Source: Odiellus spinosus (lineage: Eukaryota > Arthropoda > Arachnida > Opiliones > Phalangiidae). Taken from it: DNA of 64,000 nucleotides. Position 1 is the first letter of the stretch, and every line of letters begins with the position of its first letter. The DNA lies in assembly GCA_963920705.1 (NCBI GenBank), contig OY987230.1:1178001-1242000 (forward strand). The letters run 5' to 3'. Position numbers and translations under genes: made by a program. Positions 1 through 64,000 of the stretch are shown here, piece by piece. The notes beneath the pieces were generated by a model, which saw nothing but the letters and a program-made list of their open reading frames with translations, was not told the DNA's origin and did not search any database.

Positions 1-370
1 GAAAGACCAAATTTTGGTCTATCTAAAGAACAATAGTTTTGGAAAATCCGTTGAAAAACAAGAAAAATATGGCCAATTCTAGAAATCATACAATATCAAA
101 ATAGTCAAATTTCAGATTTTCAAAATTCGCTTTTTGATATTAGATGTTTTTTGAATTGTCCATATTTTCCATGTTTTTCAACGGATTTTTGAAAACTCTT
201 ATTATTTAAACTGTCCATTAATTGCTCTTTCGAATGACTTTGTTTTGTCTAAATTGCAAAATTGTGACAAATATAAAATTGGTTAAAATTAAGCAAAAAC
301 GCTTAAAAATCCAAGATTATTGGATTCAAATGGACACAAAACTTTTGATTTTTAAGCGATTTAGACAAAA

Positions 371-390
371 TTAAGACCAAATTTTGGTCT
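371..390 (+). repeat. 12-bp deletion in the S+ right arm
   Basis: Here AAGACC runs straight into AAATTTTGGTCT. Other units have AAGACCACTCGAAAGACC first. The missing 12 bp lie between two AGACC copies, as expected from slippage or recombination between short direct repeats. The surrounding S+ segment is otherwise normal. Confidence 0.8.
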
Positions 391-937
391 ATCTAAAAAA
401 CAAGAGTTTTGGAAAATCCGTTGAAAAACATGGAAAATATGGACAATTCAAAAAACATCTAATATCAAAAAGCGAATTTTGAAAATCTGAAATTTGACTA
501 TTTTGATATTCTATGATTTCTTGAATTGGCCATATTTTTCTTGTTTTTCAACGGATTTTTGAAAACTCTTATTATTTAGACTGTCCATTAATTGCTCTTT
601 CGAATGACTTTGGTTTTGTCTAAATTGCCAAAACGTGACAAATATAAAATTGGTTAAAATTAAGCAAAAACGCTTAAAAATCCAAGATTATTGGATTCAA
701 ATGGACACAAAACTTTTGAATTTTAAGCGATTTAGACAAAATTAAGACCACTCGAAAGACCAAATTTTGGTCTATCTAAAAAACAATAGTTTTGGAAAAT
801 CCGTTGAAAAACAAGAAAAATATGGCCAATTCTAGAAATCATACAATATCAAAATAGTCAAATTTCAGATTTTCAAAATTCGCTTTTTGATATTAGATGT
901 TTTTTGAATTGTCCATATTTTCCATTTTTTTCAACGG

Positions 938-1182
938 ATTTTCCAAAACTCTTGTTTTTTAGATAGAACAATATTTGCTCTTTCGAGTGGTCTTAATTTT
1001 GTCTAAATCGCTTAAAAATCAAAAGTTTTGTGTCCATTTGAATCCAATAATCTTGGATTTTTAAGCGTTTTTGCTTAATTTTAACCAATTTTATATTTGT
1101 CACAATTTTGCCATTTAGACAAAACAAAGTCATTCGAAAGAGCAATTAATGGACAGTTTAAATAATAAGAGTTTTCAAAAAT
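938..1182 (-). repeat. Spacer segment S, minus orientation (reference copy)
   Basis: This is the first reversed S in the window. It carries TTTTGTGTCCATTTGAATCC, the reverse complement of the marker in S+, between a C+ core ending at 937 and a C- core starting at 1183. Its length of 245 bp matches S+. The flanking cores are intact, so the junctions give no direct scar of the inversion. Confidence 0.9.
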
Positions 1183-4100
1183 CCGTTGAAAAACATGGAA
1201 AATATGGACAATTCAAAAAACATCTAATATCAAAAAGCGAATTTTGAAAATCTGAAATTTGACTATTTTGATATTCTATGATTTCTTGAATTGGCCATAT
1301 TTTTCTTGTTTTTCAACGGATTTTCCAAAACTATTGTTTTTTAGAAAGATTAAAATTTGGTCTTTCGAGTGGTCTTAATTTTGTCTAAATCGCTTAAAAT
1401 TCAAAAGTTTTGTGTCCATTTGAATCCAATAATCTTGGATTTTTAAGCGTTTTTGCTTAATTTTAACCAATTTTATATTTGTCACGTTTTGGCAATTTAG
1501 ACAAAACCAAAGTCATTCGAAAGAGCAATTTATGGACAGTCTAAATAATAAGAGTTTTCAAAAATCCGTTGAAAAACAAGAAAAATATGGCCAGTTCAAG
1601 AAATCATAGAATATCAAAATAGTCAAATTTCAGATTTTCAAAATTCGCTTTTTGATATTAGATGTTTTTTGAATTGTCCATATTTTCCATGTTTTTCAAC
1701 TGATTTTCCAAAACTCTTGTTTTTTAGATAGACCAAAATTTGGTCTTTCGAGTGGTCTTAATTTTGTCTAAATCGCTTAAAAATCAAAAGTTTTGTGTCC
1801 ATTTGAATCCAATAATCTTGGATTTTTAAGCGTTTTTGCTTAATTTTAACCAATTTTATATTTGTCACAATTTTGCAATTTAGACAAAACCAAAGTCATT
1901 CGAAAGAGCAATTAATGGACAGTCTAAATAATAAGAGTTTTCAAAAATCCGTTGAAAAACAAGAAAAATATGGCCAATTCAAGAAATCATAGAATATCAA
2001 AATAGTCAAATTTCAGATTTTCAAAATTCGCTTTTTGATATTAGATGTTTTTTGAATTGTCCATATTTTCCATGTTTTTCAACGGATTTTCCAAAACTCT
2101 TGTTTTTTAGATAGAGCAATATTTGCTCTTTCGAGTGGTCTTAATTTTGTCTAAATCGCTTAAAAATCAAAAGTTTTGTGTCCATTTGAATCCAATAATC
2201 TTGGATTTTTAAGCGTTTTTGCTTAATTTTAACCAATTTTATATTTGTCACAATTTTGCAATTTAGACAAAATCAAAGTCATTCGAAAGAGCAATTAATG
2301 GACAGTTTAAATAATAAGAGTTTTCAAAAATCCGTTGAAAAACATGGAAAATATGGACAATTCAAAAAACATCTAATATCAAAAAGCGAATTTTGAAAAT
2401 CTGAAATTTGACTATTTTGATATTCTATGATTTCTTGAATTGGCCATATTTTTTTTGTTTTTCAACGGATTTTTGAAAACTCTTATTATTTAGACTGTCC
2501 ATTAATTGCTCTTTAGAATGACTTTGGTTTTGTCTAAATTGCAAAATTGTGACAAATATAAAATTGGTTAAAATTAAGCAAAAACGCTTAAAAATCCAAG
2601 ATTATTGGATTCAAATGGACACAAAACTTTTGATTTTTAAGCGATTTAGACAAAATTAAGACCACTCGAAAGAGCAAATATTGCTCTATCTAAAAAACAA
2701 GAGTTTTGGAAAATCCGTTGAAAAACAAGAAAAATATGGCCAATTCAAGAAATCATACAATATCAAAATAGTCAAATTTCAGATTTTCAAAATTCGCTTT
2801 TTGATATTAGATGTTTTTTGAATTGTCCATATTTTCCTTGTTTTTCAACGGATTTTTGAAAACTCTTATTATTAAGACTATCCATTAATTGCTCTTTCGA
2901 ATGACTTTGTTTTTGTCTAAATTGCAAAATTGTGACAAATCTAAAATTGGTTAAAATTAAGCAAAACGCTTAAAAATCCAAGATTATTGGATTCAAATGG
3001 ACACAAAACTTTTGATTTTTAAGCGATTTAGACAAAATTAAGACCACTCGAAAGAGCAAATATTGGTCTATCTGAAAATCAAGAGTTTTGGAAAATCCGT
3101 TGAAAAACATGGAAAATATGGACAATTCATAAAACATCTAATATCAAAAAGCGAATTTTTAAAATCTGAAATTTGACTATTTTGATATTCTATGATTTCT
3201 TGAATTGGCCATATTTTTCTTGTTTTTCAACGGATTTTCCAAAACTATTGTTTTTTAGATAGACCAAAATTTGGTCTTTCGAGTGGTCTTAATTTTGTCT
3301 AAATCGCGTAAAATTCAAAAGTTTTGTGTCCATTTGAATCCAATAATCTTGGATTTTTAAGCGTTTTTGCTTAATTTTAACCAATTTTATATTTGTCACG
3401 TCTTGGCAATTTAGACAAAACCAAAGTCATTCGAAAGAGCAATTAATGGACAGTCTAAATAATAAGAGTTTTCAAAAATCCGTTGAAAAACAAGAAAAAT
3501 ATGGCCAATTCAAGAAATCATAGAATATCAAAATAGTCAAATTTCAGATTTTCAAAATTCGCTTTTTGATATTAGATGTTTTTTCAATTGTCCATATTTT
3601 CCATGTTTTTCAACGGATTTTTGAAAACTCTTATTATTTAAACTGTCCATTAATTGCTCTTTCGAATGACTTTGGTTTTGTCTAAATTGCAAAATTGTGA
3701 CAAATATAAAATTGGTTAAAATTAAGCAAAAACGCTTAAAAATCCAAGATTATTGGATTCAAATGGACACAAAACTTTTGATTTTTAAGCGATTTAGACA
3801 AAATTAAGACCACTCGAAAGAGCAAATATTGCTCTATTTAAAAAACAAGAGTTTTGGAAAATCCGTTGAAAAACATGGAAAATATGGACAATTCAAAAAA
3901 CATCTAATATCAAAAAGCGAATTTTGAAAATCTGAAATTTGACTATTTTGATATTCTATGATTTCTTGAATTGGCCATATTTTTCTTGTTTTTCAACGGA
4001 TTTTTGAAAACTCTTATTATTTAGACTGTCCATTAATTGCTCTTTCGAATGACTTTGGTTTTGTCTAAATTGCAAAATTGTGACAAATATAAAATTGGTT

Positions 4101-6500
4101 AAAATTAAGCAAAAACGCTTAAAAATCCAAGATTATTGGATTCAAATGGACACAAAACTTTTGATTTTTAAGCGATTATACAAAATTAAGACCACTCGAA
4201 AGAGCAAATATTGATCTATCTAAAAAACAAGAGTTTTGGAAAATCAGTTGAAAAACATGGAAAATATGGACAATTCAAAAAACATCTAATATCAAAAAGC
4301 GAATTTTGAAAATCTAAAATTTGACTATTTTGATATTCTATGATTTCTTGAATTGGCCATATTTTTCTTGTTTTTCAACGGATTTTTGAAAACTCTTATT
4401 ATTTAGACTGTCCATTAATTGCTCTTTCGAATGACTTTGGTTTTGTCTAAATTGCCAAAACGTGACAAATATAAAATTGGTTAAAATTAAGCAAAAACGC
4501 TTAAAAATCCAAGATTATTGGATTCAAATGGACACAAAACTTTTGAATTTTAAGCGATTTAGACAAAATTAAGACCACTCGAAAGACCAAATTTTGGTCT
4601 ATCTAAAAAACAATAGTTTTGGAAAATCCGTTGAAAAACAAGAAAAATATGGCCCATTCAAGAAATCATAGAATATCAAAATAGTCAAATTTCAGATTTT
4701 CAAAATTCGCTTTTTGATATTAGATGTTTTTTGAATTGTCCATATTTTCCATGTTTTTCAACGGATTTTTGAAAACTCTTATTATTTAAACTGTCCATTA
4801 ATTGCTCTTTCGAATTACTTTGGTTTTGTCTAAATTGCAAAATTGTGACAAATATAAAATTGGTTAAAATTAAGCAAAAACGCTTAAAAATTCAAGATTA
4901 TTGGATTCAAATGGACACAAAACTTTTGATTTTTAAGCGATTTAGACAAAATTAAGACCACTCGAAAGAGCAAATATTGCTCTATCTAAAAAACAAGAGT
5001 TTTGGAAAATCCGTTGAAAAACATGGAAAATATGGACAATTCAAAAAACATCTAATATCAAAAAGCGAATTTTGAAAATCTGAAATTTGACTATTTTGAT
5101 ATTCTATGATTTCTTGAATTGGCCATATTTTTCTTGTTTTTCAACGGATTTTTGAAAACTCTTATTATTTAGACTGTCCATTAATTGCTCTTTCGAATGA
5201 CTTTGGTTTTGTCTAAATTGCCAAAACGTGACAAATATAAAATTGGTTAAAATTAAGCAAAAACGCTTAAAAATCTAAGATTATTGGATTCAAATGGACA
5301 CAAAACTTTTGAATTTTAAGCGATTTAGACAAAATTAAGACCACTCGAAAGACCAAATTTTGGTCTATCTAAAAAACAATAGTTTTGGAAAATCCGTTGA
5401 AAAACAAGAAAAATATGGCCAATTCAAGAAATCATAGAATATCAAAATAGTCAAATTTCAGATTTTCAAAATTCGCTTTTTGATATTAGATGTTTTTTGA
5501 ATTGTCCATATTTTCCATGTTTTTCAACGGATTTTTGAAAACTCTTATTATTTAAACTGTCCATTAATTGCTCTTTCGAATTACTTTGGTTTTGTCTAAA
5601 TTGCAAAATTGTGACAAATATAAAATTGGTTAAAAATTAAGCAAAAACGCTTAAAAATCCAAGATTATTGGATTCAAATGGACACAAAACTTTTGATTTT
5701 TAAGCGATTTAGACAAAATTAAGACCACTCGAAAGAGCAAATATTGCTCTATCTAAAAAACAAGAGTTTTGGAAAATCCGTTGAAAAACATGGAAAATAT
5801 GGACAATTCAAAAAACATCTAATATCAAAAAGCGAATTTTGAAAATCTGAAATTTGACTATTTTGATATTGTATGATTTCTTGAATTGGCCATATTTTTC
5901 TTGTTTTTCAACGGATTTTTGAAAACTCTTATTATTTAGACTGTCCATTAATTGCTCTTTCGAATGACTTTGGTTTTGTCTAAATTGCCAAAACGTGACA
6001 AATATAAAATTGGTTAAAATTAAGCAAAAACGCTTAAAAATCTAAGATTATTGGATTCAAATGGACACAAAACTTTTGAATTTTAAGCGATTTAGACAAA
6101 ATTAAGACCACTCGAAAGACCAAATTTTGGTCTATCTAAAAAACAATAGTTTTGGAAAATCCGTTGAAAAACAAGAAAAATATGGCCAATTCAAGAAATC
6201 ATAGAATATCAAAATAGTCAAATTTCAGATTTTCAAAATTCGCTTTTTGATATTAGATGTTTTTTGAATTGTCCATATTTTCCATGTTTTTCAACGGATT
6301 TTTGAAAACTCTTATTATTTAAACTGTCCATTAATTGCTCTTTCGAATGACTTTGTTTTGTCTAAATTGCAAAATTGTGACAAATATAAAATTGGTTAAA
6401 AATTAAGCAAAAACGCTTAAAAATCCAAGATTATTGGATTCAAATGGACACAAAACTTTTGATTTTTAAGCGATTTAGACAAAATTAAGACCACTCGAAA

Positions 6501-6515
6501 GAGCAAATATTGCTC
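6501..6515. other. 15-bp dyad, GAGC form
   Basis: GAGCAA and TTGCTC pair around ATA. It occupies the same position as the GACC form in neighbouring units. Relative to that form both arms have changed together, so pairing is retained. Hybrid alleles with GAGC on the left and GGTC on the right (for example 3054-3068 and 9181-9195) do not pair fully. Confidence 0.6.
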
Positions 6516-6543
6516 TATCTAAAAAACAAGAGTTTTGGAAAAT

Positions 6544-6680
6544 CCGTTGAAAAACATGGAAAATATGGACAATTCAAAAAACATCTAATATCAAAAAGCG
6601 AATTTTGAAAATCTGAAATTTGACTATTTTGATATTCTATGATTTCTTGAATTGGCCATATTTTTCTTGTTTTTCAACGG
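6544..6680 (-). repeat. Core segment C, minus orientation (reference copy)
   Basis: The core opens with CCGTTGAAAAACATGG and closes with its counterpart CTTGTTTTTCAACGG. The two arms, each about 55 bp, are imperfect reverse complements. One arm type carries ACATGGAAAATATGGACAAT and then AAAACATCTAATATC. The other, read inward, carries ACAAGAAAAATATGGCCAAT and then GAAATCATAGAATATC. The centre around AAATCTGAAATTTGACT is not symmetric and fixes the orientation. In this copy the CATCTAATATC arm is on the left. Confidence 0.92.
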
Positions 6681-6785
6681 ATTTTTGAAAACTCTTATTA
6701 TTTAGACTGTCCATTAATTGCTCTTTCGAATGACTTTGGTTTTGTCTAAATTGCAAAATTGTGACAAATATAAAATTGGTTAAAA

Positions 6786-6803
6786 TTAAGCAAAAACGCT
6801 TAA
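6786..6803. other. Short hairpin in the S centre (6-bp stem)
   Basis: TTAAGC and GCTTAA pair around the loop AAAAAC. This hairpin recurs in nearly every S segment, and a few copies break it (for example GCAAAATCGCTTAA near 24020 and 25170). It lies just before the 7-bp hairpin. No function is assigned. Confidence 0.75.
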
Positions 6804-6804
6804 A

Positions 6805-6823
6805 AATCCAAGATTATTGGATT
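6805..6823. other. Short hairpin in the S centre (7-bp stem)
   Basis: AATCCAA and TTGGATT pair perfectly around the loop GATTA. It is one of the most constant parts of S and appears in both S+ and S- (as AATCCAATAATCTTGGATT). It is a useful orientation marker because only the loop differs between strands. Confidence 0.8.
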
Positions 6824-6883
6824 CAAATGGACACAAAACTTTTGAATTTTAAGCGATTTAGACAAAATTAAGACCACTCGAAA

Positions 6884-6898
6884 GACCAAATTTTGGTC
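6884..6898. other. 15-bp dyad, GACC form
   Basis: GACCAAA and TTTGGTC pair around a single T. This dyad sits in the right arm of S+, next to the core. It is one of two main alleles at this site; the other is the GAGC form at 6501-6515. A protein-binding site or a by-product of palindrome correction are both possible. Confidence 0.6.
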
Positions 6899-6926
6899 TA
6901 TCTAAAAAACAATAGTTTTGGAAAAT

Positions 6927-7063
6927 CCGTTGAAAAACAAGAAAAATATGGCCAATTCAAGAAATCATAGAATATCAAAATAGTCAAATTTCAGATTTTC
7001 AAAATTCGCTTTTTGATATTAGATGTTTTTTGAATTGTCCATATTTTCCATGTTTTTCAACGG
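6927..7063 (+). repeat. Core segment C, plus orientation (reference copy)
   Basis: This is the reverse complement of the preceding core in layout and length (137 bp from CCGTTG to CAACGG). The ACAAGAAAAATATGGCCAAT arm is on the left and the TATTAGATGTTTT arm on the right. It lies in the next unit of the same dimer, between two S segments that both read +. The core has therefore been inverted without its neighbours. Confidence 0.92.
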
Positions 7064-9485
7064 ATTTTTGAAAACTCTTATTATTTAAACTGTCCATTAA
7101 TTGCTCTTTCGAATGACTTTGTTTTGTCTAAATTGCAAAATTGTGACAAATATAAAATTGGTTAAAATTAAGCAAAAACGCTTAAAAATCCAAGATTATT
7201 GGATTCAAATGGACACAAAACTTTTGATTTTTAAGCGATTTAGACAAAATTAAGACCACTCGAAAGACCAAATTTTGGTCTATCTAAAAAACAAGAGTTT
7301 TGGAAAATTCGTTGAAAAACATGGAAAATATGGACAATTCAAAAAACATCTAATATCAAAAAGCGAATTTTGAAAATCTGAAATTTGACTATTTTGATAT
7401 TCTATGATTTCTTGAATTGGCCATATTTTTCTTGTTTTTCAACGGATTTTTGAAAACTCTTATTATTTAGACTGTCCATTAATTGCTCTTTCGAATGACT
7501 TTGGTTTTGTCTAAATTGTAAAATTGTGACAAATATAAAATTGGTTAAAATTAAGCAAAAACGCTTAAAAATCCAAGATTATTGGATTCAAATGGACACA
7601 AAACTTTTGAATTTTAAGCGATTTAGACAAAATTAAGACCACTCGAAAGACCAAATTTTGGTCTATCTAAAAAACAATAGTTTTGGAAAATCCGTTGAAA
7701 AACAAGAAAAATATGGCCAATTCAAGAAATCATAGAATATCAAAATAGTCAAATTTCAGATTTTCAAAATTCGCTTTTTGATATTAGATGTTTTTTGAAT
7801 TGTCCATATTTTCCATGTTTTTCAACGGATTTTTGAAAACTCTTATTATTTAAACTGTCCATTAATTGCTCTTTCGAATGACTTTGTTTTGTCTAAATTG
7901 CAAAATTGTGACAAATATAAAATTGGTTAAAATTAAGCAAAAACGCTTAAAAATCCAAGATTATTGGATTCAAATGGACACAAAACTTTTGATTTTTAAG
8001 CGATTTAGACAAAATTAAGACCACTCGAAAGACCAAATTTTGGTCTATCTAAAAAACAAGAGTTTTGGAAAATTCGTTGAAAAACATGGAAAATATGGAC
8101 AATTCAAAAAACATCTAATATCAAAAAGCGAATTTTGAAAATCTGAAATTTGACTATTTTGATATTCTATGATTTCTTGAATTGGCCATATTTTTCTTGT
8201 TTTTCAACGGATTTTTGAAAACTCTTATTATTTAGACTGTCCATTAATTGCTCTTTCGAATGACTTTGGTTTTGTCTAAATTGTAAAATTGTGACAAATA
8301 TAAAATTGGTTAAAATTAAGCAAAAACGCTTAAAAATCCAAGATTATTGGATTCAAATGGACACAAAACTTTTGAATTTTAAGCGATTTAGACAAAATTA
8401 AGACCACTCGAAAGACCAAATTTTGGTCTATCTAAAAAACAATAGTTTTTAAAAAATCCGTTGAAAAACAAGAAAAATATGGCCAATTCAAGAAATCATA
8501 CAATATCAAAATAGTCCAATTTCAGATTTTCAAAATTCGCTTTTTGATATTAGATGTTTTTTGAATTGTCCATATTTTCCATGTTTTTCAACGGATTTTT
8601 GAAAACTCTTATTATTTAAACTGTCCATTAATTGCTCTTTCGAATGACTTTGGTTTTGTCTAAATTGCAAAATTGTGACAAATATAAAATTGGTTAAAAT
8701 TAAGCAAAAACGCTTAAAAATCCAAGATTATTGGATTCAAATGGACACAAAACTTTTGAATTTTAAGCGATTTAGACAAAATTAAGACCACTCGAAAGAC
8801 CAAATTTTGGTCTATCTAAAAAACAATAGTTTTGGAAAATCCGTTGAAAAACAAGAAAAATATGGCCAATTCAAGAAATCATACAATATCAAAATAGTCA
8901 AATTTCAGATTTTCAAAATTCGCTTTTTGATATTAGATGTTTTTTGAATTGTCCATATTTTCCATGTTTTTCAACGGATTTTTGAAAACTCTTATTATTT
9001 AAACTGTCCATTAATTGCTCTTTCGAATGACTTTGGTTTTGTCTAAATTGCAAAATTGTGACAAATATAAAATTGGTTAAAATTAAGCAAAAACGCTTAA
9101 AAATCCAAGATTATTGGATTCAAATGGACACAAAACTTTTGAATTTTAAGCGATTTAGACAAAATTAAGACCACTCGAAAGAGCAAATATTGGTCTATCT
9201 AAAAAACAAGAGTTTTCAAAAACCATTGAAAAACATGGAAAATATGGACAATTCAAAAAACATCTAATATCAAAAAGCGAATTTTGAAAATCTGAAATTT
9301 GACTATTTTGATATTCTATGATTTCTTGAATTGGCCATATTTTTCTTGTTTTTCAACGGATTTTTGAAAACTCTTATTATTTAGACTGTCCATTAATTGC
9401 TCTTTCGAATGACTTTGGTTTTGTCTAAATTGCCAAAACGTGACAAATATAAAATTGGTTAAAATTAAGCAAAAACGCTTAAAAA

Positions 9486-11520
9486 TCTAAGATTATTGGA
9501 TTCAAATGGACACAAAACTTTTGAATTTTAAGCGATTTAGACAAAATTAAGACCACTCGAAAGACCAAATTTTGGTCTATCTAAAAAACAATAGTTTTGG
9601 AAAATCCGTTGAAAAACAAGAAAAATATGGCCAATTCAAGAAATCATAGAATATCAAAATAGTCAAATTTCAGATTTTCAAAATTCGCTTTTTGATATTA
9701 GATGTTTTTTGAATTGTCCATATTTTCCATGTTTTTCAACGGATTTTTGAAAACTCTTATTATTTAAACTGTCCATTAATTGCTCTTTCGAATGACTTTG
9801 TTTTGTCTAAATTGCAAAATTGTGACAAATATAAAATTGGTTAAAAATTAAGCAAAAACGCTTAAAAATCCAAGATTATTGGATTCAAATGGACACAAAA
9901 CTTTTGATTTTTAAGCGATTTAGACAAAATTAAGACCACTCGAAAGAGCAAATATTGCTCTATCTAAAAAACAAGAGTTTTGGAAAATCCGTTGAAAAAC
10001 ATGGAAAATATGGACAATTCAAAAAACATCTAATATCAAAAAGCGAATTTTGAAAATCTGAAATTTGACTATTTTGATATTCTATGATTTCTTGAATTGG
10101 CCATATTTTTCTTGTTTTTCAACGGATTTTTGAAAACTCTTATTATTTAGACTGTCCATTAATTGCTCTTTCGAATGACTTTGGTTTTGTCTAAATTGCA
10201 AAATTGTGACAAATATAAAATTGGTTAAAATTAAGCAAAAACGCTTAAAAATCCAAGATTATTGGATTCAAATGGACACAAAACTTTTGAATTTTAAGCG
10301 ATTTAGACAAAATTAAGACCACTCGAAAGACCAAATTTTGGTCTATCTAAAAAACAATAGTTTTGGAAAATCCGTTGAAAAACAAGAAAAATATGGCCAA
10401 TTCAAGAAATCATAGAATATCAAAATAGTCAAATTTCAGATTTTCAAAATTCGCTTTTTGATATTAGATGTTTTTTGAATTGTCCATATTTTCCATGTTT
10501 TTCAACGGATTTTTGAAAACTCTTATTATTTAAACTGTCCATTAATTGCTCTTTCGAATGACTTTGTTTTGTCTAAATTGCAAAATTGTGACAAATATAA
10601 AATTGGTTAAAATTAAGCAAAAACGCTTAAAAATCCAAGATTATTGGATTCAAATGGACACAAAACTTTTGATTTTTAAGCGATTTAGACAAAATTAAGA
10701 CCGCTCGAAAGACCAAATTTTGGTCTATCTAAAAAACAAGAGTTTTGGAAAATTCGTTGAAAAACATGGAAAATATGGACAATTCAAAAAACATCTAATA
10801 TCAAAAAGCGAATTTTGAAAATCTGAAATTTGACTATTTTGATATTCTATGATTTCTTGAATTGGCCATATTTTTCTTGTTTTTCAACGGATTTTTGAAA
10901 ACTCTTATTATTTAGACTGTCCATTAATTGCTCTTTCGAATGACTTTGGTTTTGTCTAAATTGCAAAATTGTGACAAATATAAAATTGGTTAAAATTAAG
11001 CAAAAACGCTTAAAAATCCAAGATTATTGGATTCAAATGGACACAAAACTTTTGAATTTTAAGCGATTTAGACAAAATTAAGACCACTCGAAAGACCAAA
11101 TTTTGGTCTATCTAAAAAACAATAGTTTTGGAAAATCCGTTGAAAAACAAGAAAAATATGGCCAATTCAAGAAATCATAGAATATCAAAATAGTCAAATT
11201 TCAGATTTTCAAAATTCGCTTTTTGATATTAGATGTTTTTTGAATTGTCCATATTTTCCATGTTTTTCAACGGATTTTTGAAAACTCTTATTATTTAAAC
11301 TGTCCATTAATTGCTCTTTCGAATGACTTTGTTTTGTCTAAATTGCAAAATTGTGACAAATATAAAATTGGTTAAAATTAAGCAAAAACGCTTAAAAATC
11401 CAAGATTATTGGATTCAAATGGACACAAAACTTTTGATTTTTAAGCGATTTAGACAAAATTAAGACCGCTCGAAAGACCAAATTTTGGTCTATCTAAAAA
11501 ACAAGAGTTTTGGAAAATTC
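9486..11520 (+). repeat. Segmental duplication within the satellite, right copy
   Basis: This is the partner of 6041-8075 at an offset of 3445 bp. It differs in later private changes, such as ACCGCTCG instead of ACCACTCG near 10702 and 11467, which then spread through successive dimers (again near 12232). Confidence 0.7.
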
Positions 11521-13410
11521 GTTGAAAAACATGGAAAATATGGACAATTCAAAAAACATCTAATATCAAAAAGCGAATTTTGAAAATCTGAAATTTGACT
11601 ATTTTGATATTCTATGATTTCTTGAATTGGCCATATTTTTCTTGTTTTTCAACGGATTTTTGAAAACTCTTATTATTTAGACTGTCCATTAATTGCTCTT
11701 TCGAATGACTTTGGTTTTGTCTAAATTGCAAAATTGTGACAAATATAAAATTGGTTAAAATTAAGCAAAAACGCTTAAAAATCCAAGATTATTGGATTCA
11801 AATGGACACAAAACTTTTGAATTTTAAGCGATTTAGACAAAATTAAGACCACTCGAAAGACCAAATTTTGGTCTATCTAAAAAACAATAGTTTTGGAAAA
11901 TCCGTTGAAAAACAAGAAAAATATGGCCAATTCAAGAAATCATACAATATCAAAATAGTCAAATTTCAGATTTTCAAAATTCGCTTTTTGATATTAGATG
12001 TTTTTTGAATTGTCCATATTTTCCATGTTTTTCAACGGATTTTTGAAAACTCTTATTATTTAAACTGTCCATTAATTGCTCTTTCGAATGACTTTGTTTT
12101 GTCTAAATTGCAAAATTGTGACAAATATAAAATTGGTTAAAATTAAGCAAAAACGCTTAAAAATCCAAGATTATTGGATTCAAATGGACACAAAACTTTT
12201 GATTTTTAAGCGATTTAGACAAAATTAAGACCGCTCGAAAGACCAAATTTTGGTCTATCTAAAAAACAAGAGTTTTGGAAAATTCGTTGAAAAACATGGA
12301 AAATATGGACAATTCAAAAAACATCTAATATCAAAAAGCGAATTTTGAAAATCTGAAATTTGACTATTTTGATATTCTATGATTTCTTGAATTGGCCATA
12401 TTTTTCTTGTTTTTCAACGGATTTTTGAAAACTCTTATTATTTAGACTGTCCATTAATTGCTCTTTCGAATGACTTTGGTTTTGTCTAAATTGCAAAATT
12501 GTGACAAATATAAAATTGGTTAAAATTAAGCAAAAACGCTTAAAAATCCAAGATTATTGGATTCAAATGGACACAAAACTTTTGAATTTTAAGCGATTTA
12601 GACAAAATTAAGACCACTCGAAAGACCAAATTTTGGTCTATCTAAAAAACAATAGTTTTGGAAAATCCGTTGAAAAACAAGAAAAATATGGCCAATTCAA
12701 GAAATCATACAATATCAAAATAGTCAAATTTCAGATTTTCAAAATTCGCTTTTTGATATTAGATGTTTTTTGAATTGTCCATATTTTCCATGTTTTTCAA
12801 CGGATTTTTGAAAACTCTTATTATTTAAACTGTCCATTAATTGCTCTTTCGAATGACTTTGGTTTTGTCTAAATTGCAAAATTGTGACAAATATAAAATT
12901 GGTTAAATTTAAGCAAAAACGCTTAAAAATCCAAGATTATTGGATTCAAATGGACACAAAACTTTTGAATTTTAAGCGATTTAGACAAAATTAAGACCAC
13001 TCGAAAGACCAAATTTTGGTCTATCTAAAAAACAATAGTTTTGGAAAATCCGTTGAAAAACAAGAAAAATATGGCCAATTCAAGAAATCATACAATATCA
13101 AAATAGTCAAATTTCAGATTTTCAAAATTCGCTTTTTGATATTAGATGTTTTTTGAATTGTCCATATTTTCCATGTTTTTCAACGGATTTTTGAAAACTC
13201 TTATTATTTAAACTGTCCATTAATTGCTCTTTCGAATGACTTTGGTTTTGTCTAAATTGCAAAATTGTGACAAATATAAAATTGGTTAAAATTAAGCAAA
13301 AACGCTTAAAAATCCAAGATTATTGGATTCAAATGGACACAAAACTTTTGAATTTTAAGAGATTTAGACAAAATTAAGACCACTCGAAAGAGCAAATATT
13401 GGTCTATCTA

Positions 13411-13480
13411 AAAAACAAGAGTTTTCAAAAACCGTTGAAAAACATGGAAAATATGGACAATTCAAGAAATCATAGAATAT
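13411..13480 (+). repeat. Chimeric S/C junction
   Basis: The right end of this S+ starts as the usual ATCTAAAAAACAAGAG and then continues TTTTCAAAAACCGTTG, which belongs to the other S arm. The core then reads ACATGGAAAATATGGAC followed by AATTCAAGAAATCATAG, joining the outer part of one core arm to the inner part of the other. The next S is reversed. It looks like the footprint of an exchange between the inverted arms. Confidence 0.75.
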
Positions 13481-14580
13481 CAAAATAGTCAAATTTCAGA
13501 TTTTCAAAATTCGCTTTTTGATATTAGATGTTTTTTGAATTGTCCATATTTTCCATGTTTTTCAACGGATTTTCCAAAACTCTTGATTTTCAGATAGACC
13601 AATATTTGCTCTTTCGAGTGGTCTTAATTTTGTCTAAATCGCTTAAAAAACAAAAGTTTTGTGTCCATTTGAATCCAATAATCTTGGATTTTTAAGCGTT
13701 TTTGCTTAATTTTAACCAATTTTATATTTGTCACAATTTTGCAATTTAGTCAAAAACAAAGTCATTCGAAAGAGCAATTAATGGACAGTCTTAAAAATAA
13801 GAGTTTTCAAAAATCCGTTGAAAAACAAGAAAAATATGGCCAATTCAAAAAACATCTAATATCAAAAAGCGAATTTTGAAAATCTGAAATTTGACTATTT
13901 TGATATTCTATGATTTCTTGAATTGTCCACATTTTTCTTGTTTTTCAACGGATTTTTGAAAACTCTTATTATTTAGACTGTCCATTAATTGCTCTTTCGA
14001 ATGACTTTGGTTTTGTCTAAATTGCAAAATTGTGACAAATATAAAATTGGTTAAAATTAAGCAAAAACGCTTAAAAATCCAAGACTATTGGATTCAAATG
14101 GACACAAAACTTTTGATTTTTAAGCGATTTAGACAAAATTAAGACCACTCGAAAAACCAAATTTTGGTCTATCTAAAAAACAAGAGTTTTGGAAAATCCG
14201 TTGAAAAACATGGAAAATATGGACAATTCAAAAAACATCTAATATCAAAAAGCGAATTTTGAAAATCTGAAATTTGACTATTTTGATATTCTATGATTTC
14301 TTGAATTGGCCATATTTTTCTTGTTTTTCAACGGATTTTTGAAAACTCTTATTATTTAGACTGTCCAATAATTGCTCTTTCGAATGACTTTGGTTTTGTC
14401 TAAATTGCCAAAACGTGACAAATATAAAATTGGTTAAAATTAAGCAAAAACGCTTAAAAATCCAAGATTATTGGATTCAAATGGACACAAAACTTTTGAA
14501 TTTTAAGCGATTTAGACAAAATTAAGACCACTCGAAAGACCAAATTTTGGTCTATCTAAAAAACAATAGTTTTGGAAAAT

Positions 14581-15346
14581 CCGTTGGAAAACAAGAAAAA
14601 TATGGCCAATTCAAGAAATCATAGAATATCAAAATAGTCAAATTTCAGATTTTCAAAATTCGCTTTTTGATATTAGATGTTTTTTGAATTGTCCATATTT
14701 TCCATGTTTTTCAACGGATTTTTGAAAACTCTTATTATTAAGACTGTCCATTAATTGCTCTTTCGAATGACTTTGTTTTTGTCTAAATTGCAAAATTGTG
14801 ACAAATATAAAATTGGTTAAAATTAAGCAAAAACGCTTAAAAATCCAAGATTATTGGATTCAAATGGACACAAAACTTTTGATTTTTAAGCGATTTAGAC
14901 AAAATTAAGACCACTCGAAAGACCAAATTTTGGTCTATCTAAAAAACAATAGTTTTGGAAAATCCGTTGGAAAACAAGAAAAATATGGCCAATTCAAGAA
15001 ATCATAGAATATCAAAATAGTCAAATTTCAGATTTTCAAAATTCGCTTTTTGATATTAGATGTTTTTTGAATTGTCCATATTTTCCATGTTTTTCAACGG
15101 ATTTTTGAAAACTCTTATTATTAAGACTGTCCATTAATTGCTCTTTCGAATGACTTTGTTTTTGTCTAAATTGCAAAATTGTGACAAATATAAAATTGGT
15201 TAAAATTAAGCAAAAACGCTTAAAAATCCAAGATTATTGGATTCAAATGGACACAAAACTTTTGATTTTTAAGCGATTTAGACAAAATTAAGACCACTCG
15301 AAAGACCAAATTTTGGTTTATCTAAAAAACAAGAGTTTTGGAAAAT
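14581..15346 (+). repeat. Recent tandem copy of one unit (C+ S+, twice)
   Basis: The rare variant CCGTTGGAAAAC occurs at 14581 and again 383 bp later at 14964. The text between them reads the same in both copies, including TTATTATTAAGACTG. This is a single-unit duplication and one of the youngest events visible. The second copy ends in TTTTGGTTTATC, a private change. Confidence 0.75.
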
Positions 15347-15730
15347 CCGTTGAAAAACATGGAAAATATGGACAATTCAAAAAACATCTAATATCAAAAA
15401 GCGAATTTTGAAAATCTGAAATTTGACTATTTTGATATTCTATGATTTCTTGAATTGGCCATATTTTTCTTGTTTTTCAACGGATTTTTGAAAACTCTTA
15501 TTATTTAGACTGTCCATTAATTGCTCTTTCGAATGACTTTGGTTTTGTCTAAATTGCCAAAACGTGACAAATATAAAATTGGTTAAAATTAAGCAAAAAC
15601 GCTTAAAAATCCAAGATTATTGGATTCAAATGGACACAAAACTTTTGAATTTTAAGCTATTTAGACAAAATTAAGACCACTCGAAAGACCAAATTTTGGT
15701 CTATCTAAAAAACAATAGTTTTGGAAAATC

Positions 15731-18029
15731 CGTTGAAAAACAAGAAAAATATGGCCAATTCAAGAAATCATAGAATATCAAAATAGTCAAATTTCAGATT
15801 TTCAAAATTCGCTTTTTGATATTAGATGTTTTTTGAATTGTCCATATTTTCCATGTTTTTCAACGGATTTTCCAAAACTCTTGATTTTCAGATAGACCAA
15901 TATTTGCTCTTTCGAGTGGTCTTAATTTTGTCTAAATCGCTTAAAAATCAAAAGTTTTGTGTCCATTTGAATCCAATAATCTTGGATTTTTAAGCGTTTT
16001 TGCTTAATTTTAACCAATTTTATATTTGTCACAATTTTGCAATTTAGACAAAAACAAAGTCATTCGAAAGAGCAATTAATGGACAGTCTTAAAAATAAGA
16101 GTTTTTAAAAAATCCGTTGAAAAACAAGAAAAATATGGCCAATTCAAAAAACATCTAATATCAAAAAGCGAATTTTGAAAATCTGAAATTTGACTATTTT
16201 GATATTCTATGATTTCTTGAATTGTCCACATTTTTCTTGTTTTTCAACGGATTTTTGAAAACTCTTATTATTTAGACTGTCCATTAATTGCTCTTTCGAA
16301 TGACTTTGGTTTTGTCTAAATTGCAAAATTGTGACAAATATAAAATTGGTTAAAATTAAGCAAAAACGCTTAAAAATCCAAGATTATTTGATTCAAATGG
16401 ACACAAAACTTTTGATTTTTAAGCGATTTAGACAAAATTAAGACCACTCGAAAGACCAAATTTTGGTCTATCTAAAAAACAAGAGTTTTGGAAAATCCGT
16501 TGAAAAACATGGAAAATATGGACAATTCAAAAAACATCTAATATCAAAAAGCGAATTTTGAAAATTTGAAATTTGACTATTTTGATATTCTATGATTTCT
16601 TGAATTGGCCATATTTTTCTTGTTTTTCAACGGATTTTTGAAAACTCTAATTATTTAGACTGTCCATTAATTGCTCTTTCGAATGCCTTTGGTTTTGTCT
16701 AAATTGCCAAAACGTGACAAATATAAAATTGGTTAAAATTAAGCAAAAACGCTTAAAAATCCAAGATTATTGGATTCAAATGGACACAAAACTTTTGAAT
16801 TTTAAGCTAATTAGACAAAATTAAGACCACTCGAAAGACCAAATTTTGGTCTATCTAAAAAACAATAGTTTTGGAAAATCCGTTGAAAAACAAGAAAAAT
16901 ATGGCCAATTCAAGAAATCATAGAATATCAAAATAGTCAAATTTCAGATTTTCAAAATTCGCTTTTTGATATTAGATGTTTTTTGAATTGTCCATATTTT
17001 CCATGTTTTTCAACGGATTTTCCAAAACTCTTGATTTTCAGATAGACCAATATTTGCTCTTTCGAGTGGTCTTAATTTTGTCTAAATCGCTTAAAAATCA
17101 AAAGTTTTGTGTCCATTTGAATCCAATAATCTTGGATTTTTAAGCGTTTTTGCTTAATTTTAACCAATTTTATATTTGTCACAATTTTGCAATTTAGACA
17201 AAAACAAAGTCATTCGAAAGAGCAATTAATGGACAGTCTTAAAAATAAGAGTTTTCAAAAATCCGTTGAAAAACAAGAAAAATATGGCCAATTCAAAAAA
17301 CATCTAATATCAAAAAGCGAATTTTGAAAATCTGAAATTTGACTATTTTGATATTCTATGATTTCTTGAATTGTCCACATTTTTCTTGTTTTTCAACGGA
17401 TTTTTGAAAACTCTTATTATTTAGACTGTCCATTAATTGCTCTTTCGAATGACTTTGGTTTTGTCTAAATTGCAAAATTGTGACAAATATAAAATTGGTT
17501 AAAATTAAGCAAAAACGCTTAAAAATCCAAGATTATTGGATTCAAATGGACACAAAACTTTTGATTTTTAAGCGATTTAGACAAAATTAAGACCACTCGA
17601 AAGACCAAATTTTGGTCTATCTAAAAAACAAGAGTTTTGGAAAATCCGTTGAAAAACATGGAAAATATGGACAATTCAAAAAACATCTAATATCAAAAAG
17701 CGAATTTTGAAAATCTGATATTTGACTATTTTGATATTCTATGATTTCTTGAATTGGCCATATTTTTCTTGTTTTTCAACGGATATTTGAAAACTCTTAT
17801 TATTTAGACTGTCCAATAATTGCTCTTTCGAATGACTTTGGTTTTGTCTAAATTGCCAAAACGTGACAAATATAAAATTGGTTAAAATTAAGCAAAAACG
17901 CTTAAAAATCCAAGATTATTGGATTCAAATGGACACAAAACTTTTGAATTTTAAGCGATTTAGACAAAATTAAGACCACTCGAAAGACCAAATTTTGGTC
18001 TATCTAAAAAACAATAGTTTTGGAAAATC
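15731..18029. repeat. Trimer higher-order repeat of about 1149 bp
   Basis: The order C+ S- C- S+ C- S+ appears twice. Markers one period apart include CTTGATTTTCAGATAGACC (about 15882 and 17032) and TTGTCCACATTTTTC (16222 and 17371). Each copy contains one reversed S and two C- cores. An incomplete relative lies near 13.58-14.5 kb with the same markers. Confidence 0.75.
17263..17399 (-). repeat. Variant core C* in minus orientation
   Basis: The left arm has ACAAGAAAAATATGGCC and the right arm TTGTCCACATTTTTCTTG, so both outer arms are of the AAGAAAAAT type. Read on the other strand it equals the core at 18795-18931 over all 137 bp. Related copies lie near 13.85, 16.15 and 57.0 kb. It is flanked by S- on the left and S+ on the right. 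Confidence 0.85.
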
Positions 18030-18794
18030 CGTTGAAAAACAAGAAAAATATGGCCAATTCAAGAAATCATAGAATATCAAAATAGTCAAATTTCAGATTT
18101 TCAAAATTCGCTTTTTGATATTAGATGTTTTTTGAATTGTCCATATTTTCCATTTTTTTCAACGGATTTTTGAAAACTCTTATTATTTAGACTGTCCATT
18201 AATTGCTCTTTAGAATGACTTTGGTTTTGTCTAAATTGCAAAATTGTGACAAATATAAAATTGGTTAAAATTAAGCAAAAACGCTTAAAAATCCAAGATT
18301 ATTGGATTCAAATGGACACAAAACTTTTGAATTTTAAGCGATTTAGACAAAATTAAGACCACTCGAAAGACCAAATTTTGGTCAATCTAAATAACAATAG
18401 TTTTGGAAAATCCGTTGAAAAACAAGAAAAATATGGCCAATACAAGAAATCATACAATATCAAAATAGTCAAATTTCAGATTTTCAAAATTCGCTTTTTG
18501 ATATTAGATGTTTTTTGAATTGTCCATATTTTCCATGTTTTTCAACGGATTTTCCAAAACTCTTGTTTTTTAGATAGACCAATATTTGCTCTTTCGAGTG
18601 GTCTTAATTTTGTCTAAATCGCTTAAAATTCAAAAGTTTTGTGTCCATTTGAATCCAATAATCTTGGATTTTTAAGCGTTTTTGCTTAATTTTAACCCAT
18701 TTTATATTTGTCACAATTTTGCAATTTAGACAAAACCAAAGTCATTCGAAAGAGCAATTAATGGACAGTCTAAATAATAAGAGTTTTCAAAAAT

Positions 18795-18931
18795 CCGTTG
18801 AAAAACAAGAAAAATGTGGACAATTCAAGAAATCATAGAATATCAAAATAGTCAAATTTCAGATTTTCAAAATTCGCTTTTTGATATTAGATGTTTTTTG
18901 AATTGGCCATATTTTTCTTGTTTTTCAACGG
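18795..18931 (+). repeat. Variant core C* in plus orientation
   Basis: The left arm has AAGAAAAATGTGGACAATTC and the right arm AATTGGCCATATTTTTC. It is the exact reverse complement of 17263-17399. The same core recurs in the same orientation at about 41.68, 43.60, 45.51, 47.04, 48.57, 51.63 and 54.69 kb as part of the higher-order repeats. Confidence 0.85.
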
Positions 18932-21900
18932 ATTTTTGAAAACTCTTATTATTAAGACTGTCCATTAATTGCTCTTTCGAATGACTTTGTTTTTGTCTAA
19001 ATTGCAAAATTGTGACAAATATAAAATTGGTTAAAATTAAGCAAGAACGCTTAAAAATCCAAGATTATTGGATTCAAATGGATACAAAACTTTTGATTTT
19101 TAAGCGATTTAGACAAAATTAAAACCACTCGAAAGAGCAAATATTGGTCTATCTGAAAATCAAGAGTTTTGGAAAATCCGTTGAAAAACATGGAAAATAT
19201 TGACAATTCAAAAAACATCTAATATCAAAAAGCGAATTTTGAAAATCTGAAATTTGACTATTTTGATATTCTATGATTTCTTGAGTTGGCCATATTTTTC
19301 TTGTTTTTCAACGGATTTTCCAAAACTATTGTTTTTTAGATAGACCAAAATTTGGTCTTTCGAGTGGTCTTAATTTTGTCTAAATCGCTTAAAATTCAAA
19401 AGTTTTGTGTCCATTTGAATCCAATAATCTTGGATTTTTAAGCGTTTTTGCTTAATTTTAACCAATTTTATATTTGTCACAATTTTGCAATTTAGACAAA
19501 ACCAAAGTCATTCGAAAGAGCAATTAATGGACAGTCTAAATAATAAGAGTTTTCAAAAATCCGTTGAAAAACAAGAAAAATATGGCCAATTCAAGAAATC
19601 ATAGAATATCAAAATAGTCAAATTTCAGATTTTCAAAATTCGCTTTTTGATATTAGATGTTTTTTGAATTGTCCATATTTTCCATGTTTTTCAACGGATT
19701 TTTGAAAACTCTTATTATTTAAACTGTCCATTAATTGCTCTTTCGAATGACTTTGGTTTTGTCTAAATTGCCAAAACGTGACAAATATAAAATTGGTTAA
19801 AATTAAGGAAAAACGCTTAAAAATCCAAGATTATTGGATTCAAATGGACACAAAACTTTTGAATTTTAAGCGATTTAGACAAAATTAAGACCACTCGAAA
19901 GACCAAATTTTGGTCTATCTAAAAAACAATAGTTTTGGAAAATCCGTTGAAAAACAAGAAAAATATGGCCAATTCAAGAAATCATAGAATATCAAAATAG
20001 TCAAATTTCAGATTTTCAAAATTCGCTTTTTGATATTAGATGTTTTTTGAATTGTCCATATTTTCCATGTTTTTCAACGGATTTTTGAAAACTCTTATTA
20101 TTAAGACTGTCCATTAATTGCTCTTTCGAATGACTTTGTTTTTGTCTAAATTGCAAAATTGTGACAAATATAAAATTGGTTAAAATTAAGCAAAAACGCT
20201 TAAAAATCCAAGATTATTGGATTCAAATGGACACAAAACTTTTGATTTTTAAGCGATTTAGACAAAATTAAGACCACTCGAAAGAGCAAATATTGGTCTA
20301 TCTGAAAATCAAGAGTTTTGGAAAATCCGTTGAAAAACATGGAAAATATGGACAATTCAAAAAACATCTAATATCAAAAAGCTAATTTGGAAAATCTGAA
20401 ATTTGACTATTTTGATATTCTATGATTTCTTGAATTGGCCATATTTTTCTTGTTTTTCAACGGATTTTTGAAAACTCTTATTATTTAAACTGTCCATTAA
20501 TTGCTCTTTCGAATGACTTTGTTTTGTCTAAATTGCAAAATTGTGACAAATATAAAATTGGTTAAAATTAAGCAAAAACGCTTAAAAATCCAAGATTATT
20601 GGATTCAAATGGACACAAAACTTTTGATTTTTAAGCGATTTAGACAAAATTAAGACCACTCGAAAGACCAAATTTTGGTCTATCTAAAAAACAAGAGTTT
20701 TGGAAAATCCGTTGAAAAACATGGAAAATATGGACAATTCAAAAAACATCTAATATCAAAAAGCGAATTTTGAAAATCTGTAATTTGACTATATTGATAT
20801 TCTATGATTTCTTGAATTGGCCATATTTTTCTTGTTTTTCAAAGGATTTTTGAAAACTCTTATTATTTAGACTGTCCATTAATTGCTTTTTCGAATGACT
20901 TTGGTTTTGTCTAAATTGCCAAAACGTGACAAATATAAAATTGGTTAAAATTAAGCAAAAACGCTTAAAAATCCAAGATTATTGGATTCAAATGGACACA
21001 AAACTTTTGAATTTTAAGCGATTTAGACAAAATTAAGACCACTCGAAAGACCAAATTTTGGTCTATCTAAAAAACAATAGTTTTGGAAAATCCGTTGAAA
21101 AACAAGAAAAATATGGCCAATTCAAGAAATCATAGAATATCAAAATAGTCAAATTTCAGATTTTCAAAATTCGCTTTTTGATATTAGATGTTTTTTGAAT
21201 TGTCCATATTTTCCATGTTTTTCAACGGATTTTTGAAAACTCTTATTATTAAGACTGTCCATTAATTGCTCTTTCGAATGACTTTGTTTTTGTCTAAATT
21301 GCAAAATTGTGACAAATATAAAATTGGTTAAAATTAAGCAAAAACGCTTAAAAATCCAAGATTATTGGATTCAAATGGACACAAAACTTTTGATTTTTAA
21401 GCGATTTAGACAAAATTAAGACCACTCGAAAGAGCAAATATTGGTCTATCTGAAAATCAAGAGTTTTGGAAAATCCGTTGAAAAACATGGAAAATATGGA
21501 CAATTCAAAAAACATCTAATATCAAAAAGCGAATTTTGAAAATCAGAAATTTGACTATTTTGATATTCTATGATTTCTTGAATTGGCCATATTTTTCTTG
21601 TTTTTCAACGGATTTTTGAAAACTCTTATTATTTAAACTGTCCATTAATTGCTCTTTCGAATGACTTTGTTTTGTCTAAATTGCAAAATTGTGACAAATA
21701 TAAAATTGGTTAAAATTAAGCAAAAACGCTTAAAAATCCAAGATTATTGGATTCAAATGGACACAAAACTTTTGATTTTTAAGCGATTTAGACAAAATTA
21801 AGACCACTCGAAAGACCAAATTTTGGTCTATCTAAAAAATAAGAGTTTTGGAAAATCCGTTGAAAAACATGGAAAATATGGACAATTCAAAAAACATCTA

Positions 21901-23016
21901 ATATCAAAAAGCGAATTTTGAAAATCTGAAATTTGACTATTTTGATATTCTATGATTTCTTGAATTGGCCATATTTTTCTTGTTTTTCAAAGGATTTTTG
22001 AAAACTCTTATTATTTAGACTGTCCATTAATTGCTCTTTCGAATGACTTTGGTTTTGTCTAAATTGCCAAAACGTGACAAATATAAAATTGGTTAAAATT
22101 AAGCAAAAACGCTTAAAAATCCAAGATTATTGGATTCAAATGGACACAAAACTTTTGAATTTTAAGCGATTTAGACAAAATTAAGACCACTCGAAACACC
22201 AAATTTTGGTCTATCTAAAAAACAATAGTTTTGGAAAATCCGTTGAAAAACAAGAAAAATATGGCCAATTCTAGAAATCATACAATATCAAAATAGTCAA
22301 ATTTCAGATTTTCAAAATTCGCTTTTTGATATTAGATGTTTTTTGAATTGTCCATATTTTCCATGTTTTTCAACGGATTTTTGAAAACTCTTATTATTAA
22401 GACTGTCCATTAATTGCTCTTTCGAATGACTTTGTTTTTGTCTAAATTGCAAAATTGTGACAAATATAAAATTGGTTAAAATTAAGCAAAAACGCTTAAA
22501 AATCCAAGATTATTGGATTCAAATGGACACAAAACTTTTGATTTTAAGCGATTTAGACAAAATTAAGACCACTCGAAAGAGCAAATATTGGTCTATCTGA
22601 AAATCAAGAGTTTTGGAAAATCCGTTGAAAAACATGGAAAATATGGACAATTCAAAAAACATCTAATATCAAAAAGCGAATTTTGAAAATCTGAAATTTG
22701 ACTATTTTGATATTCTATGATTTCTTGAATTGGCCATATTTTTCTTGTTTTTCAACGGATTTTTGAAAACTATTATTATTTAGACTGTCCATTAATTGCT
22801 CTTTCGAATGACTTTGGTTTTGTCTAAATTGCCAAAACGTGACAAATATAAAATTGGTTAAAATTAAGCAAAAACGCTTAAAAATCCAAGATTATTGGAT
22901 TCAAATGGACACAAAACTTTTGATTTTTAAGCGATTTAGACAAAATTTAGACCACTCGAAAGACCAAATTTTGGTCTATCTAAAAAACAATAGTTTTGGA
23001 AAATCCGTTGAAAAAC

Positions 23017-26000
23017 AAGAAAAATATGGCCAATTCAAGAAATCATAGAATATCAAAATAGTCAAATTTCAGATTTTCAAAATTCGCTTTTTGATATTAG
23101 ATGTTTTTTGAATTGTCCATATTTTCCATGTTTTTCAACGGATTTTTGAAAACTCTTATTATTTAAACTGTCCATTAATTGCTCTTTCGAATGACTTTGG
23201 TTTTGTCTAAATTGTAAAATTGTGACAAATAAAAAATTGGTTAAAATTAAGCAAAAACGCTTAAAAATCCAAGATAATTGGATTCAAATGGACACAAAAC
23301 TTTTGATTTTTAAGCGATTTAGACAAAATTAAGACCACTCGAAAGACCAAATTTTGGTCTATCTAAAAAACAAGAGTTTTGGAATATCCGTTGAAAAACA
23401 TGGAAAATATGGACAATTCAAAAAACATCTAATATCAAAAAGCGAATTTTGAAAATCTGAAATTTGACTATTTTGACATTCTATGATTTCTTGAATTGGC
23501 CATATTTTTCTTGTTTTTCAACGGATTTTTGAAAACTCTTATTATTTAGACTGTCCATTAATTGCTCTTTAGAATGACTTTGGTTTTGTCTAAATTGCCA
23601 AAACGTGACAAATATAAAATTGGTTAAAATTAAGCAAAAACGCTTAAAAATCCAAGATTATTGGATTCAAATGGACACAAAACTTTTGAATTTTAAGCGA
23701 TTTAGACAAAATTAAGACCACTCGAAAGACCAAATTTTGGTCTATCTAAAAAACAATAGTTTTGGAAAATCCGTTTAAAAACAAGAAAAATATGGCCAAT
23801 TCTAGAAATCATACAATATCAAAATAGTCAAATTTCAGATTTTCAAAATTCGCTTTTTGATATTAGATGTTTTTTGAATTGTCCATATTTTCCATGTTTT
23901 TCAACGGATTTTTGAAAACTCTTATTATTTAAACTGTCCATTAATTGCTCTTTCGAATGACTTTGTTTTGTCTAAATTGCAAAATTGTGACAAATATAAA
24001 ATCGGTTAAAATTAAGCAAAATCGCTTAAAAATCCAAGATCATTGGATTCAAATGGACACAAAACTTTTGATTTTTAAGCGATTTAGACAAAATTAAGAC
24101 CACTCGAAAGACCAAATTTTGGTCTATCTAAAAAACAATAGTTTTGGAAAATCCGTTGAAAAACAAGAAAAATATGGCCAATTCAAGAAATCATAGAATA
24201 TCAAAATAGTCAAATTTCAGATTTTCAAAATTCGCTTTTTGATATTAGATGTTTTTTGAATTGTCCATATTTTCCATGTTTTTCAACGGATTTTTGAAAA
24301 CTCTTATTATTTAAACTGTCCATTAATTGCTCTTTCGAATGACTTTGGTTTTGTCGAAATTGCAAAATTGTGACAAATAAAAAATTGGTTAAAATTAAGC
24401 AAAAACGCTTAAAAATCCAAGATTATTGGATTCAAATGGACACAAAACTTTTGATTTTTAAGCGATTTAGACAAAATTAAGACCACTCGAAAGACCAAAT
24501 TTTGGTCTATCTAAAAAACAAGAGTTTTGGAATATCCGTTGAAAAACATGGAAAATATGGACAATTCAAAAAACATCTAATATCAAAAAGCGAATTTTGA
24601 AAATCTGAAATTTGACTATTTTGACATTCTATGATTTCTTGAATTGGCCATATTTTTCTTGTTTTTCAACGGATTTTTGAAAACTCTTATTATTTAGACT
24701 GTCCATTAATTGCTCTTTAGAATGACTTTGGTTTTGTCTAAATTGCCAAAACGTGACAAATATAAAATTGGTTAAAATTAAGCAAAAACGCTTAAAAATC
24801 CAAGATTATTGGATTCAAATGGACACAAAACTTTTGAATTTTAAGCGATTTAGACAAAATTAAGACCACTCGAAAGACCAAATTTTGGTCTATCTAAAAA
24901 ACAATAGTTTTGGAAAATCCGTTTAAAAACAAGAAAAATATGGCCAATTCTATAAATCATACAATATCAAAATAGTCAAATTTCAGATTTTCAAAATTCG
25001 CTTTTTGATATTAGATGTTTTTTGAATTGTCCATATTTTCCATGTTTTTCAACGGATTTTTGAAAACTCTTATTATTTAAACTGTCCATTAATTGCTCTT
25101 TCGAATGACTTTGTTTTGTCTAAATTGCAAAATTGTGACAAATATAAAATCGGTTAAAATTAAGCAAAATCGCTTAAAAATCCAAGATCATTGGATTCAA
25201 ATGGACACAAAACTTTTGATTTTTAAGCGATTTAGACAAAATTAAGACCACTCGAAAGACCAAATTTTGGTCTATCTAAAAAACAATAGTTTTGGAAAAT
25301 CCGTTGAAAAACAAGAAAAATATGGCCAATTCAAGAAATCATAGAATATCAAAATAGTCAAATTTCAGATTTTCAAAATTCGCTTTTTGATATTAGATGT
25401 TTTTTGAATTGTCCATATTTTCCATGTTTTTCAACGGATTTTTGAAAACTCTTATTATTTAAACTGTCCATTAATTGCTCTTTCGAATGACTTTGGTTTT
25501 GTCTAAATTGCAAAATTGTGACAAATAAAAAATTGGTTAAAATTAAGCAAAAACGCTTAAAAATCCAAGATTATTGGATTCAAATGGACACAAAACTTTT
25601 GATTTTTAAGCGATTTAGACAAAATTAAGACCACTCGAAAGACCAAATTTTGGTCTATCTAAAAAACAAGAGTTTTGGAATATCCGTTGAAAAACATGGA
25701 AAATATGGACAATTCAAAAAACATCTAATATCAAAAAGCGAATTTTGAAAATCTGAAATTTGACTATTTTGACATTCTATGATTTCTTGAATTGGCCATA
25801 TTTTTCTTGTTTTTCAACGGATTTTTGAAAACTCTTATTATTTAGACTGTCCATTAATTGCTCTTTAGAATGACTTTGGTTTTGTCTAAATTGCCAAAAC
25901 GTGACAAATATAAAATTGGTTAAAATTAAGCAAAAACGCTTAAAAATCCAAGATTATTGGATTCAAATGGACACAAAACTTTTGAATTTTAAGCGATTTA

Positions 26001-26064
26001 GACAAAATTAAGACCACTCGAAAGACCAAATTTTGGTCTATCTAAAAAACAATAGTTTTGGAAA
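23017..26064 (+). repeat. Trimer higher-order repeat of 1148 bp
   Basis: The private marker GGAATATCCG is at 23381, 24529 and 25677, exactly 1148 bp apart. Companion markers travel with it: GACATTCTATG in the core, CTCTTTAGAATG in S, CCGTTTAAAAAC and AAAATCGGTTAAAATTAAGC. The block contains two full periods and part of a third; the third copy has AAATAAGTTG in place of the expected CCGTTTAAAA. Confidence 0.82.
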
Positions 26065-28357
26065 ATAAGTTGAAAAACAAGAAAAATATGGCCAATTCTA
26101 GAAATCATACAATATCAAAATAGTCAAATTTCAGATTTTCAAAATTCGCTCTTTGATATTAGATGTTTTTTGAATTGTCCATATTTTCCCTGTTTTTCAA
26201 CGGATTTTTGAAAACTCTTATTATTTAAACTGTCCATTAATTGCTCTTTCGAATGACTTTGTTTTGTCTAAATTGCAAAATTGTGACAAATATAAAATTG
26301 GTTAAAATTAAGCAAAAACGCTTAAAAATCCAAGATTATTGGATTCAAATGGACACAAAACTTTTGATTTTTAAGCGATTTAGACAAAATTAAGACCACT
26401 CGAAAGACCAAATTTTGGTCTATCTAAAAAACAAGAGTTTTGGAAAATCCGTTGAAAAACATGGAAAATATGGACAATTCAAAAAACATCTAATATCAAA
26501 AAGCGAATTTTGAAAATCTGTAATTTGACTATTTTGATATTCTATGATTTCTTGAATTGGCCATATTTTTCTTGTTTTTCAACGGATTTTTGAAAACTCT
26601 TATTATTTAAACTGTCCATTAATTGCTCTTTCGAATGACTTTGTTTTGTCTAAATTGCAAAATTGTGACAAATATAAAATTGGTTAAAATTAAGCAAAAA
26701 CGCTTAAAAATCCAAGATTATTGGATTCAAATGGACACAAAACTTTTGATTTTTAAGCGATTTAGACAAAATTAAGACCACTCGAAAGACCAAATTTTGG
26801 TCTATCTAAAAAACAAGAGTTTTGGAAAATCCGTTGAAAAACATGGAAAATATGGACAATTCAAAAAACATCTAATATCAAAAAGCGAATTTTGAAAATC
26901 TGTAATTTGACTATTTTGATATTCTATGATTTCTTGAATTGGCCATATTTTTCTTGTTTTTCAAAGGATTTTTGAAAACTCTTATTATTTAGACTGTCCA
27001 TTAATTGCTCTTTCGAATGACTTTGGTTTTGTCTAAATTGCCAAAACGTGACAAATATAAAATTGGTTAAAATTAAGCAAAAACGCTTAAAAATCCAAGA
27101 TTATTGGATTCAAATGGACACAAAACTTTTGAATTTTAAGCGATTTAGACAAAATTAAGACCACTCGAAAGACCAAATTTTGGTCTATCTAAAAAACAAT
27201 AGTTTTGGAAAATCCGTTGAAAAACAAGAAAAATATGGCCAATTCAAGAAATCATAGAATATCAAAATAGTCAAATTTCAGATTTTCAAAATTCGCTTTT
27301 TGATATTAGATGTTTTTTGAATTGTCCATATTTTCCATGTTATTCAACGGATTTTTGAAAACTCTTATTATTAAGACTGTCCATTAATTGCTCTTTCGAA
27401 TGACTTTGTTTTTGTCTAAATTGCAAAATTGTGACAAATATAAAATTGGTTAAAATTAAGCAAAAACGCTTAAAAATCCAAGATTATTGGATTCAAATGG
27501 ACACAAAACTTTTGATTTTAAGCGATTTAGACAAAATTAAGACCACTCGAAAGAGCAAATATTGGTCTATCTGAAAATCAAGAGTTTTGGAAAATCCGTT
27601 GAAAAACATGGAAAATATGGACAATTCAAAAAACATCTAATATCAAAAAGCGAATTTTGAAAATCTGAAATTTGACTATTTTGATATTCTATGATTTCTT
27701 GAATTGGCCATATTTTTCTTGTTTTTCAACGGATTTTTGAAAACTCTTATTATTTAGACTGTCCATTAATTGCTCTTTCGAATGACTTTGGTTTTGTCTA
27801 AATTGCCAAAACGTGACAAATATAAAATTGGTTAAAATTAAGCAAAAACGCTTAAAAATCCAAGATTATTGGATTCAAATGGACACAAAACTTTTGATTT
27901 TTAAGCGATTTAGACAACATTTAGACCACTCGAAAGACCAAATTTTGGTCTATCTAAAAAACAATAGTTTTGGAAAATCCGTTTAAAAACAAGAAAAATA
28001 TGGCCAATTCTAGAAATCATACAATATCAAAATAGTCAAATTTCAGATTTTCAAAATTCGCTTTTTGATATTAGATGTTTTTTGAATTGTCCATATTTTC
28101 CATGTTTTTCAACGGATTTTTGAAAACTCTTATTATTTAAACTGTCCATTAATTGCTCTTTCGAATGACTTTGGTTTTGTCTAAATTGCAAAATTGTGAC
28201 AAATAAAAAATTGGTTAAAATTAAGCAAAAACGCTTAAAAATCCAAGATCATTGGATTCAAATGGACACAAAACTTTTGATTTTTAAGCGATTTAGACAA
28301 AATTAAGACCACTCGAAAGACCAAATTTTGGTCTATCTAAAAAACAAGAGTTTTGGA

Positions 28358-29127
28358 AAATCCGTTGAAAAACATGGAAAATATGGACAATTCAAAAAAC
28401 ATCTAATATCAAAAAGCGAATTTTGAAAATCTGAAATTTGACTATTTTGATATTCTATGATTTCTTGAATTGGCCATATTTTTCTTGTTTTTCAACGGAT
28501 TTTTGAAAACTCTTTAAATTTAGACTGTCCATTAATTGCTCTTTCGAATGACTTTGGTTTTGTCTAAATTGCCAAAACGTGACAAATATAAAATTGGTTA
28601 AAATTAAGCAAAAACGCTTAAAAATCCAAGATTATTGGATTCAAATGGACACAAAACTTTTGATTTTTAAGCGATTTAGACAAAATTAAGACCACTCGAA
28701 AGACCAAATTTTGGTCTATCTAAAAAACAAGAGTTTTGGAAAATCCGTTGAAAAACATGGAAAATATGGACAATTCAAAAAACATCTAATATCAAAAAGC
28801 GAATTTTGAAAATCTGAAATTTGACTATTTTGATATTCTATGATTTCTTGAATTGGCCATATTTTTCTTGTTTTTCAACGGATTTTTGAAAACTCTTTAA
28901 ATTTAGACTGTCCATTAATTGCTCTTTCGAATGACTTTGGTTTTGTCTAAATTGCCAAAACGTGACAAATATAAAATTGGTTAAAATTAAGCAAAAACGC
29001 TTAAAAATCCAAGATTATTGGATTCAAATGGACACAAAACTTTTGATTTTTAAGCGATTTAGACAAAATTAAGACCACTCGAAAGACCAAATTTTGGTCT
29101 ATCTAAAAAACAAGAGTTTTGGAAAAT
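28358..29127 (+). repeat. Recent tandem copy of one unit (C- S+, twice)
   Basis: The rare junction CTCTTTAAATTTAGACTG replaces CTCTTATTATTTAGACTG at 28511 and at 28894, exactly 383 bp apart. The rest of the two units appears identical. It is a young single-unit duplication at the end of the S+ run. Confidence 0.78.
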
Positions 29128-31808
29128 CCGTTGAAAAACATGGAAAATATGGACAATTCAAAAAACATCTAATATCAAAAAGCGAATTTTGAAAATCTGA
29201 AATTTGACTATTTTGATATTCTATGATTTCTTGAATTGGCCATATTTTTCTTGTTTTTCAACGGATTTTCCAAAACTATTGTTTTTTAGATAGACCAAAA
29301 TTTGGTCTTTCGAGTGGTCTTAATTTTGTCTAAATCGCTTAAAATTCAAAAGTTTTGTGTCCATTTGAATCCAATAATCTTGGATTTTTAAGCGTTTTTG
29401 CTTAATTTTAACCAATTTTATATTTGTCACAATTTTGCAATTTAGACAAAACCAAAGTCATTCGAAAGAGCAAATAATGGACAGTCTAAATAATAAGAGT
29501 TTTCAAAAATCCGTTGAAAAACAAGAAAAATATGGCCAATTCAAGAAATCATAGAATATCAAAATAGTCAAATTTCAGATTTTCAAAATTCGCTTTTTGA
29601 TATTAAATGTTTTTTGAATTGTCCATATTTTCCATGTTTTTCAACGGATTTTTGAAAACTCTTATTATTTAAACTGTCCATTAATTGCTCTTTCGAATGA
29701 CTTTGGTTTTGTCTAAATTGCAAAATTGTGACAAATATAAAATTGGTTAAAATTAAGCAAAAACGCTTAAAAATCCAAGATTATTGGATTCAAATGGACA
29801 CAAAACTTTTGATTTTTAAGCGATTTAGACAAAATTAAGACCACTCGAAAGACCAAATTTTGGTCTATCTAAAAAACAAGAGTTTTGGAAAATCCGTTGA
29901 AAAACATGGAAAATATGGACAATTCAAAAAACATCTAATATCAAATAGCGAATTTTGAAAATCTGAAATTTGACTATTTTGATATTCTATGATTTCTTGA
30001 AGTGGCCATATTTTCCATGTTTTTCAACGGATTTTTGAAAACTCTTATTATTTAAACTGTCCATTAATTGCTCTTTCGAATGACTTTGGTTTTGTCTAAA
30101 TTGCAAAATTGTGACAAATATAAAATTGGTTAAAATTAAGCAAAAACGCTTAAAAATCCAAGATTATTGGATTCAAATGGACACAAAACTTTTGAATTTT
30201 AAGCGATTTAGACAAAATTAAGACCACTCGAAAGACAAAATTTTGGTCTATCTAAAAAACAATAGTTTTGGAAAATCCGTTGAAAAACAAGAAAAATATG
30301 GCCAATTCAAGAAATCATAGAATATCAAAATAGTCAAATTTCAGATTGTCAAAATTCGCTTTTTGATATTAGATGTTTTTTGAATTGTCCATATTTTCCA
30401 TGTTTTTCAACGGATTTTCCAAAACTCTTGTTTTTTAGATAGACCAATATTTGCTCTTTCGAGTGGTCTTAATTTTGTCTAAATCGCTTAAAATTCAAAA
30501 GTTTTGTGTCCATTTGAATCCAATAATCTTGGATTTTTAAGCGTTTTTGCTTAATTTTAACCAATTTTATATTTGTCACAATTTTGCAATTTAGACAAAA
30601 CCAAAGTCATTCGAAAGAGCAATTAATGGACAGTCTAAATAATAAGTGTTTTCAAAAATCCGTTGAAAAACAAGAAAAATATGGCCAATTCAAGAAATCA
30701 TAGAATATCAAAATAGTCAAATTTCAGATTTTCAAAATTCGCTTTTTGATATTAGATGTTTTTTGAATTGTCCATATTTTCCATGTTTTTCAACGGATTT
30801 TCCAAAACTCTTGTTTTTTAGATAGACCAATATTTGCTCTTTCGAGTGGTCTTAATTTTGTCTAAATCGCTTAAAATTCAAAAGTTTTTTGTCCATTTGA
30901 ATCCAATAATCTTGGATTTTTAAGCGTTTTTTCTTAATTTTAACCAATTTTATATTTGTCACAATTTTGCAATTTAGACAAAACCAAAGTCATTCGAAAG
31001 AGCAATTAATGGACAGTCTAAATAATAAGTGTTTTCAAAAATCCGTTGAAAAACAAGAAAAATATGGCCAATTCAAGAAATCATAGAATATCAAAATAGT
31101 CAAATTTCAGATTTTTAAAATTCGCTTTTTGATTTTAGATGTTTTTTGAATTGTCCATATTTTCCATGTTTTTCAACTGATTTTCCAAAACTCTTGTTTT
31201 TTAGATAGATCAATATTTGCTCTTTCGAGTGGTCTTAATTTTGTTTAAATCGCTTAAAAATCAAAAGTTTTGTGTCCATTTGAATCCAATAATCTTGGAT
31301 TTTTAAGCGTTTTTGCTTAATTTTAACCAATTTTATATTTGTCACAATTTTGCAATTTAGACAAAACCAAAGTCATTCGAAAGAGCAATTAATGGACAGT
31401 TTAAATAATAAGAGTTTTCAAAAATCCGTTGAAAAACATGGAAAATATGGACAATTCAAAAAACATCTAATATCAAAAAGCGAATTTTGAAAATCTGAAA
31501 TATGACTATTTTGATATTCTATGATTTCTTGAATTGGCCATATTTTCCATGTTTTTCAACGGATTTTTGAAAACTCTTATTATTTAAACTGTCCATTAAT
31601 TGCTCTTTCGAATGACTTTGGTTTTGTCTAAATTGCAAAATTGTGACAAATATAAAATTGGTTAAAATTAAGCAAAAACGCTTAAAAATCCAAGATTATT
31701 GGATTCAAATGGACACAAAACTTTTGAATTTTAAGCGATTTAGACAAAATTAAGACCACTCGAAAGACCAAATTTTGGTCTATCTAAAAAACAATAGTTT
31801 TGGAAAAT
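29128..31808. repeat. Mixed-orientation block 3
   Basis: The order is C- S- C+ S+ C- S+ C+ S- C+ S- C+ S- C- S+. Two C- cores (right arms near 30000-30030 and 31536-31562) end in CCATATTTTCCATG instead of CCATATTTTTCTTG, so both of their outer arms are of one type. The marker AAGTTTTTTGTCC at 30882 recurs in the next block at 33562 and 35433. Confidence 0.84.
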
Positions 31809-34105
31809 CCGTTGAAAAACAAGAAAAATATGGCCAATTCAAGAAATCATAGAATATCAAAATAGTCAAATTTCAGATTTTCAAAATTCGCTTTTTGATA
31901 TTAGATGTTTTTTGAATTGTCCATATTTTCCATGTTTTTCAACGGATTTTCCAAAACTCTTGTTTTTTAGATAGACCAATATTTGCTCTTTCGAGTGGTC
32001 TTAATTTTGTCTAAATCGCTTAAAATTCAAAAGTTTTGTGTCCATTTGAATCCAATAATCTTGGATTTTTAAGCGTTTTTGCTTAATTTTAACCAATTTT
32101 ATATTTGTCACAATTTTGCAATTTAGACAAAACCAAAGTCATTCGAAAGAGCAATTAATGGACAGTCTAAATAATAAGTGTTTTCAAAAATCCGTTGAAA
32201 AACAAGAAAAATATGGCCAATTCAAGAAATCATAGAATATCAAAATAGTCAAATTTCAGATTTTCAAAATTCGCTTTTTGATATTAGATGTTTTTTGAAT
32301 TGTCCATATTTTCCATGTTTTTCAACTGATTTTCCAAAACTCTTGTTTTTTAGATAGATCAATATTTGCTCTTTCGAGTGGTCTTAATTTTGTCTAAATC
32401 GCTTAAAATTCAAAAGTTTTGTGTCCATTTGAATCCAATAATCTTGGATTTTTAAGCGTTTTTGCTTAATTTTAACCAATTTTATATTTGTCACAATTTT
32501 GCAATTTAGACAAAACCAAAGTCATTCGAAAGAGCAATTAATGGACAGTCTAAATAATAAGTGTTTTCAAAAATCCGTTGAAAAACAAGAAAAATATGGC
32601 CAATTCAAGAAATCATAGAATATCAAAATAGTCAAATTTCAGATTTTCAAAATTCGCTTTTTGATATTAGATGTTTTTTGAATTGTCCATATTTTCCATG
32701 TTTTTCAACGGATTTTCCAAAACTCTTGTTTTTTAGATAGACCAATATTTGCTCTTTCGAGTGGTCTTAATTTTGTCTAAATCGCTTAAAATTCAAAAGT
32801 TTTGTGTCCATTTGAATCCAATAATCTTGGATTTTTAAGCGTTTTTGCTTAATTTTAACCAATTTTATATTTGTCACAATTTTGCAATTTAGACAAAACC
32901 AAAGTCATTCGAAAGAGCAATTAATGGACAGTCTAAATAATAAGTGTTTTCAAAAATCCGTTGAAAAACAAGAAAAATATGGCCAATTCAAGAAATCATA
33001 GAATATCAAAATAGTCAAATTTCAGATTTTCAAAATTCGCTTTTTGATATTAGATGTTTTTTGAATTGTCCATATTTTCCATGTTTTTCAACTGATTTTC
33101 CAAAACTCTTGTTTTTAGATAGATCAATATTTGCTCTTTCGAGTGGTCTTAATTTTGTCTAAATCGCTTAAAATTCAAAAGTTTTGTGTCCATTTGAATC
33201 CAATAATCTTGGATTTTTAAGCGTTTTTGCTTAATTTTAACCAATTTTATATTTGTCACAATTTTGCAATTTAGACAAAACCAAAGTCATTCGAAAGAGC
33301 AATTAATGGACAGTCTAAATAATAAGTGTTTTCAAAAATCCGTTGAAAAACAAGAAAAATATGGCCAATTCAAGAAATCATAGAATATCAAAATAGTCAA
33401 ATTTCAGATTTTCAAAATTCGCTTTTTGATATTAGATGTTTTTTGAATTGTCCATATTTTCCATGTTTTTCAACGGATTTTCCAAAACTCTTGTTTTTTA
33501 GATAGACCAATATTTGCTCTTTCGAGTGGTCTTAATTTTGTCTAAATCGCTTAAAATTCAAAAGTTTTTTGTCCATTTGAATCCAATAATCTTGGATTTT
33601 TAAGCGTTTTTTCTTAATTTTAACCAATTTTATATTTGTCACAATTTTGCAATTTAGACAAAACCAAAGTCATTCGAAAGAGCAATTAATGGACAGTCTA
33701 AATAATAAGTGTTTTCAAAAATCCGTTGAAAAACAAGAAAAATATGGCCAATTCAAGAAATCATAGAATATCAAAATAGTCAAATTTCAGATTTTCAAAA
33801 TTCGCTTTTTGATATTAGATGTTTTTTGAATTGTCCATATTTTCCATGTTTTTCAACTGATTTTCCAAAACTCTTGTTTTTTAGATAGATCAATATTTGC
33901 TCTTTCGAGTGGTCTTAATTTTGTTTAAATCGCTTAAAAATCAAAAGTTTTGTGTCCATTTGAATCCAATAATCTTGGATTTTTAAGCGTTTTTGCTTAA
34001 TTTTAACCAATTTTATATTTGTCACAATTTTGCAATTTAGACAAAACCAAAGTCATTCGAAAGAGCAATTAATGGACAGTTTAAATAATAAGAGTTTTCA
34101 AAAAT
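31809..34105 (-). repeat. Uniform C+ S- run
   Basis: Six consecutive S- segments alternate with C+ cores. Both segment types therefore keep one orientation, unlike most of the window. Most units share TAATAAGTGTTTTC and several have TTTTTCAACTGATTTTCC, changes that mark a local family. One copy lacks a T near 33113, so its period is one base short. Confidence 0.85.
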
Positions 34106-36315
34106 CCGTTGAAAAACATGGAAAATATGGACAATTCAAAAAACATCTAATATCAAAAAGCGAATTTTGAAAATCTGAAATTTGACTATTTTGATATTGT
34201 ATGATTTCTTGAATTGGCCATATTTTTCTTGTTTTTCAACGGATTTTCCAAAACTATTGTTTTTTAGATAGACCAAATTTTGGTCTTTCGAGTGGTCTTA
34301 ATTTTGTCTAAATCGCTTAAAATTCAAAAGTTTTGTGTCCATTTGAATTCAATAAACTTTTGAATTTTAAGCGATTTAGACAAAATTAAGACCACTCGAA
34401 AGACCAAATTTTGGTCTATCTAAAAAACAATAGTTTTGGAAAATCCGTTGAAAAACAAGAAAAATATGGCCAATTCAAGAAATCATACAATATCAAAATA
34501 GTCAAATTTCAGATTTTCAAAATTCGCTTTTTGATATTAGATGTTTTTTGAATTGTCCATATTTTCCATGTTTTTCAACGGATTTTCCAAAACTCTTGTT
34601 TTTTAGATAGACCAATATTTGCTCTTTCGAGTGGTCTTAATTTTGTCTAAATCGCTTAAAATTCAAAAGTTTTGTGTCCATTTGAATCCAATAATCTTGG
34701 ATTTTTAAGCGTTTTTGCTTAATTTTAACCAATTTTATATTTGTCACAATTTTGCAATTTAGACAAAACCAAAGTCATTCGAAAGAGCAATTAATGGACA
34801 GTCTAAATAATAAGTGTTTTCAAAAATCCGTTGAAAAACAAGAAAAATATGGCCAATTCAAGAAATCATAGAATATCAAAATAGTCAAATTTCAGATTTT
34901 CAAAATTCGCTTTTTGATATTAGATGTTTTTTGAATTGTCCATATTTTCCATGTTTTTCAACTGATTTTCCAAAACTCTTGTTTTTTAGATAGATCAATA
35001 TTTGCTCTTTCGAGTGGTCTTAATTTTGTCTAAATCGCTTAAAATTCAAAAGTTTTGTGTCCATTTGAATCCAATAATCTTGGATTTTTAAGCGTTTTTG
35101 CTTAATTTTAACCAATTTTATATTTGTCACAATTTTGCAATTTAGACAAAACCAAAGTCATTCGAAAGAGCAATTAATGGACAGTCTAAATAATAAGTGT
35201 TTTCAAAAATCCGTTGAAAAACAAGAAAAATATGGCCAATTCAAGAAATCATAGAATATCAAAATAGTCAAATTTCAGATTTTCAAAATTCGCTTTTTGA
35301 TATTAGATGTTTTTTGAATTGTCCATATTTTCCATGTTTTTCAACGGATTTTCCAAAACTCTTGTTTTTTAGATAGACCAATATTTGCTCTTTCGAGTGG
35401 TCTTAATTTTGTCTAAATCGCTTAAAATTCAAAAGTTTTTTGTCCATTTGAATCCAATAATCTTGGATTTTTAAGCGTTTTTTCTTAATTTTAACCAATT
35501 TTATATTTGTCACAATTTTGCAATTTAGACAAAACCAAAGTCATTCGAAAGAGCAATTAATGGACAGTCTAAATAATAAGTGTTTTCAAAAATCCGTTGA
35601 AAAACAAGAAAAATATGGCCAATTCAAGAAATCATAGAATATCAAAATAGTCAAATTTCAGATTTTCAAAATTCGCTTTTTGATATTAGATGTTTTTTGA
35701 ATTGTCCATATTTTCCATGTTTTTCAACTGATTTTCCAAAACTCTTGTTTTTTAGATAGATCAATATTTGCTCTTTCGAGTGGTCTTAATTTTGTTTAAA
35801 TCGCTTAAAAATCAAAAGTTTTGTGTCCATTTGAATCCAATAATCTTGGATTTTTAAGCGTTTTTGCTTAATTTTAACCAATTTTATATTTGTCACAATT
35901 TTGCAATTTAGACAAAACCAAAGTCATTCGAAAGAGCAATTAATGGACAGTTTAAATAATAAGAGTTTTCAAAAATCCGTTGAAAAACATGGAAAATATG
36001 GACAATTCAAAAAACATCTAATATCAAAAAGCGAATTTTGAAAATCTGAAATTTGACTATTTTGATATTGTATGATTTCTTGAATTGGCCATATTTTTCT
36101 TGTTTTTCAACGGATTTTCCAAAACTATTGTTTTTTAGATAGACCAAAATTTGGTCTTTCGAGTGGTCTTAATTTTGTCTAAATCGCTTAAAATTCAAAA
36201 GTTTTGTGTCCATTTGAATTCAATAAACTTTTGAATTTTAAGCGATTTAGACAAAATTAAGACCACTCGAAAGACCAAATTTTGGTCTATCTAAAAAACA
36301 ATAGTTTTGGAAAAT
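32575..36315. repeat. Higher-order repeat of 1871 bp containing the fold-back unit, two copies
   Basis: The copies are 32575-34444 and 34445-36315. The fold-back junction recurs at 34345 and 36216, 1871 bp apart, and AAGTTTTTTGTCC recurs with the same spacing. Five units would give 1915 bp; the 44-bp shortfall is the truncation of one S. A partial relative lies near 30.66-31.42 kb, without the fold-back. Confidence 0.8.
34101..34586. repeat. Fold-back unit, 230-bp inverted repeat (copy 1)
   Basis: The left arm 34101-34330 and right arm 34357-34586 are reverse complements apart from one T-T position (34278 and 34409). The spacer is 26 bp. The S segment here (34243-34444) is only 202 bp. It begins as S-, runs to GAATTCAATAA, and then continues as the right end of S+. 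The SB-type arm and the hairpin-bearing centre are missing. Symmetry stops where the left side reads TTTTCAAAAATCC and the right GGATTTTCCAAAAC. Confidence 0.88.
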
Positions 36316-36617
36316 CCGTTGAAAAACAAGAAAAATATGGCCAATTCAAGAAATCATACAATATCAAAATAGTCAAATTTCAGATTTTCAAAATTCGCTT
36401 TTTGATATTAGATGTTTTTTGAATTGTCCATATTTTCCATGTTTTTCAACGGATTTTTGAAAACTCTTATTATTTAAACTGTCCATTAATTGCTCTTTCG
36501 AATGACTTTGGTTTTGTCTAAATTGCAAAATTGTGACAAATATAAAATTGGTTAAAATTAAGCAAAAACGCTTAAAAATCCAAGATTATTGGATTCAAAT
36601 GGACACAAAACTTTTGA
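35812..36617. repeat. Fold-back unit, perfect 390-bp inverted repeat (copy 2)
   Basis: The arms 35812-36201 and 36228-36617 match base for base as reverse complements over 390 bp, by reading both fully. The spacer is 26 bp. The shortened S hybrid is 36114-36315 (202 bp) with the same junction GAATTCAATAAAC as copy 1. The left arm covers S-, C- and half the hybrid; the right covers the other half, C+ and S+. The first mismatch is at 35811/36618. Such a sequence could extrude as a cruciform or fold as long hairpin RNA if transcribed; neither is shown. Confidence 0.92.
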
Positions 36618-39600
36618 ATTTTAAGCGATTTAGACAAAATTAAGACCACTCGAAAGACCAAATTTTGGTCTATCTAAAAAACAATAGTTTTGGAAAATCC
36701 GTTGAAAAACAAGAAAAATATGGCCAATTCAAGAAATCATACAATATCAAAATAGTCAAATTTCAGATTTTCAAAATTCGCTTTTTGATATTAGATGTTT
36801 TTTGAATTGTCCATATTTTCCATGTTTTTCAACGGATTTTTGAAAACTCTTATTATTTAAACTCTCCATTAATTGCTCTTTCGAATGACTTTGGTTTTGT
36901 CTAAATTGCAAAATTGTGACAAATATAAAATTGGTTAAAATTAAGCAAAAACGCTTAAAAATCCAAGATTATTGGATTCAAATGGACACAAAACTTTTGA
37001 ATTTTAAGCGATTTAGACAAAATTAAGACCACTCGAAAGACCAAATTTTGGTCTATCTAAAAAACAATAGTTTTGGAAAATCCGTTGAAAAACAAGAAAA
37101 ATATGGCCAATTCAAGAAATCATACAATATCAAAATAGTCAAATTTCAGATTTTCAAAATTCGCTTTTTGATATTAGATGTTTTTTGAATTGTCCATATT
37201 TTCCATGTTTTTCAACGGATTTTTGAAAACTCTTATTATTTAAACTGTCCATTAATTGCTCTTTCGAATGACTTTGGTTTTGTCTAAATTGCAAAATTGT
37301 GACAAATATAAAATTGGTTAAAATTAAGCAAAAACGCTTAAAAATCCAAGATTATTGGATTCAAATGGACACAAAACTTTTGATTTTTAAGCGATTTAGA
37401 CAAAATTAAGACCACTCGAAAGACCAAATTTTGGTCTATCTAAAAAACAATAGTTTTGGAAAATCCGTTGAAAAACAAGAAAAATATGGCCAATTCTAGA
37501 AATCATACAATATCAAAATAGTCAAATTTCAGATTTTAAAAATTCGCTTTTTGATATTAGATGTTTTTTGAATTGTCCATATTTTCCATGTTTTTCAACA
37601 GATTTTCCAAATCTCTTGTTTTTTAGATAGAGCAATATTTGCTCTTTCGAGTGGTCTTAATTTTGTCTAAATCGCTTAAAAATCAAAAGTTTTGTGTCCA
37701 TTTGAATCCAATAATCTTGGATTTTTAAGTGTTTTTGCTTAATTTTAACCAATTTTATATTTGTCACAATTTTGCAATTTAGACAAAACCAAAGTCATTC
37801 GAAATAGCAATTAATGGACAGTTTAAATAATAAGAGTTTTCAAAAATCCGTTGAAAAACATGGAAAATATGGACAATTCAAAAAACATCTAATATCAAAA
37901 AGCGAATTTTGAAAATCTGAAATTTGACTATTTTGATATTCTATGATTTCTTGATTTGGCCATATTTTTCTTGTTTTTCAACGGATTTTTGAAAACTCTT
38001 ATTATTTAGACTGTCCATTAATTGCTCTTTCGAATGACTTTGGTTTTGTCTAAATTGCAAAATTGTGACAAATATAAAATTGGTTAAAATTAAGCAAAAA
38101 CGCTTAAAAATCCAAGATTATTGGATTCAAATGGACACAAAACTTTTGAATTTTAAGCGATTTAGACAAAATTAAGACCACTCGAAAGACCAAATTTTGG
38201 TCTATCTAAAAAACAATAGTTTTGGAAAATCCGTTGAAAAACAAGAAAAATATGGCCAATTCAAGAAATCATACAATATCAAAACAGTCAAATTTCAGAT
38301 TTTCAAAATTCGCTTTTTGATATTAGATGTTTTTTGAATTGTCCATATTTTCCATGTTTTTCAACGGATTTTTGAAAACTCTTATTATTTAAACTGTCCA
38401 TTAATTGCTCTTTCGAATGACTTTGGTTTTGTCTAAATTGCAAAATTGTGACAAATATAAAATTGGTTAAAATTAAGCAAAAACGCTTAAAAATCCAAGA
38501 TTATTGGATTCAAATGGACACAAAACTTTTGAATTTTAAGCGATTTAGACAAAATTAAGACCACTCGAAAGACCAAATTTTGGTCTATCTAAAAAACAAT
38601 AGTTTTGGAAAATCCGTTGAAAAACAAGAAAAATATGGCCAATTCAAGAAATCATACAATATCAAAATAGTCAAATTTCAGATTTTCAAAATTCGCTTTT
38701 TGATATTAGATGTTTTTTGAATTGTCCATATTTTCCATGTTTTTCAACGGATTTTTGAAAACTCTTATTATTTAAACTCTCCATTAATTGCTCTTTCGAA
38801 TGACTTTGGTTTTGTCTAAATTGCAAAATTGTGACAAATATAAAATTGGTTAAAATTAAGCAAAAACGCTTAAAAATCCAAGATTATTGGATTCAAATGG
38901 ACACAAAACTTTTGAATTTTAAGCGATTTAGACAAAATTAAGACCACTCGAAAGACCAAATTTTGGTCTATCTAAAAAACAATAGTTTTGGAAAATCCGT
39001 TGAAAAACAAGAAAAATATGGCCAATTCAAGAAATCATACAATATCAAAATAGTCAAATTTCAGATTTTCAAAATTCGCTTTTTGATATTAGATGTTTTT
39101 TGAATTGTCCATATTTTCCATGTTTTTCAACGAATTTTTGAAAACTCTTATTATTTAAACTGTCCATTAATTTCTCTTTCGAATGACTTTGGTTTTGTCT
39201 AAATTGCAAAATTGTGACAAATATAAAATTGGTTAAAATTAAGAAAAAACGCTTAAAAATCCAAGATTATTGGATTCAAATGGACACAAAACTTTTGATT
39301 TTTAAGCGATTTAGACAAAATTAAGACCACTCGAAAGAGCAAATATTGCTCTATCTAAAAAACAAGAGTTTTGGAAAATCCGTTGAAAAACATGGAAAAT
39401 ATGGACAATTCAAAAAACATCTAATATCAAAAAGCGAATTTTGAAAATCTGAAATTTGACTATTTTGATATTCTATGATTTCTTGAATTGGCCATATTTT
39501 TCTTGTTTTTCAACGGATTTTTGAAAACTCTTATTATTTAGACTGTCCATTAATTGCTCTTTCGAATGACTTTGGTTTTGTCTAAATTGCAAAATTGTGA

Positions 39601-40145
39601 CAAATATAAAATTGGTTAAAATTAAGCAAAAACGCTTAAAAATCCAAGATTATTGGATTCAAATGGACACAAAACTTTTGAATTTTAAGCGATTTAGACA
39701 AAATTAAGACCACTCGAAAGACCAAATTTTGGTCTATCTAAAAAACAATAGTTTTGGAAAATCCGTTGAAAAACAAGAAAAATATGGCCAATTCAAGAAA
39801 TCATACAATATCAAAATAGTCAAATTTCAGATTTTCAAAATTCGCTTTTTGATATTAGATGTTTTTTGAATTGTCCATATTTTCCATGTTTTTCAACGGA
39901 TTTTTGAAAACTCTTATTATTAAGACTGTCCATTAATTGCTCTTTCGAATGACTTTGTTTTTGTCTAAATTGCAAAATTGTGACAAATATAAAATTGGTT
40001 AAAATTAAGCAAAAACGCTTAAAAATCCAAGATTATTGGATTCAAATGGACACAAAACTTTTGATTTTTAAGCGATTTAGACAAAATTAAGACCACTCGA
40101 AAGAGCAAATATTGGTATATCTGAAAATCAAGAGTTTTGGAAAAT
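36316..40145 (+). repeat. Mostly C+ S+ run
   Basis: S is + except for one reversed copy near 37710. Cores are mainly C+, with C- near 37890 and 39420. The rare AAACTCTCCATTAATT at about 36859 recurs 1915 bp later near 38774, so a five-unit duplication has happened here too. One unit has TTAAGTGTTTTTGC near 37728, a CpG lost by C-to-T change on one strand. Confidence 0.84.
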
Positions 40146-41270
40146 CCGTTGAAAAACATGGAAAATATGGACAATTCAAAAAACATCTAATATCAAAAAG
40201 CGAATTTTTAAAATCTGAAATTTGACTATTTTGATATTGTATGATTTCTAGAATTGGCCATATTTTTCTTGTTTTTCAACGGATTTTCCAAAACTATTGT
40301 TTTTTAGATAGACCAAAATTTGGTCTTTCGAGTGGTCTTAATTTTGTCTATATCGCTTAAAATTCAAAAGTTTTGTGTCCATTTGAATCCAATAATCTTG
40401 GATTTTTAAGCGTTTTTGCTTAATTTTAACCAATTTTATATTTGTCACAATTTTGCAATTTAGACAAAACCAAAGTCATTCGAAAGAGCAATTAATGGAC
40501 AGTCTAAATAATAAGAGTTTTCAAAAATCCGTTGAAAAACAAGAAAAATATGGCCAATTCAAGAAATCATAAAATATCAAAATAGTCAAATTTCAGATTT
40601 TCAAAATTCGCTTTTTGATATTAGATGTTTTTTGAATTGTCCATATTTTCCATGTTTTTCAACGGATTTTTGAAAACTCTTATTATTTAAACTGTCCATT
40701 AATTGCTCTTTCGAATGACTTTGGTTTTGTCTAAATTGCAAAATTGTGACAAATATAAAATTGGTTAAAATTAAGCAAAAACGCTTAAAAATCCAAGATT
40801 ATTGGATTCAAATGGACACAAAATTTTTGATTTTTAAGCGATTTAGACAAAATTAAGACCACTTGAAAGACCAAATTTTGGTCTATCTAAAAAACAAGAG
40901 TTTTGGAAAATCCGTTGAAAAACATGGAAAATATGAACAATTCAAAAAACATCTAATATCAAAAAGCGAATTTTGAAAATCTGAAATTTGACTATTTTGA
41001 TATTCTATGATTTCTTGAATTGGCCATATTTTTCTTGTTTTTCAACGGATTTTTGAAAACTCTTATTATTTAGACTGTCCATTAATTGCTCTTTCGAATG
41101 ACTTTGGTTTTGTCTAAATTGCAAAATTGTGACAAATATAAAATTGGTTAAAATTAAGCAAAAACGCTTAAAAATCCAAGATTATTGGATTCAAATGGAC
41201 ACAAAACTTTTGAATTTTAAGCGATTTAGACAAAATTAAGACCACTCGAAAGACCAAATTTTGGTCTATC

Positions 41271-44200
41271 TAAAATACAATAGTTTTGGAAAATCCGTTG
41301 AAAAACAAGAAAAATATGGCCAATTCAAGAAATCATACAATATCAAAATAGTCAAATTTCAGATTTTAAAAATTCGCTTTTTGATATTAGATGTTTTTTG
41401 AATTGTCCATATTTTCCATGTTTTTCAACGGATTTTCCAAAACTCTTGTTTTTTAGATAGACCAATATTTGCTCTTTCGAGTGGTCTTAATTTTGTCTAA
41501 ATCGCTTAAAATTCAAAAGTTTTGTGTCCATTTGAATCCAATAATCTCTGATTTTTAAGCGTTTTTGCTTAATTTTAACCAATTTTATGTTTGTCACAAT
41601 TTTGCAATTTAGACAAAACCAAAGTCATTCGAAAGAGCAATTAATGGACAGTCTAAATAATAAGAGTTTTCAAAAATCCGTTGAAAAACAAGAAAAATGT
41701 GGACAATTCAAGAAATCATAGAATATCAAAATAGTCAAATTTCAGATTTTCAAAATTCGCTTTTTGATATTAGATGTTTTTTGAATTGGCCATATTTTTC
41801 TTGTTTTTCAACGGATTTTTGAAAACTCTTATTATTAAGACTGTCCATTAATTGCTCTTTCGAATGACTTTGTTTTTGTCTAAATTGCAAAATTGTGACA
41901 AATATAAAATTGGTTAAAATTAAGCAAAAACGCTTAAAAATCCAAGATTATTGGATTCAAATGGACACAAAACTTTTGATTTTTAAGCGATTTAGACAAA
42001 ATTAAGACCACTCGAAAGAGCAAATATTGGTCTATCTGAAAATCAAGAGTTTTGGAAAATCCGTTGAAAAACATGGAAAATATGGACAATTCAAAAAACA
42101 TCTAATATCAAAAAGCGAATTTTGAAAATCTGAAATTTGACTATTTTGATATTCTATGATTTCTTGAATTGGCCATATTTTTCTTGTTTTTCAACGGATT
42201 TTCCAAAACTATTGTTTTTTAGATAGACCAAAATTTGGTCTTTCGAGTGGTCTTAATTTTGTCTAAATCGCTTAAAATTCAAAAGTTTTGTGTCCATTTG
42301 AATCCAATAATCTTGGATTTTTAAGCGTTTTTGCTTAATTTTAACCAATTTTATATTTGTCACAATTTTGCAATTTAGACAAAACCAAAGTCATTCGAAA
42401 GAGCAATTAATGGACAGTCTAAATAATAAGAGTTTTCAAAAATCCGTTGAAAAACAAGAAAAATATGGCCAATTCAAGAAATCATAGAATATCAAAATAG
42501 TCAAATTTCAGATTTTCAAAATTCGCTTTTTGATATTAGATGTTTTTTGAATTGTCCATATTTTCCATGTTTTTCAACGGATTTTTGAAAACTCTTATTA
42601 TTTAAACTGTCCATTAATTGCTCTTTCGAATGACTTTGGTTTTGTCTAAATTGCAAAATTGTGACAAATATAAAATTGGTTAAAATAAAGCAAAAACGCT
42701 TAAAAATCCAAGATTATTGGATTCAAATGGACACAAAACTTTTGATTTTTAAGCGATTTAGACAAAATTAAGACCACTCGAAAGAGCAAATATTGGTCTA
42801 TCTGAAAATCAAGAGTTTTGGAAAATCCGTTGAAAAACATGGAAAATATGGACAATTCAAAAAACATCTAATATCAAAAAGCGAATTTTTAAAATCTGAA
42901 ATTTGACTATTTTGATATTCTATGATTTCTAGAATTGGCCATATTTTTCTTGTTTTTCAACGGATTTTTGAAAACTCTTATTATTTAGACTGTCCATTAA
43001 TTGCTCTTTCGAATGACTTTGGTTTTGTCTAAATTGCAAAATTGTGACAAATATAAAATTGGTTAAAATTAAGCAAAAACGCTTAAAAATCCAAGATTAT
43101 TGGATTCAAATGGACACAAAACTTTTGAATTTTAAGCGATTTAGACAAAATTAAGACCACTCGAAAGACCAAATTTTGGTCTATCTAAAATACAATAGTT
43201 TTGGAAAATCCGTTGAAAAACAAGAAAAATATGGCCAATTCAAGAAATCATACAATATCAAAATAGTCAAATTTCAGATTTTAAAAATTCGCTTTTTGAT
43301 ATTAGATGTTTTTTGAATTGTCCATATTTTCCATGTTTTTCAACGGATTTTCCAAAACTCTTGTTTTTTAGATAGACCAATATTTGCTCTTTCGAGTGGT
43401 CTTAATTTTGTCTAAATCGCTTAAAATTCAAAAGTTTTGTGTCCATTTGAATCCAATAATCTCTGATTTTTAAGCGTTTTTGCTTAATTTTAACCAATTT
43501 TATGTTTGTCACAATTTTGCAATTTAGACAAAACCAAAGTCATTCGAAAGAGCAATTAATGGACAGTCTAAATAATAAGAGTTTTCAAAAATCCGTTGAA
43601 AAACAAGAAAAATGTGGACAATTCAAGAAATCATAGAATATCAAAATAGTCAAATTTCAGATTTTCAAAATTCGCTTTTTGATATTAGATGTTTTTTGAA
43701 TTGGCCATATTTTTCTTGTTTTTCAACGGATTTTTGAAAACTCTTATTATTAAGACTGTCCATTAATTGCTCTTTCGAATGACTTTGTTTTTGTCTAAAT
43801 TGCAAAATTGTGACAAATATAAAATTGGTTAAAATTAAGCAAAAACGCTTAAAAATCCAAGATTATTGGATTCAAATGGACACAAAACTTTTGATTTTTA
43901 AGCGATTTAGACAAAATTAAGACCACTCGAAAGAGCAAATATTGGTCTATCTGAAAATCAAGAGTTTTGGAAAATCCGTTGAAAAACATGGAAAATATGG
44001 ACAATTCAAAAAACATCTAATATCAAAAAGCGAATTTTGAAAATCTGAAATTTGACTATTTTGATATTCTATGATTTCTTGAATTGGCCATATTTTTCTT
44101 GTTTTTCAACGGATTTTCCAAAACTATTGTTTTTTAGATAGACCAAAATTTGGTCTTTCGAGTGGTCTTAATTTTGTCTAAATCGCTTAAAATTCAAAAG

Positions 44201-46750
44201 TTTTGTGTCCATTTGAATCCAATAATCTTGGATTTTTAAGCGTTTTTGCTTAATTTTAACCAATTTTATATTTGTCACAATTTTGCAATTTAGACAAAAC
44301 CAAAGTCATTCGAAAGAGCAATTAATGGACAGTCTAAATAATAAGAGTTTTCAAAAATCCGTTGAAAAACAAGAAAAATATGGCCAATTCAAGAAATCAT
44401 AGAATATCAAAATAGTCAAATTTCAGATTTTCAAAATTCGCTTTTTGATATTAGATGTTTTTTGAATTGTCCATATTTTCCATGTTTTTCAACGGATTTT
44501 TGAAAACTCTTATTATTTAAACTGTCCATTAATTGCTCTTTCGAATGACTTTGGTTTTGTCTAAATTGCAAAATTGTGACAAATATAAAATTGGTTAAAA
44601 TAAAGCAAAAACGCTTAAAAATCCAAGATTATTGGATTCAAATGGACACAAAACTTTTGATTTTTAAGCGATTTAGACAAAATTAAGACCACTCGAAAGA
44701 GCAAATATTGGTCTATCTGAAAATCAAGAGTTTTGGAAAATCCGTTGAAAAACATGGAAAATATGGACAATTCAAAAAACATCTAATATCAAAAAGCGAA
44801 TTTTTAAAATCTGAAATTTGACTATTTTGATATTCTATGATTTCTAGAATTGGCCATATTTTTCTTGTTTTTCAACGGATTTTTGAAAACTCTTATTATT
44901 TAGACTGTCCATTAATTGCTCTTTCGAATGACTTTGGTTTTGTCTAAATTGCAAAATTGTGACAAATATAAAATTGGTTAAAATTAAGCAAAAACGCTTA
45001 AAAATCCAAGATTATTGGATTCAAATGGACACAAAACTTTTGAATTTTAAGCGATTTAGACAAAATTAAGACCACTCGAAAGACCAAATTTTGGTCTATC
45101 TAAAATACAATAGTTTTGGAAAATCCGTTGAAAAACAAGAAAAATATGGCCAATTCAAGAAATCATACAATATCAAAATAGTCAAATTTCAGATTTTAAA
45201 AATTCGCTTTTTGATATTAGATGTTTTTTGAATTGTCCATATTTTCCATGTTTTTCAACGGATTTTCCAAAACTCTTGTTTTTTAGATAGACCAATATTT
45301 GCTCTTTCGAGTGGTCTTAATTTTGTCTAAATCGCTTAAAATTCAAAAGTTTTGTGTCCATTTGAATCCAATAATCTCTGATTTTTAAGCGTTTTTGCTT
45401 AATTTTAACCAATTTTATGTTTGTCACAATTTTGCAATTTAGACAAAACCAAAGTCATTCGAAAGAGCAATTAATGGACAGTCTAAATAATAAGAGTTTT
45501 CAAAAATCCGTTGAAAAACAAGAAAAATGTGGACAATTCAAGAAATCATAGAATATCAAAATAGTCAAATTTCAGATTTTCAAAATTCGCTTTTTGATAT
45601 TAGATGTTTTTTGAATTGGCCATATTTTTCTTGTTTTTCAACGGATTTTTGAAAACTCTTATTATTAAGACTGTCCATTAATTGCTCTTTCGAATGACTT
45701 TGTTTTTGTCTAAATTGCAAAATTGTGACAAATATAAAATTGGTTAAAATTAAGCAAAAACGCTTAAAAATCCAAGATTATTGGATTCAAATGGACACAA
45801 AACTTTTGATTTTTAAGCGATTTAGACAAAATTAAGACCACTCGAAAGAGCAAATATTGGTCTATCTGAAAATCAAGAGTTTTGGAAAATCCGTTGAAAA
45901 ACATGGAAAATATGGACAATTCAAAAAACATCTAATATCAAAAAGCGAATTTTGAAAATCTGAAATTTGACTATTTTGATATTCTATGATTTCTTGAATT
46001 GGCCATATTTTTCTTGTTTTTCAACGGATTTTCCAAAACTATTGTTTTTTAGATAGACCAAAATTTGGTCTTTCGAGTGGTCTTAATTTTGTCTAAATCG
46101 CTTAAAATTCAAAAGTTTTGTGTCCATTTGAATCCAATAATCTTGGATTTTTAAGCGTTTTTGCTTAATTTTAACCAATTTTATATTTGTCACAATTTTG
46201 CAATTTAGACAAAACCAAAGTCATTCGAAAGAGCAATTAATGGACAGTCTAAATAATAAGAGTTTTCAAAAATCCGTTGAAAAACAAGAAAAATATGGCC
46301 AATTCAAGAAATCATAGAATATCAAAATAGTCAAATTTCAGATTTTCAAAATTCGCTTTTTGATATTAGATGTTTTTTGAATTGTCCATATTTTCCATGT
46401 TTTTCAACGGATTTTTGAAAACTCTTATTATTTAAACTGTCCATTAATTGCTCTTTCGAATGACTTTGGTTTTGTCTAAATTGCAAAATTGTGACAAATA
46501 TAAAATTGGTTAAAATAAAGCAAAAACGCTTAAAAATCCAAGATTATTGGATTCAAATGGACACAAAACTTTTGATTTTTAAGCGATTTAGACAAAATTA
46601 AGACCACTCGAAAGAGCAAATATTGGTCTATCTGAAAATCAAGAGTTTTGGAAAATCCGTTGAAAAACATGGAAAATATGGACAATTCAAAAAACATCTA
46701 ATATCAAAAAGCGAATTTTTAAAATCTGAAATTTGACTATTTTGATATTG
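41271..46750. repeat. Five-unit higher-order repeat of 1915 bp
   Basis: ATAATCTCTG is at 41541, 43456 and 45371, exactly 1915 bp apart. TCTAAAATACAATAG at 41270, 43185 and 45100 keeps the same spacing. The order per copy is C+ S- C+ S+ C- S- C+ S+ C- S+. The first two copies look identical; the third departs after its last C- core, where an S- replaces the S+ and the four-unit pattern starts. Confidence 0.86.
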
Positions 46751-49700
46751 TATGATTTCTAGAATTGGCCATATTTTTCTTGTTTTTCAACGGATTTTCC
46801 AAAACTCTTGTTTTTTAGATAGACCAATATTTGTTCTTTCGAGTGGTCTTAATTTTGTCTAAATCGCTTAAAATTCAAAAGTTTTGTGTCCATTTGAATC
46901 CAATAATCTCTGATTTTTAAGCGTTTTTGCTTAATTTTAACCAATTTTATGTTTGTCACAATTTTGCAATTTAGACAAAACCAAAGTCATTCGAAAGAGC
47001 AATTAATGGACAGTCTAAATAATAAGAGTTTTCAAAAATCCGTTGAAAAACAAGAAAAATGTGGACAATTCAAGAAATCATAGAATATCAAAATAGTCAA
47101 ATTTCAGATTTTCAAAATTCGCTTTTTGATATTAGATGTTTTTTGAATTGGCCATATTTTTCTTGTTTTTCAACGGATTTTTGAAAACTCTTATTATTAA
47201 GACTGTCCATTAATTGCTCTTTCGAATGACTTTGTTTTTGTCTAAATTGCAAAATTGTGACAAATATAAAATTGGTTAAAATTAAGCAAAAACGCTTAAA
47301 AATCCAAGATTATTGGATTCAAATGGACACAAAACTTTTGATTTTTAAGCGATTTAGACAAAATTAAGACCACTCGAAAGAGCAAATATTGGTCTATCTG
47401 AAAATCAAGAGTTTTGGAAAATCCGTTGAAAAACATGGAAAATATGGACAATTCAAAAAACATCTAATATCAAAAAGCGAATTTTGAAAATCTGAAATTT
47501 GACTATTTTGATATTCTATGATTTCTTGAATTGGCCATATTTTTCTTGTTTTTCAACGGATTTTCCAAAACTATTGTTTTTTAGATAGACCAAAATTTGG
47601 TCTTTCGAGTGGTCTTAATTTTGTCTAAATCGCTTAAAATTCAAAAGTTTTGTGTCCATTTGAATCCAATAATCTTGGATTTTTAAGCGTTTTTGCTTAA
47701 TTTTAACCAATTTTATATTTGTCACAATTTTGCAATTTAGACAAAACCAAAGTCATTCGAAAGAGCAATTAATGGACAGTCTAAATAATAAGAGTTTTCA
47801 AAAATCCGTTGAAAAACAAGAAAAATATGGCCAATTCAAGAAATCATAGAATATCAAAATAGTCAAATTTCAGATTTTCAAAATTCGCTTTTTGATATTA
47901 GATGTTTTTTGAATTGTCCATATTTTCCATGTTTTTCAACGGATTTTTGAAAACTCTTATTATTTAAACTGTCCATTAATTGCTCTTTCGAATGACTTTG
48001 GTTTTGTCTAAATTGCAAAATTGTGACAAATATAAAATTGGTTAAAATAAAGCAAAAACGCTTAAAAATCCAAGATTATTGGATTCAAATGGACACAAAA
48101 CTTTTGATTTTTAAGCGATTTAGACAAAATTAAGACCACTCGAAAGAGCAAATATTGGTCTATCTGAAAATCAAGAGTTTTGGAAAATCCGTTGAAAAAC
48201 ATGGAAAATATGGACAATTCAAAAAACATCTAATATCAAAAAGCGAATTTTTAAAATCTGAAATTTGACTATTTTGATATTGTATGATTTCTAGAATTGG
48301 CCATATTTTTCTTGTTTTTCAACGGATTTTCCAAAACTCTTGTTTTTTAGATAGACCAATATTTGTTCTTTCGAGTGGTCTTAATTTTGTCTAAATCGCT
48401 TAAAATTCAAAAGTTTTGTGTCCATTTGAATCCAATAATCTCTGATTTTTAAGCGTTTTTGCTTAATTTTAACCAATTTTATGTTTGTCACAATTTTGCA
48501 ATTTAGACAAAACCAAAGTCATTCGAAAGAGCAATTAATGGACAGTCTAAATAATAAGAGTTTTCAAAAATCCGTTGAAAAACAAGAAAAATGTGGACAA
48601 TTCAAGAAATCATAGAATATCAAAATAGTCAAATTTCAGATTTTCAAAATTCGCTTTTTGATATTAGATGTTTTTTGAATTGGCCATATTTTTCTTGTTT
48701 TTCAACGGATTTTTGAAAACTCTTATTATTAAGACTGTCCATTAATTGCTCTTTCGAATGACTTTGTTTTTGTCTAAATTGTAAAATTGTGACAAATATA
48801 AAATTGGTTAAAATTAAGCAAAAACGCTTAAAAATCCAAGATTATTGGATTCAAATGGACACAAAACTTTTGATTTTTAAGCGATTTAGACAAAATTAAG
48901 ACCACTCGAAAGAGCAAATATTGGTCTATCTGAAAATCAAGAGTTTTGGAAAATCCGTTGAAAAACATGGAAAATATGGACAATTCAAAAAACATCTAAT
49001 ATCAAAAAGCGAATTTTGAAAATCTGAAATTTGACTATTTTGATATTCTATGATTTCTTGAATTGGCCATATTTTTCTTGTTTTTCAACGGATTTTCCAA
49101 AACTATTGTTTTTTAGATAGACCAAAATTTGGTCTTTCGAGTGGTCTTAATTTTGTCTAAATCGCTTAAAATTCAAAAGTTTTGTGTCCATTTGAATCCA
49201 ATAATCTTGGATTTTTAAGCGTTTTTGCTTAATTTTAACCAATTTTATATTTGTCACAATTTTGCAATTTAGACAAAACCAAAGTCATTCGAAAGAGCAA
49301 TTAATGGACAGTCTAAATAATAAGAGTTTTCAAAAATCCGTTGAAAAACAAGAAAAATATGGCCAATTCAAGAAATCATAGAATATCAAAATAGTCAAAT
49401 TTCAGATTTTCAAAATTCGCTTTTTGATATTAGATGTTTTTTGAATTGTCCATATTTTCCATGTTTTTCAACGGATTTTTGAAAACTCTTATTATTTAAA
49501 CTGTCCATTAATTGCTCTTTCGAATGACTTTGGTTTTGTCTAAATTGCAAAATTGTGACAAATATAAAATTGGTTAAAATAAAGCAAAAACGCTTAAAAA
49601 TCCAAGATTATTGGATTCAAATGGACACAAAACTTTTGATTTTTAAGCGATTTAGACAAAATTAAGACCACTCGAAAGAGCAAATATTGGTCTATCTGAA

Positions 49701-52700
49701 AATCAAGAGTTTTGGAAAATCCGTTGAAAAACATGGAAAATATGGACAATTCAAAAAACATCTAATATCAAAAAGCGAATTTTTAAAATCTGAAATTTGA
49801 CTATTTTGATATTGTATGATTTCTAGAATTGGCCATATTTTTCTTGTTTTTCAACGGATTTTCCAAAACTATTGTTTTTTAGATAGACCAAAATTTGGTC
49901 TTTCGAGTGGTCTTAATTTTGTCTAAATCGCTTAAAATTCAAAAGTTTTGTGTCCATTTGAATCCAATAATCTTGGATTTTTAAGCGTTTTTGCTTAATT
50001 TTAACCAATTTTATATTTGTCACAATTTTGCAATTTAGACAAAACCAAAGTCATTCGAAAGAGCAATTAATGGACAGTCTAAATAATAAGTTTTCAAAAA
50101 TCCGTTGAAAAACATGGAAAATATGGACAATTCAAAAAACATCTAATATCAAAAAGCGAATTTTGAAAATCTGAAATTTGACTATTTTGATATTCTATGA
50201 TTTCTTGAATTGGCCATATTTTTCTTGTTTTTCAACGGATTTTTGAAAACTCTTATTATTTAGACTGTCCATTAATTGCTCTTTCGAATGACTTTGGTTT
50301 TGTCTAAATTGCAAAATTGTGACAAGTATAAAATTGGTTAAAATTAAGCAAAAACGCTTAAAAATCCAAGATTATTGGATTCAAATGGACACAAAACTTT
50401 TGATTTTTAAGCGATTTAGACAAAATTAAGACCACTCGAAAGACCAAATTTTGGTCTATCTAAAAAACAAGAGATTTGGAAAATCCGTTGAAAAACATGG
50501 AAAATATGGACAATTAAAAAAACATCTAATATCAAAAAGCGAATTTTGAAAATCTGAAATTTGACTATTTTGATATTCTATGATTTCTTGAATTGGCCAT
50601 ATTTTTCTTGTTTTTCAACGGATTTTCCAAAACTATTGTTTTTTAGATAGACCAAAATTTGGTCTTTCGAGTGGTCTTAATTTTGTCTAAATCGCTTAAA
50701 ATTCAAAAGTTTTGTGTCCATTTGAATCCAATAATCTTGGATTTTTAAGCGTTTTTGCTTAATTTTAACCAATTTTATATTTGTCACAATTTTGCAATTT
50801 AGACAAAACCAAAGTCATTCGAAAGAGCAATTAATGGACAGTCTAAATAATAAGAGTTTTCAAAAATCCGTTGAAAAACAAGAAAAATATGGCCAATTCA
50901 AGAAATCATACAATATCAAAATAGTCAAATTTCAGATTTTCAAAATTCGCTTTTTGATATTAGATGTTTTTTGAATTGTCCATATTTTCCATGTTTTTCA
51001 ACGGATTTTTGAAAACTCTTATTATTTAAACTGTCCATTAATTGCTCTTTCGAATGAATTTGATTTTGTCTAAATTGCAAAATTGTGACAAATATAAAAT
51101 TGGTTAAAATAAAGCAAAAACGCTTAAAAATCCAAGATTATTGGATTCAAATGGACACAAAACTTTTGATTTTTAAGCGATTTAGACAAAATTAAGACCA
51201 CTCGAAAGAGCAAATATTGGTCTATCTGAAAATCAAGAGTTTTGGAAAATCCGTTGAAAAGCATGGAAAATATGGACAATTCAAAAAACATCTAATATCA
51301 AAAAGCGAATTTTTAAAATCTGAAATTTGACTATTTTGATATTGTATGATTTCTAGAATTGGCCATATTTTTCTTGTTTTTCAACGGATTTTCCAAAACT
51401 ATTGTTTTTTAGATAGACCAAAATTTGGTCTTTCGAGTGGTCTTAATTTTGTCTAAATCGCTTAAAATTCAAAAGTTTTGTGTCCATTTGAATCCAATAA
51501 TCTTGGATTTTTAAGCGTTTTTGCTTAATTTTAACCAATTTTATATTTGTCACAATTTTTCAATTTAGACAAAACCAAAGTCATTCGAAAGAGCAACTAA
51601 TGGACAGTCTAAATAATAAGAGTTTTCAAAAATCCGTTGAAAAACAAGAAAAATGTGGACAATTCAAGAAATCATAGAATATCAAAATAGTCAAATTTCA
51701 GATTTTCAAAATTCGCTTTTTGATATTAGATGTTTTTTGAATTGGCCATATTTTTCTTGTTTTTCAACGGATTTTTGAAAACTCTTATTATCAAGACTGT
51801 CCATTAATTGCTCTTTCGAATGACTTTGTTTTTGTCTAAATTGCAAAATTGTGACAAATATAAAATTGGTTAAAATTAAGCAAAAACGCTTAATAATCCA
51901 AGATTATTGGATTCAAATGGACACAAAACTTTTGATTTTTAAGCGATTTAGACAAAATTAAGACCACTCGAAAGAGCAAATATTGGTCTATCTGAAAATC
52001 AAGAGTTTTGGAAAATCCGTTGAAAAACATGGAAAATATGGACAATTCAAAAAACATCTAATATCAAAAAGCGAATTTTGAAAATCTGAAATTTGACTAT
52101 TTTGATATTGTATGATTTCTTGAATTGGCCATATTTTTCTTGTTTTTCAACGGATTTTCCAAAACTATTGTTTTTTAGATAGACCAAAATTTGGTCTTTC
52201 GAGTGGTCTTAATTTTGTCTAAATCGCTTAAAATTCAAAAGTTTTGTGTCCATTTGAATCCAATAATCTTGGATTTTTAAGCGTTTTTGCTTAATTTTAA
52301 CCAATTTTATATTTGTCACAATTTTGCAATTTAGACAAAACCAAAGTCATTCGAAAGAGCAATTAATGGACAGTCTAAATAATAAGAGTTTTCAAAAATC
52401 CGTTGAAAAACAAGAAAAATATGGCCAATTCAAGAAATCATACAATATCAAAATAGTCAAATTTCAGATTTTCAAAATTCGCTTTTTGATATTAGATGTT
52501 TTTTGAATTGTCCATATTTTCCATGTTTTTCAACGGATTTTTGAAAACTCTTATTATTTAAACTGTCCATTAATTGCTCTTTCGAATGAATTTGATTTTG
52601 TCTAAATTGCAAAATTGTGACAAATATAAAATTGGTTAAAATAAAGCAAAAACGCTTAAAAATCCAAGATTATTGGATTCAAATGGACACAAAACTTTTG

Positions 52701-55700
52701 ATTTTTAAGCGATTTAGACAAAATTAAGACCACTCGAAAGAGCAAATATTGGTCTATCTGAAAATCAAGAGTTTTGGAAAATCCGTTGAAAAGCATGGAA
52801 AATATGGACAATTCAAAAAACATCTAATATCAAAAAGCGAATTTTTAAAATCTGAAATTTGACTATTTTGATATTGTATGATTTCTAGAATTGGCCATAT
52901 TTTTCTTGTTTTTCAACGGATTTTCCAAAACTATTGTTTTTTAGATAGACCAAAATTTGGTCTTTCGAGTGGTCTTAATTTTGTCTAAATCGCTTAAAAT
53001 TCAAAAGTTTTGTGTCCATTTGAATCCAATAATCTTGGATTTTTAAGCGTTTTTGCTTAATTTTAACCAATTTTATATTTGTCACAATTTTTCAATTTAG
53101 ACAAAACCAAAGTCATTCGAAAGAGCAACTAATGGACAGTCTAAATAATAAGAGTTTTCAAAAATCCGTTGAAAAACAAGAAAAATATGGCCAATTCAAG
53201 AAATCATAGAATATCAAAATAGTCAAATTTCAGATTATCAAAATTCGCTTTTTGATATTAGATGTTTTTTGAATTGGCCATATTTTTCTTGTTTTTCAAC
53301 GGATTTTTGAAAACTCTTATTATTAAGACTGTCCATTAATTGCTCTTTCGAATGACTTTGTTTTTGTCTAAATTGCAAAATTGTGACAAATATAAAATTG
53401 GTTAAAATTAAGCAAAAACGCTTAAAAATCCAAGATTATTGGATTCAAATGGACACAAAACTTTTGATTTTTAAGCGATTTAGACAAAATTAAGACCACT
53501 CGAAAGAGCAAATATTGGTCTATCTGAAAATCAAGAGTTTTGGAAAATCCGTTGAAAAACATGGAAAATATGGACAATTCAAAAAACATCTAATATCAAA
53601 AAGCGAATTTTGAAAATCTGAAATTTGACTATTTTGATATTGTATGATTTCTTGAATTGGCCATATTTTTCTTGTTTTTCAACGGATTTTCCAAAACTAT
53701 TGTTTTTTAGATAGACCAAAATTTGGTCTTTCGAGTGGTCTTAATTTTGTCTAAATCGCTTAAAATTCAAAAGTTTTGTGTCCATTTGAATCCAATAATC
53801 TTGGATTTTTAAGCGTTTTTGCTTAATTTTAACCAATTTTATATTTGTCACAATTTTGCAATTTAGACAAAACCAAAGTCATTCGAAAGAGCAATTAATG
53901 GACAGTCTAAATAATAAGAGTTTTCAAAAATCCGTTGAAAAACAAGAAAAATATGGCCAATTCAAGAAATCATACAATATCAAAATAGTCAAATTTCAGA
54001 TTTTCAAAATTCGCTTTTTGATATTAGATGTTTTTTGAATTGTCCATATTTTCCATGTTTTTCAACGGATTTTTGAAAACTCTTATTATTTAAACTGTCC
54101 ATTAATTGCTCTTTCGAATGAATTTGATTTTGTCTAAATTGCAAAATTGTGACAAATATAAAATTGGTTAAAATAAAGCAAAAACGCTTAAAAATCCAAG
54201 ATTATTGGATTCAAATGGACACAAAACTTTTGATTTTTAAGCGATTTAGACAAAATTAAGACCACTCGAAAGAGCAAATATTGGTCTATCTGAAAATCAA
54301 GAGTTTTGGAAAATCCGTTGAAAAGCATGGAAAATATGGACAATTCAAAAAACATCTAATATCAAAAAGCGAATTTTTAAAATCTGAAATTTGACTATTT
54401 TGATATTGTATGATTTCTAGAATTGGCCATATTTTTCTTGTTTTTCAACGGATTTTCCAAAACTATTGTTTTTTAGATAGACCAAAATTTGGTCTTTCGA
54501 GTGGTCTTAATTTTGTCTAAATCGCTTAAAATTCAAAAGTTTTGTGTCCATTTGAATCCAATAATCTTGGATTTTTAAGCGTTTTTGCTTAATTTTAACC
54601 AATTTTATATTTGTCACAATTTTTCAATTTAGACAAAACCAAAGTCATTCGAAAGAGCAACTAATGGACAGTCTAAATAATAAGAGTTTTCAAAAATCCG
54701 TTGAAAAACAAGAAAAATGTGGACAATTCAAGAAATCATAGAATATCAAAATAGTCAAATTTCAGATTTTCAAAATTCGCTTTTTGATATTAGATGTTTT
54801 TTGAATTGGCCATATTTTTCTTGTTTTTCAACGGATTTTTGAAAACTCTTATTATCAAGACTGTCCATTAATTGCTCTTTCGAATGACTTTGTTTTTGTC
54901 TAAATTGCAAAATTGTGACAAATATAAAATTGGTTAAAATTAAGCAAAAACGCTTAAAAATCCAAGATTATTGGATTCAAATGGACACAAAACTTTTGAT
55001 TTTTAAGCGATTTAGACAAAATTAAGACCACTCGAAAGAGCAAATATTGGTCTATCTGAAAATCAAGAGTTTTGGAAAATCCGTTGAAAAACATGGAAAA
55101 TATGGACAATTCAAAAAACATCTAATATCAAAAAGCGAATTTTGAAAATCTGAAATTTGACTATTTTGATATTGTATGATTTCTTGAATTGGCCATATTT
55201 TTCTTGTTTTTCAACGGATTTTCCAAAACTATTGTTTTTTAGATAGACCAAAATTTGGTCTTTCGAGTGGTCTTAATTTTGTCTAAATCGCTTAAAATTC
55301 AAAAGTTTTGTGTCCATTTGAATCCAATAATCTTGGATTTTTAAGCGTTTTTGCTTAATTTTAACCAATTTTATATTTGTCACAATTTTGCAATTTAGAC
55401 AAAACCAAAGTCATTCGAAAGAGCAATTAATGGACAGTCTAAATAATAAGAGTTTTCAAAAATCCGTTGAAAAACAAGAAAAATATGGCCAATTCAAGAA
55501 ATCATAGAATATCAAAATAGTCAAATTTCAGATTTTCAAAATTCGCTTTTTGATATTAGATGTTTTTTGAATTGTCCATATTTTCCATGTTTTTCAACGG
55601 ATTTTTGAAAACTCTTATTATTTAAACTGTCCATTAATTGCTCTTTCGAATGAATTTGGTTTTGTCTAAATTGCAAAATTGTGACAAATATAAAATTGGT

Positions 55701-56130
55701 TAAAATAAAGCAAAAACGCTTAAAAATCCAAGATTATTGGATTCAAATGGACACAAAACTTTTGATTTTTAAGCGATTTAGACAAAATTAAGATCACTCG
55801 AAAGAGCAAATATTGGTCTATCTGAAAATCAAGAGTTTTGGAAAATCCGTTGAAAAGCATGGAAAATATGGACAATTCAAAAAACATCTAATATCAAAAA
55901 GCGAATTTTTAAAATCTGAAATTTGACTATTTTGATATTGTATGATTTCTAGAATTGGCCATATTTTTCTTGTTTTTCAACGGATTTTCCAAAACTATTG
56001 TTTTTTAGATAGACCAAAATTTGGTCTTTCGAGTGGTCTTAATTTTGTCTAAATCGCTTAAAATTCAAAAGTTTTGTGTCCATTTGAATCCAATAATCTT
56101 GGATTTTTAAGCGTTTTTGCTTAATTTTAA
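45371..56130. repeat. Four-unit higher-order repeat of 1532 bp
   Basis: ATAATCTCTG continues at 46903 and 48435 with 1532-bp steps. Further on, CACAATTTTTCAATTT is at 51551, 53083 and 54615, again 1532 bp apart. The order is C+ S+ C- S- twice per period. Identical 183-base open frames at 50792, 52324 and 53856 come from this periodicity. Single units have been replaced inside it, for example the core near 53.18 kb compared with those near 51.65 and 54.71 kb. Confidence 0.85.
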
Positions 56131-58144
56131 CCAATTTTATATTTGTCACAATTTTGCAATTTAGACAAAACCAAAGTCATTCTAAAGAGCAATTAATGGA
56201 CAGTCTAAATAATAAGAGTTTTCAAAAATCCGTTGAAAAACAAGAAAAATACGGCCAATTCAAGAAATCATAGAATATCAAAATAGTCAAATTTCAGATT
56301 TTCAAAATTCGCTTTTTGATATTAGATGTTTTTTGAATTGTCCATATTTTCCATGTTTTTCAACGGATTTTTGAAAACTCTTATTATTAAGACTGTCCAT
56401 AAATTGCTCTTTCGAATGACTTTGTTTTTGTCTAAATTGCAAAATTGTGACAAATATAAAATTGGTTAAAATTAAGCAAAAACGCTTAAAAATCCAAGAT
56501 TATTGGATTCAAATGGACACAAAACTTTTGAATTTTAAGCGATTTAGACAACATTAAGACCACTCGAAAGAGCAAATATTGGTCTATCTGAAAATCAAGA
56601 GTTTTGGAAAATCCGTTGAAAAACATGGAAAATATGGACAATTCAAAAAACATCTAATATCAAAAAGCGAATTTTTAAAATCTGAAATTTGACTATTTTG
56701 ATATTGTATGATTTCTAGAATTGGCCATATTTTTCTTGTTTTTCAACGGATTTTCCAAAACTATTGTTTTTTAGATAGACCAAAATTTGGTCTTTCGAGT
56801 GGTCTTAATTTTGTCTAAATCGCTTAAAATTCAAAAGTTTTGTGTCCATTTGAATCCAATAATCTAGGATTTTTAAGCGTTTTTGCTTAATTTTAACCAA
56901 TTTTATATTTGTCACAATTTTGCAATTTAGACAAAAACAAAGTCATTCGAAAGAGCAATTAATGGACAGTCTTAATAATAAGAGTTTTCAAAAATCCGTT
57001 GAAAAACAAGAAAAATATGGCCAATTCAAAAAACATCTAATATCAAAAAGCGAATTTTGAAAATCTGAAATTTGACTATTTTGATATTCTATGATTTCTT
57101 GAATTGTCCACATTTTTCTTGTTTTTCAACGGATTTTTGAAAACTCTTATTATTTAGACTGTCCATTAATTGCTCTTTCGAATGACTTTGGTTTTGTCTA
57201 AATTGCAAAATTGTGACAAATATAAAATTGGTTAAAATTAAGCAAAAACGCTTAAAAATCCAAGATTATTGGATTCAAATGGACACAAAACTTTTGAATT
57301 TTAAGCGATTTAGACAAAATTAAGACCACTCGAAAGAGCAAATATTGGTCTATCTAAAAAACAAGAGTTTTGGAAAATCCGTTGAAAAACATGGAAAATA
57401 TGGACAATTCAAAAAATATCTAATATCAAAAAGCGAATTTTTAAAATCTGAAATTTGACTATTTTGATATTGTATGATTTCTTGAATTGGCCATATTTTT
57501 CTTGTTTTTCAACGGATTTTCCAAAACTATTGTTTTTTAGATAGACCAAAATTTGGTCTTTCGAGTGGTCTTAATTTTGTCTAAATCGCTTAAAATTCAA
57601 AAGTTTTGTGTCCATTTGAATCCAATAATCTTGGATTTTTAAGCGTTTTTGCTTAATTTTAACCAATTTTATATTTGTCACAATTTTGCAATTTAGACAA
57701 AACCAAAGTCATTCGAAAGAGCAATTAATGGACAGTCTAAATAATAAGAGTTTTCAAAAATCCGTTGAAAAACAAGAAAAATATGGCCAATTCAAGAAAT
57801 CATAGAATATCAAAATAGTCAAATTTCAGATTTTCAAAATTCGCTTTTTGATATTAGATGTTTTTTGAATTGTCCATATTTTCCATGTTTTTCAACGGAT
57901 TTTTGAAAACTCTTATTATTTAGACTGTCCATTAATTGCTCTTTCGAATGACTTTGTTTTTGTCTAAATTGCAAAATTGTGACAAATATAAAATTGGTTA
58001 AAATTAAGCAAAAACGCTTAAAAATCCAAGATTAATGGATTCAAATGGACACAAAACTTTTGAATTTTAAGCGATTTAGACAAAATTAAGACCACTCGAA
58101 AGACCAAATTTTGGTCTATCTAAAAAACAAAGGTTTTGGAAAAT

Positions 58145-61100
58145 CCGTTGAAAAACAAGAAAAATATGGCCAATTCAAGAAATCATACAATATCAAAATA
58201 GTCAAATTTCAGATTTTCAAAATTCGATTTTTGATATTAGATGTTTTTTGAATTGTCCATATTTTCCATGTTTTTCAACGGATTTTCCAAAACTCTTATT
58301 TTTTAGATAGACCAATATTTGCTCTTTCTAGTGGTCTTAATTTTGTCTAAATCGCTTAAAATTCAAAAGTTTTGTGTCCATTTGAATCCAATAATCTTGG
58401 ATTTTTAAGCGTTTTTGCTTAATTTTAACCAATTTTATATTTGTCACAATTTTGCAATTTAGACAAAACCAAAGTCATTCTAAAGAGCAATTAATGGACA
58501 GTCTAAATAATAAGAGTTTTCAAAAATCCGTTGAAAAACAAGAAAAATATGGCCAATTCAAGAAATCATAGAATATCAAAATAGTCAAATTTCAGATTTT
58601 CAAAATTCGCTTTTTGATATTAGATGTTTTTTGAATTGGCCATATTTTTCTTGTTTTTCAACGGATTTTTGAAAACTCTTATTATTAAGACTGTCCATTA
58701 ATTGCTCTTTCGAATGACTTTGTTTTTGTCTAAATTGCAAAATTGTGACAAATATAAAATTGGTTAAAATTAAGCAAAAACGCTTAAAAATCCAAGATTA
58801 TTGGATTCAAATGGACACAAAACTTTTGATTTTTAAGCGATTTAGACAAAATTAAGACCACTCGAAAGAGCAAATATTGGTCTATCTGAAAATCAAGAGT
58901 TTTGGAAAATCCGTTGAAAAACATGGAAAATATGGACAATTCAAAAAACATCTAATATCAAAAAGCGAATTTTTAAAATCTGAAATTTGACTATTTTGAT
59001 ATTGTATGATTTCTAGAATTGGCCATATTTTTCTTGTTTTTAAACGGATTTTCCAAAACTATTGTTTTTTAGATAGACCAAAATTTGGTCTTTCGAGTGG
59101 TCTTAATTTTGTCCAAATCGCTTAAAATTCAAAAGTTTTGTGTCCATTTGAATCCAATAATCTTGGATTTTTAAGCGTTTTTGCTTAATTTTAACCAATT
59201 TTATATTTGTCACAATTTTGCAATTTAGACAAAACCAAAGTCATTCGAAAGAGCAATTAATGGACAGTCTAAATAATAAGAGTTTTCAAAAATCCGTTGA
59301 AAAACAAGAAAAATATGGCCAATTCAAGAAATCATAGAATATCAAAATAGTCAAATTTCAGATTTTCAAAATTCGCTTTTTGATATTAGATGTTTTTTGA
59401 ATTGTCCATATTTTCCATGTTTTTCAACGGATTTTCCAAAACTCTTGTTTTTTTAGATAGACCAAAATTTGGTCTTTCGAGTGGTCTTAATTTTGTCTAA
59501 ATCGCTTAAAAATCAAAAGTTTTGTGTCCATTTGAATCCAATAATCTTGGATTTTTAAGCGTTTTTGCTTAATTTTAACCAATTTTATATTTGTCACAAT
59601 TTTGCAATTTAGACAAAACAAAGTCATTCGAAAGAGCAATTAATGGACAGTTTAAATAATAAGAGTTTTCAAAAATCCGTTGAAAAACAAGAAAAATATG
59701 GCCAATTCAAGAAATCATAGAATATCAAAATAGTCAAATTTCAGATTTTCAAAATTCGCTTTTTGATTTTAGATGTTTTTTGAATTGTCCATATTTTCCA
59801 TGTTTTTCAACGGATTTTTGAAAACTCTTATTATTTAAACTGTCCATTAATTGCTCTTTCGAATGTCTTTGGTTTTGTCTAAATTGCAAAATTGTGACAA
59901 ATATAAAATTGGTTAAAATAAAGCAAAAACGCTTAAAAATCCAAGATTATTGGATTCAAATGGACACAAAACTTTTGATTTTTAAGTGATTTAGACAAAA
60001 TTAAGACCACTCGAAAGAGCAAATATTGGTCTATCTGAAAATCAAGAGTTTTGGAAAATCCGTTGAAAAACATGGAAAATATGGACAATTCAAAAAACAT
60101 CTAATATCAAAAAGCGAATTTTTAAAATCTGAAATTTGACTATTTTGATATTGTATGATTTCTAGAATTGGCCATATTTTTCTTGTTTTTAAACGGATTT
60201 TCCAAAACTATTGTTTTTTAGATAGACCAAAATTTGGTCTTTCGAGTGGTCTTAATTTTGTCCAAATCGCTTAAAATTCAAAAGTTTTGTGTCCATTTGA
60301 ATCCAATAATCTTGGATTTTTAAGCGTTTTTGCTTAATTTTAACCAATTTTATATTTGTCACAATTTTGCAATTTAGACAAAACCAAAGTCATTCGAAAG
60401 AGCAATTAATGGACAGTCTAAATAATAAGAGTTTTCAAAAATCCGTTGAAAAACAAGAAAAATATGGCCAATTCAAGAAATCATAGAATATCAAAATAGT
60501 CAAATTTCAGATTTTCAAAATTCGCTTTTTGATATTAGATGTTTTTTGAATTGTCCATATTTTCCATGTTTTTCAACGGATTTTCCAAAACTCTTGTTTT
60601 TTTAGATAGACCAAAATTTGGTCTTTCGAGTGGTCTTAATTTTGTCTAAATCGCTTAAAAATCAAAAGTTTTGTGTCCATTTGAATCCAATAATCTTGGA
60701 TTTTTAAGCGTTTTTGCTTAATTTTAACCAATTTTATATTTGTCACAATTTTGCAATTTAGACAAAACAAAGTCATTCGAAAGAGCAATTAATGGACAGT
60801 TTAAATAATAAGAGTTTTCAAAAATCCGTTGAAAAACAAGAAAAATATGGCCAATTCAAGAAATCATAGAATATCAAAATAGTCAAATTTCAGATTTTCA
60901 AAATTCGCTTTTTGATTTTAGATGTTTTTTGAATTGTCCATATTTTCCATGTTTTTCAACGGATTTTTGAAAACTCTTATTATTTAAACTGTCCATTAAT
61001 TGCTCTTTCGAATGTCTTTGGTTTTGTCTAAATTGCAAAATTGTGACAAATATAAAATTGGTTAAAATAAAGCAAAAACGCTTAAAAATCCAAGATTATT

Positions 61101-64000
61101 GGATTCAAATGGACACAAAACTTTTGATTTTTAAGTGATTTAGACAAAATTAAGACCACTCGAAAGAGCAAATATTGGTCTATCTGAAAATCAAGAGTTT
61201 TGGAAAATCCGTTGAAAAACATGGAAAATATGGACAATTCAAAAAACATCTAATATCAAAAAGCGAATTTTTAAAATCTGAAATTTGACTATTTTGATAT
61301 TGTATGATTTCTAGAATTGGCCATATTTTTCTTGTTTTTAAACGGATTTTCCAAAACTATTGTTTTTTAGATAGACCAAAATTTGGTCTTTCGAGTGGTC
61401 TTAATTTTGTCTAAATCGCTTAAAATTCAAAAGTTTTGTGTCCATTTGAATCCAATAATCTTGGATTTTTAAGCGTTTTTGCTTAATTTTAACCAATTTT
61501 ATATTTGTCACGTTTTGGCAATTTAGACAAAACCAAAGTCATTCGAAAGAGCAATTAATGGACAGTCTAAATAATAAGAGTTTTCAAAAATCCGTTGAAA
61601 AACAAGAAAAATATGGCCAATTCAAGAAATCATAGAATATCAAAATAGTCAAATTTCAGATTTTCAAAATTCGCTTTTTGATATTAGATGTTTTTTGAAT
61701 TGTCCATATTTTCCATGTTTTTCAACGGATTTTCCAAAACTCTTGTTTTTTTAGATAGACCAAAATTTGGTCTTTCGAGTGGTCTTAATTTTGTCTAAAT
61801 CGCTTAAAAATCAAAAGTTTTGTGTCCATTTGAATCCAATAATCTTGGATTTTTAAGCGTTTTTGCTTAATTTTAACCAATTTTATATTTGTCACAATTT
61901 TGCAATTTAGACAAAACAAAGTCATTCGAAAGAGCAATTAATGGACAGTTTAAATAATAAGAGTTTTCAAAAATCCGTTGAAAAACAAGAAAAATATGGC
62001 CAATTCAAGAAATCATAGAATATCAAAATAGTCAAATTTCAGATTTTCAAAATTCGCTTTTTGATTTTAGATGTTTTTTGAATTGTCCATATTTTCCATG
62101 TTTTTCAACGGATTTTTGAAAACTCTTATTATTTAAACTGTCCATTAATTGCTCTTTCGAATGACTTTGGTTTTGTCTAAATTGCAAAATTGTGACAAAT
62201 ATAAAATTGGTTAAAATAAAGCAAAAACGCTTAAAAATCCAAGATTATTGGATTCAAATGGACACAAAACTTTTGATTTTTAAGCGATTTAGACAAAATT
62301 AAGACCACTCGAAAGAGCAAATATTGGTCTATCTGAAAATCAAGAGTTTTGGAAAATCCGTTGAAAAACATGGAAAATATGGACAATTCAAAAAACATCT
62401 AATATCAAAAAGCGAATTTTTAAAATCTGAAATTTGACTATTTTGATATTGTATGATTTCTAGAATTGGCCATATTTTTCTTGTTTTTCAACGGATTTTC
62501 CAAAACTATTGTTCTTTAGATAGACCAAAATTTGGTCTTTCGAGTGGTCTTAATTTTGTCTAAATCGCTTAAAATTCAAAAGTTTTGTGTCCATTTGAAT
62601 CCAATAATCTTGGATTTTTAAGCGTTTTTGCTTAATTTTAACCAATTTTATATTTGTCACGTTTTGGCAATTTAGACAAAACCAAAGTCATTCGAAAGAG
62701 CAATTAATGGACAGTCTAAATAATAAGAGTTTTCAAAAATCTGTTGAAAAACAAGAAAAATATGGCCAATTCAAGAAATCATAGAATATCAAAATAGTCA
62801 AATTTCAGATTTTCAAAATTCGCTTTTTGATATTAGATGTTTTTTGAATTGTCCATATTTTCCATGTTTTTCAACGGATTTTCCAAAACTCTTGTTTTTA
62901 AGATAGACCAAAATTAGGTCTTTCGAGTGGTCTTAATTTTGTCTAAATCGCTTAAAAATCAAAAGTTTTGTGTCCATTTGAATCCAATAATCTTGGATTT
63001 TTAAGCGTTTTTGCTTAATTTTAACCAATTTTATATTTGTCACAATTTTGCAATTTAGACAAAACAAAGTCATTCGAAAGAGCAATTAATGGACAGTTTA
63101 AATAATAAGAGTTTTCAAAAATCCGTTGAAAAACATGGAAAATATGGACAATTCAAAAAACATCTAATATCAAAAAGCGAATTTTTAAAATCTGAAATTT
63201 GACTATTTTGATATTGTATGATTTCTAGAATTGGCCATATTTTTCTTGTTTTTCAACGGATTTTCCAAAACTATTGTTTTTTAGATAGACCAAAATTTGG
63301 TCTTTCGAGTGGTCTTAATTTTGTCCAAATCGCTTAAAATTCAAAAGTTTTGTGTCCATTTGAATCCAATAATCTTGGATTTTTAAGCGTTTTTGCTTAA
63401 TTTTAACCAATTTTATATTTGTCACAATTTTGCAATTTAGACAAAACCAAAGTCATTCGAAAGAGCAATTAATGGACAGTCTAAATAATAAGAGTTTTCA
63501 AAAATCCGTTGAAAAACAAGAAAAATATGGCCAATTCAAGAAATCATAGAATATCAAAATAGTCAAATTTCAGATTTTCAAAATTCGCTTTTTGATATTA
63601 GATGTTTTTTGAATTGTCCATATTTTCCATGTTTTTCAACGGATTTTCCAAAACTCTTGTTTTTTTAGATAGACCAAAATTTGGTCTTTCGAGTGGTCTT
63701 AATTTTGTCTAAATCGCTTAAAAATCAAAAGTTTTGTGTCCATTTGAATCCAATAATCTTGGATTTTTAAGCGTTTTTGCTTAATTTTAACCAATTTTAT
63801 ATTTGTCACAATTTTGCAATTTAGACAAAACAAAGTCATTCGAAAGAGCAATTAATGGACAGTTTAAATAATAAGAGTTTTCAAAAATCCGTTGAAAAAC
63901 AAGAAAAATATGGCCAATTCAAGAAATCATAGAATATCAAAATAGTCAAATTTCAGATTTTCAAAATTCGCTTTTTGATTTTAGATGTTTTTTGAATTGT
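58145..64000. repeat. S- rich terminal block
   Basis: S- segments outnumber S+ here. Beyond 62.4 kb the trimer pattern ends and the S segments near 62610, 62990, 63380 and 63760 all read -. The window stops inside a C+ core, so the array continues beyond 64000. Confidence 0.84.
58915..62490. repeat. Trimer higher-order repeat of 1149 bp
   Basis: The order is C- S- C+ S- C+ S+. CTCTTGTTTTTTTAG is at 59442, 60591 and 61740, exactly 1149 bp apart, with a related copy at 62889. GTCCAAATCGC is at 59111 and 60260 but is GTCTAAATCGC in the third copy, which also has the CACGTTTTGGC allele. The variant TTGATTTTAGATG in one C+ core travels with the period. Confidence 0.84.

Follow-up and report, generated by a model that had tools for sequence, protein, structure and literature searches.

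The 64,000 bp of Odiellus spinosus DNA analysed here (positions 1-64000, hereafter the window) belong to one satellite array of eukaryotic type, in which two modules that are each an imperfect palindrome, C and S, alternate, are joined by an 18-bp box and occur in both orientations. Single-base variants of S are linked to the adjoining C arm across the box, oriented blocks of several units recur as direct copies, and one exchange at the box and one fold-back product can be traced to their positions. The pattern is probably the outcome of a few founding rearrangements at the box, followed by ordinary homologous exchange that copied and shuffled the resulting junction types. The evidence base is 64 kb of one array.

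The array fills the window with a period of 383 bp and 167.4 copies (TRF), as a long head-to-tail series of one unit of the kind that defines satellite DNA. It is AT-rich (26-27% G+C), contains no N and extends beyond the window on both sides, the window holding nothing but array. The box, AAAATCCGTTGAAAAACA, occurs 335 times in the 64 kb at no more than two mismatches, against 0.15 copies expected, and 294 of the 335 copies carry no mismatch at all. In the box scan of the window the first copy lies at 43-60 on the + strand, and from there the strand alternates strictly over all 335 copies, with one box at each C/S junction; a shufflon likewise has short sites at its segment borders that switch strand from one to the next. 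Modules were defined as the stretches between boxes, taken by turns as C (143 bp including its box ends) and S (240 bp), which gives 167 C+S pairs of about 383 bp each and partial modules, cut at the box, at both window ends. In the first cut 164 C measured 143 bp and three measured 144 bp, and one false long pair was discarded. The two-segment satellite of about 383 bp described in the original prediction is therefore present; the split into 137 and 246 bp was right as to two modules and their total and has been recut as 143 and 240 bp, and since the box is the same at both module ends the two splits differ only inside the box. Selection on the box was considered as a candidate and dropped: diversity is 0.015 in the C ends, which consist of box bases, and 0.016 inside C, so that the box gives no sign of special conservation.

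Each module has inverted ends of its own, as had been predicted. Identity to the module's own reverse complement is 81% for C and, in a gapped alignment, 63% for S. The hairpin potential of both, computed for one copy each as single strand, is far above that of shuffled sequence (z = -11.9 for C, z = -8.1 for S), and hairpins may form in vivo. By strand scoring, examples of 143-bp C modules lie at 1946-2088 (+ strand) and 415-557 (- strand), and examples of 240-bp S modules at 558-797 (+ strand) and 2089-2328 (- strand). The 167 copies of each module comprise 92 distinct S and 58 distinct C sequences, the most widely shared C sequence being carried by 52 of the 167 C. Two variants stand apart in structure. 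The S at 188-414 is 227 bp long, 13 bp shorter than the other S, with a gap near its right end, between short GACCA repeats as judged by eye. Five linked changes mark a C haplotype found at 13812-13954 and in 11 other C modules, in which the 29/115 arm pair is swapped and the outer right arm is of left-arm type; copies of it in the two orientations lie at distant places in the array.

The two-way orientation of both modules is confirmed. Every module was scored against both strands, and the call is clear for all 167 C (identity margin at least 0.13, best identity at least 0.958). For S the margin falls below 0.2 in three of 167 rows, namely the two 196-bp palindromes discussed below and the last S, which was scored before the window end was trimmed off; the totals list all three as -. 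All four combinations occur, as the original prediction had it: 64 pairs are C+S+, 43 C-S+, 30 C+S- and 30 C-S- (n = 167). Because three of the 92 distinct S sequences and three of the 58 distinct C sequences are present, base for base, in both orientations, and common variants are shared across orientations as well, the inverted copies do not form an old separate lineage. The further claim that C and S orientations are independent holds within a pair (C_i against S_i, Fisher p = 0.26) but fails for S and the C that follows it (S_i against C_i+1, p = 4e-6); with the 241 unique junction contexts the two values are 0.44 and 0.0097. A runs test indicates more alternation than expected by chance for C (z = +6.0) and gives z = -0.3 for S, the orientation of S has a lag-2 autocorrelation of 0.50, and the two C flanking an S are of opposite orientation in 120 of 166 cases. 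The A+T skew along the window turns negative at about 31-36 kb (30001-37000), where most S are - oriented.

This orientation pattern is partly accounted for by copying, in that the orientation strings have largely been propagated as direct multi-unit blocks. With a limit of two mismatches per module, direct oriented runs of at least four, six and eight modules cover 258, 211 and 148 of the 334 modules, against 26, 0 and 0 for inverted runs, the longest of which comprises five modules (no more than two mismatches each) and about 0.9 kb. A five-unit higher-order repeat runs from S107 to C117 (41052-44881), where 20 modules match the copy five units further on with one mismatch in total, and a four-unit repeat from S118 to C126 (45265-48328), where 16 modules and their copy four units on differ by two mismatches in total. 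A three-unit repeat is found at C154 to C157 (58908-60199; seven modules against the copy three units on, no mismatch) and a two-unit repeat at C026 to C031 (9986-12041; 11 modules against the copy two units on, two mismatches in total). Blocks of two, three, four and five units are thus more alike than single units, as in other higher-order repeats, and the match of the array to itself is 71.8% at a shift of 766 bp against 69.0% at 383 bp.

A constraint on how the orientations arose comes from variants on the two sides of the box. C arms were typed by the diagnostic bases of C itself (columns 17/19 and 125/127), and, counting from the right, S column 233 is the 11th base of S, 26 bases away from the first diagnostic C base. 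T at this column stands beside a left-type C arm 71 times and never beside a right-type arm, while G stands beside a right-type arm 92 times and beside a left-type arm three times, and the single A is beside a left-type arm. Column 233 in this way predicts the C arm in 163 of 167 cases, compared with a maximum of 105 and a mean of 84 over 166 rotations of the labels. Counted by distinct S sequence, the pairing is 54 G with right, 35 T with left, two G with left and one A with left. Variants at S columns 224 and 229 are likewise found only with right-type arms (34 and 32 cases, none with left-type arms). T is probably the derived state, to judge from the mirror arm of S, which carries the counterpart of G. 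On the left side of S the linkage is weaker: column 23 agrees with the C arm in 147 of 164 cases, and two of the rows on this side, S089 and S094, in reality bear an S right end there. The 17 exceptions mean that boxes do recombine at times, and they weigh somewhat against a history of a few founding events only. Four junction classes are present, each made up mostly of one or a few sequences. Had the ends been flipped frequently, the S variants would be blind to the C arm beside them; the linkage that is seen leaves frequent flipping unsupported.

Individual events were sought as pairs of copies that agree to the left and to the right of a point where one of them has gained or lost a unit. 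Of 32 such traces, 17 are listed as distinct; 16 of these 17 have a junction of parental type and one has a new type. In the latter, S107-C117 matches S112-C122 over 20 modules and S118 onwards matches S122 onwards over 16 modules, the comparison leaving S117+C118 (44882-45264), exactly 383 bp, as an extra unit that is absent between C122 and S122. The new junction is C122+S122 (46654-47036), where a C left arm stands beside an S right end with the putatively ancestral G. A left-type C arm beside such an end places the switch in the short interval around the box, and the copies involved are close throughout: S116/S121 and C119/C123 are identical, and C117/C122 and S118/S122 are one base apart each. 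Here, differently oriented modules were brought together when a unit was gained or lost between two boxes on one strand, and no inversion has to be assumed.

A different kind of event is recorded in the two short S modules. S089 (34246-34441) is a nearly perfect palindrome of 196 bp in which the right half of S occurs twice, once in each direction, and S094 (36117-36312), five units further on, is its copy with one base different; S089 and S094 are a fold-back product that was then copied once with a five-unit block. In addition, one outer arm has the type of the opposite arm in 17 of 167 C (14 left-left and three right-right, among the latter C035 at 13429-13571 on the + strand, whose left outer arm is by arm typing of right-arm type), and two of 167 are untypable. 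Arms therefore do exchange at times, within or between C.

The inverted arms had been put forward as the route by which each module flips, repeatedly and separately from its neighbour, through exchange or fold-back between its own ends. Several observations are in keeping with such flipping, namely the palindromic structure of both modules with identical box ends, the presence of all four combinations with C_i and S_i unassociated, and the arm-exchange products in 17 of 167 C; together with the fold-back palindromes these bear out that part of the proposal which has the arms exchanging. Recurrent flips are another matter, given the linkage of S variants to the C arm across the box (163 of 167), the association of S_i with C_i+1, the direct copied blocks and the simulations described below, in which frequent events at the box fail to reproduce the data. 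Moreover, among 3487 pairs of near-identical but oppositely oriented C, not one has matching S on both sides. Of 482 oppositely oriented S pairs with two differences or fewer, 112 have matching C on both sides, and in 148 both neighbours fit an inverted context; as 52 of 167 C are identical, the flanking C say little about flips of S. The 112 pairs and the sequences identical across orientations would be expected from recurrent flips of S too, and in this respect they count against the founder reading. On balance, separate recurrent flipping of each module is unlikely.

How rare events at the box may be was approached by forward simulation of 167 units subject to direct and inverted exchange of whole modules and to a share f of box-level events, half of them in-place flips of odd blocks and half exchanges between boxes on the same strand, lumped together. 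For each f, 60 runs were made, each until the T variant had reached 43%. Runs without any T beside a right arm numbered 47 of 60 at f 0.003, 27 of 60 at 0.01 and six of 60 at 0.03, and none of 60 at either 0.1 or 0.3. Under this model events at the box would make up a few percent of all events at most, a bound that is only rough because the rates and step lengths were our own choice. Linkage across the box and simulation alike thus speak against the frequent inversion at fixed sites that characterizes a shufflon.

The course of events that we favour would run as follows. The rearrangements would start with rare events within the box, either recombination or template switching: exchange between boxes on opposite strands would invert the stretch between them, and exchange between boxes on the same strand would add or remove whole units and join modules of different orientation. 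A few such founding events could have given rise to the four junction types, CR-SL, CL-SR, CL-SL and CR-SR. Exchange between directly oriented copies would then multiply oriented blocks into higher-order repeats. Where two whole copies of a neighbouring module lie inverted to each other, such as the two C in C- S C+, exchange between them could turn over the S in the middle and leave the junctions unchanged. As these two C are inverted copies of 143 bp, flips of S would need no arms of S.

Three further explanations were weighed. Wrongly oriented joins of reads could in principle have created the flips during assembly, and the original prediction named flips confined to assembly joins as the finding that would overturn it. 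The window contains no N, orientation switches at most of the 333 junctions and always at the box, and oriented blocks recur with private variants, orientation being tied to single-base variants; misjoins would not produce recurring oriented blocks and variant linkage of this kind, and an assembly artefact is extremely improbable. Selection for hairpins or dyads, for example in centromere identity, may be thought to keep inverted neighbours together and so to set the orientation pattern. It would fit the strong hairpin potential of C and S, the opposite C flanking S in 120 of 166 cases and the proposal that macro-dyads matter in Tribolium, as put forward in the passages of PMC13081366 that deal with them. 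Copied blocks, however, also yield an excess of opposite flanks, and selection of this sort deserves little credence; junction and orientation frequencies were presumably set by exchange.

A dedicated recombinase or a transposase-like (CENP-B-like) protein acting at the box in the manner of a bacterial shufflon would account for a short identical site on alternating strands at every junction, the layout that an invertible system needs. Against it, box events appear rare, the box is no more conserved than the C interior, homology alone would be enough, and no match to the CENP-B core with up to two mismatches lies at the box. An enzyme of this kind is highly improbable.

The CENP-B search was prompted by a resemblance of the box by eye. 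The core of the CENP-B box is TTCGNNNNANNCGGG, and among the 108 matches listed for the window none has zero or one mismatch and none is at the box. The two-mismatch matches fall almost all at one place in S, as TTCGAATGACTTTGG-like words in its left arm (e.g., 599-613), and number 108 against 50 expected in shuffles; they were judged not to be a box, and a CENP-B box satellite was rejected. No Rfam family reached its gathering score over the window, so that a hammerhead ribozyme satellite is not indicated either. Five matches to miRNA precursors in 1-6000 are weak and far below gathering scores, as A+T-rich hairpins are expected to give. Collections of bacterial/archaeal and viral contigs, searched with one 28-base pattern, gave no exact match, and literature searches with 12- to 16-base words of the array returned unrelated papers only.

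What such an array offers is a visible mark on each module, its orientation, that outlasts homogenisation. Together with single-base variants beside the box, it allows founding rearrangements to be separated from later copying within a satellite, and it bounds the contribution of inversion relative to that of ordinary exchange, which is usually hidden in head-to-tail arrays. A mixed orientation string should not be taken as a tally of flips: much of the one here is copied, and opposite modules can also be joined, with no inversion, when a unit is gained or lost at the box. A bolder possibility, to which we give a very low probability, is that breaks fall preferentially in the 18-bp box because a cellular protein binds or cuts it, and that the satellite evolves as a slow shufflon; if so, modules would stay intact and be reshuffled in order and direction at fixed sites.

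As to published systems, the literature search found no satellite with a 383-bp monomer and inversion, and among the matches listed no flip-oriented satellite of this kind beyond that of PMC13081366, subscription papers being mostly outside its scope. A 385-bp satellite of Trichogramma brassicae, close in unit length to the 383 bp found here, has inverted repeats of 80 bp (Landais et al. 2000, as cited); the likeness is in the published description, and the variable orientation seen in the present array is not mentioned in the citing passages. In the 72-bp satellite of Palorus subdepressus, short motifs alternate with inverted-repeat units, and there are dimeric higher-order repeats (PMC8122249); our array shares this alternation as well as the higher-order repeats; the Palorus unit is far shorter, and the passage concerned does not mention module flips. 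In Tribolium brevicornis a 1061-bp satellite has long inversely oriented subunits of about 470 bp (Mravinac et al. 2005, as cited in PMC13081366 and PMC8122249), which by the citing accounts are fixed within the monomer, whereas here orientation varies between units. Closest in kind among the systems known in print are the Tribolium macro-dyad satellites. According to the passages that describe them, TmSat1 and TmSat2 of Tribolium madens change monomer orientation at inversion sites that are conserved and recur in many places, and they have long inverted repeats within the monomer (arms of about 300 bp in TmSat2) and predicted hairpins (PMC13081366). Orientation changes, inverted repeats and predicted hairpins are features of the present array too, as are recurrent conserved inversion sites, here in the form of the four junction classes. 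In those accounts the inverted stretches of TmSat1 and TmSat2 measure several kb and number mostly two per array (PMC13081366), while the longest inverted run in our 64-kb window is only the 0.9 kb given above. Compared by description, the changes here concern individual modules (143 and 240 bp), an 18-bp box standing at every junction, and inversion is finer-grained than in the Tribolium macro-dyad satellites.
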